In this document: positions 1 to 64,000 of the stretch, one piece after another
Layout: every line of letters begins with the position of its first letter
Numbering within the stretch: position 1 is the stretch's first letter
Assembly: GCF_024181725.1 (NCBI RefSeq)
Contig: NZ_CP028908.1
Coordinates: 744,001-808,000 of the forward strand
Direction: 5' to 3'
DNA from: Bradyrhizobium sp. WD16
GTDB taxonomy: Bacteria > Pseudomonadota > Alphaproteobacteria > Rhizobiales > Xanthobacteraceae
Length of the DNA stretch: 64,000 nt
Program-made: the position numbers and the translations under genes
The notes under the pieces: model-generated
Told to the model about the DNA's origin: nothing
Databases searched by the model: none
The model's input: only the letters and a program-made list of their open reading frames with translations

Positions 1-193
1 GGCGCGTCAGGAGGTCGCCGAGTTCCTCGCCGATGGCGATCAGCGGCGAGAGATCCTCGACGTAGCGGCCGGCGAACGGATTCTCGATCACCGCCACCGC
101 GGCGGCGCGGCGGGTCGGCGGCGTGACGTCGCGCCCGGCCTCCTGAAGGGTCTCCTCGACGACGGTGACGATCTTGCGGATCACGGCGCTCAT
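1..193 (-). CDS. DUF1185 amino acid synthesis family protein, C-terminus outside the window
   Basis: Only the first 64 codons are in the window; the gene runs off the left edge. It begins at an ATG that overlaps the stop of the upstream gene in an ATGA. Its N-terminus (VIRKIVTVVEETLQEAGRDV, later NPFAGRYVEDL) is clearly paralogous to the complete neighbour at 190-774, which has VVIRKRQIQIEEIFHEGG and NPYAGRYVEDI. It is the last visible gene of a four-gene operon headed by the 6-hydroxynicotinate reductase-like gene. Family name is from recalled similarity to 'amino acid synthesis family' proteins, whose chemistry is not established; a role in ring opening or hydrolysis in nicotinate breakdown is inference. 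Confidence 0.75.
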   Translation of the reverse strand, partial: MSAVIRKIVTVVEETLQEAGRDVTPPTRRAAAVAVIENPFAGRYVEDLSPLIAIGEELGDLLTR

Positions 194-774
194 CGCAGTC
201 CATCCTCTCCCTTGATCTCGTCGGCCTTCAGCCCGCCGACCCGGGCGTGAATACGCGATCCGGTGGTCATCACCAGCGCCAGCAGGATCTCGTCGGCCCG
301 CGGCGCGTCGGTCATGCCGACCTCCATCGCATCGAAATGCGACCGGACGTATGACGCGTTGACGTGGGTGATCGGCACGTCGAGCCGCGTGCCGGGACCG
401 CCGACCTTCTTGGCCGAGGGCACGATCGCCCTGGCCTCGCCCAGCGCCTCGCGCATGGCGTAGCCGCCGGGGACATGCCACAGCGCGCCGTGCTCGAGCT
501 CGCCCGCGCCGCCGACGATGGCGCCCTTGCCGTAGCCCTGGATCAGCTTCGGATCGCCGCCCAGGGCGTCGACCAGCGCCTTCGCCATGGCGATGCCGAG
601 CGGTTCGAGATCCTTCATGAAGGGCGCGATGTCCTCGACATAGCGGCCGGCATAAGGATTGCGGATCACGGTCAGCGCCGCGCCGCGCTTGAGGGGCACG
701 CTGGCGCGCGGCCCCCCCTCGTGGAAGATTTCCTCGATCTGGATCTGGCGCTTGCGGATGACGACCTCAGGCAT
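190..774 (-). CDS. DUF1185 amino acid synthesis family protein
   Basis: A complete 194-residue protein, the usual size for this family. It has NPYAGRYVEDIAPFMKDLEP near residue 40, a Gly-rich stretch (GYGKGAIVGGAGELEHGALW) near residue 80, and a C-terminal MTTGSRIHARVGG. It is followed by a paralogue with a 4-bp overlap, and its start overlaps the end of the UPF0280 gene by 8 bp, so all four genes are probably translationally coupled. Tandem non-identical paralogues suggest a hetero-oligomer or two steps. The function is unproven. The link to nicotinate degradation rests only on being in one operon with the 6-hydroxynicotinate reductase-like gene and on a shared operator. Confidence 0.8.
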   Translation of the reverse strand: MPEVVIRKRQIQIEEIFHEGGPRASVPLKRGAALTVIRNPYAGRYVEDIAPFMKDLEPLGIAMAKALVDALGGDPKLIQGYGKGAIVGGAGELEHGALWHVPGGYAMREALGEARAIVPSAKKVGGPGTRLDVPITHVNASYVRSHFDAMEVGMTDAPRADEILLALVMTTGSRIHARVGGLKADEIKGEDGLR

Positions 775-1681
775 GCAACGAGCTTTCTTGCGGGATGATG
801 GGGGAAGGATAGACCGCCGGCGCGGCGGTGGCGATGGCGTCGAAGCCGACCGTGCGGCTCTCGCCGCAAAGCCGCAGCGCCGCCGCCTTGATCAGGCCGC
901 GGGCGAGAAGATCGCGCGCCACCGCAGCCCCCGCGGCGAGCGCCTCGGCGATCTCGGCCGGATCGAGAGCGGCCACGGCGCGCGTCACCGGCAGCATGCC
1001 GAGATCGCTGTCGGGCTGCAGCTCGCAGGCTGGCACGCGGCTGACGGCCGGATGCCCCGGCAGGTCGACGGCATTGGCGATCACGGTGGCCGCGGCATCG
1101 GCCGGCGCCGCGGTGGCGGCGAGGACGGTGACCGCATCGGCGATGCCGAGCGAGAAGCTGCGGCCATGGCGGCCGCTGGTGGCGATGCCGCGCACGCCGT
1201 CGCGCGCGCCGATCACCGCGGTCCCGGTCAGGGCAGGACGGTCCGGCCGATCGACGAGACCCACGGTGAATTGCGCACCATCGGCGAGATGCAGCGCGAT
1301 GTCGCCGCCGTTGTTGACATAGGCACGCTCGAGCGGCGCCGCGCCGGCAATCGCCGCGCAGATCTCCTCGGCGACGGCGCCGGCCACCGCCGCCATCGGC
1401 GTGATGAAGATCTCGGCGGCGAACGGCGCCACCGCGGCGTGCATGCGCCGCGCCACCCGCCCGCGCAGCGCGGTCGTCAGGGGTCTTGCCGGCGCGCGCA
1501 GCTCGCCGAGTTCGGCGCAGAGCTCGTCGAGCAGTCCGGTGAAACGCCGCACCGCGGCGGCATAGGCCGCTTCCACGGCATCGCGCCGGCCGCTGGCCTC
1601 GATCACGAGATCGATCGGGCCGTCCTGCAGGTGCAGTCGCCGGCCATCGCCGAGAAAAGCGACCTGCGGAGCGCGGCTCAC
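767..1681 (-). CDS. UPF0280 (ApbE-like) family protein
   Basis: 304 residues starting at a GTG that overlaps the TGA of the preceding gene (GTGA). This is translational coupling, because no separate ribosome site is seen. The protein has the ApbE-like features of UPF0280: PMAAVAGAVAEEI near residue 100, then AYVNNGGDIALHL, GIATSGRHGRSFSLGIADAV and TVIANAVD. ApbE proteins transfer FMN from FAD onto proteins; whether UPF0280 does so is unknown. A flavin or metal-related role supporting the upstream Fe-S reductase is a reasonable inference. A much longer open frame continues upstream of the GTG, but there it overlaps the reductase gene and is a shadow. Confidence 0.8.
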   Translation of the reverse strand: MSRAPQVAFLGDGRRLHLQDGPIDLVIEASGRRDAVEAAYAAAVRRFTGLLDELCAELGELRAPARPLTTALRGRVARRMHAAVAPFAAEIFITPMAAVAGAVAEEICAAIAGAAPLERAYVNNGGDIALHLADGAQFTVGLVDRPDRPALTGTAVIGARDGVRGIATSGRHGRSFSLGIADAVTVLAATAAPADAAATVIANAVDLPGHPAVSRVPACELQPDSDLGMLPVTRAVAALDPAEIAEALAAGAAVARDLLARGLIKAAALRLCGESRTVGFDAIATAAPAVYPSPIIPQESSLHA

Positions 1682-3174
1682 GGCTGCGCCGCCGTTTTGG
1701 TTTTGGCCGCCGGCTCCGCCTCGACCGCCGGGGCGCGTCGCAGGAGTTCGGCCTTGTCCTTGAGCGAGGTGACCGGGCGGACATTCTCCATATGGCCGCC
1801 GAGCGCGGCGTAATCGGACAGCCGCATGGTGAATTCGATCGGCGCCACCAGCGCCGGGGTCGGCACATAGCCGAAGGCGCCCTGCGGCACCTCCGTCACA
1901 TCCACCATGAAGGTGATGCCGCCGCCGGGCCAGACATAGACCGGCGCGCCGCCGCTCGTCACCCTGGTCAGCGCATCCTTGACCGAGCGCGTCAGGCGGA
2001 CCGGATTGTCGGTGACGCCCGAGCGCAGCGAGCCGCCGGCGCCGCCCATGAACAACACGGTGCACAGCGCCGGCTCGCAATTCTCGCGGATGCGCTCGAC
2101 GGACAGCACCAGCGCTTCCGGCAGCGGCTTTTCGACGGGATGCAGCGCCTCGTCGAGCTCGAAATAGGCGTAATGCTCGCCGGTGGTCGAGACCATCAGC
2201 AGGCGCAGGCCCGGCCTGGCATTCCTCGGATCGAACGGCCCGAGGATCGCGAGCGGATCGGTGATGTTGGTGCCGCCCCAGCCGGTGCCCGGCTCGGCCA
2301 CCTGGAAATAGCGGCCGGGCGTCGAGCGCCGGCCCTTCATCTTGATCCCGGTCTCGGGAATATCGAGCAGCTTGCCGGCCTGATGCTCCGACAGCACGCC
2401 GGTGATGTGATCGTCGACCACCACCACCTCGTCGACCTTGCCGAGCCATTGCTTGGCGAACATGCCGATGGTGGCCGAGCCGCAGCCGACACGCATGCGC
2501 TCTTCCGGCTCGCCATTGACGATCGGCGGCTTGCCGGCCTGCACCACCACGGTGGCGCCGCCGTCGATGGCGAGCTCGACGGCCTTGCCGTTGGAAAGGT
2601 CCATCAGGACGTCGCAGGTGACGCGGCCTTCCTTCTTGGTGCCGCCGGTGAGGTGATGGACGCCGCCCAGCGACAGCATCTGCGAACCGTATTCGCTGGT
2701 GATGACGAGGCCGACCGCCTCGCCCTGGGCGCGCACCGTCGCCGCCTCCGGGCCGAGATAGCGGTCGGTGTCGATCTTCACCTTGACGCCGCAGTAGCTG
2801 AAGATGCCTTCGGTCACGACCGTGACCATGTCGACGCCGTCGATCTCGGAGGAGACGATAAAAGGCGCCGGCTTGTAGTCGGGATAGGTGGTGCCGGCGC
2901 CGATCGCGGTGACGAAGACCTTGTCCTGGCCGACGATCTTGCCGTCCCAGTCGCCGACCCGCTGGAACGGGACGATCTTGCCGCCGTGCGACAGCGTGCG
3001 CTCGAGCAGCACATGGGGGTCGACGCGGATCAGTTCGCCGTCGCGATTGGCGTAGCGATCGCAGGCGCCGGTGGCTCCGGGACGGATGTAGCACATCACC
3101 GGGCAGGCATCGCAGCGGATCTTGTCGCTGCCGGCCGCGCCGTCCGCGGGAGCCTGGCTTGCGTCATTCGACAT
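1678..3174 (-). CDS. 6-hydroxynicotinate reductase-like Fe-S protein
   Basis: About 498 residues. The N-terminus carries Cys21, Cys24, Cys28 and Cys38 (CDACPVMC then GAC), suiting an Fe-S cluster, followed by PGATGACDRY. From recalled similarity it belongs to the 6-hydroxynicotinate reductase group, which reduces 6-hydroxynicotinate to 1,4,5,6-tetrahydro-6-oxonicotinate in the reductive nicotinate pathway. I chose the ATG at 3174 because a GGAT sits 8-11 bases upstream; an in-frame ATG at 3183 (501 residues) is also possible. It heads the operon with UPF0280 and two DUF1185 genes. A perfect TTCGTATACGAA core lies about 70 bp upstream and matches the site before the nicotinate dehydrogenase genes. 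Substrate is inferred, not shown. Confidence 0.75.
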   Translation of the reverse strand: MSNDASQAPADGAAGSDKIRCDACPVMCYIRPGATGACDRYANRDGELIRVDPHVLLERTLSHGGKIVPFQRVGDWDGKIVGQDKVFVTAIGAGTTYPDYKPAPFIVSSEIDGVDMVTVVTEGIFSYCGVKVKIDTDRYLGPEAATVRAQGEAVGLVITSEYGSQMLSLGGVHHLTGGTKKEGRVTCDVLMDLSNGKAVELAIDGGATVVVQAGKPPIVNGEPEERMRVGCGSATIGMFAKQWLGKVDEVVVVDDHITGVLSEHQAGKLLDIPETGIKMKGRRSTPGRYFQVAEPGTGWGGTNITDPLAILGPFDPRNARPGLRLLMVSTTGEHYAYFELDEALHPVEKPLPEALVLSVERIRENCEPALCTVLFMGGAGGSLRSGVTDNPVRLTRSVKDALTRVTSGGAPVYVWPGGGITFMVDVTEVPQGAFGYVPTPALVAPIEFTMRLSDYAALGGHMENVRPVTSLKDKAELLRRAPAVEAEPAAKTKTAAQP

Positions 3175-3242
3175 GAACGTCATCCAATCATCGCGCCGGG
3201 ATCGACCGGGCCGCGCCGCGCGACCGCCGCGCGCCGGCGCAC

Positions 3243-3260
3243 TCGTTCGTATACGAATGA
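3243..3260. promoter_or_regulatory. Palindromic operator upstream of the 6-hydroxynicotinate reductase operon
   Basis: TCGTTCGTATACGAATGA is an 18-bp palindrome with one mismatched pair around a perfect 12-bp core, TTCGTATACGAA. It lies about 70 bp upstream of the reductase start. The same pattern, TTYGTATACRAA, recurs at 5980-5995 before nicA. Sites of the form TTGTATACAA are typical of GntR-family repressors, so a GntR-type regulator outside the window is the best guess. Regulator identity is inference. Confidence 0.6.
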
Positions 3261-3436
3261 TCTTGCGCAGGGCCCGGGAGACTGTCAAGCGCGGCCGCGG
3301 CGTCTGGCGAGGCAATGCAAATTAAACTCGCAGTTGCCTAGCCGACCTGTCGCGAAATTGTGCAAAGCAGCGACATGCTGCGGCGCGCCGATACCGTTCG
3401 GCGCGGCAGCGCAGCAGACGCGATGCCGGAAGGGGC

Positions 3437-3461
3437 AGGCCATTGCGAGACGCCGCACTAG
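3437..3461. repeat. Degenerate half of a CTAG-bounded type A palindrome
   Basis: The stretch AGGCCATTGCGAGACGCCGC followed by ACTAG matches the right half of the type A element (AGGCAATTGCGAGACGCCACACTAG) with two changes. No clean left half is found; a weak TCGCGAAATTGTGC about 90 bp upstream may be a decayed partner. The terminal CTAG supplies the TAG stop of the small open frame at 3458-3550. Confidence 0.6.
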
Positions 3462-3550
3462 CAGTCGGAATAGCCGTCGCAGGGATACATCACGGGCATC
3501 ACGAAGATCGCGACCGCGAGCAGCAACACGACAAAATGGAGCACCATCAT
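3458..3550 (-). CDS. Small single-pass membrane protein, 30 residues (tentative)
   Basis: ATGATG start, with GAGCGAT just upstream as a weak ribosome site. The product begins MMVLHFVVLLLAVAIFVMPV and ends in a short polar tail with two cysteines (PCDGYSDC). That is one hydrophobic segment of about 20 residues with a Cys-containing end. It is isolated between the reductase operon and the idonate dehydrogenase gene. Its TAG stop comes from the CTAG end of a degenerate intergenic repeat, as for four other genes in this window, which mildly supports it being real. No function is recognised, and it could be a chance open frame. Confidence 0.4.
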   Translation of the reverse strand: MMVLHFVVLLLAVAIFVMPVMYPCDGYSDC

Positions 3551-3819
3551 GGATCGCTCGCTGTCTGAACAGACCGGGCCACCGCGACTCTCATTCAGTT
3601 GAAAATTGCGGCGCTCCGGTTTCGCTCGTCCTACGTACCTTCTTGGCAAATAGGATCACCCGCGCCCCGTTCCCTGCGTCCCATTGCCGCGTTCGCCGGC
3701 ACCGGCAGGCGCGATCGAGCGCCACGTCCATATTTGTCCTGATGCGCTCAACGGCGCCCGGAATCCGTTGTTCCAGCGTGGCCCGGCTCGATCGATGCTG
3801 CAGCCGCGAACGTGCCGCG

Positions 3820-4863
3820 TCAGAAGGCGATCTGCACCTTCATCGAGCGACTTCGGTCGCCGGCGATCTCGAAGGCGGCGACGGCGTCGTCGATCGGATA
3901 GATGCCCGTGAGCAGCGGCTCGACATCGACGCGCCTGGAATTGATGAGATCGACCGCGAGGCCGAACTCCTCGTGAAAGCGGAAGGTGCCGCGCATCTCG
4001 ATTTCCTTGGCCACCACCACGTTCTGCGGAATGGAGATGTCGCCGCCGAGCCCGAGCTGGACGAAGACGCCGCGCGGCCGCAGCACGTCGAGGGCGCCGC
4101 GCACCGCCCGCTCGTTGCCCGAGGCCTCGAACACCACGTCGAAGGAGCCCTTGCCTGCTCCATAGGCGGCGAGCGCCGCCGGGTCGCTCGCCACATTGAT
4201 GGTGCGGTCGGCGCCGACCGCCAGCGCCTTGGCGAGCACGCCGTCCATGACATCGGTCACGACGATCTCGCGCGCGCCATGGGCCCGCGCCGCAACGACG
4301 CACAGCGCCCCGATCGGGCCGCAGCCGGTGACCAGGACCCGCTTGCCGAGCAGCGAGCCGGCCCGGTTGACGGCATGCAAGGTGACGGCGAAAGGCTCGG
4401 CGAAGGCGGCGATGTGGGGCGAGACGTGGTCGGCGACCTTGTGGCACTGCCAGCTTTCGGCCACCAGGCGCTGGCGGAAGGCGCCCTGGATGTGCGGCAT
4501 CGGCATGGCGCTGCCGTAGAAGCGCATGTTCAGGCACTGGTTCTGCTGGCCGCGCTGGCAATATTCGCAAGCGCCGCAGGGCCGGCTGGGCGACACGGCG
4601 ACGCGCTCGCCCACGGCGAAGCCGGCGACGCCGGCGCCGAGCGCGACGATCCGGCCGGCGACCTCGTGACCGAGCACCATGGGCTGGCGCACCCGCACCG
4701 TGCCGAAACCGCCGTGATTGTAATAATGCAGGTCGGAGCCGCAGATGCCGCCGGCCTCGATCGCGATCTCCACCTGGCCGGGGCCGGCGGTCTCGGCCTC
4801 CGAGCCTTCGATCCGCAGATCCTTGGCGGCGTGAATGACGATGGATTTCATGGCCGATGTCAT
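3820..4863 (-). CDS. idnD: L-idonate 5-dehydrogenase (zinc alcohol dehydrogenase family)
   Basis: 347 residues, start at 4863 set by GGAGG seven bases upstream. Medium-chain zinc dehydrogenase pattern: catalytic-zinc region GGICGSDLHYY and GHEVAGRIVALGAGV, structural-zinc cysteines in CGACEYCQRGQQNQC, and a Rossmann motif VTGCGPIGALCVVAAR. It should oxidise L-idonate to 5-keto-D-gluconate with NAD(P). It is divergent from a gluconate 5-dehydrogenase-type SDR, which would carry out the next step (5-ketogluconate to gluconate), so the pair makes biochemical sense. Sorbitol or other polyol dehydrogenase activity cannot be excluded from sequence alone. Confidence 0.85.
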   Translation of the reverse strand: MTSAMKSIVIHAAKDLRIEGSEAETAGPGQVEIAIEAGGICGSDLHYYNHGGFGTVRVRQPMVLGHEVAGRIVALGAGVAGFAVGERVAVSPSRPCGACEYCQRGQQNQCLNMRFYGSAMPMPHIQGAFRQRLVAESWQCHKVADHVSPHIAAFAEPFAVTLHAVNRAGSLLGKRVLVTGCGPIGALCVVAARAHGAREIVVTDVMDGVLAKALAVGADRTINVASDPAALAAYGAGKGSFDVVFEASGNERAVRGALDVLRPRGVFVQLGLGGDISIPQNVVVAKEIEMRGTFRFHEEFGLAVDLINSRRVDVEPLLTGIYPIDDAVAAFEIAGDRSRSMKVQIAF

Positions 4864-5044
4864 TGGGCATCCTCCGACCGGCGCGGATCGTTTCCTCGCC
4901 CGCTCGCCGTGTGCGGCGTGCTTAGGTGGCAGCCTTTCGGCCGTCAAGGCGGCGCGATCACCGTGACACAGCCGTCCGGCTTGCAATGCCCGGCGCGACG
5001 GGCGACACCTTGTCCAGAACAGTCGAAGAATGGGAGGAATTGCC

Positions 5045-5809
5045 GTGACGTCCTTGTTCGATCTCAGCGGCCGGCGCGCCCTCGTCACCGGTTCGAGCCA
5101 GGGCATCGGGCTGGCGCTGGCGCGCGGCCTCGCCCGCCACGGCGCCTCGATCGTCCTCAACGGCCGCTCGGTGGAGAAGGTCGAGGCCGCGGTCGAAGCC
5201 CTCGCCGCCGACGGCCATGCCGCCCGCAGCGCGGCGTTCGACGTCACGCGCCAGGGCGATGTCGCCACGGCAATCGACCGGATCGAGGCCGAGATCGGCG
5301 CCATCGACATCCTGGTCAACAATGCCGGCGTGCAGTTTCGCGCGCCGCTGGAGGATTTTCCGGCCGAGCGCTGGGAAGAACTGCTGCGCACCAACATCTC
5401 CAGCGTGTTCTATGTCGGCCAGGCGGTGGCCCGGCACATGATCAGGCGCGGCCGCGGCAAGATCATCAACATCGCCTCGGTGCAGAGCGAACTGGCGCGC
5501 CCCTCGATCGCGCCCTACACCGCCACCAAGGGCGCCGTGCGCAACCTGACCCGCGGCATGTGCACCGACTGGGCGAAATACGGGCTGCAGGTCAATGCGA
5601 TCGCGCCCGGCTATTTCAAGACGCCGCTGAACAAGGCGCTGGTCGAGGACGCGGAATTCTCCGCCTGGCTCGCCAAGCGCACGCCGGCCGGCCGCTGGGG
5701 CGACGTCGAGGAACTGGTCGGGGCCGCGGTGTTCCTCGCCGGCGACGCCTCGTCCTTCGTCAACGGACACACTCTATATGTCGACGGCGGCATCACCGTG
5801 AGCCTGTGA
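5045..5809 (+). CDS. SDR oxidoreductase, gluconate 5-dehydrogenase-like
   Basis: 254 residues. I start at the GTG at 5045 because GGGAGGAATTGCC provides a ribosome site seven bases upstream; an in-frame ATG at 5030 lies on top of that site. Classical short-chain dehydrogenase: TGSSQGIG cofactor loop near residue 15, NNAG, catalytic Ser in NIASVQS, YTATKG with the Tyr-Lys pair, and a C-terminal YVDGGITVSL. The overall pattern matches gluconate 5-dehydrogenase, which reduces 5-keto-D-gluconate to D-gluconate. It is divergent from the idonate dehydrogenase gene, with 181 bp between them. Confidence 0.8.
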   Translation: MTSLFDLSGRRALVTGSSQGIGLALARGLARHGASIVLNGRSVEKVEAAVEALAADGHAARSAAFDVTRQGDVATAIDRIEAEIGAIDILVNNAGVQFRAPLEDFPAERWEELLRTNISSVFYVGQAVARHMIRRGRGKIINIASVQSELARPSIAPYTATKGAVRNLTRGMCTDWAKYGLQVNAIAPGYFKTPLNKALVEDAEFSAWLAKRTPAGRWGDVEELVGAAVFLAGDASSFVNGHTLYVDGGITVSL

Positions 5810-5979
5810 GCGAGTAGTCGGCGAGCGGTGTGCGAGCTGGCACGGCTGCGTCTCGCCAGCGCCGCGCTCGGATCATTGCCTGATCGGCCGGCGCGCTCGC
5901 CGCACGGCCCGTGTCAAATCGACCGATCGTGGCGCCCCTGGCCCGCATCTTGCTAACCGGTCGGCGCCTAAAGCTTGCA

Positions 5980-5995
5980 CGTTTGTATACAAACG
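5980..5995. promoter_or_regulatory. Palindromic operator upstream of nicA
   Basis: CGTTTGTATACAAACG is a perfect 16-bp palindrome 50 bp before the nicA start. Its core, TTTGTATACAAA, matches the operator at 3243-3260 in ten of twelve positions. The shared site and the biochemical link between the two operons suggest one regulator for both. Confidence 0.65.
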
Positions 5996-6044
5996 GTATC
6001 GTCGCCGCGAGCTCACTCAAGGCCAGGGACCGTCCGCCGCCGCC

Positions 6045-6530
6045 ATGCCAGCCAAACCCACGCCCTCCGTGCTGCGCCTCACGGTCAACGGCCGCAGCCA
6101 TGACGTCACGGCGGCGCCGGAGACGCCGCTGATCTACATCCTGCGCAACGACCTCGGCCTCAACGGCCCGAAATTCGGCTGCGGGCTCGGCGAATGCGGC
6201 GCCTGCACCGTGCTGATCGACGGCGTCGCCGCGCGATCCTGCGTCATTCCGGCCGGCGCCTGCACCGGCCGCGCCATCGTCACCCTCGAAGGCCTCGGCG
6301 GCCGCGACAATCCCGATCCGGTGCAGCAGGCCTTCATCGACGAGCAGGCGGCGCAGTGCGGCTACTGCCTCAATGGTATGATCATGACCGCGAAAGCGCT
6401 GCTGACGCGCAATCCCCATCCCACCGAGACGGAGATCGCCGAGGCGCTGCGCTACAATCTGTGCCGCTGCGGCACCCATGTGGAAATCCTGCGCGCGGTG
6501 CTGCGGGCCGCTGGAGGGAGCGCCGCATGA
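6045..6530 (+). CDS. nicA: Nicotinate dehydrogenase, [2Fe-2S] small subunit
   Basis: 161 residues, the normal size for the Fe-S subunit of the xanthine dehydrogenase family. Plant-type ferredoxin cysteines are at 46, 51, 54 and 66 (CGLGECGAC then RSC). The second cluster uses Cys105, 108, 140 and 142 (QCGYC, NLCRCG). It passes electrons from the molybdopterin subunit to the cytochrome c domains of the next gene, nicB, which overlaps it by 4 bp (ATGA). The large subunit's NicB-type layout identifies the pair as nicotinate dehydrogenase, hydroxylating nicotinate at C6. Isoquinoline or aldehyde oxidoreductases share this fold and are the alternatives. Confidence 0.85.
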   Translation: MPAKPTPSVLRLTVNGRSHDVTAAPETPLIYILRNDLGLNGPKFGCGLGECGACTVLIDGVAARSCVIPAGACTGRAIVTLEGLGGRDNPDPVQQAFIDEQAAQCGYCLNGMIMTAKALLTRNPHPTETEIAEALRYNLCRCGTHVEILRAVLRAAGGSAA

Positions 6531-9500
6531 GCGAGGAAAAGGCGACGACTGCCATGACCGGAAACTCCGGCTCGCTCACCGGCGGTTCACTCACCATCGT
6601 CCGCACCACCGCGACCGGTGCAAGCGACATCTTCCTCGTGGTGCGCGCCGACGGCACCGTGGAAGCCTATAACGGCCATGTCGACCTCGGCACCGGCATC
6701 CGCACGTCGCTCGCCCAGATCGTTGCCGAGGAGCTCGATGTCGGCCTCGCCCGCGTCAACATGGTGCTCGGCGATACCGCGCGGGTGCCGAACCAGGGCG
6801 CGACCATCGCCAGCGAGACCATCCAGATCACCGCGGTGCCGCTGCGCAAGGCGGCGGCGCAGGCGCGCCATGCCCTGCTCGCCCGCGCCGGCGCCCTGCT
6901 CGATGAGCCGGCGGCGCAGCTCAGCGTCGATGACGGCCTGATCCGCGGCCAGGGCAACCGCACCGTCAGCTATGGCGAGGCGATCGGCGGCGAAACCATG
7001 CGCCTCGAGCTTGCCGACGAGGTCGCGGTCAAGCCGGTCGAACAGTATCGCATCGTCGGCCAGGCCGTGCCGCGCGTCGATATCCCGGCCAAGGCCACCG
7101 GCGAATGGGTCTATGTCCACGACGTCCGCGTGCCCGGCATGCTGCACGGCCGCGTCGTGCGGCCGCCCTATGCCGGGGTCGATGCCGGCGACTTCGTCGG
7201 CACCAGCCTGATCGCCGTCGACGAAGCCTCGGTCAGTCACATCGCCGGCCTCGTCGCCGTGGTGCGGATCGCCGATTTCGTCGGCGTCGTCACCGAGCGC
7301 GAGGAGGACGCGGTGCGCGCCGCCGAGGCGCTGCGCGTGTCGTGGAAACCGACGCCGAGCATTCCGGACGTCACCGATATCGCGACGGCGCTGCGCGCCA
7401 ATCCCTCGACGCCGCGCAAGCTGCTCGACCAGGGCGACGTCGACACCGCCCTCGCCGCCGCGGCGACGCGGATGACCCGCACCTATGTCTGGCCCTATCA
7501 CATGCACGCCTCGATCGGGCCATCCTGCGCCGTCGCCGACGTGCGCGACGATGGCATCCGGGTCTGGTCGGGCACCCAGAACCCGCACATCCTGCGCGCC
7601 GATCTCGCTTTGCTCACCGGCCGGAGCGAAGCCGGCATCGACGTGGTGCGAATGGAGGCCGCCGGCTGCTACGGACGCAACTGCGCCGACGACGTCACCG
7701 CCGACGCGGTGCTGCTGTCGCGCGCCGTCGGCCGGCCGGTGCGGGTGCAGCTGACCCGCGCCCAGGAGCACCAGTGGGAGCCGAAAGGCACCGCCCAGTT
7801 GATGGATGTCGACGGCGGCCTCGATGCGCAGGGCGGCGTCGCCGCCTACGACTTCGCCACGCGCTATCCCTCCAACGGCGCGCCGACGCTGGCGCTGCTG
7901 CTGACCGGCACCATTGCGCCGGTGCCGGCGGTGTTCGAGATGGGCGATCGCACCGCGATCCCGCCTTACGCCTACGACAACATGCGCGTCGTCGCCCACG
8001 ACATGCCGCCGATCGTGCGCGCGGCCTGGCTGCGCGGCGTCTCGGCGCTGCCCAACACCTTCGCCCATGAATCCTATATCGACGAACTCGCCACCGCGGC
8101 CGGCGTCGATCCGATCGAGTACCGGCTGCGCTATCTCAAGGATCCGCGCGCCGTCGATCTCGTCCGCGCCGTGGCCGAGCGCGCCAACTGGCAGCCGCGG
8201 CCGCAGTGGCAGCCGAAAGCGGCCGAGGGCGACATCCTGCGCGGCCGCGGCTTCGCCTATGCGCTCTACGTCCACAGCAAGTTTCCCGGCTACGGCGCGG
8301 CGTGGTCGGCCTGGATCACCGACGTCGCGGTCAACAAGACCACCGGCGACGTCAGCGTCGTGCGGGTGGTGGCGGGCCAGGACTCCGGACTGATGATCAA
8401 CCCCGAAGGGGTGAGGCACCAGATCCACGGCAACGTCATCCAGTCGACCAGCCGGGCGCTGAAGGAAGAAGTCACGTTCGACCGCATCGGCGTCGCCAGC
8501 AAGGAATGGGGCGCCTATCCGATCATCACCTTCCCCGAGGTGCCGAAGATCGACGTATTGATGCTGCCGCGCGACGACCAGCCGCCGCTCGGCGTCGGCG
8601 AATCCGCCTCGGTGCCGAGCGCGGCCGCCATCGCCAATGCGATCTTCGACGCCACCGGCGTGCGCTTCCGCGAGCTGCCCTTCACGCCGGAGCGGATCCG
8701 GGCGGGCCTCGAGGCGGCGCAGATCGCGCCGCCGGCGCGCCGGCGGCGCGGCTTGTTCGCGGGCCTCGGCGCCGCCTGCGCCGCGATCGCCGGCCTCGTC
8801 GTCACCGCCATGCCGTGGCGGCCGGCGATCGCGCCGGTCGAGAAGCCCGATGCTTCGATCTATACCGCCGCCACCATCGCCCGCGGCGCCCAGCTCGCCG
8901 CGCTCGGCGCCTGCGCGGTTTGCCACACCGCCGAGGACGGCACGGTCAATGCCGGCGGCCGGCCGCTCGAGACACCCTTCGGCGTCATCTACAGCACCAA
9001 CATCACCCCCGATCCGAAGACCGGACTGGGCGCCTGGTCCTACCCCGCGTTCGAGCGCGCCATGCGCGAGGGCATTCACCGCGACGGCCGCCATCTCTAT
9101 CCGGCCTTTCCCTACAACCATTTCGCGGCGACGACCGACGCCGACCTGCAGGCGCTCTATGCCTATCTGATGGCCCAGCCGGCGGTGCACGCGCCGGCGC
9201 GCGATCACGAGCTTGCCTTCCCGTTCAATCTTCGCCCGCTGCTCGCCGGCTGGAACCTGCTGTTTCACCGCGGCGCCGCCTTCGCCGCCGATCCGGCGCG
9301 CTCGGCGCAGTGGAATCGCGGCGCCTATCTGGTCGAAGGCCTCGGTCATTGCGGCGCCTGCCACACCCCGCGCAACGCGCTCGGCGCCGAGCAGCGGCGC
9401 GTCCGGCTCGCCGGCGGTTTCGCCGAAGGCTGGGAGGCGCCGGCGCTGACCGCGCTGTCGCGCGCGCCGATCCCATGGAGCGAGGACGAGCTGTTCGCCT

Positions 9501-10030
9501 ACTTGCGCACCGGGCAGTCGCGGTTTCACGGCGTCGCCGCCGGACCGATGGCGCCGGTGGTGCAGGAGCTGGCGCATCTGCCCGACGCCGACATCCGCGC
9601 CATGGCGGTCTATCTCGCCTCAGCGGCGCCAGCGACACCGGGCGCCGCGGCGCAGGAGGCGCTGGCGGCGAAATACGAAACCCTGACCGCCGCGGTGACG
9701 ACGGCGCCCGCCTCGATGGGCGCGCGGATCTATCAGGGCGCCTGTGCCGTCTGCCACGAGGTCGGCGGTTTGCCGCTGTTCGGCAGCCGGCCGTCGCTGG
9801 CGCTCAATTCCAACCTGCACAGCGACCATCCCGACAACCTGATCCAGGTGATCCTGCAGGGCATCCCGGCGCCGGCGGCGCGCGACCTCGGCACCATGCC
9901 GGCCTTCGCCGCGCAGTTCTCCGATCATCAGATCGCCGAGCTCGTCGGCTATCTCCGCGGCCAGTTCGCGCCCGACAAGCCGGCGTGGGGCAATGTGGCG
10001 GAGACGGTGGCGCGGCTGCGGCGGCGGTGA
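6527..10030 (+). CDS. nicB: Nicotinate dehydrogenase large subunit, molybdopterin plus tri-heme cytochrome c
   Basis: 1167 residues, close to Pseudomonas putida NicB. Residues about 10-740 form the molybdopterin-binding region (VDLGTGIRTSLAQIVAEELD; PPLGVGESASVPSAAAIANA). A hydrophobic segment at about 742-765 should anchor the protein in the membrane. Three c-type heme sites follow: CAVCH at about 796, CGACH at about 942 and CAVCH at about 1073. The enzyme would hydroxylate nicotinate to 6-hydroxynicotinate and pass electrons to the respiratory chain through the hemes. Co-operonic with nicA. Pairing with a 6-hydroxynicotinate reductase instead of a monooxygenase resembles what is known for Azorhizobium nicotinate use. 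An unrelated open frame extends upstream of the true ATG and overlaps nicA. Confidence 0.9.
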   Translation: MSEEKATTAMTGNSGSLTGGSLTIVRTTATGASDIFLVVRADGTVEAYNGHVDLGTGIRTSLAQIVAEELDVGLARVNMVLGDTARVPNQGATIASETIQITAVPLRKAAAQARHALLARAGALLDEPAAQLSVDDGLIRGQGNRTVSYGEAIGGETMRLELADEVAVKPVEQYRIVGQAVPRVDIPAKATGEWVYVHDVRVPGMLHGRVVRPPYAGVDAGDFVGTSLIAVDEASVSHIAGLVAVVRIADFVGVVTEREEDAVRAAEALRVSWKPTPSIPDVTDIATALRANPSTPRKLLDQGDVDTALAAAATRMTRTYVWPYHMHASIGPSCAVADVRDDGIRVWSGTQNPHILRADLALLTGRSEAGIDVVRMEAAGCYGRNCADDVTADAVLLSRAVGRPVRVQLTRAQEHQWEPKGTAQLMDVDGGLDAQGGVAAYDFATRYPSNGAPTLALLLTGTIAPVPAVFEMGDRTAIPPYAYDNMRVVAHDMPPIVRAAWLRGVSALPNTFAHESYIDELATAAGVDPIEYRLRYLKDPRAVDLVRAVAERANWQPRPQWQPKAAEGDILRGRGFAYALYVHSKFPGYGAAWSAWITDVAVNKTTGDVSVVRVVAGQDSGLMINPEGVRHQIHGNVIQSTSRALKEEVTFDRIGVASKEWGAYPIITFPEVPKIDVLMLPRDDQPPLGVGESASVPSAAAIANAIFDATGVRFRELPFTPERIRAGLEAAQIAPPARRRRGLFAGLGAACAAIAGLVVTAMPWRPAIAPVEKPDASIYTAATIARGAQLAALGACAVCHTAEDGTVNAGGRPLETPFGVIYSTNITPDPKTGLGAWSYPAFERAMREGIHRDGRHLYPAFPYNHFAATTDADLQALYAYLMAQPAVHAPARDHELAFPFNLRPLLAGWNLLFHRGAAFAADPARSAQWNRGAYLVEGLGHCGACHTPRNALGAEQRRVRLAGGFAEGWEAPALTALSRAPIPWSEDELFAYLRTGQSRFHGVAAGPMAPVVQELAHLPDADIRAMAVYLASAAPATPGAAAQEALAAKYETLTAAVTTAPASMGARIYQGACAVCHEVGGLPLFGSRPSLALNSNLHSDHPDNLIQVILQGIPAPAARDLGTMPAFAAQFSDHQIAELVGYLRGQFAPDKPAWGNVAETVARLRRR

Positions 10031-10139
10031 CGCCAGTGATGGCCGATGCGCCGGCACGACCTCCGCCCTGCGCCATTGCGACGACGCGGATGACCGGGCC
10101 GCCCGATCACGTCGGGCGGTGACGGCAGAATGTGCTGGC

Positions 10140-10382
10140 TCACTTCGTCGGCTTGTTGTTGCCGCCGCCGCCGAAGGTCATCTTGAACATTTCCTGGAAC
10201 TGTTCCGGAGCGAAGGACATCCAGTTGCGCATGATGGCGTCGGGCGACATCTTGCCGAGATTGTCGAGCATCTGCTGCTCGAGCTCCTTCATGACCTTCT
10301 CCTGCATCGGCTGCAGATTGGGCAGCCCCATGAATTCGCGGGCTTCCTGCGGCGTGCAGTCGACGTTGACGGTGATTTTCAT
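10140..10382 (-). CDS. DUF6489 family protein
   Basis: 80 residues with a good ribosome site (AAAGGAATTC). It starts [20 protein letters not shown], a conserved opening I associate with DUF6489. A Met- and Glu-rich helix follows, then [17 protein letters not shown]. Probably a small soluble helical protein; the related proteins resemble those found with polyhydroxyalkanoate or stress genes. It stands alone between nicB and the divergent pyrophosphatase gene. No function can be assigned. Confidence 0.7.
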
Positions 10383-10597
10383 GCGAATTCCTTTCGGCTT
10401 CGCCAGCTAATCCGATCGACGGTAAAAATTCAAGCAAGTGCCGGGACTTGGTCAGGATCCGGTCGGAACCTGACCACAATCGCCGGGGCGAGCGGTTTTC
10501 GTCGCAGAGGCGTTGCAAAAACCGCCGAAATCGTCTTCCTGTGCACCATGTGGCCGCCGGAATTGCCGGTCGGGCCCGCTTTCAGGAGCAGATAACG

Positions 10598-11128
10598 ATG
10601 AATATCGATGCAGTTGCCATCGGCAAGAACCCTCCCGATGACGTCAACGTCATCGTCGAGGTGCCGATCGGCGGCGAGCCGATCAAATACGAACTCGACA
10701 AGGCGGCCGGTACCTTGGTCGTCGACCGCTTCCTCTACACGCCGATGCGCTATCCGGGGAATTACGGCTTCGTGCCGCACACCCTGTCCGACGACGGCGA
10801 TCCGATCGACGTGCTGATCGCCAATACCCGGCCGATCATCGCCGGCGCGGTCATCAATGTGCGTCCGATCGGCGTGCTGCGCATGGAGGACGACGGCGGC
10901 GGCGACGAGAAGATCATCGCGGTGCCGGCGCCGAAGCTGACCAAGCGCTACGAGAAGGTCCACAACTATACCGACCTGCCGACCATCACCCGCGATCAGA
11001 TCCAGCACTTCTTCGAGCACTACAAGGATCTCGAGCCCGGCAAATGGGTCAAGGTGATCGGCTGGGGCGACGCCGACGAGGCCCGCCAGCTGATCGTCGA
11101 GGCGATCGCGCGCTACAACAAGGGCTGA
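10598..11128 (+). CDS. ppa: Inorganic pyrophosphatase, family I
   Basis: 176 residues, standard length. AGGAG lies 8-12 bases before the ATG. The metal-binding aspartates sit in DDGDPIDVL (D66, D68, D71). Upstream are [17 protein letters not shown] and downstream [16 protein letters not shown], all conserved in family I enzymes. It hydrolyses pyrophosphate from biosynthesis in the cytoplasm. It is monocistronic: a strong terminator follows at 11150-11180. In the 215-bp upstream region a GGTCAGG/CCTGACC inverted repeat (10450-10475) may be regulatory, but I cannot assign it. Confidence 0.95.
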
Positions 11129-11149
11129 CGCACTCGCACTGAACATCAC

Positions 11150-11180
11150 AAAAGGCGCGCAGGGATTGCGCGCCTTTTTT
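11150..11180 (+). terminator. Intrinsic terminator after ppa
   Basis: A 12-bp stem (AAAAGGCGCGCA pairing with TGCGCGCCTTTT) around a five-base loop, ending in six Ts. It lies 22 bp after the ppa stop. The A-run on the left side could let it also serve the minus-strand DoxX gene ending at 11209. Confidence 0.85.
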
Positions 11181-11208
11181 CGTGACTATGGTAGGTGCCG
11201 CGGCGGCC

Positions 11209-11640
11209 TCAGCGCGCCCGGCCGTCGAGGCTGAAGCCGCCGGCGCCGAACGCGACCACCTGGAGGAGACCGCCGGCGATGGCGATGTTCTTCAGGAAAT
11301 GGATCATCTGGTTCTGGTCGGCGAAATGGCTGTGAAAGCCGAGCGCCGCAACGACGCTGAAGGCGGCGAGCACCAGCGCCGCGGCGCGGGTGCGATAACC
11401 CACCGCCAGCAACACCCCACCGGCCAGTTCGACGAGGACGGCGGCGCCATAGGCGACGGCCGGCAGCGGCAGACCGGCCGCGGCGATATAGGCCTGGGTC
11501 TGCTCCGGCGCAAAGATCTTGCCGACGCCGGAAAGCACGAAGATCAGGGCCAGCATCAGACGGCCGACGAGGGGCAGCGCCGCAGCGAGAGCGCTGCCGG
11601 ACTTGCCGTTGGACTTGGAATCGAGCGCAAGCGACGTCAT
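11209..11640 (-). CDS. DoxX family membrane protein
   Basis: 143 residues with four predicted membrane segments, typical of DoxX. The first helix carries GRLMLALIFVLSGVGKIFAP, and the third region reads LVELAGGVLLAVGYRTR. AAGGA precedes the ATG. It is downstream of, and in the same direction as, wrbA (48 bp gap). DoxX-WrbA with a divergent LysR regulator is a common arrangement linked to quinone or electrophile stress. Exact function of DoxX here is unknown. Confidence 0.85.
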   Translation of the reverse strand: MTSLALDSKSNGKSGSALAAALPLVGRLMLALIFVLSGVGKIFAPEQTQAYIAAAGLPLPAVAYGAAVLVELAGGVLLAVGYRTRAAALVLAAFSVVAALGFHSHFADQNQMIHFLKNIAIAGGLLQVVAFGAGGFSLDGRAR

Positions 11641-11687
11641 TGCAGAAATCCTTCGAAGTCGAATGGGGATGGGGATGAGGCGCGCGA

Positions 11688-12296
11688 TCAGGCGCCGGTC
11701 AGCGCCTTGGCGACCTGGGTGACGCGCTTGCCCTGGAAGCGGGCGACCTCGAGATCGTCGGCGGTCGGCGGCGTCGCCTGGTTGAACGACACCGAGGAGG
11801 CGCCGTAGGGCGTGCCGGCCTTGAACAGCGAGGCATCGGCATAGCCGAGCGGCACGATGATCAGCCCGAGATGCGCCATCGGGGTGTAGAGCGAGATCAG
11901 GGTCGATTCATTGCCGCCGTGGGGCGTCGAGGTGGTGCCGAACACCGAGCCGACCTTGCCGTTGAGCTTGCCCTGGGCCCACAGCCCGCCGAGGCCGTCG
12001 ATATAGGCCTTGAGTTCGGACGACACCGAGCCGAACCGGGTCGGGGTGCCGAACACGATGGCATCGGCCCACACGGCGTCGTCCGGCGTCGGGGCTTCGT
12101 ATTTGGCGTTCAGCGCGGCGGCCTGATCGGCCCAGCCCGGCACCGAATTGATGACCTCCTGGCTGACGACCTCGCGGGCGCGGCGCAGGCGAACCTCGGC
12201 GCCGGCGCCGCGGGCGCCATCGGCAATGCCGTTGGCGAGGGCTTCGGTGACGCCGGAACGCGAATAGAAGACGATCAGAACTTTGGGCTGGGCCAT
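11688..12296 (-). CDS. wrbA: NAD(P)H:quinone oxidoreductase, WrbA type
   Basis: 202 residues, normal WrbA length. Flavodoxin-fold FMN site: VFYSRSGVTEALA at the N-terminus, FGTPTRFGSVSSELKAYID in the middle, and GTTSTPHGGNESTL. It reduces quinones by two electrons, avoiding semiquinones. First gene of a wrbA-doxX operon. A LysR regulator is divergent from it, and the 127-bp gap holds an inverted ATCGA..TCGAT pair (around 12372-12391) that could be the regulator's site. Confidence 0.9.
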   Translation of the reverse strand: MAQPKVLIVFYSRSGVTEALANGIADGARGAGAEVRLRRAREVVSQEVINSVPGWADQAAALNAKYEAPTPDDAVWADAIVFGTPTRFGSVSSELKAYIDGLGGLWAQGKLNGKVGSVFGTTSTPHGGNESTLISLYTPMAHLGLIIVPLGYADASLFKAGTPYGASSVSFNQATPPTADDLEVARFQGKRVTQVAKALTGA

Positions 12297-12423
12297 GGCG
12301 GGGTTCCCTTCAGTTGAACTGTTTTCACCGCTTCAATGGCCGGCTGGCTTCGTTCTGAAAAGCCGGATAATATCGATCCAATTATTCGATCTTTTCGAAC
12401 ATCGCATTGTCAAGGAGGGCGTG

Positions 12424-13410
12424 ATGGAGCCGAAGCAACCGACCCTCGACCAGCTCCAGATCTTCCTCGCCATCGTCGAGACCGGCAGTTTCGCCGCCGC
12501 GGCGCGGCGGCTCGGCCGCGCCACCTCGGTGATCAGCTACGCCATCGCCAATCTCGAAGCCCAGCTCGGCCTCGAGCTGTTCGACCGCGGCGCCGCCCGG
12601 ACGCCGCAGCTCACCGAGGCTGGACGCGCGGTGCTGGCCGACGCCCGAAGCATCGCGCTCGGCGTCGGCGAACTGCTGGCGAAAGCGCGCGGCCTCGGCG
12701 CCGGGCTCGAGGCCGAAGTCGCCCTGGTGGTCGACGTGATGCTGCCGGCATCGAGCTTCGTCGCCGCAGTGGAGGCGTTCCAGACGGAATTCCCGACGGT
12801 GTCGCTGCGGCTCTATGTGGAGGGCCTCGGCGCCGCCACCCAGCTCGTGCTCGACGGCAGCGCCGATATCGGCATCACCGGTCCGGTGTCGCATCATGTC
12901 GACGAGCTCGAGGTCCGCCAGCTCGGCGCGATCCGCCTGGTGCCGGTGGCCGCCCCCCACCACCCTTTGGCGCAGATCGAAAAGGTGACGCTCGCCGCCG
13001 CGCGCAAGCACATCCAGCTCGTGCTGGCCGACCGCTCCGAATTGACCAGGGGGCAGGACTTCGGCGTGATCGCCTTGCGAAGCTGGCGCCTCGCCGATCT
13101 TGGCGCCAAGCATGCGCTGCTGCTCGCCGGCATCGGCTGGGGCAGCATGCCCGAGGCGATGGTGGACGATGATCTCGCCGCCGGGCGGCTGAAGCGGCTC
13201 GGCCTCGATGCCTGGGACAACGTCGCCTATCCGCTCCAGGCGGTGCATCGCTCCGATCGCGCGCTGGGCCCGGCGGCGCGCTGGCTGCTGGAGCGGCTGA
13301 CCGGCAACTGTCGCCGGGCCGAAGCGAAGTGGACGCCGGTGCGCGTGACGCAAACGCCGCAAAAACCGAAGCCGCCGCTCCGAGCCCGTCGGAGCGGAAA
13401 CGGGGGCTAG
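12424..13410 (+). CDS. LysR-family transcriptional regulator
   Basis: 328 residues. Start ATG at 12424, with AGGAGG five bases upstream. The winged HTH at residues about 8-65 (LDQLQIFLAIVETGSFAAAA; RATSVISYAIANLE) is followed by a periplasmic-binding-like effector domain. The basic C-terminal tail (PQKPKPPLRARRSGNGG) looks non-conserved and runs straight into a repeat: the stop is the TAG of the CTAG that begins the 13407-13663 array. It probably regulates the divergent wrbA-doxX genes; this rests on position only. Confidence 0.85.
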   Translation: MEPKQPTLDQLQIFLAIVETGSFAAAARRLGRATSVISYAIANLEAQLGLELFDRGAARTPQLTEAGRAVLADARSIALGVGELLAKARGLGAGLEAEVALVVDVMLPASSFVAAVEAFQTEFPTVSLRLYVEGLGAATQLVLDGSADIGITGPVSHHVDELEVRQLGAIRLVPVAAPHHPLAQIEKVTLAAARKHIQLVLADRSELTRGQDFGVIALRSWRLADLGAKHALLLAGIGWGSMPEAMVDDDLAAGRLKRLGLDAWDNVAYPLQAVHRSDRALGPAARWLLERLTGNCRRAEAKWTPVRVTQTPQKPKPPLRARRSGNGG

Positions 13411-13663
13411 TGTGGCGTTTCCAACGTTCGTATCCCACTGCAGCAGGCCCTCATACGAACGTTGGAAACAACGGGGACACTAGTGTGGCGTCTCGCAATT
13501 GCCTACCGCCTTCGCGGCAACCCTCTCGTAGGCAATTGCGAGACATAAGCCACACTAGCACTTTGATTTTGCTAGTGTCCCTATGTCTCCGAATGACCGT
13601 GCGAGTGCGAGGCAAACGTAGCGGTAATTCGGAGACGGGACACTAGCATCATTATGATTCTAG
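13407..13663. repeat. CTAG-bounded palindrome array 1 (B-like, A, spacer, D, spacer)
   Basis: Consecutive units share their CTAG ends: B-like 13407-13483, A 13480-13558, spacer 13555-13575, D 13572-13646, spacer 13643-13663. The A-spacer-D block (13480-13646, 167 bp) is the reverse orientation of the D-spacer-A blocks elsewhere. The first unit is a hybrid, with a type A left end (CTAGTGTGGCG) and a type B right end (GGGGACACTAG). The array fills the whole gap between two convergent genes. Its first CTAG holds the LysR stop and its last CTAG holds the stop of the minus-strand TPM gene. Confidence 0.9.
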
Positions 13664-14271
13664 ATGAGATAGATCCGGTCCGGCAGTTCGTCGCGCGGCG
13701 CGCCTTGCCGCGGAAAATGGCTGGCGAGCTTGTCGCCGCACAGTTCGATCGCGGCAACGAAACCGTCGCCGATCCGCCCTTCCCTGGCATGCGCGACGAG
13801 GAGGTCGACCGCCTGCTGCCATTCCGCCTGGGGCACCTTGGCCGCGATGCCGTCGTCGGCGACGATGCGGGCATAATGCTCGGCGAGCGAGACGAAGATC
13901 AGGATGCCGCAGCGATCCGCCTTGCGGGCGATGCCGCGGCTGGCGAACTGCTCGGTGGCCATGCGATAGGCCACCGCCCGCCGCGCCGCGCGCGGCATCA
14001 GGGCGACGCGCAGCGCCGGCCGTGACAGCACGCCGGCGAGGACGACGAACAGCAGGATCTGCGCCTCGAGCAGCCGCGTCACGCTGAGCGTCGTCGCCGC
14101 CATCAGAATCCAGGGCAGCGCCAGGGCTGCCGCTGCGGCGATCAGCATCGGCAGCGCGGTGGAATCGGCGGAGACGCGCGCCAGCACGCAGACGATCTCG
14201 CCCCGGCTCTTCTCCTCCGCGGCGCGGATCGCCGCGGCGACGCGCTGGCGTTCGTCGAGGGAAAGCGTCAT
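13660..14271 (-). CDS. TPM-domain membrane protein (second of pair)
   Basis: 203 residues. It starts at an ATG overlapping the upstream TPM gene's TGA. The N-terminal part reads LDERQRVAAAIRAAEEKSRG, then two adjacent hydrophobic segments at residues about 40-85. A C-terminal TPM-like half follows (GILIFVSLAEHYARIVADDG). This is the usual small partner in LemA-TPM-TPM clusters. The role is unknown; TPM domains have been linked to membrane-protein repair and phosphatase-like activity. Its stop codon is the TAG within the CTAG of the flanking spacer hairpin. Confidence 0.8.
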   Translation of the reverse strand: MTLSLDERQRVAAAIRAAEEKSRGEIVCVLARVSADSTALPMLIAAAAALALPWILMAATTLSVTRLLEAQILLFVVLAGVLSRPALRVALMPRAARRAVAYRMATEQFASRGIARKADRCGILIFVSLAEHYARIVADDGIAAKVPQAEWQQAVDLLVAHAREGRIGDGFVAAIELCGDKLASHFPRQGAPRDELPDRIYLI

Positions 14272-15209
14272 CACCAACTCCCCGAGGCGCCGCCGCCACC
14301 GGACGACCCGCCTCCTCCGGAAAACCCGCCGCCGCCGGACGAGCCGCCCGATGATCTGCTGCCGCTCGCCGCGCTGAAAAGAATGTTGAGCACGACGTTG
14401 AAGAAGAACCAGCGGAACCCGGGCGAGATGATCAGCAGCGTTACGAGCGCGATCAGCGCGGCGATCAGCACCCAGCTCACGGCCGGATCGGCCGGGCTGC
14501 TGTCGAGCCGCAGGTCCGGCTTCTGCTGCCATTCCGAGGAATCGGTGGTCAGCACCGTGATGATGTCGTCGACGCCGCGGGCGATGCCGTCGCCGAACTG
14601 GCCGGCCTTGAAGCGCGGCGTCATCGCATTGGCGATGATCACCTTGGAGAGCGCGTCGGTCAGCGTGCCTTCGAGGCCGTAGCCGACCTCGATGCGCACC
14701 CGCCGCTCGTTGGGCGCGACCAGCAGCAGCACGCCGTTGTTCCTGGCCTTCTCGCCGAGCTGCCAGCTGCGGAACAGGGCATTGGCATAGGGTTCGATCT
14801 CCTCGCCCTGGAGCGAGGAGACGGTGGCGACGACGAGCTGGATGCCGGACTTCGCCTCGAGGTCGGCGAGCTTCTGCGTGATCGCGTCGCGCGTCTCGGC
14901 CGGAATGATGTTGGCCTCGTCGACGACGCGGCCGGTGAGCTGCGGAAAGGTCGGCGCCGCGGCGGCGAGACCGAACAAGGTGAAAAACAGCAGCAGCGTC
15001 GCGAGCAGGCGCGAGAAAACCTCTCGCGCGCGTTGGATCAGGCGCGGTGCCGTGCCGCGAGCCGCACGGCTTACTGGGTCCCCCGGTCGAGCCGGGGGAC
15101 GACGGTGGGAGGATGGGGCGTGCGCATCGGGCCCGGGGGCCGCGCTGCCGCATTCAGATGTCGTCGCCCGCAACGGCCGGCGCGCATGCGTCTGGGATGG
15201 GGCGTTCAT
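14271..15209 (-). CDS. TPM-domain (YgcG-like) membrane protein
   Basis: 312 residues. The start at 15209 is preceded by GGAGG eight bases upstream, 25 bp after the lemA stop. The hydrophobic export segment LLATLLLFFTLFGLAAAA begins only at about residue 68. A TPM domain follows (VDEANIIPAETRDAITQKLA; VEVGYGLEG-type motif IEVGYGLEG), then a second membrane helix and a Gly/Ser-rich tail. The residues before the signal include SRAARG and ARPGDP, encoded by a GC palindrome (about 15078-15100). It looks as if an intergenic repeat was captured in frame, lengthening the N-terminus. Middle gene of lemA-TPM-TPM. Confidence 0.8.
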   Translation of the reverse strand: MNAPSQTHARRPLRATTSECGSAAPGPDAHAPSSHRRPPARPGDPVSRAARGTAPRLIQRAREVFSRLLATLLLFFTLFGLAAAAPTFPQLTGRVVDEANIIPAETRDAITQKLADLEAKSGIQLVVATVSSLQGEEIEPYANALFRSWQLGEKARNNGVLLLVAPNERRVRIEVGYGLEGTLTDALSKVIIANAMTPRFKAGQFGDGIARGVDDIITVLTTDSSEWQQKPDLRLDSSPADPAVSWVLIAALIALVTLLIISPGFRWFFFNVVLNILFSAASGSRSSGGSSGGGGFSGGGGSSGGGGASGSW

Positions 15210-15234
15210 CCCGCGCCTCCGCCCGAGGCCGGCT

Positions 15235-15834
15235 TTAGAACTTCACCTGGGGCGGGGTCTGGGCGCCTTCACCGGCGGTGAATTCGGCCATCGGCTTGGC
15301 GGAGCGGAAGAAGGTCGAGGCCCACAGCACGCCGGGGAAGGTGCGCAATTCGGTGTTGTAGGAGCGCACCGCCTCGATGTAGTCGCGCCGCGCCACGGCG
15401 ATGCGGTTCTCGGTGCCTTCGAGCTGCGACTGCAGGGCGAGGAAGTTCTGGTTCGACTTCAGGTCCGGATAGTTCTCGCTGACCGCGAGCAGCCGGCCGA
15501 GCGCGCCGGAGAGCTGGTTCTGGGCATCCTGGAACTGCTTGAGCTTGTCGGGATCGGTGAGCTGGCTGGCATCGATCTTGACCTGGGTCGCCTTGGCCCG
15601 GGCCTCGACCACCGCGGTCAGGACGTCCTTCTCCTGCTTGGCATAGCCCTGGACGGTGGCGACGAGATTGGGAATGAGGTCGGCGCGGCGCTGATAATTA
15701 TTCTGCACATCGGCCCACTTCGCCTTGGCCTGCTCCTCCAGCGTCGGGATGGTGTTGTAGCCGCAGCCCGCGACCGACAGCCCCAGGAGAACGACGGCGA
15801 CGAGATTGCGAAATTGCGGCAGCGTGATGCGCAT
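15235..15834 (-). CDS. lemA: LemA family lipoprotein
   Basis: 199 residues. Signal peptide ends in the lipobox LSVAGC, so the mature protein should be lipid-anchored. The LemA core follows: EEQAKAKWADVQNNYQRRAD, LIPNLVATVQGYA, and the conserved NYPDLKSNQNFLALQSQLEG. The C-terminus is short, as is usual. First gene of an operon with two TPM-domain genes; this trio is common in proteobacteria, but its job is not settled. Confidence 0.9.
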   Translation of the reverse strand: MRITLPQFRNLVAVVLLGLSVAGCGYNTIPTLEEQAKAKWADVQNNYQRRADLIPNLVATVQGYAKQEKDVLTAVVEARAKATQVKIDASQLTDPDKLKQFQDAQNQLSGALGRLLAVSENYPDLKSNQNFLALQSQLEGTENRIAVARRDYIEAVRSYNTELRTFPGVLWASTFFRSAKPMAEFTAGEGAQTPPQVKF

Positions 15835-16013
15835 GGGGACTCCTGGGGGAAACGACGGATGACTCGATTGAAGGTAAATTATCCGCCGCCGCAGGTCGAG
15901 AGCACATAAGCGAGCGCGGCGGAGTTAAGGAGTTGACATTCGCACCACGAGCCCGCGTCCAGGCAGGCGGCAAAAGTCAAATCCGCTCCACTATGCGGTT
16001 GGTGGTTGCGTGC
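15835..16013. other. Intergenic region upstream of lemA
   Basis: No gene. About 15976-15992, AAATCCGCTCCACTA resembles a decayed right end of a type C repeat next to the intact array that starts at 16014. The promoter of lemA must lie here, but I cannot point to clear -35 and -10 boxes. Confidence 0.4.
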
Positions 16014-16252
16014 CTAGTGCGGTGGATCTGACGCTCGTATCAGCGTTGCAGCGAATTCGTCGTACGAGCGTCAGATCCAAAACCACACTAGAATCATAAT
16101 GATGCTAGTGTCCCCTTGTTTCCAACGTTCGTATGAGCGCCTGCTGCAATGGGATACGAACGTTGGAAACAGGACACTAGTGTCCCTTTGGTTCTAACGT
16201 TCGTATGAGTGCTCGCTGCAAAGGGATACGAACGTTAGAACCGGGACACTAG
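16014..16252. repeat. CTAG-bounded palindrome array 2 (C, spacer, B, E)
   Basis: C 16014-16091, spacer 16088-16108, B 16105-16180, E 16177-16252, with neighbouring units sharing one CTAG. C-spacer-B spans 167 bp. C arms: GGATCTGACGCTCGTA and its complement. B arms: TTTCCAACGTTCGTAT. E is a B-like variant with GTTCTAACGTTCGTAT. It lies between lemA and the AttH-like gene, both on the minus strand, 56 bp after the AttH-like stop. Confidence 0.9.
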
Positions 16253-16307
16253 AAGAGCGTAAAGATTTTAACAGAGCCCGGCGCCGCGGGCCAGTCGCGC
16301 CCGCGCC

Positions 16308-17480
16308 TCAATAACCGGTCAGCTCCAGATAGCCGACGCCGCGCTCGCTGCCGCTGATCGTGATCGGCCCCTCCCAGTATTGATAGCGCGTGCCCATCCA
16401 GCTCTGCGGATTGAGCGGCGCGATGTCGAGCGCGAGCCTGCGCGAGGCAATGGCGATTTTCCACGAGGTCGGCAGCTCGCGGCCGGCGATGCGGGTCGCC
16501 GTGCCCGGCGTCAGCACGATGTCGGCGGGATCGAGCGGCGCCGCAGCGCCGTCGGCGCCGACATAGGTGCCGGCGAGGAAATGGGCGCCGTCGTTCTGGC
16601 GCAGGCGGAACAGCATCAGCTTGGCGCCGGACGCAAGATGCAACGAGAACCAGTCCCAGCCGGTCTGGTCCGCCGCCAGCGGCTGGCTGCTCCATTCATG
16701 GTCGAACCACGCCTCGCCGGTGACATCGATGGTCCGGCCGTCGACCACCAGCGATCCGGCGACGCGCAGGAACGGCTGGCTGTAGTAATAGGACGCCTGG
16801 CCGCGCGCCGACTTGCGGCTGAAGCCGGCCTCGCCCTGCGGCACCAGCGGATGACCGGCGGTGAGCGTCAGCGCATAGGAGAAATCCTTGCCCGACGCAT
16901 TCAGTTGCAGCGGCGCCATCAGCTCCGGCGCGGCGCCGGGCGCGCCCGCCATCCGCCAGTCGTCGATGAAGGCGAGGAAGGGCGCGGCGGTGACGCCGGC
17001 CTGATCGACGCCGCCGCGGGCGAAACGCTCGGCGAAGCGATGCGTCGTTGCGCTGGTCAGCGCCGCATGCCCCATCCAGAGCTGGCGGCTGGCAAAGCCC
17101 TCGGCCTGATCGCCGGGCCTGCCGGCCTGGCGGAACAGCGTCCACTGCACGCCATAGCGCGCGCCGCCGGCATCGCGCAGATTGGCGGTGAGGTACCACC
17201 ATTCGATGCGGTAGTCGGGATGGGCGCCGTGATCGGCGGGAAAGCTCAAGGCCTTGCCGGGCAGCACCCTGGCGAAGCCCTCCACCTCGGCGCCGAGATC
17301 GGAAAAGCCCTGGGCGTCAGCCGGGCCTGCGATCGGTCCAACCACAACCAGCGCTGCGACCACAGCGAACCGACAAAGATGATTCGTCCTGCCCGCGCTT
17401 GCCCGCCTTCGCTTAGAAGCTTCGGCGCGCCCGGCTCTTGTGCCGGGTCGAAGCCGACGGCGAAGACCGGGCGCGGGCAT
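16308..17480 (-). CDS. AttH-like lipocalin-domain protein (carotenoid 1,2-hydratase superfamily)
   Basis: The conserved part begins at the export signal (VVAALVVVGPIAGPADAQ) and runs about 330 residues. It has the AttH/CrtC-family signatures HPDYRIEWWYLTANL, WTLFRQAG, DHEWSSQPL and GWDWFSLHL. It probably acts in the periplasm, and pairs with the FtsX-type ABC transporter whose genes lie just upstream; AttH-plus-ABC clusters are recurrent. The start is uncertain: ATG 17480 is used here, while ATG 17543 and GTG 17363 are alternatives. The extra N-terminal coding includes a 'MAGLLVPAIHV' stretch, which comes from a common alphaproteobacterial intergenic repeat (about 17510-17545) and is unlikely to be true protein. 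Confidence 0.75.
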   Translation of the reverse strand: MPAPGLRRRLRPGTRAGRAEASKRRRASAGRTNHLCRFAVVAALVVVGPIAGPADAQGFSDLGAEVEGFARVLPGKALSFPADHGAHPDYRIEWWYLTANLRDAGGARYGVQWTLFRQAGRPGDQAEGFASRQLWMGHAALTSATTHRFAERFARGGVDQAGVTAAPFLAFIDDWRMAGAPGAAPELMAPLQLNASGKDFSYALTLTAGHPLVPQGEAGFSRKSARGQASYYYSQPFLRVAGSLVVDGRTIDVTGEAWFDHEWSSQPLAADQTGWDWFSLHLASGAKLMLFRLRQNDGAHFLAGTYVGADGAAAPLDPADIVLTPGTATRIAGRELPTSWKIAIASRRLALDIAPLNPQSWMGTRYQYWEGPITISGSERGVGYLELTGY

Positions 17481-17509
17481 CCGCGCCTGCGTGGATCGGC
17501 CGCGAAGTA

Positions 17510-17547
17510 AGACGTGGATGGCCGGGACAAGAAGCCCGGCCATGACG
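17510..17547. repeat. 'MAGLVPAIHV'-type intergenic palindrome
   Basis: TGGCCGGGACAAGAAGCCCG continuing to GCCATGACG is the GGCCGGGacaag..CCCGGCC palindrome. On the minus strand it reads MAGLLVPAIHV, a spurious peptide I recognise from many Bradyrhizobium-group genomes. It sits just upstream of the AttH-like gene and abuts array 3. Confidence 0.6.
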
Positions 17548-17553
17548 AGGAGG

Positions 17554-17794
17554 CTAGTACCCTGTTTCCGAAGTTCGTGAGTCATCTGCTGCATCCTCTG
17601 GACACGAACTTCGGAAACAAAAGGGTACTAGTGTCCTGCCTCCGAATTACCGTGCGAGCGTGAGGCAAACGAAGCGGTCATTCGGAGACATAGGGACACT
17701 AGCAAAATCAAAGTGCTAGTGTGGCTTATGTCTCGCAATTGCCTACGAGAGGGTTGCCGCGAAGGCGGTAGGCAATTGCGAGACGCCACACTAG
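17554..17794. repeat. CTAG-bounded palindrome array 3 (F, D, spacer, A)
   Basis: F 17554-17631, D 17628-17702, spacer 17699-17719, A 17716-17794. F is the only copy of its core in the window (TTTCCGAAGTTCGTG arms) and has the variant end CTAGTACCC/GGGTACTAG. D-spacer-A (17628-17794) is 167 bp. The right-hand CTAG supplies the TAG stop of the ABC permease gene. Confidence 0.9.
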
Positions 17795-20253
17795 CGTTCA
17801 TCGGCGAAGATCTTGAGCAGCGTCACCGGACGGGTGCGCGCCAGTTGCAGGATGGGAACAAGCGCCGCGAGCGCCGCCGCCGCCATGGCGACGACGACGA
17901 GCCGCGCCAGCTGGAACGGAAACACCGAGAGCGGCAGCCGCCAGCCGAAGGCCTTGACGTTGACGACCTCGATCAGGCACCAGGCGACGACGATCCCGAG
18001 CGGCAGCGCCAGCAGCACCGTGAGCAGCGCGAGCCCGAGCGTCTTGACGAGTTCGAGGGCGGCGAGCCGGCGCCGCGTCAGGCCGACGGCCCAGAGCGGC
18101 GCGAGCTGCGGCAGCCGGGCCTCGCCGAGCGTCAGCAGCGACGTCAGGAGCGCGATGCCCGCGACCAGCAGCGTCAGCGTGTCGAGCGCCGCGGTGACCG
18201 AGAAGGTGCGTTCGAAGATCCGCTCCGATTCCGCCTTGACGCTCGCCTGGTCGGCAAGATTGCGGCCGTCGAGCTGGAAACGGTTCTGCAACGCCGCCAT
18301 CACCGCCGGCACGTCGGCGGGCGCGACGCGGACCCCCATGCGGGTGCGATCGGCCTGCGGAAAGCGCCGCAGCAACTGATCGACATTGACCGCGATCTGG
18401 CCGCGCGCATTGCCGTAATCGGCATAGATGCCGCCGACGCGCACCCGCCACTCGCCGGTCGGCGTCGGAACGCGCAGCTCGCCGTCGAGCTTGAGACCGA
18501 GCCGCCGCCCGAGCTGCTCGCTGACGAGCGCGGTGCCGCCGTCGCGCACGCCGTCCCAGACGCCGGCTTCGGCCTCCAGCAGCGGCCATCGGCGGCGATA
18601 GGTGGCGTGATCGGCGACGCCCATCACCTCGACGGTCTCATTGCCGAGCCGCGTCTCGCTGCGGACATTCGGCAGCACCGCCCTCACCTCGTTCCGGGCG
18701 CGCAGGAAGGCGGCGATCTCGGCGGCCTCGCGGTCATTCCTGCCCGCCACATAGATCTCCGATGCCAGCCGGCCGTCGAGCCAGCGCAGGAAGGTGTCGC
18801 GGAAGCTGCCGACCATGGTGCCGACCCCGACATTGACCGACAGCGCCAGCAGCAGCGCCATCAGCGCCAGCGACAACCCGGGCAGCTGGCGACGGCTGTC
18901 GGCCCACGCCCACAGGCTCACCGCGCCGCGCGCGGTGCCCTCGCCGAACCGCAGCAGCAGCGCGAGCAGTCCGGGCAGCAGCAGCGCGGCGCCGAGCAGC
19001 ACGCCGGCGAGCACGGCGAAACCGGCGATGAGGCTGGTGCCGAAGCGGAACGCCGCTGCGGCGGCGGCAAAGGCGATCAGCGCGATCGCGCCCTGAACGA
19101 TCAGCGCGCGCTGCTGCTCGCGCTGCCAGGCCACCGGCTGGGCCGAGACCAGCAGCGGCAGGCGCAGCACCTTGACCAGCGCCTGGGCGGCGGCGATCAC
19201 CGCGCCGGCGACGCTCATGGCGAGCCCCGCCAGCCACCATTGCGGCGCGAGGCTCAGTTCGCCCGGGACGCTGGCGCCATAGAGGCCGCGCAGGCTGGCG
19301 GCGACGTCGGGCAGCAGCACGGACGCGATCAGATAGCCGCCGGCGACGCCGGCGAGGCCGGCGACGAGCGCGATCAGGACGAGTTCGGCGAGCAGCAGCA
19401 CGGCGAGACCGCGCGCGGTGACGCCGCAGGCGCGCAGCGTGCGCAGCATCGGCAGCCGTTGCTCGAAGGCGAGGCCGATCGCCGAATGAACGATGAACAG
19501 ACCGACCAGGAAGGACAAGAGGCCGAAGGCGGTGAGATTGAGATGGAAGCTCGCGGTGAGACGCTGCAGATCGGTCTCGCTGCCGGGCGCAACCGAGCGC
19601 AGCGCAGCGCCGGCGACAGCGCCGAGCGACGATGCCGGCGGCGCCGCCAGCGGATCGATCAGGAAGCGCGAGATGCGATCCTGAAGATGCAGCACGCGCT
19701 GGGCGAAGCCGATATCGGTGACGAGGAGCTCGCCCACGAGATCGCCGACGACATGGATCGGCGGCAGCGTCTCGCCGCTGTCGATGGTGGCGCGGGCGCC
19801 GTCGGTGACGCCGAGTTCATGCGCGGTCCGCGGCGCCACCAGGGTCTCGCCCTGCGCCGAGAGAAAGCGTTGCAGCGCCGCCGGCGCTAATTCCGGCGCC
19901 GGCCCGCTGCCGCGCGGCAGGCTGAGCGGCTCGATGCCGATCAGCCGGACCGGGCGGCCGCCGAGCCGCACCCGGCCCTCGACCACCGGCGACACCGCCC
20001 AGCCGGCGCGGCGCAACGAACCGAACAGCGCCTGCGGCACGCTGGCGCTCTCCGCCGGCAGCAGCATGGCGGTATCGGTGCCGAACACCGCCGCGGCGCG
20101 ATCATAGCTAGCCCGCGCCTGGGCATTGATCGCCTGGACGCCGCTCCACAGCGCCGTCGCCGCCATCAGCCCGACCAGGAGGGTGACGAGCTGCATCGGA
20201 TGGCGCCGCCAATGGCTGAGCAGGACCTTGAGGACGAAGGCCGCGCCGGTCAC
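17791..20253 (-). CDS. FtsX-type ABC transporter permease, two FtsX domains
   Basis: 820 residues. It starts at a GTG overlapping the ATPase stop (GTGA). Layout is of LolC/E-MacB type: an N-terminal helix (LVTLLVGLMAATALW), a large periplasmic domain, three helices with FtsX-like LRACGVTARG, a linker of extra helices, then a second periplasmic domain and helices (LTRRRLAALELVKTLGLALL). Duplicated FtsX halves in one chain are typical of the permeases paired with AttH-like proteins. It probably extracts or moves lipids or a lipophilic substrate across the envelope. The final codon is followed by TAG from a repeat's CTAG end. Confidence 0.85.
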   Translation of the reverse strand: MTGAAFVLKVLLSHWRRHPMQLVTLLVGLMAATALWSGVQAINAQARASYDRAAAVFGTDTAMLLPAESASVPQALFGSLRRAGWAVSPVVEGRVRLGGRPVRLIGIEPLSLPRGSGPAPELAPAALQRFLSAQGETLVAPRTAHELGVTDGARATIDSGETLPPIHVVGDLVGELLVTDIGFAQRVLHLQDRISRFLIDPLAAPPASSLGAVAGAALRSVAPGSETDLQRLTASFHLNLTAFGLLSFLVGLFIVHSAIGLAFEQRLPMLRTLRACGVTARGLAVLLLAELVLIALVAGLAGVAGGYLIASVLLPDVAASLRGLYGASVPGELSLAPQWWLAGLAMSVAGAVIAAAQALVKVLRLPLLVSAQPVAWQREQQRALIVQGAIALIAFAAAAAAFRFGTSLIAGFAVLAGVLLGAALLLPGLLALLLRFGEGTARGAVSLWAWADSRRQLPGLSLALMALLLALSVNVGVGTMVGSFRDTFLRWLDGRLASEIYVAGRNDREAAEIAAFLRARNEVRAVLPNVRSETRLGNETVEVMGVADHATYRRRWPLLEAEAGVWDGVRDGGTALVSEQLGRRLGLKLDGELRVPTPTGEWRVRVGGIYADYGNARGQIAVNVDQLLRRFPQADRTRMGVRVAPADVPAVMAALQNRFQLDGRNLADQASVKAESERIFERTFSVTAALDTLTLLVAGIALLTSLLTLGEARLPQLAPLWAVGLTRRRLAALELVKTLGLALLTVLLALPLGIVVAWCLIEVVNVKAFGWRLPLSVFPFQLARLVVVAMAAAALAALVPILQLARTRPVTLLKIFADER

Positions 20254-20972
20254 GTCAGGTGCCCCGCGGTGAGATGGAGGCGGCGGCCGAGCAGGCCGGC
20301 GAGATGCAGGCTGTGGGTCACCATCAGCAGCGCGCAGCCGCTGCGCGCGACGAGGTCGCGCAGCAGCCGCACCACCTCTTCGGCGGTGGCCTCGTCGAGA
20401 TTTCCGGTCGGCTCGTCGGCGAGCACCAGCGCCGGGCGGACGGCGAGCGCGCGACCGATGGCGACGCGCTGCTGCTGGCCGCCGGAGAGCTGTTCGGGAT
20501 AGCGCGCAAGAAGGTCGCCGAGCCCGAGCCGCGCGGCGAGCTCGGCCATCCATCCGGCCTCGAAGCGGCCGGCGATGCGCGCCTGGAAGGCGAGATTGTC
20601 GCCGACGCAGAGACTGGGGATCAGATTGTACTGCTGGAACACGAGGCCGAGCTTGTCGCGCCGCAGCCGGGCGCGGGCCGCCTCGCCGAGCTTGGTGACG
20701 TTGTCGCCGTCGAGCACGACCTCGCCGCTGTCGGGCTCGTCGAGGCCGGCGATCAGATGCAGCAGCGTGCTCTTGCCGCTGCCCGATTCACCGGTGAGGG
20801 CGACGCTCTCGCCGCCGGCGATGCCGAGATCGATGTCGCGCAGCACCGCGAGCGAGCCCTGCGGCAGGCGATAGCTCTTGCACAGCTTGGCGACGCTCAG
20901 CATGGACGAGGGCATAACCGGGGACAGCGGGAACCGCCAGCCGAAACTCGGATCCGCGCCCTCTCGAACCAT
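20250..20972 (-). CDS. ABC transporter ATP-binding protein, LolD/MacB type
   Basis: 240 residues with Walker A GESGSGKST, Q-loop FQQYNLIPS, signature LSGGQQQR and Walker B ALVLADEP followed by TGNLD, characteristic of LolD/MacB/FtsE ATPases. Start 20972 is supported by GAGGGAG and by coupling to the DUF445 stop 9 bp upstream. This gives about 24 residues before the usual family start (MLSVAKLCKSY, ATG 20903), so a shorter product is possible. It drives the permease encoded next, overlapping by 4 bp. Confidence 0.85.
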   Translation of the reverse strand: MVREGADPSFGWRFPLSPVMPSSMLSVAKLCKSYRLPQGSLAVLRDIDLGIAGGESVALTGESGSGKSTLLHLIAGLDEPDSGEVVLDGDNVTKLGEAARARLRRDKLGLVFQQYNLIPSLCVGDNLAFQARIAGRFEAGWMAELAARLGLGDLLARYPEQLSGGQQQRVAIGRALAVRPALVLADEPTGNLDEATAEEVVRLLRDLVARSGCALLMVTHSLHLAGLLGRRLHLTAGHLT

Positions 20973-20981
20973 GAGGCTCCC

Positions 20982-22262
20982 TCACCCCAGCCGCAGCAGG
21001 ACCTCGGCGCTGTGCAGGGCGAGGCCGGCGAAGCCGCCGATCAGCGTGCCGTTGAAGCGGATATATTGCAGGTCGCGGCCGACATTGAGCTCGATCAGCT
21101 TGACGAGCTGGCCCATGTCCCAGGCCTTGACCTGATCGGCGATGAAGCTCGCCGCCTCGCTCTTGTGTTCGGCGACCAGGCGACGCAACACGGCGTACAA
21201 CCCGCGATTGATCTCGGCGCGCATGTCGTCGTCGCTTTCGAGATGCCGCCCGGCCTGGACGAACAGATGGGCGAGATGCGGATGGATGCCGCCGCCGCTG
21301 GCGCCCTCGGCGATCAGGCCGGAGAGAGAGGCCCATAGCTTCTGCGCCAGCGCCTGCCACTCGGGACGCTCCAGGATCTCGCGCTGGAGCTGCTTGAGCT
21401 TCCCTGCATAGTCGGGATCGCCGGCGAGGCGATCGGCGAACGAGCGCATCAGGCGATCGAATTCGCCGCGGAACGGGTGACCGGGATCGGCCTCGACCTC
21501 GGCGAAGAAGGCGGTGGCCGAGGCGACGAGCTTGTTGAGGACGTATTTGTCGGCGCGGTAGAGCTTGAGCAGCGTCGGCAATTCGTCCCGGATCTTGTCG
21601 CGGATGGCGGCGAGCAGTTGCGGATCGTCCAGCGAAGCGCGAAGGCCGCGCAGCAACTCGTCGAGCAGCACGCGATGGCGGCCGCTGTCGATCAGGCTGC
21701 GCAGCGACGACGCCGCCAGCGGGCCGAGATCGAGCGCCTCGAGCTGGGCATTGATGCGGCGGCTCACGAAGCTCTTCAGTCCGGACTGGTCGATCGCGGA
21801 GAGCGCCTCGGGCGCGAGCTGCAGCAGGAAGCGGGCGAGATCGCCGGCGCGCTTGGCGTCACCGAGCCAGGCGCTGGCCAGGGCGGCGAAATCCACCCGG
21901 CGCAGCCGCGCCTCCACCGCGGCTTCGCCGAGGAACTGGCGCTCGACGAATTCGCCGAGCTTGTCGGCGATGCGGGCCTGATTGCGCTGGATGATCGCGG
22001 TATGGGGAATCGGCAGGCCGAGCGGGCGGCGGAACAACGCCACCACCGCGTACCAGTCGGCGAGCCCGCCGACCACGGCGGCCTCGGCGAAGGCGGCAAG
22101 GAAGCCGAAGGCGGGGTGGCGGCCGGCATTGATGCGGGCGATGACGAGCAGGCCGAGGCACAGCGCCAGCACGGCGCTCGCCGCCGCCTTGATGCGGCGC
22201 AGCTCGGCGGCGCGCTGGACATCACTGATGGCGCTGTCGCCCGTCGGTTCGATCGCCGTCAT
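20982..22262 (-). CDS. DUF445 family membrane protein
   Basis: 426 residues. ATG 22262 has GAGAG just upstream; a longer frame to 22301 enters a repeat region and is rejected. N-terminal helix ASAVLALCLGLLVIARI, then FAEAAVVGGLADWYAVVALF, the DUF445 hallmark. A long helical middle and a C-terminal hydrophobic FNGTLIGGFAGLALHSAEVL complete it. Inner membrane protein of unknown role, first of an apparent operon with the ABC exporter and AttH-like gene. Confidence 0.85.
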   Translation of the reverse strand: MTAIEPTGDSAISDVQRAAELRRIKAAASAVLALCLGLLVIARINAGRHPAFGFLAAFAEAAVVGGLADWYAVVALFRRPLGLPIPHTAIIQRNQARIADKLGEFVERQFLGEAAVEARLRRVDFAALASAWLGDAKRAGDLARFLLQLAPEALSAIDQSGLKSFVSRRINAQLEALDLGPLAASSLRSLIDSGRHRVLLDELLRGLRASLDDPQLLAAIRDKIRDELPTLLKLYRADKYVLNKLVASATAFFAEVEADPGHPFRGEFDRLMRSFADRLAGDPDYAGKLKQLQREILERPEWQALAQKLWASLSGLIAEGASGGGIHPHLAHLFVQAGRHLESDDDMRAEINRGLYAVLRRLVAEHKSEAASFIADQVKAWDMGQLVKLIELNVGRDLQYIRFNGTLIGGFAGLALHSAEVLLRLG

Positions 22263-22302
22263 CTCTCGCCTTCGATCATGCGAGCAGGCCAGTGGCCACA
22301 TC

Positions 22303-22469
22303 CTAGTGCGGTGGATCTGACGCTCGTTTCAGCATTGCAGCGAGTTCTTCATACGCGCGTCAGATCCAAAACCGCACTAGAATCATCTTGATGCTAGTGT
22401 CCCCTTGTTTCCAACCTTCGTAGAAGCCCCTGCTGCGATGGAATACGAACGTTGGAAACGGGACACTAG
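22303..22469. repeat. CTAG-bounded palindrome array 4 (C, spacer, B)
   Basis: C 22303-22380, spacer 22377-22397, B 22394-22469, a 167-bp composite. The C and B cores have more mismatches than in other arrays (for example CCAACCTTCGTAG in the left B arm). It marks the left edge of the accessory island, upstream of the DUF445 gene. The roughly 100 bp from 22470 to the XRE-HEXXH gene end at 22571 hold an AGGCCTTAGAGGCCT hairpin near 22544 that could be a terminator. Confidence 0.85.
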
Positions 22470-22570
22470 CTAACGATATGCTTCAGGACCTCCCTGCAAC
22501 AATCGTATCGGCTCCACCTCCGCCGGCGCCGGCCGTTCCTGCTGAGGCCTTAGAGGCCTCAGCACTTTCC

Positions 22571-23773
22571 TTACCGTTTGGCCGGGAAACTAATAACCTG
22601 GGCCGGCTCGCCTACCGACACCGAGGTGCCTTTGAGACGGGGCATTTCCACTACGGGGGCAGCCGCCGCAGAGAGGTAGCCGGACGGCAGGCAGGCCAGC
22701 CGCTCAATGCTCGCCGTATCAAACGGCAGGGCGTCGCGGATCTGTTGCAGGCTCCATCCGCCCTGATCTGCCAAAAGGCGGATAGAGCGGGAGAGTATTC
22801 GCGGTTCTTCGAATTGTAGTATGTCGTCAAGCGGTTCGCAGGTGCGCCAGCCTCTCGCGCTGTAGTGCTTCCAGAGACGAAGGGTGTATTCGCCCTTCGT
22901 GATGCCGAGGGTGTCGCACCGCTTGATCATCGCTCCTATTGCGACCTTCCAGCGCTCTTTCAGGGCGTGAAAAGCCGACAACGTCGGCGACGTCAACTCG
23001 CCGGCAAAGCTGTTTGCAGGCAGCAAAAAGGCCGCGGCGAAAAGGTGAGCCTGGTGCTCGATCAGCTTGAATTCTTCGGCCTTGGTCAAGGTGGTTCTGT
23101 CGACGTGCCGGTGCAGCAAAATGTGCCCGAGCTCGTGCGCTGCGTTGAAGCGGACACGCACCGCCGACGGCTTGTCGATCGCAACGTAGATATAGGCGCG
23201 ACCGTCGACACCCGACCAGGACGACACGCCGTCCATCGTTGCTGCTTCGAGCTCGTCGTGAATAATGACGATTCCATTGTTCTCGAGCAATTGGTGCAGG
23301 TCGGAAATCGGCCCGTCGCCGAGGCCCCAAAAGTGGCGGCAGCGTAGGGCAATATCTTCGATCATCTTGTCGCTGATCGTGCGAAAATCACGATCGCCGA
23401 CAAAGTCCGGAACGTTGCATTTTGGGATGTCGACGGCGTTCTGCACGGTAAGGCTGATGTCCTGTCCCCAGCGCATGCGCGCCGCGGCTTTGCGGCGAGC
23501 GGCCTTGGTCGCAGCCGCCATGGACCGATAGAAAAACGGGAAATCTCCGTGCTGAGGCTGCGGCGCGAGGAAATAGGCGGTTGGCAAATTGAGGGCGCGG
23601 CTCAGCTCCGTCAGGCCAAGGGGTTCGGGGGCTTGCTCGCCGCGCAACCAGCGCGAAATGCTCGCGCTGCTGCTACGGCCCATCAATTGTGCAAGAGATA
23701 CTTGTGACAGATCGCGTGCGTCGAGCGCTTCTGCCAAACGGCCAGGAAGAAAGCCTGGTACTCCCAATTTCAT
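22571..23773 (-). CDS. XRE-HTH and HEXXH metallopeptidase (ImmA/IrrE-like) regulator
   Basis: 400 residues. Residues about 10-65 form an XRE-type HTH (LSQVSLAQLMGRSSSASISR). The metallopeptidase domain has HELGH at 213-217 and a downstream EHQAHLFAAAFLLP around 239-252 that supplies the third zinc ligand. In ImmA/IrrE proteins this domain cleaves a repressor or senses stress; fused to an HTH it usually regulates its own mobile-element locus. It follows the unknown gene at 23775 with one base between, so the two are co-translated. The likely operator is the palindrome at 24513-24548. Whether it is an antitoxin, a repressor or an anti-repressor protease cannot be told. Confidence 0.8.
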   Translation of the reverse strand: MKLGVPGFLPGRLAEALDARDLSQVSLAQLMGRSSSASISRWLRGEQAPEPLGLTELSRALNLPTAYFLAPQPQHGDFPFFYRSMAAATKAARRKAAARMRWGQDISLTVQNAVDIPKCNVPDFVGDRDFRTISDKMIEDIALRCRHFWGLGDGPISDLHQLLENNGIVIIHDELEAATMDGVSSWSGVDGRAYIYVAIDKPSAVRVRFNAAHELGHILLHRHVDRTTLTKAEEFKLIEHQAHLFAAAFLLPANSFAGELTSPTLSAFHALKERWKVAIGAMIKRCDTLGITKGEYTLRLWKHYSARGWRTCEPLDDILQFEEPRILSRSIRLLADQGGWSLQQIRDALPFDTASIERLACLPSGYLSAAAAPVVEMPRLKGTSVSVGEPAQVISFPAKR

Positions 23774-23774
23774 T

Positions 23775-24428
23775 TCAGCTCACGTCGTTTGGTTTTTGCT
23801 TGAGTGCCACCACGGCAAGGTCCGGAATAATCTCGGCAGGCCGCTCGACCGCGTTATAGGCGGCGATCACGGTTTCGACCGGTTCATTGAAGATCCAGCG
23901 CGACAGGGAGCTGTCCGGGATCGCGAAGTTCAGAAACGCCGGCGTGTCGAGGTCTTTGGGATGCGCCGCCGATAAGAAGAGACCGTAGAGGCGCGGGCCG
24001 GCGACAACTGGCGCTGAGAGCCCGAAAAGGTCGCCTTGAAATTGCGACACCGCCGCGTTCATGGCGGCAAGCTGCTTGCGGTAGCGAACGGGCCGGATGT
24101 TGCCGCGGTACCGATCCGGCTTCGCGCGGCCGATTACGAAGTGATCGGAGATCAAAAGGGTGTAGCGGCCACCAACCGGGTTCGTGTCCTTGGCCGCGAT
24201 CGTGAGCCCCCCAGCTTCGCCTGCCCGACGCAGACCGCTCTCCAGCAACCAATGCCGTTGCCGACCGAGCACTTCGCGCCGCTCCGGCGCGCCGTATTGC
24301 ACCGGGTCATTTGCTCGCTTGGCGGCCTCGAAGTAGGCACCATCGGTTTCTTCACGGTTCATCGTGAAGAGCACGAGTGGCAGGCGGGTGGTGATGCGCG
24401 TCAGAATGTCGGGTTGGGCCAAAAGCAT
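23775..24428 (-). CDS. Unknown protein, partner of the XRE-HEXXH protein
   Basis: 217 residues and not recognised. Mostly soluble, with mixed helix and strand and no signal or membrane segment. Features: LVLFTMNREETDGAYFEAAK near the start, HWLLESGLRRAGEAGG, a GGRYTLLISDHFVIGRAKPD strand pair, and a Pro-rich C-terminus. First gene of a two-gene operon whose second member is the XRE-HEXXH protein. Two-gene operons of this shape, divergent from a mobile-element operon, are often toxin-antitoxin or repressor modules. That is inference from layout only. Confidence 0.65.
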   Translation of the reverse strand: MLLAQPDILTRITTRLPLVLFTMNREETDGAYFEAAKRANDPVQYGAPERREVLGRQRHWLLESGLRRAGEAGGLTIAAKDTNPVGGRYTLLISDHFVIGRAKPDRYRGNIRPVRYRKQLAAMNAAVSQFQGDLFGLSAPVVAGPRLYGLFLSAAHPKDLDTPAFLNFAIPDSSLSRWIFNEPVETVIAAYNAVERPAEIIPDLAVVALKQKPNDVS

Positions 24429-24512
24429 GGTCCTAGGCTGTTTGCGTTATCCGGAAAACTAAGCCGATTCTTTGCGGAATGCAATTTGCCCGTGAAAGGC
24501 CCTCCCCAACCT

Positions 24513-24548
24513 TTTAACATATGATAATGTCTTTTATCATATGTTAAA
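24513..24548. promoter_or_regulatory. Long AT-rich palindrome between divergent island operons
   Basis: Arms of 15 bp (TTTAACATATGATAA... the left arm is TTTAACATATGATAA and the right TTATCATATGTTAAA) around six bases. It lies 9 bp before the ATG of the plus-strand operon and ends beside its AAAGGGG ribosome site, in the 129-bp gap to the minus-strand XRE-HEXXH operon. It is the most AT-rich spot nearby and is the probable operator for the XRE protein on one or both sides. A hairpin covering the ribosome site is another possibility. Confidence 0.7.
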
Positions 24549-24557
24549 GGGGCAACT

Positions 24558-24947
24558 ATGAAAGCCATTGATGATCTAGACCGGAGAAGTGCATGGGCCT
24601 TCCATCCTTGGTTCTTTGTCATTGTCGCTCTCATCGTAGGAATCTCGCTTGGATTGCTCAGATGGAGAACGGGGCTTCCCGTTTCGACCAGCGCGACACT
24701 CGCCACCTTCGGGGCTTTCATGGCTTGCTGCGGCGTCATCACAATCGGACGACCGATGATCCGCGCAGGTGGCTATCGAGCGTGGTTCGAAAAATCCAGG
24801 ATTATCGATGAGGGCCACATCGTTCCTACGCCAGAGGAAATCGAAGAGGCCAAGCAAGGGGAAAAGGACGCGGCGGCCCTCCAAATTACCGGGCCGGCGC
24901 TCGTGATCGTCGGCACCATGCTCAATGGTCTGAGTGGCTTTTTCTGA
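24558..24947 (+). CDS. Small membrane protein of the accessory island
   Basis: 129 residues, not recognised. AAAGGGG sits about six bases before the ATG. Three hydrophobic segments: about 15-36 (FHPWFFVIVALIVGISLGLL), 45-65 (TLATFGAFMACCGVITIG) and 108-129 (ALVIVGTMLNGLSGFF). Between the second and third is an acidic cytoplasmic-type loop (PTPEEIEEAKQGEKDA). First gene of an operon with a small helical protein and a tyrosine recombinase, preceded by the 24513-24548 palindrome. Confidence 0.7.
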   Translation: MKAIDDLDRRSAWAFHPWFFVIVALIVGISLGLLRWRTGLPVSTSATLATFGAFMACCGVITIGRPMIRAGGYRAWFEKSRIIDEGHIVPTPEEIEEAKQGEKDAAALQITGPALVIVGTMLNGLSGFF

Positions 24948-24966
24948 TGAAGGAATTGGAGCGAAC

Positions 24967-25221
24967 ATGGTGACTAACCCGTATTTCCAAAACTCGACCG
25001 AGGCCGCCGCCCAGGCGGCCGAATTCATCAAGCGCATTTCGAACATGCCGGACGAGGAGTTGTTCGCCGAATACGCGGCGGCAAAAGCGGAGCTCGGCGA
25101 GCTGGCCCTACTGAAAAGCATCGCTACCGAGGCTGAAATCGTCCAGCGACACGGCTATGACAAGAAGCCCTATCGCCAATGGCTCGAAGCCCAGGCACAG
25201 AAGAATCAGGGGGGCAAGTGA
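24967..25221 (+). CDS. Small helical protein upstream of the recombinase
   Basis: 84 residues, ATG 24967 with GGAG six bases upstream. Almost wholly helical and charged (AAAQAAEFIKRISNMPDEEL; AEYAAAKAELGEL; TEAEIVQRHGYDKKPYRQWL). The size and charge would suit a recombination accessory or partner protein, but it lacks a recognisable excisionase HTH. Its TGA overlaps the GTG start of the recombinase gene (GTGA), so the two are translated together. Function unknown. Confidence 0.65.
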   Translation: MVTNPYFQNSTEAAAQAAEFIKRISNMPDEELFAEYAAAKAELGELALLKSIATEAEIVQRHGYDKKPYRQWLEAQAQKNQGGK

Positions 25222-26174
25222 ACGCCCTCACCATCCTGACCTCGACCCCGCTCCCGGCGATCATCGACGCTGCCGGCGAGCGGGCGCGCGTCCGCTTTCG
25301 CGAATTCTTCACCGCGCAGATCCGCAATCCGAACACGCGCCGCGCTTACGCGAAGGTAGCCGCCGAATTTGCCGCCTGGTGCGAGTTGCGGGGCTTGCGA
25401 TCGATTGTTCAGGTGCAGCCGCTGCACGTCGCCGCCTATATCGAGTTCTTAGGCAAGCGAAACGCCGCCCCGACGGTCAAGCAGCGTCTCGCCGCGATCC
25501 GGCATCTATTCGACTGGCTTGTGGTTGGTGAGATCGTTCCGCTCAATCCGGCCGCCTCGGTGCGCGGCCCGCGCCATGTTGTGAAGACCGGCAAGACCGC
25601 TGTTCTGGCGCCCGACGAGGCTCGCCATCTGCTCGACAGCATCGACGAGAGCGAGCCAATCGGCCTACGTGACCGGGCGCTGATCGGACTTATGGCCTAC
25701 AGCTTCGCGCGCGTCGGTGCAGCCACGGCGATGAAGGTTGAAGATGTGTTCGTTGAGAAGCGCCGGCTATGGGTGCGCCTTCACGAAAAAGGCGGCAAAG
25801 AGCATGAAATGCCTTGCCACCACACGCTTGAGGCCTGCCTACACGCCTATATCGACGGATGCGGCCTAGCGAGCGACCCCAAGGGGCCACTACTTCGCAC
25901 GATCAGTCGCAAGACGAAGCAGCTATCGCGCACTCCCCTCCCCCAGGCTTCGGCCTACTTGATGATCGAGCGCCGCGCCGCGGCCGCCGGCATCATGACC
26001 CGGATTGGCAACCACAGCTTTCGGGCGACGGGTATCACGGCCTACCTCAAGAACGGCGGCACGTTGGAGCAAGCTGCCGCCATGGCAAATCATGCCAGTA
26101 CGCGCACGACGCAGCTCTATGACCGCCGGCAAGAAGAGTTCACGCTCGATGAAGTCGAACGGATTCAGATTTAA
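25218..26174 (+). CDS. Tyrosine-type site-specific recombinase/integrase
   Basis: 318 residues, GTG start overlapping the upstream stop. N-terminal SAM-like core-binding domain (about 25-110; NPNTRRAYAKVAAEFAAWCE). The catalytic domain shows the full set: Arg165 (YSFARVG), Lys in HEKGGKEHEMP, His266 and Arg269 (HSFRATGIT), His292 (ANHAS) and nucleophile Tyr301 (TQLYDRR). It resembles XerC/D-like or element-borne integrases. Unusually, it is the last gene of an operon with a membrane protein and a small helical protein. No flanking tRNA or direct-repeat attachment site was found. Confidence 0.9.
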   Translation: MNALTILTSTPLPAIIDAAGERARVRFREFFTAQIRNPNTRRAYAKVAAEFAAWCELRGLRSIVQVQPLHVAAYIEFLGKRNAAPTVKQRLAAIRHLFDWLVVGEIVPLNPAASVRGPRHVVKTGKTAVLAPDEARHLLDSIDESEPIGLRDRALIGLMAYSFARVGAATAMKVEDVFVEKRRLWVRLHEKGGKEHEMPCHHTLEACLHAYIDGCGLASDPKGPLLRTISRKTKQLSRTPLPQASAYLMIERRAAAAGIMTRIGNHSFRATGITAYLKNGGTLEQAAAMANHASTRTTQLYDRRQEEFTLDEVERIQI

Positions 26175-26418
26175 TAAAAACTGAGTAGTAGGACCGTAAA
26201 AAATTTCGGCTAGCGGAAACTTTTCTTTTCCTAACTCTCCCCAACGCATACGGAAAACATAACACATTGAAGCGGCAGCGCTTTCCTGCAAGGTCTCGTC
26301 GGGCGCCTGACGACCTGCGAGACTAGCTATTACGCCAATCGACTTCGCAGCACCGGAAACTGTGTCGCGAAGTCCGCTCCCCGTTCAGCAGCATGGCTTT
26401 CGATCGAATGGTATCTCG
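26175..26418. other. Intergenic region after the recombinase
   Basis: AT-richer than the surroundings and without a credible gene. A hairpin-like stretch with GTCTCG and CGAGAC ends (about 26293-26323) could end transcription from either side. No attachment-site repeat was seen. Confidence 0.4.
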
Positions 26419-26848
26419 TCAACCACCAGCATCATGGAGATCTTGGAATCCGTGGCGCCATTTTTCCAACAAGCCATGCAGAACATCCATGCCTTGTTCG
26501 AGCACTTCGACGTTGATCACGCCGAGACCTGTCAGGTGTGCGTTGCCCTTGATATCTTCAGGGTATCTAAAAACCTGTCCAGTGGGGTCAATTTGGCAAA
26601 ACTCATCGACAATGTCTCCAGCCAGGCTCAATTCGACGTCGTCGAAGCACGTTAACTGAGATTTTTTGACCTCAGCTTCCAGCAGTTTCCAATTGTCCTG
26701 GAGTTTATGGGTCTTCTGATAGTCAACACCTGACTTGTTGTATGTGCTAAGCTTGTTTAGAAGGTGTTTGACGTAGAGCTCGATCCCGTGCCGATACGAA
26801 AACGCGGCGGGGTAGATTAGAATATCGATTGCCCACTCGCCTCGTTTA

Positions 26849-27900
26849 GAGCAGGCTCCGAGCGATGTGAATCGAATCAGGATTCCCGAATCGGCTGACA
26901 TCTGATTCATGATTCCTGCCGCAGAATGGAGGCGGCTGGAATGGCGCTTTCCGACGATCTTCGCAAACGAGTGGTGGAGGCTGTCGTCTCGGGCGGGCTG
27001 TCGCGCAATGCGGCGGCGAAGCGTTTCGAAGTCAGCATTGCGAGCGCCGTGCGCTGGGTCAAGCAATTCGAGACGACGGGAGAAATGTCGCCGAAGCCGA
27101 CTGGAGGCGATCGCCGCTCCGGCCGCATCGAAGCCCATCACGGCTATCTGATGGGTCTGATCCGGCGCACGCCGGACGTCACCCTGCTGGAGATCCAGGA
27201 ACGTCTGATCAGGAATTGCGGCGAGCATTTTTCGAGTTCCGTGCTGTGGCGCTTCTTTGACCGTCATGGCGTCACGTTTAAAAAAAGACCGCACACGCCT
27301 CGGAGCAGCAGCGGCCGGACGTCCTGAAGCAACGCCTCGAATGGTTCGAGCGACAGCTCGATCTCGATCCCGAGAAGCTCGTCTTCATCGACGAAACGGG
27401 CGCCTCGACCAATTTGGCGCGCAAAGGCGGGCGTTGCCGGCGTGGGCGGCGGCTGCGCGTCGGCGTGCCGCACGGCCATTACAAGACGGTCACGCTCGTC
27501 GCCGGCATCCGCCTTCGCGGGCTCGTGGCGGCGAAGACCTATGATCGTCCGATCACCGCCGCCCTGTTCGAGGACTGGGTGGAACACTGCCTCGTTCCTA
27601 CCCTCACGAAAGGCGACGTTGTCGTCATGGACAATCTGTCCGCCCACAAGGGGCCGCGGGTCAAGGAGTTGATCGAGGCCGCGGGCGCCGAGCTGCTCTA
27701 CCTCCCGCCCTATAGCCCCGACATGAACCCGATCGAGAAGGCGTTTTCCAAGCTGAAAGCGCATTTGCGCAAAATCGCCGAGCGAACTGTCGCCGCCCTG
27801 ATGCGCGCCCTCGAAACCTGCGCCGACATCTTCAAGCCCGCCCAATGCGCAAACTACTTCGCTGCATGCGGATATGATCCACCTTGATCGGAGTCTGCTC
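26849..27900 (+). mobile_element. IS630-family insertion sequence, 1052 bp
   Basis: Inverted ends GAGCAGGCTCCGAGC (26849-26863) and the complement of GAGCAGACTCCGATC (27886-27900), flanked by TA at 26847-26848 and 27901-27902. This is the TA target duplication of IS630/Tc1-mariner elements. It carries one transposase gene in two frames. It splits a minus-strand HEPN-like gene. Confidence 0.92.
26941..27887 (+). CDS. IS630-family transposase, made by -1 frameshift
   Basis: The first frame (26941-27327) encodes a HTH part (LSRNAAAKRFEVSIASAVRW). The second frame continues to 27887 and encodes the DDE domain: FIDETGAS, VVMDNLSAHKG and LPPYSPDMNPIEKAFSKLK. A run of seven As then G (27280-27287) is a good slippery site. 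A -1 shift there gives a continuous product of about 315 residues, the normal length. This organisation is common in the family, so I regard the gene as intact rather than broken. GGAGG is eight bases before ATG 26941. Confidence 0.88.
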
Positions 27901-28123
27901 TAATAGCTTCGACGATTTGCTTGGCACCTTCAAGAAAACCTTCGCCGTAGTCATCAAAATCGTAGGGACCGCCATTCTCTCCGACACATGCATTTAGTTG
28001 AGGATTTGGACCGTTCCTAAACAATGAGTTCGGTTGATAAGCCATCGCTCCCCCCCAGCCAAGCGCGCTTGACAAGACGTTACAGTCTAGACTAGCGCCC
28101 ACATCCTTGGGCTGTCCGCCGGC

Positions 28124-28154
28124 AAAAGAAAAGGCCCGCGGTTGCGGGCCTTTC
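28124..28154 (-). terminator. Intrinsic terminator of the phasin gene
   Basis: Stem AAAGGCCCGC with GCGGGCCTTT, four-base loop; on the minus strand it is followed by TTTTCTTTT. It lies 35 bp after the phasin stop and also marks the right boundary of the island. Confidence 0.85.
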
Positions 28155-28188
28155 ACGACGTGGACAGAACCCGGGAGAGGATAGGCGC

Positions 28189-28653
28189 TCAGGCGACCTT
28201 GCGGGTCGTGTCGATGACCTGGGCGATGTTCTCCTGGGCGGTCTTGGCGGTGTCGGTGATCAGCTTGCCGACATATTCGGTCGCCGACTTGGCACGGGCG
28301 ACGGCGACTTCGCCGCGCGAGCGCAGCAGGTCGGACTGGATCTGAACCGCCTCGGTCAGCGAGGTGGCGGAGGCCAGCTTGTCGAGGCCGCTGAAGAAGG
28401 CTTCGGCATCCTCGAAAATCGCCTGCTGGATGTTGCGGGTCACCTTGGCAGCCTCGGCGAACGAGCCCGACACGGCGCTCTCGACGACACCGGTCACCTT
28501 CTCGGCGCCGGTCTGGATCTCAGCCGCGCGCTCCTTGGCGGTGGAGACGCTGCGCTTGACGAATTCCCGCGCCGCTTCCGGCACTTCGAGATTGGGCACG
28601 GCCTTGAAGGCGAAAGCATCCTTGAAGCCGTCGAACAGTGGATTGGTGGTCAT
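28189..28653 (-). CDS. Phasin family protein
   Basis: 154 residues from ATG 28653, chosen because GGAG is six bases upstream (in-frame ATGs lie 6 and 12 bp earlier). Helical protein of the Phasin_2 type: EAAREFVKRSVSTAKERAAE, EAFFSGLDKLASATSLTEAV, LIQSDLLRSRGE-like QIQSDLLRSRGEVAVARA. Phasins coat polyhydroxyalkanoate granules. A TGCA-rich palindrome upstream (28742-28759) fits control by the PHA-responsive repressor PhaR. Confidence 0.88.
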   Translation of the reverse strand: MTTNPLFDGFKDAFAFKAVPNLEVPEAAREFVKRSVSTAKERAAEIQTGAEKVTGVVESAVSGSFAEAAKVTRNIQQAIFEDAEAFFSGLDKLASATSLTEAVQIQSDLLRSRGEVAVARAKSATEYVGKLITDTAKTAQENIAQVIDTTRKVA

Positions 28654-28741
28654 GGGCATCTCCATCCTTGTGCAAAGCTATGGGGCACCCCCCGTCACCT
28701 GACCTGAGGGCCTGCTCAATATGGCACCACTCATATCGCAA

Positions 28742-28759
28742 TGCAACATTTATGTTGCA
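28742..28759. promoter_or_regulatory. TGCA-type operator upstream of phasin, PhaR-like
   Basis: TGCAACATTTATGTTGCA is an 8+8 bp perfect palindrome with a two-base centre, about 90 bp before the phasin start. Further TGCA words follow on each side (CGCAATGCAAC, GCAGTGCAAT). PhaR repressors bind TGC/GCA-rich sites in phasin promoters. The assignment to PhaR is inference. Confidence 0.6.
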
Positions 28760-28799
28760 GTGCAATATATCTCCGATGAATGAAATTAAAATATGTTCT

Positions 28800-29756
28800 T
28801 CAGATAGTTATGTGATCAGGAACAGAGCCGGCGGCCCGTCCGGACCGGCGCCGGGCCCGCCGGGCCCGATCGGCGGCGAGGCAGTGGGCGGCGATGGTGT
28901 CGGCGAGGCCCGGCATCAGCTCCGTGGGGAAGTCGTGCCCCATGCCGGGGATGATCTTCAGCGCCGCGCCGGGAATGTGCCGGGCGGTATCCCGCCCCGC
29001 GGCGGCCGGCACCAGCGGATCGTCGGCGCCATGGATGACCAGGGTCGGCGACCTGATGGTCTTGAGCAGTTCGACCCGGCTGCCGTTGGCGATCACCGCC
29101 GCGAACTGCCGCATGGTGGCGGCGGGGTCATAGGCGCGGTCGAGCCCGGTCTCGACCATCTTGCGCAGCACCGGCGCCGGGGTCGGATAGGCCGGACTGC
29201 CGATGGTGCGATAGAGCTTCATGCCGTAGCGGATCAGGCCGTCGCGGTCGGTCGGCTTCGGCCGGCGGCCGAACATCACCGCATTCACCCGCGACTTGGG
29301 CCGCGGCAGTCTGGGATCGCCGCTCGACGACATCATCGAGGTCAGGCTGCGCACGCGCTGCGGATGGTGAGCCGCGATCAGCTGCGCGATCATGCCGCCC
29401 ATCGAGACGCCGACGATGTGGGCGCTGCGCAGGTGGAGCGCATCGAGCATGCCGACGGCATCATCCGCCATGTCCTCGAGCGTATAGGGCACCTTCAGCG
29501 GACGGCCGAGGAAGGCGTTGAGCAACAGGCCGCTCAGGCGGATCTTGCCGCCGTGGCGGAGCTTGGTGGACAGCCCGCTGTCGCGGTTGTCGAAACGGAT
29601 GACGCGGAAGCCCGCCGCCGCGAGACGATCGCAGAAGACATCGGGCCAGAAGATCATCTGGGTGCCGAGGCCCATGATCAGGAGCACCGCCGGCGCGGAC
29701 GCCGCGCCGCGCTCGTCATACGCCAGATGCAGCCCGTTGACGCGAATGAAGGCCAT
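28800..29756 (-). CDS. Alpha/beta hydrolase
   Basis: 318 residues from ATG 29756. Nucleophile elbow GVSMGGM (Ser at about 112), oxyanion-side LIMGLGTQ, acid in VIHGADDPLVP and His in GMGHDFP. It resembles the rifampin-type or lactone/ester hydrolases, with RFDNRDSGLST near residue 55. C-terminal tail is basic and low-complexity. Follows an SDR gene in the same direction after 64 bp, so the two may act on one substrate; the substrate is unknown. Confidence 0.85.
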   Translation of the reverse strand: MAFIRVNGLHLAYDERGAASAPAVLLIMGLGTQMIFWPDVFCDRLAAAGFRVIRFDNRDSGLSTKLRHGGKIRLSGLLLNAFLGRPLKVPYTLEDMADDAVGMLDALHLRSAHIVGVSMGGMIAQLIAAHHPQRVRSLTSMMSSSGDPRLPRPKSRVNAVMFGRRPKPTDRDGLIRYGMKLYRTIGSPAYPTPAPVLRKMVETGLDRAYDPAATMRQFAAVIANGSRVELLKTIRSPTLVIHGADDPLVPAAAGRDTARHIPGAALKIIPGMGHDFPTELMPGLADTIAAHCLAADRARRARRRSGRAAGSVPDHITI

Positions 29757-29820
29757 GCTGTGGACGTGCGCTCCTGCTTCGACCAATCTGGCAGAGATCG
29801 CCGCGGCGGGCCAGCCACCG

Positions 29821-30597
29821 TCAGGCGGTGGTGGCAAGGCCGCCGTCGACCGGGATCACCGCGCCGCAGGTGAAGGCGCTGGCCTTCGAGGCGAGATAGA
29901 GCGCGACGCCGGCCATGTCGTCGGGGCCGCCCATGCGCTTCATCGGCGTCCCCGCGAGCACCTCACGGGCGTCGGCCTCGGCGATGCCGGCGGTCATCTT
30001 CGAGGGAAAATAGCCCGGCGCGATGCCGTTCACCGCGATGTGCCTCGGCGCCAGGAATTTCGCCATCATGCGCGTCAGGTGATTCACCCCGGCCTTGGAG
30101 GCGGCGTAGGAATAGGTTTCGAGATGCGAGGTGCGGATGCCCTCGATCGAGCCGATATTGATGACACGCGCATAGTCCTGCGCGCTGCCGGCGGCCTCGA
30201 GCAGCGGCAGCAGGCGCTGGGTCAGGAAGAACACCGACTTGACGTTGAGGTCCATGACCTTGTCCCAGCCGCTCTCGGGGAATTCGCCGAAGCTGGCGCC
30301 CCAGCTCGCGCCGGCATTGTTGATGAGGATGTCGAGGCGCTGCTCGCGCCGGCCAAGTTCGTCGGCGAGACGGTCGATCTCCTCCATCCGCGACAGGTCG
30401 GCGGGAATGGCGATGCATTCGCCGGACCGCGACAGCTCGCGCGCCAGCGCGTCGCAGGCCTCGGCCTTGCGGGCGGTGATGTAGACCTTGGCGCCGTTCT
30501 CGACATAGCCGCGGGCGATCATCTCGCCGAGACCGCGACTGCCGCCGGTGACCAGCGCGATCTTGCCGCGCACGGAAAACAGCTGCTCGATCTTCAT
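29821..30597 (-). CDS. SDR oxidoreductase, RhlG-like
   Basis: 258 residues. TGGSRGLG cofactor loop, NNAGASWG, catalytic Ser in NIGSIEG, YSYAASKAG with Tyr-Lys, and FTCGAVIPVDGG at the end. The INNAGASWGASFGEFPESGW pattern recalls RhlG-type 3-oxoacyl reductases, but other SDRs are close. AGGAG lies just before the ATG. Upstream gene of the hydrolase at 28800. Confidence 0.8.
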   Translation of the reverse strand: MKIEQLFSVRGKIALVTGGSRGLGEMIARGYVENGAKVYITARKAEACDALARELSRSGECIAIPADLSRMEEIDRLADELGRREQRLDILINNAGASWGASFGEFPESGWDKVMDLNVKSVFFLTQRLLPLLEAAGSAQDYARVINIGSIEGIRTSHLETYSYAASKAGVNHLTRMMAKFLAPRHIAVNGIAPGYFPSKMTAGIAEADAREVLAGTPMKRMGGPDDMAGVALYLASKASAFTCGAVIPVDGGLATTA

Positions 30598-30636
30598 CTC
30601 AACTCCTCCCTGTGATGCAGTGGTCGCGCCGGCGCG

Positions 30637-31035
30637 CTAGTGTGGCGTCTCGCAATTGCTTATGCCCTTTGCGGCGAGCCCCTGTAGGCAATTGCGAGAC
30701 GCCACACTAGTGCGGTGGATCTGACGCTCGTATCAGCATTGCCGCGCGCTCTTCGTACGAGCGTCAGATCCAAAACCGCACTAGAATCATAGTGATGCTA
30801 GTGTCCCTTTGTTTCCAACGTTCGTAAAAGTGCCTGCTGCAATGGAATACGAACGTTGGAAACGGGACACTAGTGCGGTGGATCTGACGCTCGTATCAGC
30901 ATTTGCAGCGAATTCGTCATACGAGCGTCAGATCCAAACCGCACTAGAATCATATTGATGCTAGTGTGGCTTATGTCTCGCAATTGCCTACGACAGACCG
31001 GTCGCAAAGGCGGTAGGCAATTGCGAGACGCCACA

Positions 31036-31039
<4 letters not shown>
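30637..31039. repeat. CTAG-bounded palindrome array 5 (A, C, spacer, B, C, spacer, A)
   Basis: The longest array: A 30637-30710, C 30707-30784, spacer 30781-30801, B 30798-30873, C 30870-30947, spacer 30944-30964, A 30961-31039, each sharing a CTAG with the next. C-spacer-B is 167 bp. The first A is shorter (74 bp), with identical GTGTGGCGTCTCGC ends on both sides. The array fills nearly all of the 438-bp gap between the SDR start and the glutathione peroxidase stop; the last CTAG supplies that stop. Confidence 0.92.
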
Positions 31040-31515
<476 letters not shown>

Positions 31516-31621
31516 GGGCGAGACTCCAGGCGAGGCTTTGCCGGATCGGCGGCTGGTATCGACCAAACCCTTGTCACCAGGCCGCGACGAGGTCAACGGC
31601 CGGCGGCGCAGAGCGCCGCCG

Positions 31622-32827
31622 TCAGAACAGGCTGGCGAAATCCTTCGCGCCCTGGGCGCCCTGGGCGCCGTCCATGCGCGCGTTCATCACCGCGAACAGC
31701 CTGGCGACGGTGTTGTGACGGATCGCCACCGGGTTGCGCTCGTAGCCGCCGCGCTGGAAGAAATTCGCCGTCGGCACGATCTCGCGCAAGGCCGCCGGCA
31801 TCGTCACCATGTCGAGGCCGGTGCCGTCGCCGGTCAGGTTCATCATCTCGAGCTCGGCAGCGGTGAGCGGCCGCGTCGTGCCTTTGTTGCGGGCGAAGAT
31901 CACCGAGGTCAGCAGCTTGTGGGTCTGCAGCAGCGGGCCGACATCGAGGTCCAGCACCAGGGCGTGAACGCCCCAGCCCTGCTCGGTCTTGGCGAGCTTC
32001 TCGTGCTCGTTCCAGTCGTCCGGCACCGACTGGCAGAACGCCACCATCTTGCGCAGCACCGCGATCTTCTGCTCCAGCGCCTTGCGCTGGGGCGGCGGCA
32101 GGCCGTGCGCCTTCTCGGTCAGCACGCGGACGAAATGGCCGCCGCGCTCGGCGACGAGTTCCACCGTGTTGGTGGTGAGCAGCTGGTTGTAGCCGACCGC
32201 GGTCGAGATCGCCCGGCCGCCCGGGCGGCCAGGGGAGCCGGACTGCATGTCATAAGTGCCGTTGCCGCCGGTCTCGAAATTATAGACCCGGACGATCTGG
32301 TCGCGGGTCAGGCCCTCAGTGAGCGCGGTGCGGACATAGGCGCGCTTGAATTCGAGATCGCTCGCCGGGCGGTGCGGCGCAAACTGGAAGTGCCTGGCGG
32401 CGGCGGCGAGGTAGTCGGCGACCACCGGGATGTATTTCGGCGGTCGCGGCGGCTGTTCCGGCCCCGGCTCGGGCTCGGGATTGATCGGCTTCTTCGGCCC
32501 GCGATAGAGCGGCGGCTGGGTCAGCACGTAATCGTCGGCGGCGAGCGGCATGCCGTCGCGGCGCTTGGCGTTACGCGCACGCCGCTTGTCGCTGATCGCA
32601 CTCCAGTAATCCTGCGCCTCGGCGTCGAAGGCGGCGCGCGCCTCCTCGTATTCGGCAAGGCGGCGCTTGTATTCGGCGACCGCCGGCGAGGCGAAGAGCT
32701 GAGCCAGCTGTGGCGCTTCCGACGGCGCCGCGGGTTCCGCCGCGGCGGCGACGGCCCCGGCGGCGACCAGGACGGCAGCGCCGATCAGCGCGCGGGCGAG
32801 CGGAGCGAATGTCGGTTGATTCGGCAT
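31622..32827 (-). CDS. Exported protein with a lysozyme-like segment (DUF1402-like?)
   Basis: 401 residues. Signal peptide (ALIGAAVLVAAGAVAAAAEP), then a charged helical region and a Pro-rich linker (INPEPEPGPEQPPRPPKYIP). The C-terminal half has VYNFETGGNGTYD and AISTAVGYNQLL, an arrangement (Glu followed by a GxNQ motif) that recalls the lytic transglycosylase fold. From memory it resembles DUF1402 proteins, but I am not certain. Likely periplasmic. Alone, between the glutathione peroxidase gene and a DHDPS-family gene. Confidence 0.7.
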   Translation of the reverse strand: MPNQPTFAPLARALIGAAVLVAAGAVAAAAEPAAPSEAPQLAQLFASPAVAEYKRRLAEYEEARAAFDAEAQDYWSAISDKRRARNAKRRDGMPLAADDYVLTQPPLYRGPKKPINPEPEPGPEQPPRPPKYIPVVADYLAAAARHFQFAPHRPASDLEFKRAYVRTALTEGLTRDQIVRVYNFETGGNGTYDMQSGSPGRPGGRAISTAVGYNQLLTTNTVELVAERGGHFVRVLTEKAHGLPPPQRKALEQKIAVLRKMVAFCQSVPDDWNEHEKLAKTEQGWGVHALVLDLDVGPLLQTHKLLTSVIFARNKGTTRPLTAAELEMMNLTGDGTGLDMVTMPAALREIVPTANFFQRGGYERNPVAIRHNTVARLFAVMNARMDGAQGAQGAKDFASLF

Positions 32828-32893
32828 GGCGGGATCATAGCGGATTTAAGCGCGAGCGCCCGCGACCACCAGACGCAGGCGCGCCCCGGCGCC

Positions 32894-33778
32894 TCACGCG
32901 TCCTTGAGCTCGTCCAGCAGGGCCGCAATCACCGCGCGCTCGGCGGCTCCGAGCGGCGCCTGGGGCGGCAGCGGATCGCCGACGTCATGGCCCTGGAGCG
33001 ACAGGCCGGCCTTGATGCAGGCGGCGAGGTTGTACCTGGCGAAGGCCTCGTTGACCCGCCACAGCCGGCGCTGCAGGGCGAGCGCCTCGTTCCAGTCGCC
33101 GGCGCGGCACAGCCGATAGAGCTTCACGCTCTGGCGCGGGATGATGCAGGCCGGCCCCGCCATCCAGCCGACGCCGCCGATCAGCATCACCGCGGCGGGG
33201 ATGTGGGCCGAGGCCGCGAACACCTGCAGCTCGTCGCCGCAGCGGTTGATGATCGAGAGCAGCCGGCCGGTATTGGTGGAGGCATCCTTGATGTAGCGGA
33301 TGCGCGGGTGCGTGGCGAGGCGGCTGATGACGTCGAGGGTGAGATCGGCGCGCTGGAACTGCGGATTGGTGTAGATCACCACCGGAACGTCGACCGCGTC
33401 GGCGATCGCCCGGAAATAGGCTTCGATCTGGGCGTCGCCGAGCGGGAAATAGGCCTCGAGCACCGCGAGGATGCCGTCGGCGCCATGGGCCTGCCAGGCC
33501 TTCGCCTGGGCGAGCGCACCGGCGATGGTGGTGGCGGCGACGCCCGCCACCACCGGCACGCGGCCGGCCGCGGCCTCGATGGTCGCCCGCACCACGGCGC
33601 TGCGCTGGGCGAAATCGAGATAGGCGAATTCGCCGGTCGAGCCGAGCGGGGTCAAACCATGGACGCCGGCCCTGATCAGGTCGTCGCACAGCCGGCCCAG
33701 CACCTCGGTGCGGATCACGCCCTCGGCGTTGATCGGCGACGGCAGATAGGGAAAAACGCCGTGGAAATTCGAAGCCAT
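32894..33778 (-). CDS. Dihydrodipicolinate synthase family aldolase/lyase
   Basis: 294 residues from ATG 33778 (GAG five bases upstream). DHDPS/NAL TIM-barrel markers: [11 protein letters not shown] (phosphate/carboxylate loop), Tyr136 in VVIYTNPQ and Schiff-base Lys164 in RYIKDAST. The family includes DapA, KDG aldolases and related lyases. The absence of a dap context, and the TNPQFQR variant, argue against true DapA. Substrate unknown. Followed upstream by a 13-bp-arm hairpin and array 6. Confidence 0.8.
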
Positions 33779-33813
33779 GACCGCTCGCACCGGAAGACAA
33801 CGACCTGCCGCTT

Positions 33814-33918
33814 CTATAGCGCACCGGCGGCGGTGCGCTATAGTGTGGCGTCTCGCAATTGCCTACCGCCTTTGCGGCAAGCCTCTCGTAGGCAATTGCG
33901 AGACATAAGCCACACTAG
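33814..33918. repeat. Array 6: CTATAG hairpin fused to a type A palindrome
   Basis: 33814-33843 is a perfect palindrome with 13-bp arms (CTATAGCGCACCG) around GCGG. A type A element (33840-33918) begins within its right arm, so its left end reads TATAGTGTGG instead of CTAGTGTGG; its right end is normal. The unit lies between the DHDPS-family start and the ppc stop. Confidence 0.85.
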
Positions 33919-33921
33919 ATT

Positions 33922-36717
33922 TCAGCCGCTGTTGCGCAGGCCGGCCGAGACGCCGTTGATGGTGAGCTGGATGCCGCGCAGCACCTGTTCGTCGGTGGAA
34001 TGGGCGCGATGAGCCCTGAGCAGCTCGACCTGCATGTGGTTGAGCGGATCGAGATAGGGGAAGCGGTTGCGGATCGAGCGCTCCAGCACCGGGTTGGACT
34101 GCAACAGCCGCTCCTGGCCGGTGATCTCGAGCAGCGCGCCGGTCGCGCCCTGCCATTCGGCGCGAATCCGCTGGAACACGCGTTCGCGCAGCTCGACGTC
34201 GTTGACGAGCTCGGCATAGCGCGAGGCGACGGCGATGCTGCTCTTGGACAGCACCATGTCCATGTTCGACAGCAGGGTGCGGAAGAACGGCCATTCGCGA
34301 TAGAGCTCGCGCAGGAAGGCGATGCCCTGGTCGGGGTGGCGCTTGACCCAGCCGTCCACCGCGCTGGCGAAGCCGTACCAGCCCGGCAGCATCAGCCGGC
34401 ACTGCGCCCAGCTGAACACCCAGGGGATGGCGCGCAGATCCTCGATGCGGCGCGTCTTCTTGCGCGACGCCGGCCGGCTGCCGATGTTGAGGGTGGCGAT
34501 CTCCGAGATCACCGTCGACTGCCAGAAATATTCCTCGAAGCCGTCGGTCTCGTAGACGAGGTCGCGATAGGCGGCGAACGCCAGCGCCGACAGCTCCTCC
34601 ATGGCCTCGAGATAGGCCTCGCGCGGCGCCGCATGCTGCGGCTGCAGCAGGCTCGCCTCCAGCGTCGCCGCCACCATGACCTCGAGGTTGCGCCGGCCGA
34701 CCTCCGGATTGGAATATTTGCTGAAGATGATCTCGCCCTGCTCGGTAATCCGGATCTGGCCGTTCACGGCGCCGCCGGGCTGGGCGAGGATGGCGTCGAA
34801 GCTCGGCCCGCCGCCGCGGCCGACCGAGCCGCCGCGGCCGTGGAACAGGCGCAGGCGCACGCCCTGGCGCGCGAACACGTCGAGCAGGCCGATCTCGGCC
34901 TTGTAGAGCTCCCAGCCCGAGGTGATGAAGCCGCCGTCCTTGTTGCTGTCGGAATAGCCGAGCATCACCTCCTGCACCGAGCCGCGGCTGTCGACGAGGC
35001 GGCGATAGGCCGGCAGCGACAGCAGGCGATCCATGATCGCGGCGCAGTGGCGCAGGTCGTCGATGGTCTCGAACAGCGGCACGATGTTGACGCGGCTCGT
35101 CCCGTCCGGATCGACGAGGCCGGCTTCCTTGAGCAGCACCGCGATTTCCAGCAGGTCCGAGGCCCCCTTGGTCATCGAGACGATGCACTGATTGACGGCG
35201 GCTTCGCCGAACCGGCGCTTGCCCTCGGCGACCGCGCGGAGCACCTCGAGTTCGCTGCGGGTCTCCTCGCTGTAGTCGCGGAACGGCGAAAGCAGCGGCC
35301 GCGGCGAAGTGAGCTCGCGGGCGAGCAGCGCGAGACGCGCCTCCTCGTCGAGGTCGCCATAGCCCCCCTCGACGCCGGCGGCGGCAAATAGCTCGGCGAT
35401 GCTGCGCTCGTGCACCGCCGAGTTCTGCCGGATATCGAGGCTGGCGAGGTGGAAGCCGAAGCAGTCCACCGCCCGGCGCAGCCGCCGCAGGCGGCCGCGG
35501 GCGATCACCGCGACGTGGTTGTCGCAGAGCGAGCGGTGGATGGTTTCGAGGTCGGCGCGGAAGGCCGCGGCGTCGGCATAGGGCGCGGCCTCGCCGACCG
35601 GCCGCCGGTCCGCGGCGACGCCGTCGAGAACGGCCGCGGTGGCGGCGAGGCGGGCATAAAGGCCGGAGATCGCCAGCCGATAGGGCTCGCGCTTGCGGTG
35701 TGGCGAGGTGTCGGGCGATTGCTCCACCAGCGCCCGCATCGGATCGGACAGGGTGATGAACTGGCCGGCCAGGGACAGTTCGCCGCCGAGCTGATGCAGC
35801 TCGGACAGATAGAAGCGCAGGATCCGGATGCTCTGCAGCCGCAGCGTATCGCGAAACACCGTCGCGGTGACGAAGGGATTGCCGTCGCGGTCGCCGCCGA
35901 TCCAGCTGCCGATGCGCAGGAAGGAGGCGAGTTCGTCGTCGGCGCAGGCGTCCTCGGCAGCGAGCTGATCCTCCAGCGCGCCATACAGCCGCGGCAGTTC
36001 GCGCAGGAAGGTATAGTCGTAGAACGACAGGCCGTTGGCGACTTCGTCGAGCACCGTCAACTTGGTCCGCCGCAACAGGTTGGTCTGCCACAAGGTGAGG
36101 ACGGCGCGGCCCAGTTGCTCGTCGATGTCGGCGAGCTCGTCGGCGGTGAGGCGGGTGCGCCCACGCAGGTCGAGCAGCGCGGCGATCTCCATCTCGCGGT
36201 CGATGGTGCTCTTGCGCCGGACTTCGGTCGGATGGGCGGTGAGCACCGGGCTGATCAGGGCGCCGGCGAAGAAGCGCCGCAGCGCCGGCGCGTCGACGGC
36301 CGCTTGCCGGCTGCGGCTCAGCACATCGGCCAGCGTGCCGCGCTCGTCGGCGCCGGCGCGGGCACGGTTGCGGCGGATGTGATCCTGGTCCTCGGCGATG
36401 TTGGCGAGATGCGAGAAATAGCTGAAGGCGCGGACGATGCGCACGGTTTCGGCCACCGACATGCCGCCGAAGATCGCATCGAGTTCGTCGCGGGCGGCCT
36501 GATCCTCGTCGCGGTGGAACCTGACCGAGGTCTGGCGGATGCGCTCGACGAGGTCGAACACCGCCTCGCCCTCCTGGTCGCGCACGGTGTCGCCGAGAAT
36601 GCGCCCGAGCTGCCGGATGTCGTTGCGCAGCAGGACGTCGTCGAGTTCCGGCGGCCTGGCATCGTCCGCCGCCATCCTGCTTGTCCTCGCCGCGATGCTG
36701 CTGCTGTCCGACGCCAT
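33922..36717 (-). CDS. ppc: Phosphoenolpyruvate carboxylase
   Basis: 931 residues, usual size. Start ATG 36717 with GGGGAG five bases upstream. Catalytic His162 in [12 protein letters not shown], the Lys in [10 protein letters not shown] and the Gly-rich [14 protein letters not shown] loop are all present, and the C-terminus ends in [14 protein letters not shown]. Converts PEP and bicarbonate to oxaloacetate, refilling the TCA cycle. Monocistronic. Confidence 0.96.
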
Positions 36718-36896
36718 GGCGCTCCCCGTTTGCCCGCGTTTGTCCCATATCAACGGGGGGCGACGCAAGAATCCGGCCGGCCCCACGGAGGACTGACCGT
36801 CGGCGACGTCAACGGCTGGCGCGCCGCCTCTTTCGGCAAGGCATGAGCAGCTTGCCCGGCGCGATCGGCGACTCCGCTGCGGGAGTGCCGATGGAC

Positions 36897-38657
36897 TCAG
36901 CGGGAGCCGAACTTATAGGACGCCTGCAGGAACATCGCCGCCTGTTCGGCCGAAAAGGTCTGCTGTTCAATTTCGCCTTTGCCGCCGTTCGAGAAGTTAG
37001 CAGTCTTGCCCTGCGCGACCCAATAGGCCCAGTAGCGGCCGCCCACGCCGACGCTGACCCTCTCGGTGACGTCGTAGGACAGGATCGCCTCGAGCTGAAC
37101 GCCGTTGCCGGTGCCCCACTGCGGAGACACCGCGTTCGGGCCGTGATCGTCCTCGCCGTGAAAGCGAACATAGGGCAGATAGGCGGCCTCGGCGTTGAGA
37201 TGCACACGGGGCGCGAGGAGGACGTCCGCGGCGGCGCCGACACGCAGGGCGCGCCAGATCGTGTCCTGTCCAAGGCCCACGGCGTCGACGGTCTGCGCCG
37301 GCGCGTACATGACATAGGTCATGAGCTTGTTGGTCAGCATCGGCTGCTCGAAATAGCTGTAGCCGGTGAACACCGTGAGCCTCGCCGCCGGCTGCCGGAA
37401 CCAGTCGTAACCGGCATCCACCGTGAAATATTTGATCTTGCTCGAGGCCTCGGAAAGCGAGTTCTGATACGGGAAGACGCTTTCGGCGGTGCCGTCGAGC
37501 GGCTGCGCGAGGCCCCAGTCCTCGTCATTCATGTGACCGTGTTTGCCGCTCCCGGCGCCGACGAAACCTTTCAGGACGAAGTTCTGCGGGGTGTCGATCC
37601 GCGCAAAGAGTTCGCCAGAATCCGTCTGCAGATCGGTCCACGTCAGCCGCGAGTTGTTCACCGGCGGGGGCGAGGCTCCACCGAGATCCTGCTTGAACCG
37701 CCCCCAGCCGTGCACGTAGCGCGCGCCCAGTTCGACCTCGACGGCGCCGGCGGCCGGCAGCGCTGGAGCTGCCGTCGTGGGCGCCGCCCGGTCGCCGAAG
37801 CGGTAGTTCACCCCGAGCTTCATCGCGTGGATCGCCTGGCCGATCCCGGTCGCCCTGCCATCGGGGGCCGACGAACCGGCAACGCCGGGCAGCACGCCGA
37901 TGGTGATGGGGGCATCAGGCGTTGCAAGACCATGCCGGCCGAAGCCGAGATAGTCGTATTCGGCCATCACCGACCAGTTGCCGCTCAGGGCGTATTCGAG
38001 GCCGACGCCCGCAGTCCAGCCGAGCTGGCTGAAGCTGGAGCTGGTCACGGCGTTCGGCGGGCCATCCGTTCCTTCCCGAATATTGTTGGTGGCGATATCG
38101 ACGCTGCCCTGCATCCAGGCCAGCCCGCCCTTGGCATAGAGCAGCATCTCCCCGCGCAGTCCGGTCGCGAGCCCGACGCGGCCGGTAACGGTGCCGAGCC
38201 AGCGCGGCTGCACCTGACAGGTCGCGCCATAGGCTCCGCCGAGGAAGCCCGGCAAGTTCTCCGGCGGCAGCGGCCCAAGGCTGCGGGCCGGCTGCAGGCA
38301 GGTGAAGGTGCCGTTCAGGTTAGCCCACGTCACGTCGGCCTGAGCGCCGAACACCCACGGCCCGGTCTGCCAGTCATAGCCGACCTGGCCACCGAGCAGC
38401 GGACCCGGAGAGCGGATGTGGTCACCGAACAGCGTCTGACCATAGGGATCGTCGACGTGGCTCAGGTCCAGGGCGCCACCCGTATGCGCGCCAAGGTAGA
38501 AGCCGGACCAGCTCCACCGAGCGGGTGCCGGCGCCTTCACGGAAGGATCGGCCGCACTTGCGGCTGTCCCGGCCGACAGCAAGGCAACGGTGCAAAGCAA
38601 CAGGTTCTTGACGACGGCCATGCGCGCTTTGACGCCCACGCGAGCTGCGACATCCAT
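36897..38657 (-). CDS. Outer-membrane protein with two beta-barrel domains
   Basis: 586 residues. ATG 38657 is used since GAGGA precedes it by about seven bases; the signal peptide is [20 protein letters not shown], starting near residue 20. Residues about 45-290 look like an Omp25/opacity-type 8-strand barrel ([45 protein letters not shown]). After a Pro/Ala linker, residues about 300-586 form a second, omptin-like set of aromatic strands ending in [10 protein letters not shown] with the C-terminal Arg. Such fusions are known in Rhizobiales; role unknown. Confidence 0.75.
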
Positions 38658-38708
38658 TAAGTATCCTCGCAAAACATGATTCAAGGATGGCCGATTCTCC
38701 CAGCCAAG

Positions 38709-38874
38709 CTAGTGTCCTGTCTCCGAATTACCGCTTCGTTTGCCTCACCCTCGCACGGCAATTCGGAGACATAAGGACACTAGCAAAATCAAAAAGCTAG
38801 TGTGGCTTATGTCTCGCAATTGCCTACAGGGGCTTGCCGCAAAGGACATAGGCAATTGCGAGACGCCACACTAA
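38709..38874. repeat. CTAG-bounded palindrome array 7 (D, spacer, A)
   Basis: D 38709-38783, spacer 38780-38800, A 38797-38874. The last end has mutated from CTAG to CTAA. The composite is 166 bp against 167 in its sister copies. Lies upstream of the outer-membrane protein gene. Confidence 0.9.
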
Positions 38875-39079
38875 TCGAGTCCGCGCTCAAGCGCATCAAC
38901 TATCGTTCTGCGCGAAATAATTGAATCATAACAACCGTTTTGAGAAACGAGACTCCGAACGCAGAGCGGCGGATCGTGCATATCCCGCGCGTGCGCCATG
39001 GCGCACGGGGCTGCGCCAGCCCATCGCCCAACGTCGCGGCGTAGCGGATTGGTCGCGTGCCGCGGGCAAGGAGCGGCCC
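38875..39079. other. Intergenic region before the DUF2189 gene end
   Basis: No gene found. AT-richer near 38900-38940. A 16-bp palindrome, GTGCGCCATGGCGCAC, at 38991-39006 recurs at 58407-58422. An open minus-strand frame passes through but is not coding. Confidence 0.4.
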
Positions 39080-39877
39080 CTACCCCACAGTCGCCACCGG
39101 CGCGACGATGCGGCGGTAGAGATGCCAGGTGGCGTGGCCGAGGATCGGCAGCGTCACCAGGAGGCCAAGAAAGCTCGGCAGCACGGAGACGATGAGCACC
39201 ACGACGATGATCGCGGCCCAGCCGATCATCGGCAGCGGGCTCGCCACCACGGCGCGGACACTGGTGATCATCGCGGTGACGAAATCGACATCGCGATCGA
39301 GCAGCAGCGGAAACGACACCACGGTGAGCGAAAACAGCACCAGCGACAGGATCGCGCCAACCAGATTGCCGATCGCCAGAAACAGCAGGCCGTCGCTGGT
39401 GGTCAGCAGCACCTGAAGGAACTCCCTGAGGCTCGAGAAGGACGCATTGAGGCCGAGCAGCAGCGCGATCAGAAGCCGCACCTGGTACATCCAGATGATG
39501 AAGACGAAGAGCGTGACGAAGGCCATCCAGCCGATCTCGGGGCGGCCGGTCATGCAGCGCCACACTGCAACGACGGTGACGGGTCGGCCGTTTTCCAGCC
39601 GGCGGCTGACCTCATAGAGCCCGACGGCGACGAAGGGGCCGACCAGGGCGAAGCCCGCGGCCAGCGGATAGGCGAGATAGACCGCGCCGAAGGCCGTGAC
39701 GCAGAGCACGATGAGAAGCCCGCCGAGGGCGTAGAAGGCGCCGAAGGCGAGGCCATAAAGCGGCGCGGCGCGAAAATCGCGCAGCCCCTGCGCCAGCGCC
39801 TCGGCGATGTCGGACGCTGTAATGCTGCGGACAACCGGATCGCGCGGACCCGAGGTCTCGATCGTGGTCCCTGCCAT
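39080..39877 (-). CDS. DUF2189 family integral membrane protein
   Basis: 265 residues. It begins with a hydrophilic RSITASDIAEALAQGLRDFR, followed by six hydrophobic segments (for example LAFGAFYALGGLLIVLCVTA and LPMIGWAAIIVVVLIVSVLP). This matches DUF2189 proteins of Rhizobiales. Inner membrane. No functional link is known, and no operon partner is evident; the next gene upstream is 90 bp away. Confidence 0.85.
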   Translation of the reverse strand: MAGTTIETSGPRDPVVRSITASDIAEALAQGLRDFRAAPLYGLAFGAFYALGGLLIVLCVTAFGAVYLAYPLAAGFALVGPFVAVGLYEVSRRLENGRPVTVVAVWRCMTGRPEIGWMAFVTLFVFIIWMYQVRLLIALLLGLNASFSSLREFLQVLLTTSDGLLFLAIGNLVGAILSLVLFSLTVVSFPLLLDRDVDFVTAMITSVRAVVASPLPMIGWAAIIVVVLIVSVLPSFLGLLVTLPILGHATWHLYRRIVAPVATVG

Positions 39878-39967
39878 GGTCTTCCCCGTGATTTATAGTT
39901 CGTTGGGGAGAGGATTCTTCAAACGTGGCAGACGCGCAAGCGGGATTTGATGACGATGCCCGGACCG

Positions 39968-40384
39968 TCAGCGGATGATGCGGGCGGTGACGCCGGCGAC
40001 GAGCTGCAACACCACGCCGAGCAGCCAGCCCAGCCCGATCAAGATCGCGACCCAGTTCGGCGGTTCGAGATCGAGCACGATGGCAACGACGCTGATCAGC
40101 GCGGCGACCGGGGCGAGGAAGGTCCCGAACGAACTGGCGATCTGGACCTTTTCCGGAAGCGGCTCGGAAGCATCGTCGCGGCGTCCCGACATGTCGATGC
40201 CGAGATAGAAGCCGACCGCGCCACAGATCATCATGGCGAGGACGAAGCCGACCGTCATCATCCCCTGGATCCCGGACTTGGCGACATAGGCCGCGACGAA
40301 CAATCCGCAGGATGCACCCGCAGTGGCGAGGCCGACGCGCTCGAGAACATGGGCGAAACGGTTGGAACGGGAACGAAGAGGCAT
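39968..40384 (-). CDS. Conserved-type membrane protein of unknown function
   Basis: 138 residues, four hydrophobic segments (ATAGASCGLFVAAYVA; MTVGFVLAMMICGAVGFYLG; FLAPVAALISVVAIVLDL; WVAILIGLGWLLGVVLQLVA). ATG 40384 has GAGCGAGA upstream. The loop between helices 2 and 3 is charged. Nothing else is recognised. Same direction as the DUF2189 gene and possibly co-transcribed. Confidence 0.7.
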   Translation of the reverse strand: MPLRSRSNRFAHVLERVGLATAGASCGLFVAAYVAKSGIQGMMTVGFVLAMMICGAVGFYLGIDMSGRRDDASEPLPEKVQIASSFGTFLAPVAALISVVAIVLDLEPPNWVAILIGLGWLLGVVLQLVAGVTARIIR

Positions 40385-40726
40385 CGTCAATCTCGCTCTT
40401 TGCCGTTGAATTCGTCACGCCTGATGCGGCCGGACATTCGCGGGCTGACCCGAAGCCATCTTCCGCGGCTGGCCCGATCGTGACTTGAGCCAAGTCAAAT
40501 GTGCCGGCACCCGGCCACAATGGCACGTCCCGGGGAATCCGTCGACCGCGAGGCGCGGCTCGCGAGGGCCGGACTTTCGCAAGATGCAACCGCCAACGGT
40601 GCTCCGGGCAACGGTATTTTGGCGATTGACAGAGCTCACCGGCGGTGGGCTACATGCCTGCCCGATCAGCCCAATCCGTCCTGGCGTCGCGACCGGGGAC
40701 ACGAGATCCATCAGGGACCAACGCCC
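40385..40726. other. 342-bp intergenic region between divergent genes
   Basis: No gene. It holds a possible promoter at 40626-40655 for the ABC importer. Other sequence is featureless, with scattered direct words such as GAGCCAAGTCAAATGTGCCGG, not more than one copy each. Confidence 0.4.
40626..40655 (+). promoter_or_regulatory. Candidate promoter of the NitT/TauT-type ABC operon
   Basis: TTGACA (40626-40631) matches the -35 consensus exactly. With an 18-base spacer it is followed by a weak -10, CTACAT (40650-40655). It lies about 72 bp before the substrate-binding gene. The weak -10 makes this tentative. Confidence 0.4.
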
Positions 40727-41770
40727 ATGCGCAAGATACCTGTCCGCCGTCCGATGCTCGCTCGTTGGGCGGGCGCCCTCCTGATCGCTGCGGCCGCCAC
40801 CATCACCCTGCTGCCACGCCCTGCGGATGCCCAGACGGCGGTCAAGATCATGGTCGGCGGCATCGACAAGCAGATCTATCTGCCGGCGAAACTGGCCGCC
40901 CAGCTCGGCTTCTTCAAGGAACAGGGCCTGGAGGTCGAATTGTTCAATTCGACGTCGGGCTCCCAGGCGGCCACCGCCCTGCTCGCCCGCGAGGTTCAGG
41001 GCGTGGTCGGGTTCTACGATCACACCATCGACCTGCAGTCGAAGGGCAAGTTCATCACCGACGTGGTGCAATTCTCGGTGGCGCCGGGCGAGACCGTGCT
41101 GGTCAAGGCCGCCGATGCCGACAAGCTGAAGGATCCGGCGACCTGGAAGGGCCAGGCCCTCGGCGTGACGGGGCTGGGGTCGGCCACCGACTTCCTCACC
41201 CGGGCGCTCGCCGCCAAGGCCGGCCTGAAAGTGCAGGATTATACGCTGGTCCCGGTCGGCGCCGGCGACACCTTTCTTGCCGCGATGCAGCAGGGCAAGA
41301 TCGTCTCCGGCATGACCACCGAACCGACGGTGCAGCGCGCGCTCAAGGCCGGCACCGCCAAGGTCGGCATCGACCTGCGCACGCCGGAAGCGACCCGCGC
41401 CGCCCTCGGCGGCGATTATCCGGCGGCCTGTCTCTACATGGACCGCGGCTGGATGGAAGCAAACAAGGAGACGGCGCAGAAGATCGTCAACGCGCTGGTC
41501 AAGACGCTGAAGTGGATGAACGCCCATTCGCCCGAGGAAATCGCGGCGCAGATGCCGAAGGACTATTACGCCGGCGACCTTGCGCTGTATGTGCAGGGCC
41601 TCAAGGAAGGCAAGGCCCAGTATTCGGCCGACGGCATGATGCCGGAGGGCGCGCCGGAGTCCGTGCTGAAGGTGCTGTCCAGCTTCTCGCCGAATGTGCA
41701 GGGCAAGACCATCGACCTGTCGAAGACCTTCACGCGGGAGTTCGTCGTCAAGGCGAATGCATCCCATTGA
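40727..41770 (+). CDS. ABC transporter substrate-binding protein, NitT/TauT (NMT1) family
   Basis: 347 residues with a signal peptide (WAGALLIAAAATITLLPRPA, cleaved near ADAQ). The mature domain begins KIMVGGIDKQIYLPAKLAAQ and has the NMT1-like LAAQLGFFKEQGL and TGLGSATDFLTRAL. Binds a small organic solute (sulfonate, pyrimidine, nitrate or aromatic type) in the periplasm. The stop overlaps the ATPase start by one base (TGATG). Substrate is unknown; nothing nearby points to one. Confidence 0.88.
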   Translation: MRKIPVRRPMLARWAGALLIAAAATITLLPRPADAQTAVKIMVGGIDKQIYLPAKLAAQLGFFKEQGLEVELFNSTSGSQAATALLAREVQGVVGFYDHTIDLQSKGKFITDVVQFSVAPGETVLVKAADADKLKDPATWKGQALGVTGLGSATDFLTRALAAKAGLKVQDYTLVPVGAGDTFLAAMQQGKIVSGMTTEPTVQRALKAGTAKVGIDLRTPEATRAALGGDYPAACLYMDRGWMEANKETAQKIVNALVKTLKWMNAHSPEEIAAQMPKDYYAGDLALYVQGLKEGKAQYSADGMMPEGAPESVLKVLSSFSPNVQGKTIDLSKTFTREFVVKANASH

Positions 41771-42603
41771 TGACCGGACCTGATGCGAGCATGACCGGCA
41801 CCGCCACCGCCGCGGTCGAACTCAAGCACGTCGCCCGCCGCTTCGTGACGCCGAGCGGCGACGTGCTCTCCGCGCTCGAGGATTTCGACCTGCGCATCGC
41901 GCCCGGCGAATTCTGCGCCGTGGTCGGCCCGACCGGCTGCGGCAAGTCCACCACGCTCGGGCTGATCGCCGGACTGGCGCGGCCCCAGGCCGGCGAGGTC
42001 AGCCTGTTCGGCGCGCCGGTGGGCGGCGTCGACCGCCGGGTCGGCTTCGTCTTCCAGCAGGACGCGGTGTTCCCGTGGCGCAATGTGCTCGGCAATGTCA
42101 TGGCGGGACCGCTGTTTCGCGGCGTCGAGGCCGCCAAAGCGAAGGCCGAGGCGCTGGACTGGATTTCCAGGGTCGGTCTCACGGGTTTCGAGAACCATCA
42201 TCCCCATCAGCTCTCCGGCGGCATGCGCAAGCGCGTGGCGCTGGCGCAGACCTTCATCAACCATCCGAAGGTGCTGCTGATGGACGAGCCGTTCTCCGCG
42301 CTCGACGTCCAGACCCGCGAACTGATGCAGGAAGAGCTGTTGCAGTTGTGGGCCCAGCAGCAGTCGGCGGTGCTGTTCGTCACCCACGATCTCGACGAGG
42401 CGATCCTGCTCGCCGACCGCGTCGCGGTGCTGACCACCCGGCCGGCGCGGGTCAAGTCGGTGCACACCATCGACCTGCCGCGCCCCCGCGATGTCGCGAC
42501 GCTGCGCTACGACGAGCGGTTCATCACCATCGCGCGGCGGATTTCCGACGATCTGAGAGAGGAAGTGCTGCGGGCGCGCGCCGGCGCACTGATCCACACA
42601 TGA
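41770..42603 (+). CDS. ABC transporter ATP-binding protein, NitT/TauT family
   Basis: 277 residues. Walker A GPTGCGKST, Q-loop FVFQQDAVFPWRNV, signature LSGGMRKRV, Walker B VLLMDEPFSALD, switch His in VTHDLDEA. The FPWR and EPFSALD wording is typical of the SsuB/TauB/NrtD group. Energises the permease encoded 10 bp downstream. Confidence 0.93.
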   Translation: MTGPDASMTGTATAAVELKHVARRFVTPSGDVLSALEDFDLRIAPGEFCAVVGPTGCGKSTTLGLIAGLARPQAGEVSLFGAPVGGVDRRVGFVFQQDAVFPWRNVLGNVMAGPLFRGVEAAKAKAEALDWISRVGLTGFENHHPHQLSGGMRKRVALAQTFINHPKVLLMDEPFSALDVQTRELMQEELLQLWAQQQSAVLFVTHDLDEAILLADRVAVLTTRPARVKSVHTIDLPRPRDVATLRYDERFITIARRISDDLREEVLRARAGALIHT

Positions 42604-42613
42604 CCAGTATCGC

Positions 42614-43462
42614 ATGACCAGCATCACCGACCAACCCATCGCACGCGACGGCCGCCTCGAACCGATGGTCGACCGCATCCGCCGCTACAATCGCACGGTG
42701 CTGGCGCTCCGCCTCGCCGTGCTGGTCGCGCTGATCGCCGGCTGGGAAGGCGGCGTCCGCCTCGGCGCGATCGACCCGTTCTTCTTCGGCCAGCCGAGCG
42801 CCATCGTCGTCAAGCTCGTCGACTGGTTCCAGAACGGCACCTCGATCGGCCCGTTGTGGATGCAGATCTGGGTGACGATCTACGAGGCCGGCGCCGGCTT
42901 CCTGATCGGCGCCGTGCTCGGCATCTTTTGCGGCATCGCGCTAGGGCGCAACCAGCTCCTCTCCGACATCTTCTCGATCTACATCAAGGTCGCCAATTCG
43001 ATTCCGCGCGTCGTGCTCGGCTCGATCTTCATCGTCGCGCTCGGCCTCGGCGCCCCCTCCAAGATCGCCCTCGCGGTCGTCATGGTGTTCTTCGTGGTGT
43101 TCGCCAACGCCTTCCAGGGCGTGCGCGAGGCGGACAAGAACCTGATCGCCAATGCCCGCATTCTCGGCGCCAGCCCCTGGCAGATGACCCGCGCGGTGGT
43201 GATCCCTTCGGCGCTGTCCTGGATCCTGGCGAGCCTGCATGTCAGCTTCGGCTTCGCCCTGGTCGGCGCCATCGTCGGCGAATTCCTCGGCGCCCGCGAA
43301 GGCATGGGGCTCTTGATCGCAACCGCCCAGGGCTCGTTCGATTCCAACGGCGTCTTCGCCGCCATGATCGTCATCGCCGTGGTGGCGCTGATCGCCGAAT
43401 GGCTGCTGACGATGATCGAGAACCGGCTGCTGACCTGGCGGCCGGAGACGAGCCGGGAGTAG
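42614..43462 (+). CDS. ABC transporter permease, NitT/TauT family
   Basis: 282 residues, six membrane segments. The EAA-loop region reads FQGVREADKNLIANARILGA, with ASPWQMTRAVVIPSAL. Last gene of a three-gene importer. Terminated or buffered by a C-rich hairpin at 43573-43593 before the convergent porin gene. TAG stop, not repeat-derived. Confidence 0.92.
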   Translation: MTSITDQPIARDGRLEPMVDRIRRYNRTVLALRLAVLVALIAGWEGGVRLGAIDPFFFGQPSAIVVKLVDWFQNGTSIGPLWMQIWVTIYEAGAGFLIGAVLGIFCGIALGRNQLLSDIFSIYIKVANSIPRVVLGSIFIVALGLGAPSKIALAVVMVFFVVFANAFQGVREADKNLIANARILGASPWQMTRAVVIPSALSWILASLHVSFGFALVGAIVGEFLGAREGMGLLIATAQGSFDSNGVFAAMIVIAVVALIAEWLLTMIENRLLTWRPETSRE

Positions 43463-43572
43463 ACACGGCGTCGCCCGTGGCTCGACCGGGCGAGCCCGTA
43501 CGCCGGGACGCCGGAGATGCGAGAAGGCGTCAGTCGCCGGGCCTATTTCCGTTCACACGGAGTAACGCCCCC

Positions 43573-43593
43573 CCCCCCGGACAAGCCGGGGGG
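43573..43593. terminator. GC hairpin between convergent genes
   Basis: CCCCCCGG-acaag-CCGGGGGG, within a run of eleven Cs. It lies between the permease stop and the porin stop. No T-run follows, so it may be an intergenic repeat of the 'CCCCGGacaagCCGGGG' type rather than a true terminator. Confidence 0.5.
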
Positions 43594-43611
43594 CGACAGC
43601 ACGATGCGCGC

Positions 43612-45135
43612 TCAGAAATTACGCCTGATCTCGACCGCGCCCTGATAGAGATCCTGGTCCTTGAGCTGGAATGTCGAGCCCGCCGGATAGCCGGGAATTG
43701 CAGTGCCCGTCGTCGTGAAGGTGCCGGTCAGGTGCTGGTTGAGCCTGACATAGGTGAACTCGGCGGCGAGCGTCAGATCCTTGACCGGCGTCCACGCCGT
43801 CCGGGTGCCGATCTCGGCGAGTGCGAGATCGAAGCTTCCACTCGCCGTCGTGAAGCCGGTGCTGAGACGGCCGGCATTGGCGGCGGCGAGCAGCAGCGCG
43901 TCGCCGGTCGAGCCGTAGGAGATCCTGCTGTAGGAGGCGAACAGCGAGGTGCGCCACTGCGGCGTCCAATAGTGCTCGTAGAAGGCCGCGGCCTGCCAGG
44001 CGTCGCTCTTCTCGATGCTGGTGCCCGTGCCATAGACACCGTCGAGAACGTAGCCGAAGCCCATGCCGCCGTTGCCGAGCTTGGCGAGACGCCCGGCGCC
44101 GGCACTGTCCCAGGTGCCGCCGAAAACATACTTGGCGGCGCCGTTGCCGTACGACGCCTGGACTTTCAGGCTGTCGCCGCTCCCGGTCGGCAGCTGCTTG
44201 AGTTCAAAGGCGCCGATCACCGCATAGCCCCAAGTCGACGACGGATGACTGCTGTCGCTGTCCGTCGGCGTGTAATAGGTGCCATGGACCTCGTGCGCCG
44301 CAGCGCCGACATGCAGCGTTCCCCAACCCTGGTCGAGCCGCAGATTGCCGACGATATCGGGCACATGATCGCCGCCCTGGGCATTGCCCTGGAACGTGTT
44401 CGCCGTGGTGCCGTAGCCGATGGTCGCGCCGCCGAACGGACCGAGCAATGCGCTCGAACCGCCGAGTGAGGTATTGACGGTGCCGGCGGAGCGATAGGGC
44501 TGGGCGTCTTCGAGCGAGATCGTGCCGGATACGCCGTTGCCGAATTCGGCCGTATAGGCGAGCTGCGGCAGGCCGGTGTCGTTGTGCGAGCCCGACAACG
44601 CGCCCGTCGACGTGCCGATGATGGGCTTGGTCAGCGCCCATTGCGGATCGAATTCAGAGACGGCCTTGCCGAAGGTGAAGCCGGCGAACTGGATGAACAG
44701 GAAATCATTCTCGGTGTAGCCGCCCGAGATGTTCTCGCGTCCCTGCGAAAAGTCGAACAGCACGCTCGCATAGGTGCGCAGCACGCCGTAGTCGGTTTGC
44801 GTCCTGGTATCGAGGAAGAGATAGGCCCGCTCGCGCGTCGTGTAGTAGCTGCGATTGTAGGCATTGGCGCCGCCGGTGCCGCCCTGGAAGTACGGCACGC
44901 CCCAGGGATTGCCGTTGAAGGTGGCGCCGATGCGGATCGCGCCGCCGATGCGAAGACAGGTATCCGTTCCGGGAATAAAGTAGAATCCGGCGCCATAGGC
45001 CGTGCAGATCCTGACATATTCGACCGGCTTCGCCTTGACCGGCAGGTCGGCGGCCACGGCGCTGCCGAGCGTGGCGCAGGCCGCCGCGGTTCCCAGCAGC
45101 ACTGGCATCAAACAGCGTTTGTGTCGTCCCAACAT
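43612..45135 (-). CDS. Porin, Porin_2 (alphaproteobacterial) family
   Basis: 507 residues. Signal peptide (LMPVLLGTAAACATLGSAVA) followed by ADLPVKAKPVEYVRICTAYG, including the two-cysteine pattern (ICTAYG..TDTCLRIGG) typical of Porin_2 in Rhizobiales. The strand-rich body ends in a C-terminal Phe (YQGAVEIRRNF). Forms a trimeric outer-membrane pore. It lies beside sugar importers and may serve them, but Porin_2 genes occur in many contexts. Confidence 0.93.
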   Translation of the reverse strand: MLGRHKRCLMPVLLGTAAACATLGSAVAADLPVKAKPVEYVRICTAYGAGFYFIPGTDTCLRIGGAIRIGATFNGNPWGVPYFQGGTGGANAYNRSYYTTRERAYLFLDTRTQTDYGVLRTYASVLFDFSQGRENISGGYTENDFLFIQFAGFTFGKAVSEFDPQWALTKPIIGTSTGALSGSHNDTGLPQLAYTAEFGNGVSGTISLEDAQPYRSAGTVNTSLGGSSALLGPFGGATIGYGTTANTFQGNAQGGDHVPDIVGNLRLDQGWGTLHVGAAAHEVHGTYYTPTDSDSSHPSSTWGYAVIGAFELKQLPTGSGDSLKVQASYGNGAAKYVFGGTWDSAGAGRLAKLGNGGMGFGYVLDGVYGTGTSIEKSDAWQAAAFYEHYWTPQWRTSLFASYSRISYGSTGDALLLAAANAGRLSTGFTTASGSFDLALAEIGTRTAWTPVKDLTLAAEFTYVRLNQHLTGTFTTTGTAIPGYPAGSTFQLKDQDLYQGAVEIRRNF

Positions 45136-45404
45136 CGATCATCCCCACTCGCGGCCTCGGGCTTGCCGACGACCGCAGGCTTTCGAACCTGCGCAGCAAT
45201 CGCTGCGGCGCCGCCACGCCTGCCAACGGCGGCAACTCGGTTGCGAGACCGCGGCAGACTCACGTTGCGCAGGGAACGATGACACGCCGATGATCCGCAA
45301 GGGAACCCGGCGGATCGGCGGCGACGGGCAGCCATGCGCTCACATCTTGGCGATTGGTGCCCCCTCCGCTGATGGGTGCGCGCGCCCGCAACGGCCGGCC
45401 GCGC

Positions 45405-46595
45405 TCAACGTCGCTGGTTATAGACGTCGAGGCACACCGCCCCGAGCAGCACCAGGCCCTTGATGACCTGCTGGTAATCGATGCCGATGCCGAGGATCGA
45501 CATGCCGTTGTTCATCACCCCCATGATCATGGCGCCGATCACCGCACCGCCGACCCGGCCGACCCCGCCATAGGCCGACGCCCCGCCGATGAAGCAGGCC
45601 GCGATGACGTCGAGCTCGAAGCCGAGGCCAGCCTTGGGCGTCGCCGTGTTGAGCCGCGCCGCGAACACAAGTCCGGCCAGCGCCGCCAGCACCCCCATAT
45701 TGACGAAGGTCAGGAAGGTCAGCCGCTCGGTGTGAATGCCCGACAGCTTGGCCGCCTTGGCATTGCCCCCGACCGCATAGATCTGCCGGCCGATCACCGT
45801 CCGCGAGGTGACGAAGGCATAGAGCGCGATCAGCACCGTCATGATCACCAGCACATTGGGCAGGCCGCGGTGCGAGGCGATCAGGTAGGTGAAATAGGCG
45901 ATGACGACGACGAGCGCCGTGCTTTTGAAAACGAAGACGCCGGTCGGCTCGACCTCGATGCCGTGGGATTGCTGGCGCGCGCGCAGCTTGATGCTGGCGT
46001 AGACCAGGGCCAAGGTCAGCACCCCGCCGATCAGCATGGAGGTCGGATACAGCGATCCGGCGGCGGGAAACAGCTCGGGGATGAAGCCGGACGACAGTTT
46101 CTGGAACGTTGCCGGGAACGGCCCGACCGACTGGCCCTCCAGCAGCGCCAGCGCCAGCCCCTTGAACACCAGCATGCCGGCGAGGGTGACGATGAAGGAC
46201 GGGATCTTGAAATAGGCCACCCAGTAGCCCTGGGCGGCGCCGATGGCAGCACCAACCAGCAGGCACGCCACGAAGGCGAGCCCGTAATTGACATGCAGGC
46301 GCACCATCAGCACGGCGGCGACGGCGCCGACGAAGCCGGCCACCGAGCCGACCGACAGGTCGATGTGACCGGTGACGATCACCAGCAGCATGCCGAGCGC
46401 CATGATCACGATGTAGCTGTTCTGCAGGACCAGATTGGTGAGGTTGAGCGGCTGCAGCAGCGTCCCCTCGGTCATCACCTGGAAAAACAGCATGATCGCG
46501 AACAGCGACAGCAGCATGCCGTATTCGCGCAGGTTGTTCTTGATGAAGCCGGTATGGGACCGCCGCTCGGGGAGCGTCACCGTCTTGTCGCTCAT
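45405..46595 (-). CDS. gguB: Multiple-sugar ABC transporter permease, GguB/MmsB type
   Basis: 396 residues, about ten membrane segments. Conserved GHIDLSVGSVAGF and AYFKIPSFIVTLAGMLVF, both typical of ribose/xylose-class permeases. The long insertion (ELFPAAGSLYPTSMLIGG; RQQSHGIEVEPTGVFVFK) is characteristic of GguB rather than RbsC. It starts 4 bp inside the ATPase stop. With ChvE it forms a high-affinity importer for galactose, arabinose, xylose and glucose. Confidence 0.88.
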   Translation of the reverse strand: MSDKTVTLPERRSHTGFIKNNLREYGMLLSLFAIMLFFQVMTEGTLLQPLNLTNLVLQNSYIVIMALGMLLVIVTGHIDLSVGSVAGFVGAVAAVLMVRLHVNYGLAFVACLLVGAAIGAAQGYWVAYFKIPSFIVTLAGMLVFKGLALALLEGQSVGPFPATFQKLSSGFIPELFPAAGSLYPTSMLIGGVLTLALVYASIKLRARQQSHGIEVEPTGVFVFKSTALVVVIAYFTYLIASHRGLPNVLVIMTVLIALYAFVTSRTVIGRQIYAVGGNAKAAKLSGIHTERLTFLTFVNMGVLAALAGLVFAARLNTATPKAGLGFELDVIAACFIGGASAYGGVGRVGGAVIGAMIMGVMNNGMSILGIGIDYQQVIKGLVLLGAVCLDVYNQRR

Positions 46596-48127
46596 GGCCG
46601 TTTCTCTCCCTTGCGCATGATCGCGCGCATGATCTTTTCCTGGGTTGCCTCGCCGGCCGTGAATTCTCCGACGAAGGCGCCGTCATCCATGACGCAGATG
46701 CGGTCGCAGATGCCGAGCAATTCGGGCAATTCCGACGAGATCACGATCACGCCCCTGCCGGCCTCCGCCAGCTCGTTGATGATGCAGTAGATCTCGTACT
46801 TGGCGCCGACGTCGATGCCGCGGGTCGGCTCATCCAGGATCAGCACCCTGGGATCGGTCAACAGCCATTTCGACAGCACCACCTTCTGCTGGTTGCCGCC
46901 CGACAGGGTCCCGGTCTCCTGATAGACGTCGCGGCAGCGGATGCGCATGCGATTGCGATAGTCGCTGGCGAGCCTGAGCTCCCGCACCTCGTCGATCACC
47001 CGCCGCGGCGCCACCTTCTCGAGACTCGCCAGCGTGATGTTCTTGCGGACATCGTCGCCGAGGAGCAGGCCGAGCTGCTTGCGGTCTTCCGTGACATAGG
47101 CGAGCCCCGCGGCGATGGCGCGCGGCACCGTGGAGAGATCGACGTCCTCGCCGTCGAGGCGGGCGCGGCCGCTGATCCGGTGGCCCCAGGACCGGCCGAA
47201 CAGGCTCATGGCGAATTCGGTGCGGCCGGCGCCCATCAGTCCGGCGATGCCGACGACCTCGCCGCGGCGGACTTCGAGTCCGACATTCTTGACGACCTGG
47301 CGGTCGGGATGCAGCGGGTGATAGACCGACCAGTTTTCGACGGCGAACACCGGTTCGCCGATCCGCGACTCGCGCTCCGGAAAACGATGGGCCAGATCGC
47401 GATCGACCATGCTGCGGATGATGCGGTCTTCCTCCACCGCCTCGGCCCGGCAGTCGATGCCGTCGACGGTACGACCGTCACGCAGCACCGTGATGCGATC
47501 GGCGACCCGCGCCACCTCGCCGAGCTTGTGCGAGATCAGGATCGAGGCGATGCCCTGGTCGCGAAACGCGACCAGACGATCGAGCAGCGCGGCGCTGTCC
47601 TTTTCGTTCAAGCTGGCGGTCGGCTCGTCGAGGATCAAAAGCCGTACCTTCTTGGACAGCGCCTTGGCGATCTCGACCAGCTGCTGCTTGCCGACGCCGA
47701 GATCGGTGACCAGCGTATCGGGCCCCTCGGCTAGGCCGACCTGGGCGAGCAGTTCCCTGGTGCGCCGATAGACTTCATCGCGGTCGATCACGCCGAAGCG
47801 GGAGGGCGGATGCGACAGGAAGATATTCTCGGCGATCGACATCAGCGGGATCAGGGCGAGTTCCTGATGAATAATGATGATGCCGAGCGCCTCGCAATCG
47901 TTGATATCGCGAAAGCGCCGCTCCTCGCCGTCGAAGACGATGGTGCCCTCGTAGCTGCCGTAGGGATAGACGCCGCTCAGCACCTTCATCAGCGTGGACT
48001 TGCCGGCGCCGTTCTCGCCGACCAGCGCGTGGATTTCGCCCGGCGCGACGGTGAAACAGACGTCGCGCAGGGCCTGCACGCCGGCAAAGCTCTTGCTGAC
48101 GCCGCGCATCTCGAGAATCTCCGTCAT
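46592..48127 (-). CDS. gguA: Multiple-sugar ABC transporter ATPase, GguA/MmsA type
   Basis: 511 residues from ATG 48127 (GGAG upstream). Duplicated sugar-importer ATPase: first half Walker A GENGAGKST and LILDEPTASL, second half the degenerate RGEVVGIAGLMGAGRTE and LSGGNQQKVVLSKWL, VLILDEPTRGIDVGAK. Only the first half should hydrolyse ATP, as in RbsA/AraG. Follows chvE and precedes gguB. Confidence 0.9.
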   Translation of the reverse strand: MTEILEMRGVSKSFAGVQALRDVCFTVAPGEIHALVGENGAGKSTLMKVLSGVYPYGSYEGTIVFDGEERRFRDINDCEALGIIIIHQELALIPLMSIAENIFLSHPPSRFGVIDRDEVYRRTRELLAQVGLAEGPDTLVTDLGVGKQQLVEIAKALSKKVRLLILDEPTASLNEKDSAALLDRLVAFRDQGIASILISHKLGEVARVADRITVLRDGRTVDGIDCRAEAVEEDRIIRSMVDRDLAHRFPERESRIGEPVFAVENWSVYHPLHPDRQVVKNVGLEVRRGEVVGIAGLMGAGRTEFAMSLFGRSWGHRISGRARLDGEDVDLSTVPRAIAAGLAYVTEDRKQLGLLLGDDVRKNITLASLEKVAPRRVIDEVRELRLASDYRNRMRIRCRDVYQETGTLSGGNQQKVVLSKWLLTDPRVLILDEPTRGIDVGAKYEIYCIINELAEAGRGVIVISSELPELLGICDRICVMDDGAFVGEFTAGEATQEKIMRAIMRKGEKRP

Positions 48128-48213
48128 CGGGGCATCTCCTTCGCAACCGGGAATGGGGCGCCTGGCGGCGCGCGCCGGCATCCGCTCGCCGGCGCGCGAT
48201 CCGCCATCGATGA

Positions 48214-49287
48214 TCAATCGATCTGCGAGCGTTTGTAGTAGCCGCTGTCGATCAGGAGCTTTTCCCAGTTGGTCTTGTCGACCACCACCGGCTTGAGCAG
48301 ATAGGACGGCACCACCTTGACGCCGTTGTTGTAGGTCTTGGTGTCGTTGACCTTGACCTCCTTGCTGCTCAGCGCGGCATCGACCATGTCGGCGGTGACA
48401 CGGGCGAGATCGCGGGTGTCCTTGAAGATGGTCGAATACTGCTCGCCGCGCAGCATCGACTTGATCGACGGCACCTCCGCATCCTGCCCGGTGACGATCG
48501 GCATCGGCATGTCGCCGCTGCCATAGCCGACACCCTTGAGCGAGGACAGGATGCCGATCGACAGCCCGTCATAGGGCGACAGCACCGCGTGAAGACGCTT
48601 CTTGCCGTAATAGGCGCTCAGGAGGTTGTCCATGCGTGCCTGGGCCGTGGCGCCGTCCCAGCGCAGGGTCGAGACCTTGTCCATGCCCATCTGGCCGCTG
48701 CCGACCACCAGCTTGCCGCCGTCGATATAGGGCTTCAGCACCGACATGGCGCCGTTGTAGAAGAAATAGGCGTTGTTATCGTCCGGCGAGCCGCCGAACA
48801 GTTCGATGTTGAAGGGACCCTTGCCGTCCTTGAGCCCGAGCGCATTCTCGATCGATTGCGCCTGCAGCACCCCGACCTGGAAATTGTCGAAGGTTGCATA
48901 ATAGTCGACGTTGGGCGTGTCGCGGATCAGGCGGTCATAGGCGATGACGGTGATGCCCTTGGCCCTCGCCTGCTTGAGCACGTCGGACAGCGTGGTGCCG
49001 TCGATCGCCGCGATCACCAGCACCTTGGCGCCCTTGGTCACCATGTTCTCGATCTGGGACAGCTGGTTGGGAATGTCGTCCTCGGCGTATTGCAGATCGG
49101 TGCCGTAGCCGCGATCCTTGAGCACCTTGACGATGTTGTTGCCGTCGTCGATCCAGCGCGCGGAGGATTTGGTCGGCATCGCGATGCCGACCGTCGGCTT
49201 GGTCTGGGCCGCCGCACCGCCAGCGGTGACCGCGGCCGCCAGCGCCGCCGCGGCCAGGGCCGCCAATGTGGTTCTGAAGATCGTCAT
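48214..49287 (-). CDS. chvE: Multiple-sugar-binding periplasmic protein, ChvE type
   Basis: 357 residues. Signal peptide ([18 protein letters not shown]), then [20 protein letters not shown], the ChvE start pattern. Also [20 protein letters not shown] and [20 protein letters not shown]. Binds aldoses in the periplasm for GguAB; in Agrobacterium ChvE also signals. An active lid region is intact. First gene of chvE-gguA-gguB. Confidence 0.9.
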
Positions 49288-49405
49288 GGTTCTCTCCCTT
49301 GAGCATCGAATCGAGCGTTGAACTCGTCGACCGTTTTCTGCTGTTTGTTGTGCGATAGATCGCGGACGCGCAGCGCGCAGTGTTCGGTTTGCGGGATCTC
49401 CTCGT

Positions 49406-50302
49406 TCAGGGGTCTGCGAGCTTGACGTCGGCCGCGGGCCGGCCGCGCACCGCGGCCTCGATCACGAAGGTGCGGCCATGATCGGGATCGGCCGCCCGCT
49501 CCGCCTCGTCCATGCCCTGCCAGGCCGAGGTCACCAGCAGGCGGTCGAGAGCGCGACCGACGAAGGCCGGGCAGCTCGCCTGGCGTGCCGGCACGCGGAC
49601 CGAGCGCAGATGCTCGCCCTCCGGCGTGTAGACGTCGACACAGCCGCCGCCCCACCGGGCGTTCCAGATCAGGCCCGACGCATCGACGACGGCGCCGTCG
49701 ATGCTGCCGCCGCCGCGACGCCGGTGCAGCGCCGCCGGCGGTCCGGCCGGCAGCCCCGTCGCCGGATCCACAGCGACGCGGTAGAGCACGTTGGTGGCGG
49801 TATCGGCGAAATAGCCGGTGCCGCCGTCGGGCGAGAAGCAGATCGCGTTCGGAATGGTGATATTGACGTAGAGCCGCGACAGCCGCCCGCGATACAGCGC
49901 GTAGATCGCGCCAAGGCCGCGTTCGGCGTTGCGGCCCATGGTGCCGATCCAGAACGTGCCCGACGGATGCACCCGCGCGTCGTTCGAGCGGGTCAACGGA
50001 TTGTCGGCCTCGAGCGCGCAAAGGAGTTCCACGCCGCCATAGGCGACGCTACGGACATAGAGACCGTCGTCGGCAACCAAAAGCTGGCGTCCGGCGTCGA
50101 TCCGCGCCAGCGCGCTCGCCATCACCGGCAGGTGATGGATGATCGCCCGACCGCTCGACAACGTCACCTCGAACAGCCGACGCTCGAGGATGTCGAACCA
50201 CCATGCGGTGTCGGTCGCCGGATCATAAGTCGGCCCCTCGCCGAGATGGCAGCGTTCGGCAGAAAGGAGCGAGACCGGCATCTGTTCCGGCATCTCGTTC
50301 AT
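49406..50302 (-). CDS. SMP-30/gluconolactonase family protein
   Basis: 298 residues from ATG 50302; upstream TTG 50341 with AGGAGG and ATG 50289 are alternatives. Six-bladed propeller family: [20 protein letters not shown], then [18 protein letters not shown] and [20 protein letters not shown], holding the metal-site Glu, Asn and Asp. Probably hydrolyses an aldonolactone made by the galactose dehydrogenase encoded at 51507. That is inferred from neighbourhood. Confidence 0.85.
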
Positions 50303-50354
50303 TACCTCGCCGCCGCCGGTCATCGACGCCTCGCAGTCCAACTCACCTCCTAAT

Positions 50355-50369
50355 TGTGAACCGATCACA
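50355..50369. promoter_or_regulatory. Possible operator upstream of the lactonase gene
   Basis: TGTGAACCGATCACA is a TGTGA/TCACA inverted repeat with five bases between, about 50 bp before the lactonase start. The spacing suits a LacI-, GntR- or CRP/FNR-type dimer. No second copy was found in the window. Confidence 0.45.
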
Positions 50370-50433
50370 CCCTCACCTGTCAACTGCGGAGCGTCGCGAC
50401 GGCTCGCCCCTTGCGCCCCTGCCATCGCCGCAC

Positions 50434-51510
50434 TCATGCCAGGGAGAAACGGTAGACGGTGTGGTGACGATAGACGTCGCCGGGCGCGAGCAGCGCCGAC
50501 GGGAAATCCGGGCGATTGGGCGCATCCGGCCAGACCTGCGGCTCGAGACAGATCGCATCCGACTGCCGATAGAGCCGGCCCGACTTGCCCGCTGTCATCC
50601 CGTCGAGAAAGTTCCCCGAATAGACCTGAAGGCCCGGCTGGTCGGTCAGAAGTTCCAGCACGCGCCGCGACGTCGGCGATTCCAGCCGGGCGCCGAGGCG
50701 CAGCCCCGCGCCGGGGCGCAGACAGAAATTGTGGTCGTAGCCGCGCCCCTGCCGCAGTTGCGCATCGCCTTGGCGGATGCGGGCGCCGACCGCGACGGGA
50801 CTTCGAAAATCGAACGGCGTGCCGGCGACGCCGTCCGGAGCGCCCGGCAGCGGAATGGAGCCGGGACCGATGGCGAGAAACGAGTCGGCGGCGACGGTGA
50901 GCCGATGATCGAGAACGTCGCCGCTCGTCACCGCCCCGTCGAGGTTGAAGAAACTGTGATTGGTCAGATTGACCACGGTCGGCCGGTCACAGCTCGCCTC
51001 GAAGGCGAGCGACAGTTCGGCCGGACCGCTCAGGCGATAGGTCAGCCGGACGTCGAGCGTGCCGGGATAGCCTTCTTCGCCGTCGGCGCTGACATAGGCC
51101 AGCGACACCGCCGGCTCCGACCCCTCGTCGACATCGACGACGCGCCACGGCTTGCGGTCGAAGCCCGCGATGCCGCCATGCAGCGCATTCGGGCCGTCAT
51201 TGGCGGCGAGGCGCACCACCTCGCCGTCCAGGGCGAAGCTGGCGCCGGCGATACGGTTGGCATAGCGGCCGACGGTCGCGCCATAGAACTGCCGCGGCGT
51301 CAGATAGCCGTCGAGATCGTCGAAGCCGAGCACGACATCGTCGCAGCGGCCCTCGCCGTCGGGCACCAGAAGAGCCTGGAGCCGCGCCCCGAAGGTGATG
51401 ACGCGCGCTTCGAAGCCGGGCGCAGTGCGCAGGGCAATGCGCTCCACCGTGGTGCCGTCGGCCAGGGTGCCGAAGACCTCGCGGCGGATTGCCGGGCTTG
51501 CGGCGCTCAT
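50434..51510 (-). CDS. galM: Aldose 1-epimerase
   Basis: 358 residues. Start ATG overlaps the dehydrogenase stop (ATGA). Conserved GRYANRIAGASFALDGE, NDGPNALHGG, the His in NLTNHSFFNLDG, GYDHNFCLR and the Glu in AICLEPQVWPDAPN. Interconverts alpha and beta aldose anomers so the dehydrogenase can use them. Middle gene of a sugar-degradation operon. Confidence 0.92.
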   Translation of the reverse strand: MSAASPAIRREVFGTLADGTTVERIALRTAPGFEARVITFGARLQALLVPDGEGRCDDVVLGFDDLDGYLTPRQFYGATVGRYANRIAGASFALDGEVVRLAANDGPNALHGGIAGFDRKPWRVVDVDEGSEPAVSLAYVSADGEEGYPGTLDVRLTYRLSGPAELSLAFEASCDRPTVVNLTNHSFFNLDGAVTSGDVLDHRLTVAADSFLAIGPGSIPLPGAPDGVAGTPFDFRSPVAVGARIRQGDAQLRQGRGYDHNFCLRPGAGLRLGARLESPTSRRVLELLTDQPGLQVYSGNFLDGMTAGKSGRLYRQSDAICLEPQVWPDAPNRPDFPSALLAPGDVYRHHTVYRFSLA

Positions 51511-52439
51511 CGCTCGTCCTCGAAGGCTTCGACGGTGCTGCGATGGCCGAGCAGGAAGGCATCGGCGACGAGCGTCAGCGGCGCGAGATCGACATCGCTG
51601 GCGCCGCGCCCGGCGAGTTCGACGAACCGGCCATAGAGGCCGCGATATTCGGCCTCCGGCGCATCGACCAGCACCTCGCCGTTCTCCGTCAGGCGGGCGC
51701 CGCCCGACGACAGGGTGAGCCTGCCGCCGTCGGTCTCGACATCGATGTCCCAGGTCTGCACGCCGGTCTGGCGGAAATCGAATTCGGCCCGGACCGGCAG
51801 CCCCTCGGTGTCCGCGAGCGCGAGGCTCGCCGCAATCGGCGCCTGCCGATTGGCCGGAAACGACAGCGCCGCGGCCGTGACGAACAGCGGTCGCGGCAGG
51901 ATACGGGTGAGGATCGACAGCGCGTTGATGCCGGGATCGAACACGCCGAGGCCGCCGGGCTCCCAGATCCAGCCCTGCCCCGGATGCCAGACCCGCACGT
52001 CTTCCGTCCAGGCGACCGTCACCGCGCCGATGCGACGCCCGGACAGCAGGTTCCGCGCCGGCTCCACCGCCGGGGCGAAGCGCGAATGCCAGGTCGCGAA
52101 CAGGGTCCGCCGCGCGCCGTGCGCGGCCGCGAGCAACGGTGCGATTTCGGCCACCGTGGCGCCGGGCGGCTTCTCCAGCAGCACATGCTTGCCGGCGGCC
52201 AGCGCCAGCGCCGCCTGGCCGCGGCGGACCTGCGGCGGCGTGCACAGCGCCACGGCGTCGATCGCGGTGCCATGCCGGAGCAGTTCGTCGAGCGTCGTGA
52301 AATGCGGCACGCCCGGCAGCGAGGCGTTGCGGCTGGCGACGGCGGCGAGCTCGACGCCGGGCGTCGCCGCGATGGCCGGCACATGCTGGTCCCGGGCGAT
52401 CTTGCCGAAACCGACGATGGCGATGCGCAGAACAGACAT
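51507..52439 (-). CDS. Gfo/Idh/MocA oxidoreductase, D-galactose 1-dehydrogenase-like
   Basis: 310 residues. N-terminal Rossmann fold with AIVGFGKIARDQHVPAIAAT; EKPPG near residue 93 holds the conserved lysine. C-terminal domain has WEPGGLGVFDPGINALSILT. The KIARDQHVPAI and HSRFAPAVE features resemble galactose/arabinose dehydrogenases. It would make galactonolactone for the SMP-30 enzyme. Overlaps the epimerase gene and sits 16 bp from the GntR gene. Confidence 0.85.
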   Translation of the reverse strand: MSVLRIAIVGFGKIARDQHVPAIAATPGVELAAVASRNASLPGVPHFTTLDELLRHGTAIDAVALCTPPQVRRGQAALALAAGKHVLLEKPPGATVAEIAPLLAAAHGARRTLFATWHSRFAPAVEPARNLLSGRRIGAVTVAWTEDVRVWHPGQGWIWEPGGLGVFDPGINALSILTRILPRPLFVTAAALSFPANRQAPIAASLALADTEGLPVRAEFDFRQTGVQTWDIDVETDGGRLTLSSGGARLTENGEVLVDAPEAEYRGLYGRFVELAGRGASDVDLAPLTLVADAFLLGHRSTVEAFEDER

Positions 52440-52454
52440 GGGTTCCTTTCCCGA

Positions 52455-53231
52455 TCAAATCACAGGCGCGGCCGGCGCCGCGTCGTCAGGACGACGGCCC
52501 GCCGCCACAGGCTCCGGCGCTTCGTGCCGCCGCATGCCGTTGTAGATCACCTCGGTCATGGCCGCCGCCGCGGCCTGCGCATTGCCGTCGGCGATGGCAT
52601 CGACGATGCGCTGGTGCCACAGCAGCACGGTGTCGCGGTCCTGCGGCTCGACCGGCGCGCTGAGCAGGAACGATGCGCGCAGCGCCGCCTCGATGACGCT
52701 GCCGATCGAGCGCATGAAGAGGTTGCCCGAGGCATTGGCCACCGCGACATGCAAAGCGAGGTCGGCATCGGCGAAGCCGACCGAGTCGGAGGCCTCGCGG
52801 CGCATGCCGTCCATACTGCGCTGCAGTTCGGCGATGTCGGCCTCCGAGCGCCTTGCTGCCGCCAGCGCCGCGGCACGCGGCTCGACGGCGAGACGGATTT
52901 CGGCGAGATCGCCGAGGAAGCGCTTGTCGATTCCGGCATCGAGATGCCAGGCGAGGACGTCGGCATCGAACATGTTCCAGGCGCCGCGTTCGCGCACGAC
53001 CGTGCCGACCCGCGCCTTGGTCGACAGCAGCCCCTTGGCGACCAGGGTCTTGACGGCTTCCCGCAGCACCGGCCGCGACACGCCGAAGCGCGCGGTGAGT
53101 TCGGCGTCGCCCGGCAGCTTGGCGCCCTCGGCAAAGCGCCTCGCGATGATGTCGATGCCGATACTGCGGGCGACCTCGGCGTGGTTGGAATGAGCGCGGC
53201 CGGTCGGAATGACCACGAGACGGGGTTTCAT
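52455..53231 (-). CDS. GntR-family regulator, FadR/FCD type
   Basis: 258 residues. N-terminal winged HTH (DAELTARFGVSRPVLREAVK) and FCD effector domain (AEIRLAVEPRAAALAAARRS; DLALHVAVANASGN with the metal-site His/Asp; LWHQRIVDAIADGN). Start overlaps the permease stop (ATGA), so it is co-expressed with the YtfQRT-YjfF-type importer and probably autoregulates it. Candidate operator: 57987-58005. Resembles galactonate/galactose repressors such as DgoR. Confidence 0.88.
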   Translation of the reverse strand: MKPRLVVIPTGRAHSNHAEVARSIGIDIIARRFAEGAKLPGDAELTARFGVSRPVLREAVKTLVAKGLLSTKARVGTVVRERGAWNMFDADVLAWHLDAGIDKRFLGDLAEIRLAVEPRAAALAAARRSEADIAELQRSMDGMRREASDSVGFADADLALHVAVANASGNLFMRSIGSVIEAALRASFLLSAPVEPQDRDTVLLWHQRIVDAIADGNAQAAAAAMTEVIYNGMRRHEAPEPVAAGRRPDDAAPAAPVI

Positions 53232-54208
53232 GGCGAGGCTCCTGCTCTGCCGCGAACCGAACGGCGGGCAATGCCGGTCAGCGCCTGCTGAAGGGCGATG
53301 AAGACGAACAGCAAGACGCCCGTGGCGATCTTGGCCCACCAGCTCGACAGCGTGCCGTCGAAATTGATGTAGGTCTGAATCAGGCCCTGGATCAACACGC
53401 CGAGAAAGGTACCGATGACCGTGCCGTGGCCGCCGGTCAGGAGCGTGCCGCCGATGACCACCGCGGCGATGGTATCGAGCTCCACTCCGACCGCCGACAG
53501 CGAGTAGCCGGCGCCGGTATAGAACGAGAAGACGATGCCGGAGAGACCCGCCAGCAGGCTCGACAGCATGTAGATGCGGATGGTGGTCGACGCCACCGGC
53601 AGGCCCATCAGCGCGGCGCTGGCGCGGTTGCCGCCCAGCGCATAGACGCTGGCGCCGAACCGGGTGAAGTGCAGCAGCACCGCGCCGGCGCCGACCACCG
53701 CCAGCATGATCAGCGCGATCGCCGTCAGACGGCCGCCGCCGGGCAGGCGCACGGCGAAATCGGACACCGCGGCATAGAGCGGGGCGTTGATCGCGGTCGA
53801 TTCCGTCGACATCAGGAAGCTGGCGCCGCGGGCGAGGAACATGCCCGCCAGGGTGACGATGAAGGGCGGCATGTCGAAAGCCTGGATCACCGCGCCCATG
53901 GTCGCGCCGAAGGCGGCGCACAGCACCAGCACCGCGGCGAAGGCGAGCCACGGCGGCATGCCCGCCCGCTCGATCGCCAGCGCGACGAACACCGTGGTGA
54001 AGCCGATCACCGAGCCGACCGACAGGTCGATGCCGCCGGAAATGATCACGAAGGTCATGCCGGTGGCGACGATGCCGAGAAAGGCATTGTCGGTGAGCAG
54101 ATTGGCGACGACGCGGGTCGAGGCGAAATTGGGAAACTGCAGCGTGCAGATCGCGAAGCCGACGACGAAGACGACGGCGGTGACGACGACCCCTTGCAGG
54201 CGCATCAT
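53228..54208 (-). CDS. yjfF: Sugar ABC transporter permease, YjfF type
   Basis: 326 residues, ten or so helices. Conserved GGIDLSVGSVIGFTTVFVAL and FDMPPFIVTLAGMFLARGAS, with the S-T-E-S motif (MSTESTAINAPLYAAV) typical of YjfF. Start ATG overlaps the previous stop. Partner of the permease at 54205-55188; together they form the galactofuranose-type channel. Confidence 0.88.
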   Translation of the reverse strand: MMRLQGVVVTAVVFVVGFAICTLQFPNFASTRVVANLLTDNAFLGIVATGMTFVIISGGIDLSVGSVIGFTTVFVALAIERAGMPPWLAFAAVLVLCAAFGATMGAVIQAFDMPPFIVTLAGMFLARGASFLMSTESTAINAPLYAAVSDFAVRLPGGGRLTAIALIMLAVVGAGAVLLHFTRFGASVYALGGNRASAALMGLPVASTTIRIYMLSSLLAGLSGIVFSFYTGAGYSLSAVGVELDTIAAVVIGGTLLTGGHGTVIGTFLGVLIQGLIQTYINFDGTLSSWWAKIATGVLLFVFIALQQALTGIARRSVRGRAGASP

Positions 54209-55188
54209 GCCCGGGCCCTCCGCCAGAATCCGGCGACATCGGCGAAACGCGGCGATTGCAGCAGCAGAACGATCATCACGACGACGGCCTTGACCACGAG
54301 ATTGAATTCCGGCGGATAGCCGGACAGCAGGATGCCGGTGTTCATCGCCTGGATGATCAGCGCGCCGAGCATCGCCAGCGCCAGGCTGAAGCGGCCGCCG
54401 AACAGCGAGGTGCCGCCGATCACCACCGCCAGGATGGCGTCGAGTTCGAGCCAGAGCCCGGCGTTGTTGGCGTCGGCGCCCATGATGTCCGCCGCGGCGA
54501 TGACCCCGGCGAGCGCGGCGCACAGGCTGCACCAGACATAGACCGCCATGATCATCGCCCGGGTGCCGACGCCGGCGAGTTTGCTCGCCCTCTCGTTGCC
54601 GCCGGTCGCCTCGATCAGGAGACCGAGCGCCGAGCCGCGCACCACCAGGGCGGTGACCAGCAGCATGCCGAGCGCGATCGCCACCGGCGCCGGCACGCCG
54701 GCGAGCGCGCCATTGCCGAGCCAGGTGACATCCGGCGCGCTGAAGGTGACGATCCGACCTTCGGTGATGAGCTGGGCGATGCCGCGGCCGGCGACCATCA
54801 GGATCAGGGTGGCGACGATCGGCTGGATGCCGAGCACCGCGACCAGGAAGCCGTTCCACAGGCCGCAGACAAGGCCGGCGCCCAGCGCCGCGGCCAGCAC
54901 CACCGGCAGGCCATGAGCGTCGGCGAGGCTCGCCGCGATGGCCCCGGCGATCGCCATGACCGCGCCGACCGACAGGTCGATGCCGCGGGTGGCGATCACC
55001 AGCACCATGCCGAGCGCCAGCAGCGCCACCGGCGCCCCGCGGTTGAAGACATCGACCAGACTGCCGAACAGCCGGCCATCCTGCAGCCGCAGGTCGAAGA
55101 ATTGCGGCGAGACGGCGCGGTCGATCAGCAGGATGACGACGAAGGCGAGGAACTGGGGAAGGCCGCGGCGCAGCAGGCGAAGCACCAT
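54205..55188 (-). CDS. ytfT: Sugar ABC transporter permease, YtfT type
   Basis: 327 residues. TRGIDLSVGAVMAIAGAIAA, GIQPIVATLILMVAGRGIAQ and LITEGRIVTF match YtfT. Starts two bases after the ATPase stop. Forms a heteromeric channel with the downstream YjfF-like protein. Confidence 0.88.
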   Translation of the reverse strand: MVLRLLRRGLPQFLAFVVILLIDRAVSPQFFDLRLQDGRLFGSLVDVFNRGAPVALLALGMVLVIATRGIDLSVGAVMAIAGAIAASLADAHGLPVVLAAALGAGLVCGLWNGFLVAVLGIQPIVATLILMVAGRGIAQLITEGRIVTFSAPDVTWLGNGALAGVPAPVAIALGMLLVTALVVRGSALGLLIEATGGNERASKLAGVGTRAMIMAVYVWCSLCAALAGVIAAADIMGADANNAGLWLELDAILAVVIGGTSLFGGRFSLALAMLGALIIQAMNTGILLSGYPPEFNLVVKAVVVMIVLLLQSPRFADVAGFWRRARA

Positions 55189-55190
55189 GA

Positions 55191-56759
55191 TCAGAGCTCC
55201 CCGGCTTCGGCGGCGACCGGCTCCGCCGCGCCGTCGGCGGCGATGGCGTCGAGGATGGCGTGGATTTCGACCGCGGCAGCCTCGAGGCTGCCGACATGGG
55301 CACGGTCGCGCAGCACGATGACGCGGTCGGCATAGGTGACGATCTCGTCGAGTTCCGACGAGATCACCAAAAGGGCGAGACCGCCGTCGCAAAGCTCGCG
55401 GATCAGCCGGATGATCTCGGCATGGGCGCCGACGTCGATGCCGCGGGTCGGCTCGTCGAGCACCAGCAGCCGCGGCGCGGTGGCGAGCCAGCGCGCCAGC
55501 AGCACCTTCTGCTGATTGCCGCCGGACAGAAGGCCGATCGCGCGTTCCGGATCCGGCGGCCGGATGTCGAGCATGGTGATGAATCGCCTGGCGATGTCAT
55601 CCTGCTCGCGGCGCGACAGCGGCCGCGCCAGACCGCGCTTCGCCTGCAACGCCAGAACGATATTCTCGCGCACCGAGAGATCGGCGATGATGCCTTCGGT
55701 CTTGCGCTCCTCGGGACAATAGCCGAAGCCGGCCCGCACCGCGTCGCGCGGTGAATGCAGCCGGATCGGCCGGCCCTCCACCGCGACGCCGCCACTGTCG
55801 GCGCGCTCGGCGCCGAACACCAGGCGGGCGGTTTCGGTCCGGCCCGAGCCGAGCAAGCCGGCGAGGCCGACGACCTCGCCCTGGCGCAGCTCGAGATCGA
55901 ACGGCGCGACATAGCCGGCCTTGCCGAAGCGGGTGAAGGTGGCGCGGGACGGCCCTTTTTCACGCTCGCCCACGGCGGCGCGCCGACTTGTGGTCTCGGC
56001 GAGCTCGCGGCCGAGCATCATCCGGATCAGCTCGAGCCGCGGCAGCGACGCGGTCGCCCGCTCGCCGATCAGGCGGCCGTTGCGCAGCACCGTGACGCGG
56101 TCGCAGATCTCGTAGACCTGATCGAGGAAGTGGCTGACGAAGACGATGCCGATGCCGCGGCGGGCAAGCTCGCGCATCACCCCGAACAGGACCTCGACCT
56201 CATGGCGATCGAGGCTGGCGGTGGGCTCGTCGAGGATCAGGACGCGTGCGGACAGATCGACGGCCCGGGCGATGGCGGCGATGTGCTGGACCGCGACCGA
56301 ATAGCTGCCGAGCGGCGCGGCGACGTCGATGTGCAGGCCGAAGCCCGACAGCAGGGCCGCCGCACGGCGGCGCATCTCGCCTTCTCGCACGAAGCCGAAC
56401 CTTGTCGGCTCGCGTCCGAGAAAGAGGTTCTGCGCCACCGACAGATTGGGCAGCAGATTGACCTCCTGGTAGACCGTGGCGATGCCGGCTTCGACCGCCG
56501 CCTTGGCGGAACGCGGCGCCACTTCGATGCCGCCGAGGCGCACGGTACCGGCATCGCGCGGCACCACGCCCGTGACCAGCTTGATGAGCGTCGACTTGCC
56601 GGCGCCGTTCTCGCCGAGCAGGGCGTGGATCTCGCCGGCGCGCAGGGTGAAGTCGACGCCATCGAGGGCCCGCAGGCTGGCAAAGCTCCTGGTCAGCCCG
56701 CGCACTTCGAGCAACGCATCACCGTGCTGCGGCAGCGGAAGATCAACACCGCGATCCAT
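55191..56759 (-). CDS. ytfR: Sugar ABC transporter ATPase, YtfR type
   Basis: 522 residues from ATG 56759. Duplicated ATPase: GENGAGKST and RVLILDEPTASLD in the first half, LGSGRTETARLVFG, LSGGNQQKVLLARWL and LVLDEPTRGIDVGAH in the second. Energises galactofuranose- or arabinose-type uptake. A GTG at 56837 would add 26 residues; the shorter start fits the family better. Confidence 0.9.
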   Translation of the reverse strand: MDRGVDLPLPQHGDALLEVRGLTRSFASLRALDGVDFTLRAGEIHALLGENGAGKSTLIKLVTGVVPRDAGTVRLGGIEVAPRSAKAAVEAGIATVYQEVNLLPNLSVAQNLFLGREPTRFGFVREGEMRRRAAALLSGFGLHIDVAAPLGSYSVAVQHIAAIARAVDLSARVLILDEPTASLDRHEVEVLFGVMRELARRGIGIVFVSHFLDQVYEICDRVTVLRNGRLIGERATASLPRLELIRMMLGRELAETTSRRAAVGEREKGPSRATFTRFGKAGYVAPFDLELRQGEVVGLAGLLGSGRTETARLVFGAERADSGGVAVEGRPIRLHSPRDAVRAGFGYCPEERKTEGIIADLSVRENIVLALQAKRGLARPLSRREQDDIARRFITMLDIRPPDPERAIGLLSGGNQQKVLLARWLATAPRLLVLDEPTRGIDVGAHAEIIRLIRELCDGGLALLVISSELDEIVTYADRVIVLRDRAHVGSLEAAAVEIHAILDAIAADGAAEPVAAEAGEL

Positions 56760-56889
56760 TCGACAGCTTACCTCGGCGGCCGGCGCTTCCCGGGGCGCGT
56801 CCGCATTCACCTTCAGGAACGTGGGATAAGGTGTCACGGGCGGGACCGGCGGAACGCGTTCCAGCGGTCCCGCATGCGCGGCATACGGC

Positions 56890-57855
56890 TCAGTAGCCGA
56901 GCCCCTTCTTGCTGTCGTAGACCTTCTTCGGATCGTCGGCGGCGGTGTAGAGCTTCGATTCCGTCTGGATCCACTTCGGCGGCACGGTGCCCTTGTCCTT
57001 GTAGGCGATGATGGCGTCGAGCGCCGGGCCGGCCATGTTCGGCGTCAGCTCGACGGTGGCATTGGCCTCGCCGGCCGCCATGGCCTTGAAGATGTCCGGC
57101 ACCGCATCGATCGAGACCGTGAGGATGTCCTTGCCGGGCTTCAGTCCGGCTTCCTTCATCGCCTGGATGGCGCCGACCATCATGTCGTCGTTGTGAGCGT
57201 AGACGGCGCAGATCGACTTGCCGCCGCCCTCCGCCTTGATGAAGCTCTCCATCACCTCCTTGCCCTTGGCACGGGTGAAGTCGCCGGTCTGGCTGCGCAC
57301 CACCTTGATGTTCGGGCGCTTGGCGACGACCGAATCGAAGCCCTTCTTGCGGTTGGTGGCGACGCTGGCGCCGACGGTGCCCTGCAGTTCGACGACGTTG
57401 CACGACTTGTCGCCGAGCTGCTTGGCCAGCCATTCGCCGGCGACGGCACCCTCATGGACGCTGTCGGAGGTCACCGCGGTCAGATAGAGGTCCTTGCCCG
57501 AGGGGTCGATGTCGCGGTCGAGCAGCACCACCGGTATCTTGGCTTCCTTGGCCTCCTTGAGCACGGAGTCCCACCCGGTCGCGACCACCGGTGCGAGGAA
57601 GATGGCATCGACGCCCTGGGCGATGAAGGAGCGGATCGCCTTGATCTGGTTCTCCTGCTTCTGCTGGGCGTCGGCGATCTTGAGATTGACCTTGCGCTTG
57701 GCCGCTTCGGACTTCGACACCGAGGTCTCGGCCGCCCGCCAGCCGGATTCCGATCCGATCTGGGAGAAACCGATGGTGAGCTGGGCTGCTGCGGCGGGAA
57801 GCGAGAGGGCCGAACCGGCCATTGCCGTGGCCAGGAAAAGGGCTTTGAGATTCAT
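56890..57855 (-). CDS. ytfQ: Sugar-binding periplasmic protein, YtfQ type
   Basis: 321 residues. Signal peptide (LFLATAMAGSALSLPAAAA), then QLTIGFSQIGSESGWRAAET, the YtfQ start. Also IRSFIAQGVDAIFLAPVVAT and VYAHNDDMMVGAIQAMKEAG. YtfQ binds galactofuranose and related aldoses. First gene of a five-gene operon that ends with the GntR gene; the catabolic genes follow directly. Confidence 0.9.
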   Translation of the reverse strand: MNLKALFLATAMAGSALSLPAAAAQLTIGFSQIGSESGWRAAETSVSKSEAAKRKVNLKIADAQQKQENQIKAIRSFIAQGVDAIFLAPVVATGWDSVLKEAKEAKIPVVLLDRDIDPSGKDLYLTAVTSDSVHEGAVAGEWLAKQLGDKSCNVVELQGTVGASVATNRKKGFDSVVAKRPNIKVVRSQTGDFTRAKGKEVMESFIKAEGGGKSICAVYAHNDDMMVGAIQAMKEAGLKPGKDILTVSIDAVPDIFKAMAAGEANATVELTPNMAGPALDAIIAYKDKGTVPPKWIQTESKLYTAADDPKKVYDSKKGLGY

Positions 57856-58413
57856 GAGGCGCGTTCTCCCGATACGTTGATCGTTTTCGAGACGGCGCCT
57901 GCGACCGATCCATTCGGTACTAAAGCACCGCTCCGCCGCCCTCGTTGGGGCAGCGACCTACTATTTCACGGGATCGGCGAGGCGACTAGTCATATTATTT
58001 GACTATTCGGTTCCATTTTGAGCCCGCCACCATGGTACCGACAGTTCGGCGAAGGCGCGGGCGCGGCCGCCCGGCAACGGCACACTTTGCCTCCTCCCGA
58101 TCGACTTGCCGGGGTGTCGAGGCAAAAAAAATTCGCCCGAAAAATTACAATCATGAGTTGCGGACGCTCGAGCGACAGAATCAAAAGCTGCGAAATCGCC
58201 CTGTCCGACACCGCAAAGCTTGATCCGGATCAATTCGGATGCGCGCAACGCGAGCGGCGAGCACGCCTCACACGGCAAAGCCGTGCGGGGCGATCGGCGC
58301 GCAAACAACATGCATGCACCTTTGCTTAACAATGCGTCATTTAACTGTCGCCGCAGGGCAACCTGGCGCCCGGATTTCGCCAGTGACTGGAAACAGCAGG
58401 ACGGAGGTGCGCC
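57856..58413. other. 558-bp divergent intergenic region, ytfQ to the PAS gene
   Basis: No gene. It contains the TAGTCA-type inverted repeat (57987-58005) and presumably promoters for both sides. Around 58120-58165 is an A-rich stretch (AAAAAAAATTCGCCCG). No sigma-28 flagellar promoter was seen. Confidence 0.5.
57987..58005. promoter_or_regulatory. TAGTCA inverted repeat upstream of ytfQ
   Basis: TAGTCATATTATTTGACTA: perfect 6-bp arms with a seven-base AT centre, about 132 bp before ytfQ. The AGTCA/TGACT half-sites and spacing fit a dimeric GntR-type regulator; the one encoded at 52455-53231 is the obvious candidate. It also lies on the side of the divergent PAS gene, so it could act there. 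Confidence 0.55.
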
Positions 58414-58935
58414 ATGGCGCACGCGATCAGGCCGACGGGAGTGGAATGCCTTCTCGGCGACGAAGAATTGATCGTCTCGAAGACCAATCTCAAAGGCCAC
58501 ATTACCTACGCCAACGACGTGTTTCTGCGCGTCTCCAAATACCCGGTGAAGGAGATCATCGGCGCCCCCCACAGCGTGATCCGTCACCCCGAGATGCCGC
58601 GCTGCATCTTCAAACTGCTCTGGGATACCATCGGGGCGAAGCACGAGATCTTTGCTTATGTCGTCAACCTGGCGGCGGACGGCGGCCACTACTGGGTGTT
58701 CGCCCATGTGACCCCGACCCTGGACGCCCAGGGCAACATCCTCGGCTTCCACTCCAACCGGCGCAAGCCCGACCGCGCCCAGGTCGAGCGGATCAAACCG
58801 CTCTACACCCAGATCGTCGCCGAGGAGAACCGGCATCCGAACCGCAAGGACGGCATGCTGGCCGGCTACGACATGCTGATGGGCCATCTTCAGAAACAAG
58901 GCATCGGCTATGACCAATTTGTGCTCTCTCTCTAA
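58414..58935 (+). CDS. PAS-domain sensor, Aer-like (aerotaxis)
   Basis: 173 residues. GGAGG precedes ATG 58414 by seven bases. A PAS fold with the Aer pattern: [34 protein letters not shown] and [14 protein letters not shown], which bind FAD in Aer. It lacks HAMP and signalling domains, which are supplied by the next gene (overlap of 26 bp), so the receptor is split in two. Probably senses redox state. Confidence 0.85.
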
Positions 58936-60214
58936 GGCCAACCTGTCGCTGGCGCTGGCCGGCCTGTTTGCCGTGGCCGCGCTCGTCATGCCGACCATCG
59001 ACCTGCCGCGCATCTACGAGGCGGCGATGCTGGCCGCCGTTCTCGCCGCCGTCGCCGCCACGGCCTGGCAGCTGCGCGCCATTTCGCTTGCCTTCGACGA
59101 AGCCGCACAGGTCTGCGCAAAGGCGCGGACCGGCGACCTCGAGGCCCGCGTCCTCGCGAGCCGGCAAGGGGGGCGGATCGGCGTCCTGCAGGCCGCGATC
59201 AACGACCTGCTCGACATCGTCGACGCCTTTGTCCGCGAGTCCTCGGCCTCGATGGACTATGCCAGCCAGGGCAAGTGCTTCCGCAAGATCCTGGTGCGCG
59301 GCCTGCCGGGCTCGTTCCGCCGCTCCGCGGTCATCATCAACAAGGGCACGGATACGCTCAACCAGCGCGTCGTCGAGATCGCCGCTCTCGCCACCTCGTT
59401 CGGCGGCAACATGGACCAGGTCGCCAGCGGCCTCGCCAGGGCGGCATCGGACCTCGAGACCGACGCAGAATCCATGGCAGCTGCCGCCGAGGAGACCAGC
59501 CGCCAGTCCTCGGAGGTCAGCGCCGCCTCGAGCCAGGCCTCGAGCAATGTGCAGACGGTCGCCAGCGCCGCCGAGCAGCTGTCCTCCTCGATCAGCGAGA
59601 TCAGCCGGCAGGTCAGCCGCTCCACCGCCAGCACCGGCCGCGCCGTGAGCGAGGCGAACCGGGCCGACAGCCAGATCCGCAACCTCGCCGACGCGGCGAT
59701 GCGCATCGGCGACGTCGTCAAGCTGATCAGCGAGATCGCGGAGCAGACCAATCTGCTCGCCCTCAACGCCACCATCGAAGCCGCGCGGGCCGGCGACATG
59801 GGACGCGGCTTCGCAGTGGTCGCCTCCGAGGTCAAGAGCCTCGCCACCCAGACCGCCAAGGCGACGGAAGAGATCGGCGCCAAGGTCGCCGAGATGCAGG
59901 AAAGCACGACGAATTCGGTCGAGGCCGTCGAGGCGATCACACGGACGATCGCCGAGATCAACGAGATCTCGACCATGATCGCCGCCGCGGTCGAACAGCA
60001 GGGCGCCGCCACCGGCGAGATCGCCCGCAATGTCCAGCAGGCCTCCACCGGCACGTCGGAAGTCTCCTCCAACGTCGCCGGCATCAGCCAGGCGGCCGAC
60101 GATACCGGGCGCGTCGCGACGCGGGTCAACAGCGCGTCCGAACGCGTCAACACCGAAGTCCAGACGCTGCGTCAGGAAGTGCACAAGTTCCTGGAGCGGC
60201 TGACCGCGGCGTGA
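58910..60214 (+). CDS. Methyl-accepting chemotaxis protein (partner of the PAS gene)
   Basis: 434 residues. Two adjacent membrane helices at about 10-55 with almost no periplasmic loop ([20 protein letters not shown]), then a linker and the signalling domain, with the conserved hairpin tip [20 protein letters not shown] and [15 protein letters not shown]. No periplasmic ligand domain, so sensing must come from the overlapping PAS protein. AAGG precedes the ATG. Confidence 0.9.
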
Positions 60215-60237
60215 GCTGACGGCGGGAGGGCGGCGCC

Positions 60238-60888
60238 CTATTTCGAATCCGCGCGGCCGGCCATCGCGGCCTCGACGTCGGCATCGCGAAGCTGGCTGAA
60301 GTCGCGATAGAAGTAGCCGATGGCGCCGAACGGCTCGGGCGTTTCCAGGCAGACCACCTCATCGACCAGCGGCCGCAATGCCTCGATCGTCTCGGGCGGT
60401 GCGACCGGGACCGCGAGCACCAGCTTGGCCGGCCGCTGGCGGCGGATGGCCTGCAGCGCCGCCTTGACGGTGGCGCCGGTGGCAATGCCGTCGTCGACGA
60501 CGATGACGACGCGGCCGGCGACCGGCTCGCGCGCGCGATCGCCGATATACTGGCGCCGCCGGCGTTCGATCTCCGCGACCTCGTGCTGGTAGGCGGCTTC
60601 GAACTCCTGCGGGGTGACGCCCGAAAACGCGATGACCTCCTCGTTGCGCACGACGAAGGGCGGCGTGCCCTCGGCCACCGCGCCCATGGCGAGCTCCGGC
60701 TGCACCGGCACGCCGATCTTGCGCACCAGCATCAGGTCGAGCGCGCCGTCGAGCGCGGACGCGATCTCGACGGCGACCGGGACGCCGCCGCGCGGCAGGG
60801 CGAGGATCAGGGGCTTGTGCCCCTTGTAGCGCGACAGGGCTGCGGCCAGTCGCCGTCCGGCATCGGTGCGGTCGCGGAACGGCATCAT
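60238..60888 (-). CDS. Phosphoribosyltransferase-domain protein
   Basis: 216 residues. PRPP loop VIVVDDGIATGATVKAAL, N-terminal DRTDAGRRLAAALSRYKGH and ALPRGGVPVAVEIA. This is the stand-alone phosphoribosyltransferase group often beside dienelactone hydrolase-like genes and a PRPP synthase, in loci linked to hypoxia or stationary phase. Substrate base unknown. Overlaps the hydrolase stop by 4 bp. Confidence 0.85.
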   Translation of the reverse strand: MMPFRDRTDAGRRLAAALSRYKGHKPLILALPRGGVPVAVEIASALDGALDLMLVRKIGVPVQPELAMGAVAEGTPPFVVRNEEVIAFSGVTPQEFEAAYQHEVAEIERRRRQYIGDRAREPVAGRVVIVVDDGIATGATVKAALQAIRRQRPAKLVLAVPVAPPETIEALRPLVDEVVCLETPEPFGAIGYFYRDFSQLRDADVEAAMAGRADSK

Positions 60889-61589
60889 CGCGCTCCTTGC
60901 GATCCGGGATCGGTGCGTGGGTGATCGGTGCGAACGAGGTGCTGCGTGAACCAGTCGGCCGCCAGATCGATGACCTGTTCCAGCGCGCCCGGCTCGGGAA
61001 ACAGATGCGTGGCGCCGGGCACGATGGCGAGGCGCTTGACCCCGGCGAGCTGTTCGGCGGCCCCCTCGTTGAGCTCGATCACGCCGACGTCGGCGCCGCC
61101 GACGATCAGCAGCGTCGGCGACGTCACCCGCGCCAGGGCGGCATCCGCGAGATCCGGCCGGCCGCCCCGCGAGACCACCGCGCCGACCTTCGGCGAGCGC
61201 GCCGCGGCGACCAGCGCGGCAGCAGCGCCGGTGCTGGCGCCGAACAGGCCGAGCGGCAGCTCGCGCAACCGCGGCTGCCGGTCGATCCATTCGAGCACGT
61301 GAAGCAGCCGTTCCGACAGCAGCGCGATGTCGAAGACCATGCTGCGGTCATCCTCCTCGCCGACAAGCAGCAGATCGAACAGCAGCGTGGCGATGCCGCG
61401 CTGCTGCAGGCCCTCGGCCACCTGCCGGTTGCGCGGACTGAAGCGGCTGGAACCGCTGCCGTGGGCGAACACTACCAGGGCGGCCGGCCGATCGGGCACG
61501 GTCAGCGTCCCCGCGAGGCCGAGCGGCGGGATGTGGACATCCTGGGAGCGCAGCGCCGGACGCGCGCCGGGGGGCCTCGTTGACGGCAT
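60885..61589 (-). CDS. Dienelactone hydrolase-like alpha/beta hydrolase
   Basis: 234 residues. VVFAHGSGSSRFSPRNRQVA is the family start; nucleophile Ser in LFGASTGAAAAL; acid in LIVGGADVGVIELN; His in PGATHLFPEP. Divergent from the APH-like gene and upstream of the phosphoribosyltransferase in one operon. Substrate unknown; probably cytoplasmic. Confidence 0.85.
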   Translation of the reverse strand: MPSTRPPGARPALRSQDVHIPPLGLAGTLTVPDRPAALVVFAHGSGSSRFSPRNRQVAEGLQQRGIATLLFDLLLVGEEDDRSMVFDIALLSERLLHVLEWIDRQPRLRELPLGLFGASTGAAAALVAAARSPKVGAVVSRGGRPDLADAALARVTSPTLLIVGGADVGVIELNEGAAEQLAGVKRLAIVPGATHLFPEPGALEQVIDLAADWFTQHLVRTDHPRTDPGSQGAR

Positions 61590-61670
61590 GGCAAAAGGCT
61601 AACGCCGCGAGACGGCACTTCGTTGACCAATGTCAAACGTTATCCGGGGCCGCCGGTTATCTCTTTCGCA

Positions 61671-62858
61671 ATGCACGATGATCGGGACCATCCGATGCTG
61701 CGGCAGAGCCACGGTGCCGACACAGCGATTCCTCAGGAATCCGTTCCTCAGGGAAATGTTCCTCAGGAAGCTGTTCCGCAGGTCGCCGCCGGCGCCGGAC
61801 CGGACCTTGCCGCCAAGGTCCGGTTCCTCTGTGACAGAGGCAGCTACCGCGACGGCGTCGACGAGGTCGAGCTGCGCGAGACCCACATGTCCTTCATCTT
61901 TCTCGCCGGCGATCGCGTCTACAAGCTCAAGAAGCCGGTCCGCTTTCCCTATCTCGATTTCTCCACCCTGGCGCGGCGGGGCGCCGCCTGCCGGGCCGAA
62001 GACCGCCTCAACCGGCGCCTGGCGCCCGACGTCTATCTCGGCGTCGTGCCGCTGACCTGCGACGGCGGAGAATTCGCCATCGGCGGCGCCGGCGACGTCG
62101 TCGACTATCTCGTCGCCATGCGCCGCCTGCCTGACCACGCCACCCTCGACGACGCCCTGCGCCACGGCGCGCCGCCACCGCGCCAACTCGACCTCGTCGC
62201 CGCAACGCTCAGGCGCTTCTACGCCCATGCGGCGCGGGGGCTACAGCCGGGAGAGCCGGACATCGCCGCCCGCCTGAGCCTCCTCGGGGTGGATTGCAGC
62301 ATCCTCCACGATGCCCGCTTCGCCCTGCCGCAGGCGCCGATCAACACCAGCGCCGCGGCGCTGCGGCGCTTCATCGCCGAGCGCCGCCAGCTCCTGCTCC
62401 AGCGGGTGCGGGCGCGCTACGTCGTCGACGCCCACGGCGACCTGCGGCCGGAGCACATCTGGCTCACCGCGCCGCCGATCATCATCGACTGCCTGGAGTT
62501 CGACGACCGCCTGCGCTCGCTTGATCCGCTCGACGAGGTCGCCTTCCTGCATCTCGAATGCGAACGGCTCGGCCGCCGCGACGCCGGCGAACGGATCCGA
62601 AAGGCCCTCGCCCGGCCGCTTGCCGAGAACGAAGCCGACGGCCTGTTCCTGTTCTATCGCTGCCAGCGGGCCCTGCTGCGCGCGCGGCTCGCGATCGCCC
62701 ATCTCTACGACGCCCATCCGCGCACGCCGGAGAAATGGCCAGCGCAGGCCCGCGCCTATCTGGCGCTGGCCGCCGCCGACGCCCGCAAACTGGAGCGCTG
62801 TCTCGGCCGAGGACGTCGAACTCAGAAGGCCAGAAGATCGTCGATGGCGCGGCACTGA
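61671..62858 (+). CDS. APH-like kinase family protein (COG2187 N-terminal type)
   Basis: 395 residues from ATG 61671; TTG 61623 is an alternative. Central region RETHMSFIFLAGDRVYKLKK and RRGAACRAEDRLNRRLAPDV matches the APH-like part of COG2187 proteins. Catalytic-type HGDLRPEHIWL and the acidic IIDCLEFDDRLR motif are present. The usual C-terminal AAA-ATPase half is missing, so this is the short form. Residues about 20-40 are four tandem xPQxx units (IPQES, VPQGN, VPQEA, VPQVA). Its 3' end overlaps the convergent PRPP synthase gene by 37 bp. Confidence 0.8.
   Translation: MHDDRDHPMLRQSHGADTAIPQESVPQGNVPQEAVPQVAAGAGPDLAAKVRFLCDRGSYRDGVDEVELRETHMSFIFLAGDRVYKLKKPVRFPYLDFSTLARRGAACRAEDRLNRRLAPDVYLGVVPLTCDGGEFAIGGAGDVVDYLVAMRRLPDHATLDDALRHGAPPPRQLDLVAATLRRFYAHAARGLQPGEPDIAARLSLLGVDCSILHDARFALPQAPINTSAAALRRFIAERRQLLLQRVRARYVVDAHGDLRPEHIWLTAPPIIIDCLEFDDRLRSLDPLDEVAFLHLECERLGRRDAGERIRKALARPLAENEADGLFLFYRCQRALLRARLAIAHLYDAHPRTPEKWPAQARAYLALAAADARKLERCLGRGRRTQKARRSSMARH
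61730..61792 (+). repeat. Tandem 15-bp repeat inside the APH-like gene
   Basis: Four in-frame copies of a unit close to GTTCCTCAGGAA + 3 bases, giving the xPQxx peptide repeat. It is short and located in the variable N-terminal region, so copy number may vary between strains. Confidence 0.7.
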
Positions 62859-63817
62859 TGCAGGCCATCGATGGCGGCACCGAGCAGCGGCGCCACGGCG
62901 ACGACGCGCAGCTTGTCGCGCGCCGGCCCCGCCACCAGGCGAAACGCCGGCACCGCGTCGGTGACCAGGATGCGGTCGATCACCGGGTCGGCCAGCGCCT
63001 CCGCCGCCCCCGGCATGAACAGGCCATGGGTGACGCAGGCGATCACCCGCCGCGCCCCGCGCTGGCGTGCCGCCAGCGCCGCCCGCACCAAGGTGCCGCC
63101 GGTGCTGATCAGGTCGTCGACGATCACCGCGGTGGTGTCGTCCACATCGCCGACGAACAGGCTGCCGGAGACCACGCCGGCGCTGCGATGCTTCTCGGCG
63201 AAGGCATTGGCGACCGGCCGGCCGAGCGCCGCCTGGAGCTTGTCGCGGAGCCGCTCGGCCCGCTTGCCGCCGCCGAGATCGGGCGACACCACGCAGGCCG
63301 CATCCGCGCCGATCTCCTCGACGATCGCCCTGATCAGCGCCGGCGCCGCGGTGAGCGCCACCGCGCGGCAGCGGAAGGCGTTCTCGAAGGCGGCTTCGTT
63401 GTGGACGTCGAGGGTCACCACCGCATCGACGCCGACCGCCTCGAACAGGGCGGCGACGTAGCGCGTCGTCACCGGATCGTTGCTCTTGGTGCGACGGTCC
63501 TTGCGGGCGTAACACAGATAAGGCGTCACCGCGGTGATGCGCGCCGCCCCGGCATCCTTAAGCGCGGCGATGAAGAACAACAGCCGGCACAGCTTGTCGT
63601 TCGGGCTGTGGAGCGGGCCGCCATGGAGGCTGTGGACCACATAGACGTCGGCGCCGGCGACATTGCCCAGCGGACGCGCCTTGTGCTCGCCGTCCTCGAA
63701 GTCGCGTTCCTCGTGCGGCGACAGCGGCCGGCCGAGCACCCCGGCGACGGCGACGCCGATCGCCTCGCTGCCCTCGAGGGCAAACAGCTGCAACGCCTCG
63801 TCGGGGGAATTCGTCAT
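62822..63817 (-). CDS. Ribose-phosphate pyrophosphokinase-like protein
   Basis: 331 residues. PRPP-binding VIVDDLISTGGTLVRAAL, LCYARKDRRTKSNDPVTTRY as the flexible catalytic loop, and VSPDLGGGKRAERL. It resembles PrsA but with a divergent N-terminus (HEERDFEDGEHKARPLGN), so is likely the accessory copy found near stress-type phosphoribosyltransferases rather than the housekeeping enzyme. Would make PRPP for the transferase at 60238-60888. Confidence 0.85.
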   Translation of the reverse strand: MTNSPDEALQLFALEGSEAIGVAVAGVLGRPLSPHEERDFEDGEHKARPLGNVAGADVYVVHSLHGGPLHSPNDKLCRLLFFIAALKDAGAARITAVTPYLCYARKDRRTKSNDPVTTRYVAALFEAVGVDAVVTLDVHNEAAFENAFRCRAVALTAAPALIRAIVEEIGADAACVVSPDLGGGKRAERLRDKLQAALGRPVANAFAEKHRSAGVVSGSLFVGDVDDTTAVIVDDLISTGGTLVRAALAARQRGARRVIACVTHGLFMPGAAEALADPVIDRILVTDAVPAFRLVAGPARDKLRVVAVAPLLGAAIDGLHQCRAIDDLLAF

Positions 63818-63897
63818 GGCAGGACCATTTGCGCAGGACCATTTGCGATTGCGTCAGCCGGACGGGAACGCTGCACCGGACCCCGTGTTCCGGAACG

Positions 63898-63973
63898 CTA
63901 GTGTCCCTCTAGTTCTAATCTTCGTACGAGCGCTCGCTGCAAAGTGATACGAACGTTGGAACCGGGACACTAG
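63898..63973. repeat. CTAG-bounded palindrome (type E), single copy
   Basis: Starts CTAGTGTCCCTCTAGTTCTA and ends ACCGGGACACTAG. It is the only lone element and matches E at 16177-16252; both have a 15-bp arm pair of the form TTCGTA..ATACGAACGTT. Upstream of the PRPP synthase start. Confidence 0.85.
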
Positions 63974-64000
63974 GCGTCGCCGCGGCGGCGAATTTGCGCA

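What the first reader, a model, noticed from the sequence alone, without database searches (positions are those of the whole stretch)
13407..63973. A family of CTAG-bounded intergenic palindromes with interchangeable hairpin cores
Eight loci plus one half copy (3437-3461) hold units of 74-79 bp that all begin CTAGTGTGG, CTAGTGTCC or CTAGTGCGG (once CTAGTACCC) and end in the complement. At least six unrelated core arms occur: A TCTCGCAATTGCCTA, B TTTCCAACGTTCGTA, C GGATCTGACGCTCGTA, D TCTCCGAATNACCG, E GTTCTAACGTTCGTA and F TTTCCGAAGTTCGTG. Shared ends with unrelated cores are not the usual REP or MITE pattern, where the whole unit is homologous. All copies are intergenic. I do not know a described family with this design.
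Basis: seen in the sequence. Interest (0 to 1): 0.8.

Follow-up and report, generated by a model that had tools for sequence, protein, structure and literature searches.

The report
Paired-hairpin mobile repeats with CTAG ends
Hundreds of short palindromes between the genes of this alphaproteobacterium are halves of a widespread 165-base double-hairpin jumping element whose moving enzyme is still unknown.

Summary
In detail: 20 units at 8 loci in the window and 846 strict matches in the 5.95 Mb chromosome (39 for the reversed-pattern control). The design was misread. Each core nearly always has its own ends (191 of 199 units in 1.2 Mb). The cores are versions of one 26-bp hairpin with a one-sided A-rich bulge, and stems changed on both sides together in 305 cells against 6 one-sided changes. 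The repeating entity is a ~165 bp pair: hairpin, usually a 13-nt linker, mirror-image hairpin (here mostly D with A and C with B). The same layout, with other stems, is scattered across Alphaproteobacteria. Filled-versus-empty sites in relatives and nested copies show precise insertion at a CTAG-like 4-base target, seen once when empty; filled copies carry CTAG or a target-like 4-mer on each side. These look like non-autonomous mobile elements, built like BIMEs/REPINs and the two-armed CIR repeats. They do not carry GTAG, and the 846-copy genome has no RAYT above the family cut-off, only one RAYT-related Y1 gene. No linked transposase was found. New variant of a known kind.

The parts
3438..3461 (.). 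half copy of an A unit, one arm with its CTAG foot
   Evidence: direct sequence
13407..13483 (+). hybrid unit: B stem with one TGTGG end and one TGTCC end, fused by a shared CTAG to the next unit
13480..13646 (.). composite A(+) - 13-nt linker - D(-)
16014..16180 (.). composite C(+) - 13-nt linker - B(-); folds mainly as two separate hairpins, -54.7 kcal/mol, z -12.4
16177..16252 (-). single E unit sharing CTAG with the composite
17554..17631 (+). single F unit (CTAGTACCC), shares CTAG with the next composite
17628..17794 (.). composite D(+) - 13-nt linker - A(-); no such element at the orthologous place in G001 and G002
22303..22469 (.). composite C(+) - 13-nt linker - B(-)
30637..30710 (.). 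A unit that has lost its bulge, fused by a shared CTAG
30707..30873 (.). composite C(+) - 13-nt linker - B(-)
30870..31039 (.). recombinant composite C(+) - C-type linker - A(-); the whole cluster 30637-31039 is absent at the orthologous place in G001 and G002
33840..33918 (+). single A unit, outer foot mutated to ATAG
38709..38874 (.). composite D(+) - 13-nt linker - A(-), last foot CTAA
63898..63973 (-). single E/B-like unit with a decayed stem

Best explanation
The units are halves of a non-autonomous mobile DNA element of about 165 bp. It consists of two different but homologous hairpins, each with a 26-bp stem, a 3-4 nt A-rich bulge and a ~25-nt loop. They stand in mirror orientation around an AT-rich linker, usually of 13 nt, and each hairpin foot is closed by CTAG/CTAG. 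An enzyme encoded elsewhere recognises the pair and inserts it precisely at a CTAG-like tetranucleotide. SHOWN: architecture; precise insertion; nested insertion; one 4-nt target when empty and a 4-mer (CTAG or target-like) on each side when filled. INFERRED: insertion duplicates the 4-nt target, and the foot of each hairpin (outer and inner tetranucleotide) then behaves as a palindrome that is corrected, usually to CTAG, sometimes so that the inner copy changes to match the target. INFERRED: because an insertion normally leaves new CTAG sites, later copies nest in older ones and build the mosaic arrays that looked like interchangeable cores. UNKNOWN: the transposase. I think trans mobilisation by a transposase that duplicates 4 bp (DDE-type or other) is likelier than a classical RAYT.
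For: Own genome: 846 strict copies, control 39. Of 66 junctions of 13 nt in 1.2 Mb, 55 are bulge-to-bulge head-to-head, 38 of them D/A and 14 C/B; 33 further junctions share one CTAG. Linker is 13 nt in 144 of 186 unique composites. Nested copies: at chromosome 89667-89995, 76524-76853 and 257276-257604 a B/C pair sits in the CTAG between one D or A hairpin and its own D/A-type linker. Covariation in 55 units from 14 genomes: 96.8% of cells paired, 305 double-sided changes, 6 one-sided. Near lack of G-U intermediates points to DNA, not RNA. Seven insertion places with a relative holding the empty site: in the nearest empty relative the target reads CTAA, CTGT, CGGG, TCAG, CTGA, CTGG or CGAG. 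All seven can pair with CTAG at 3 or 4 of 4 positions, G.T included; chance about 0.14 each. Outside this genome 23 of 38 hairpins with both feet changed are exactly complementary. Stem apices of the two hairpins of one composite resemble each other more than shuffled partners (75 distinct arm pairs outside this genome, 0 of 2000 permutations as high).
Against: No transposase is linked: two Y1 models found 0 hits among 6121 ORFs in 192 loci, no transposase was recognised in the clusters shown, and no longer copy carrying a gene was found in what was held then. A clean 4-bp duplication is seen at one place (CTGG); at five others filled copies read CTAG on both sides although relatives show another 4-mer, so correction or a mutated target must be assumed. 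One site has an extra base, another a 2-base length difference. More distant empty relatives also show 4-mers that pair poorly (CCGT, AAAT, CGCG). At three of seven sites the same spot is filled in separate lineages whose nearer relatives are empty, so hot spots, loss and transfer between species are unresolved. In this genome none of 20 altered hairpin feet is compensated. All seven empty sites come from two other genera; in this genus the three compared places are too diverged to read a target. Registers were read by eye.
Confidence: 0.72

Rival explanations
1. They are unusually long REP/BIME (REPIN) elements moved by a RAYT-related or other single-strand HUH transposase. The inner CTAG is the guide that pairs with the CTAG-like target or cleavage site.
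For: Paired inverted hairpins with bulges; a tetranucleotide at the hairpin foot complementary to the outer one, as described for IS200/IS605 and REP guides (PMC6006769, passages). Targets pair with the inner CTAG. Y1 genes are commoner in genomes with 5 or more copies (7 of 11 against 4 of 25, Fisher p 0.008). This genome's one Y1 protein is RAYT-related (E 1e-20) and lies about 120 bases from a broken D unit.
Against: That Y1 protein is below the RAYT cut-off (74 against 80 bits) and has other repeats at its flanks. No strong RAYT match in G000, G012, G021, G027 or G033, all with 12 or more copies, nor in the 20 other class-level positives, of which 6 have only weak matches (25-38 bits). All ten RAYT loci inspected in relatives carry their own GTAG palindromes. 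Both ends, not one, can be target-like (G470, G449).
Confidence: 0.23
2. Ordinary MITEs: deletion derivatives of an IS with TG...CA ends and a 4-bp target duplication (IS3-, IS21-, IS481- or IS5-like), in which the internal hairpins are incidental.
For: TG after the first CTAG: T in 55 of 55, G in 54 of 55 aligned units; 4-bp duplication CTGG.
Against: No IS with matching ends recognised in the sequence held. Inner halves, bulge and linker length recur across the class, which a deletion derivative does not need. IS-family traits here are recalled, not tested.
Confidence: 0.25
3. Host-maintained functional DNA or RNA structures (terminators, mRNA stabilisers, nucleoid protein sites).
For: Strong hairpins (z -9.4 and -12.4), mostly intergenic.
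Against: No enrichment at convergent gene ends: 25 of 109 clusters against 132 of 589 background spacers. Places are empty in relatives. Strict copy number varies from 0 to 846 in one bacterial family.
Confidence: 0.05
4. One reading: common ends with freely switched, unrelated cores.
For: Rare hybrids such as 13407-13483 and mixed composites such as 30870-31039.
Against: 191 of 199 units have core-specific ends; stems covary in one alignment.
Confidence: 0.03

Closest known systems
REP / BIME / REPIN elements with RAYT (TnpA-REP) transposases
   Same: Short, mostly intergenic inverted hairpin pairs with linkers, hairpins with a bulge, mosaic arrays, tetranucleotide at the hairpin foot, non-autonomous.
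   Different: CTAG at both feet instead of 5' GTAG/GTGG; 26-bp stem and ~25-nt loop, outside the REP sizes given in PMC3733652 and PMC6006769; no RAYT above the cut-off in the genome with most copies; RAYTs of relatives carry other REPs.
CIR repeats (Caulobacter CcrM-associated intergenic repeats, CIR1-4; Chen and Shapiro 2003, seen only through the review PMC2229807)
   Same: Alphaproteobacterial, intergenic, two long inverted repeats forming two arms joined by a linker.
   Different: About 110 bp against 160-170 bp; GANTC at the loop of one arm there, but in only 1 of 66 non-TCC loops in this genome and 28 of 130 elsewhere. CIR sequences could not be fetched, so a common origin is open.
CGTC-tagged REPs (PMC3733652, passages)
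   Same: Mostly alphaproteobacterial head-to-head dimers, often heterodimers, with no known transposase association.
   Different: CGTC ends, 8-9 bp stems, 4-5 nt loops.
MITEs
   Same: Non-autonomous, short, precise insertion, target duplication at least at one place.
   Different: Two complete hairpins instead of one pair of terminal repeats; no parent IS found.

Membership tests
REP (RAYT-associated) | GTAG or GTGG tetranucleotide 5' of the hairpin | tested here: not met
   In a set found without requiring CTAG (pattern fixes only its last G) the outer 4-mer is CTAG in 69 of 81 and GTAG in 2; the 55 aligned units were selected for CTAG ends
REP (RAYT-associated) | RAYT gene in the genome, usually beside its REPs | tested here: not met
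   No strong RAYT match in G000, G012, G021, G027, G033 or the 20 other class-level positives; G000 has one RAYT-related Y1 protein below the cut-off, about 120 bases from a broken D unit; 0 hits of two Y1 models in 192 loci
REP (RAYT-associated) | stem 5-13 bp and loop 2-20 nt (PMC3733652), or basal stem 7-20 bp with loop 2-5 nt or a further stem of 1-10 bp (PMC6006769) | tested here: not met
   10+16 bp stem with ~25-nt loop
BIME/REPIN architecture | two inverted repeat hairpins with a spacer forming the mobile unit | tested here: met
   55 of 66 13-nt junctions head to head; the inserted piece at compared sites is the pair
CIR repeats | two arms joined by a linker, intergenic, alphaproteobacterial | tested here: met
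   110 of 123 clusters intergenic or at a gene edge
CIR repeats | about 110 bp | tested here: not met
   160-170 bp in 186 composites; shorter units exist in G115, G333, G386 and G394
CIR repeats | GANTC in the loop of one arm | tested here: inconclusive
   1 of 66 non-TCC loops in this genome, 28 of 130 in others; GANTC lies in the TCC stem in 97 of 112 elsewhere
CIR repeats | sequence similarity to CIR1-4 | not testable with these tools
   source paper not held; no genome search left
CGTC REPs | CGTC end, 8-9 bp stem | tested here: not met
MITE | target-site duplication | tested here: inconclusive
   Clean at one place: CTGG once in G448 and G443, twice in G449; same 4-mer on both sides in G470; five other sites need correction to CTAG
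MITE | parent IS with matching ends | tested here: inconclusive
   none recognised in 1.2 Mb of this genome or 192 loci; whole genomes not available
IS200/IS605-type mobilisation | target retained at one end only, no duplication | tested here: not met
   G449 and G470 carry the same non-CTAG 4-mer on both sides; two cases only

The most novel reading that the evidence does not exclude
These are the cargo of an undescribed transposition system scattered across the class. In it the foot of a DNA hairpin works as a base-pairing guide for a CTAG-like target and afterwards as a template that rewrites the target (or the guide) into a perfect palindrome, so each insertion normally creates new CTAG landing sites for the next one.
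Probability: 0.3. Interest if true: 0.8.

Novelty: new variant of a known kind. Interest (0 to 1): 0.52.

Why it matters
In this genome a family with no recognised RAYT partner reaches REP-like copy numbers (846 strict matches), with a structure that recurs across much of Alphaproteobacteria. This suggests that REP-like paired hairpins arose, or are moved, in more than one way. The filled and empty sites give a direct handle on a mechanism, and the genus of G027 (29 genomes held) is a ready set for testing guide-target pairing and hairpin-templated correction. The family also accounts for 363 of 569 CTAG tetranucleotides in the 1.2 Mb examined, in a genome that otherwise avoids them.

Tried and rejected
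RAYT/Y1 as mobiliser: tested with Pfam PF01797 and a nine-sequence RAYT alignment; not accepted as a simple answer although the copy-number correlation is nominally significant and this genome has one RAYT-related Y1 gene. An IS200 gene beside a unit in G035 (L112) looked like a parent, but it sits outside a complete composite, at its outer foot. A gene between facing units: four such pairs in 1.2 Mb, none recognised as an autonomous element; one holds IS3-like ends (recalled label). RNA role: Rfam at its gathering cut-offs found 0 matches in the window; covariation nearly lacks G-U. Terminator role: no excess at convergent genes. Plasmid and phage copies: a chimeric composite hit 9 Roseibium/Labrenzia plasmids; two further queries found nothing in plasmids and one nothing in phages. 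Gene-stop test for one- or two-sided target use was too weak: outer A ends 8 of 41, D 5 of 42, B 2 of 19, C 1 of 17, inner or other ends 2 of 56, non-unit CTAG 12 of 208. Replication-strand bias was not tested. Papers: 10 text searches showed no paper on CTAG-bounded paired hairpins in their listings; most subscription papers are not held.

Rows dropped or limits: A1 used 55 of 58 selected sequences, themselves chosen for diversity from 245 units with CTAG ends. Composite counts use 186 unique of 200 and leave out 2 hairpins as out of register. The class scan lists at most 12 matches per genome and used stricter filters. The reversed-pattern control is not a fair null outside this genome: it exceeds the real count in six of the ten other genomes of the family with 5 or more matches (G002, G012, G014, G018, G021, G027 and also G033 by one, seven in all if G033 is counted), though the matches listed there read as these hairpins.
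Full report
CHECK. The units are real. The strict pattern gives 17 matches in the window against 0 in 100 shuffles; reading and a looser finder add three, making 20 units at 8 loci plus the half copy. In the whole chromosome (G000, 5,945,179 bp, one contig) the pattern matches 846 times against 39 for the reversed control. In the 1.2 Mb I fetched CTAG occurs 569 times where about 3,789 would be expected from base composition, and 363 of the 569 are unit ends. With a crude gene caller 110 of 123 clusters are intergenic or at a gene edge and 13 lie inside called ORFs.

ENDS AND CORES. Cores sort with their ends: A 63 of 65, C 31 of 33, B 32 of 33, D 59 of 62, E 4 of 4, F 2 of 2. Aligned in one orientation, 55 units from 14 genomes show one structure: 10 bp, a 4-column A-rich bulge on the 3' side, 16 bp, ~25-nt loop with a conserved GC. 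Of 1428 cells 96.8% pair (shuffles 75.0%). There are 305 double-sided changes and 6 one-sided (G-U) ones. An RNA helix would be expected to show G-U intermediates (general knowledge), so the constraint most likely acts on DNA. Palindrome correction by template switching is an alternative to selection and is not excluded.

THE REAL UNIT. The bulge gives each unit a direction. Of 66 junctions of exactly 13 nt, 55 are bulge-to-bulge: 38 D/A, 14 C/B, 3 others. Another 33 junctions share one CTAG. The composite is 160-170 bp in 186 unique composites, with a 13-nt linker in 144 of 186. Two window composites fold mainly as two separate hairpins, z -9.4 and -12.4. Some exceptions resolve as nested insertions: at 89667-89995 (A[C B]D), 76524-76853 (A[B C]D) and 257276-257604 (D[B C]A) the inserted B/C pair has its own linker (11 nt in the third) and lies in the CTAG before the D/A-type linker of the outer element. 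Arrays therefore can grow by insertion into the CTAG of older copies (inference).

DISTRIBUTION. Of 60 genomes searched (this one included) 21 have at least one strict match, but low counts include chance matches; 11 of the 36 genomes of the family, this one included, have 5 or more. The reversed control often exceeds the real count outside this genome, because CTAG is rare and GATC is not; the matches listed for G002, G005, G012, G027 and G033 nevertheless read as these hairpins. Stems differ from genome to genome, while the plus-linker-minus layout stays in 22 of 23 neighbouring pairs listed. A covariance model hits 21 of 385 genomes drawn from the class at E<=1e-4, this one included. Beside units no transposase family was recognised in the ORF clusters shown, and two Y1 models hit none of 6121 ORFs in 192 loci; the IS200 gene of L112 was found separately.

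INSERTION SITES. At three window places the orthologous spacers of G001 and/or G002 lack the elements, but are too diverged to read a target. Closer relatives give seven places. (1) G182/G286: empty CTAA, filled CTAG on both sides. (2) L140 site 1: empty CTGT in G448, G449 and G460, CTAT in G466, CCGT in G470, AAAT in G459; filled CTAG/CTAG with one extra base. (3) L140 site 2: empty CGGG in G467, G449, G443, G451 and G469, CGCG in G466, G446 and G460; filled CTAG/CTAG in G448, CTGG/CGCG in G027, and CGAG/CGAG in G470, where a different composite sits in the opposite orientation. (4) L135 first composite: empty TCAG in G467, G443, G451 and G461, TTAG in G466 and G470; filled CTAG/CTAG in G027, G448, G449 and G469. 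(5) L135 second composite: empty CTGA in G467, G443 and G460, CTGT in G466 and G446; filled CTAG/CTAG. (6) L446: empty CTGG in G448 and G443, CTGA, CTTG or TTGA in others; filled CTGG/CTGG in G449 with inner feet CCAG/CCAG, and CTGG/CTGG in G027. (7) G467: CGAG in G027, filled CTAG/CCAG, with a two-base length difference on the left. Registers were read by eye from the flanks. Taking the nearest empty relative, all seven targets pair with CTAG at 3 or 4 of 4 positions counting G.T, chance about 0.14 each; among 4-mers of the more distant relatives CCGT, AAAT and CGCG pair at only 2, 1 and 2. At sites 3, 4 and 6 the same spot is filled in separate lineages while nearer relatives are empty; hot spots, loss and transfer cannot be told apart.

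FEET. In the pattern set, where only the last G is fixed, 69 of 81 outer 4-mers are CTAG. Over all composites outside this genome, 240 hairpins: 173 both CTAG, 11 outer changed, 18 inner changed, 38 both changed, of which 23 are exactly complementary and 15 not; independence would predict 11.4 with both changed. In this genome, 130 hairpins: 110 both CTAG, 12 outer changed, 5 inner changed, 3 both changed, 0 complementary. So compensation is seen only outside this genome. My reading: the outer foot is target-derived and pairs with the inner foot; correction then runs either way, giving CTAG at most sites and CTGG/CCAG and the like at others. This is inference.

MOBILISER. Y1 genes are commoner in family genomes with 5 or more copies (7 of 11 against 4 of 25, p 0.008), and strong RAYT matches weakly so (6 of 11, counting G035's interrupted copies, against 4 of 25, p 0.04; fragments in G001 and G031 not counted). 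Against a classical RAYT: G000 has no RAYT over the NCBIfam cut-off. Its one Y1 protein is RAYT-related (E 1.1e-20, 74 bits against a cut-off of 80), has other repeats at its flanks and lies about 120 bases from a broken D unit, so it is not excluded as the mobiliser. All ten RAYT loci inspected in relatives are flanked by other, GTAG-type palindromes. Of the 20 other class-level positives 14 have no match to the RAYT alignment and 6 only weak ones (25-38 bits), as has 1 of the 10 class or order genomes without units. No autonomous copy was found. TG...CA ends with a 4-bp duplication would suit a DDE transposase (recalled knowledge).

COMPARISON. The pair resembles BIMEs/REPINs (PMC3116915, PMC8266576, PMC6006769: passages seen) in layout but fails the GTAG, size and RAYT tests. 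CGTC REPs (PMC3733652, passages) differ in tag and size. CIR repeats (review PMC2229807, passages and one section; original not held) share the two-arm-and-linker layout and the host class, but are about 110 bp with GANTC at a loop. That feature is in 1 of 66 non-TCC loops here and 28 of 130 elsewhere. I cannot exclude that CIR repeats and these elements are one superfamily, which would lower the novelty.

VERDICT. A real, large family of non-autonomous double-hairpin elements, scattered across the class; new variant of a known kind; mobiliser unknown; interest moderate.

Noticed in passing
G000 1-1,200,000 (L052-L111): CTAG is about 7-fold under-represented (569 against ~3,789), and 363 of the 569 are ends of these units.
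   Followed up: partly
window 17472-17556: A second, unrelated repeat (ATGGCCGGG...CCCGGCCATGACG, which looks like a CGTC-type REP, label recalled) with many partial matches in G001 and G002.
   Followed up: no
L051 1014-1920 (G000 55,306-56,212): A RAYT-related Y1 gene with GGTGACAGTGCACTTAATT flanking repeats lies beside a broken D unit.
   Followed up: partly
L116, L117, L118-L121, L123, L124, L127, L128: RAYT genes of relatives, each with its own palindromes (GTAGCCCGGATTGAGCG..., GTAGGGCG..., GTAGGATGGG...) (two of them scanned against NCBIfam).
   Followed up: partly
L112 1187-2030 (G035): An IS200-type gene sits directly beside a complete composite at its outer CTAG-like foot.
   Followed up: no
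L135 first composite, G027 and relatives: Insertion may have changed the end of the neighbouring gene from TGA to TAG without loss of frame (TCAG to CTAG on the other strand); inference from the flanks.
   Followed up: no
G000 319090-320741: Three B units with identical flanking linker and partner letters, probably a local segment duplication.
   Followed up: no
window 17628-17702: D unit whose loop is inverted relative to its bulge, as if the loop had been flipped between the arms.
   Followed up: no
window 46730-48115 and 55353-56711: Two pairs of repeats 73% and 75% identical, each about 8.6 kb apart, probably parts of paralogous transporter genes (gene names not tested).
   Followed up: no
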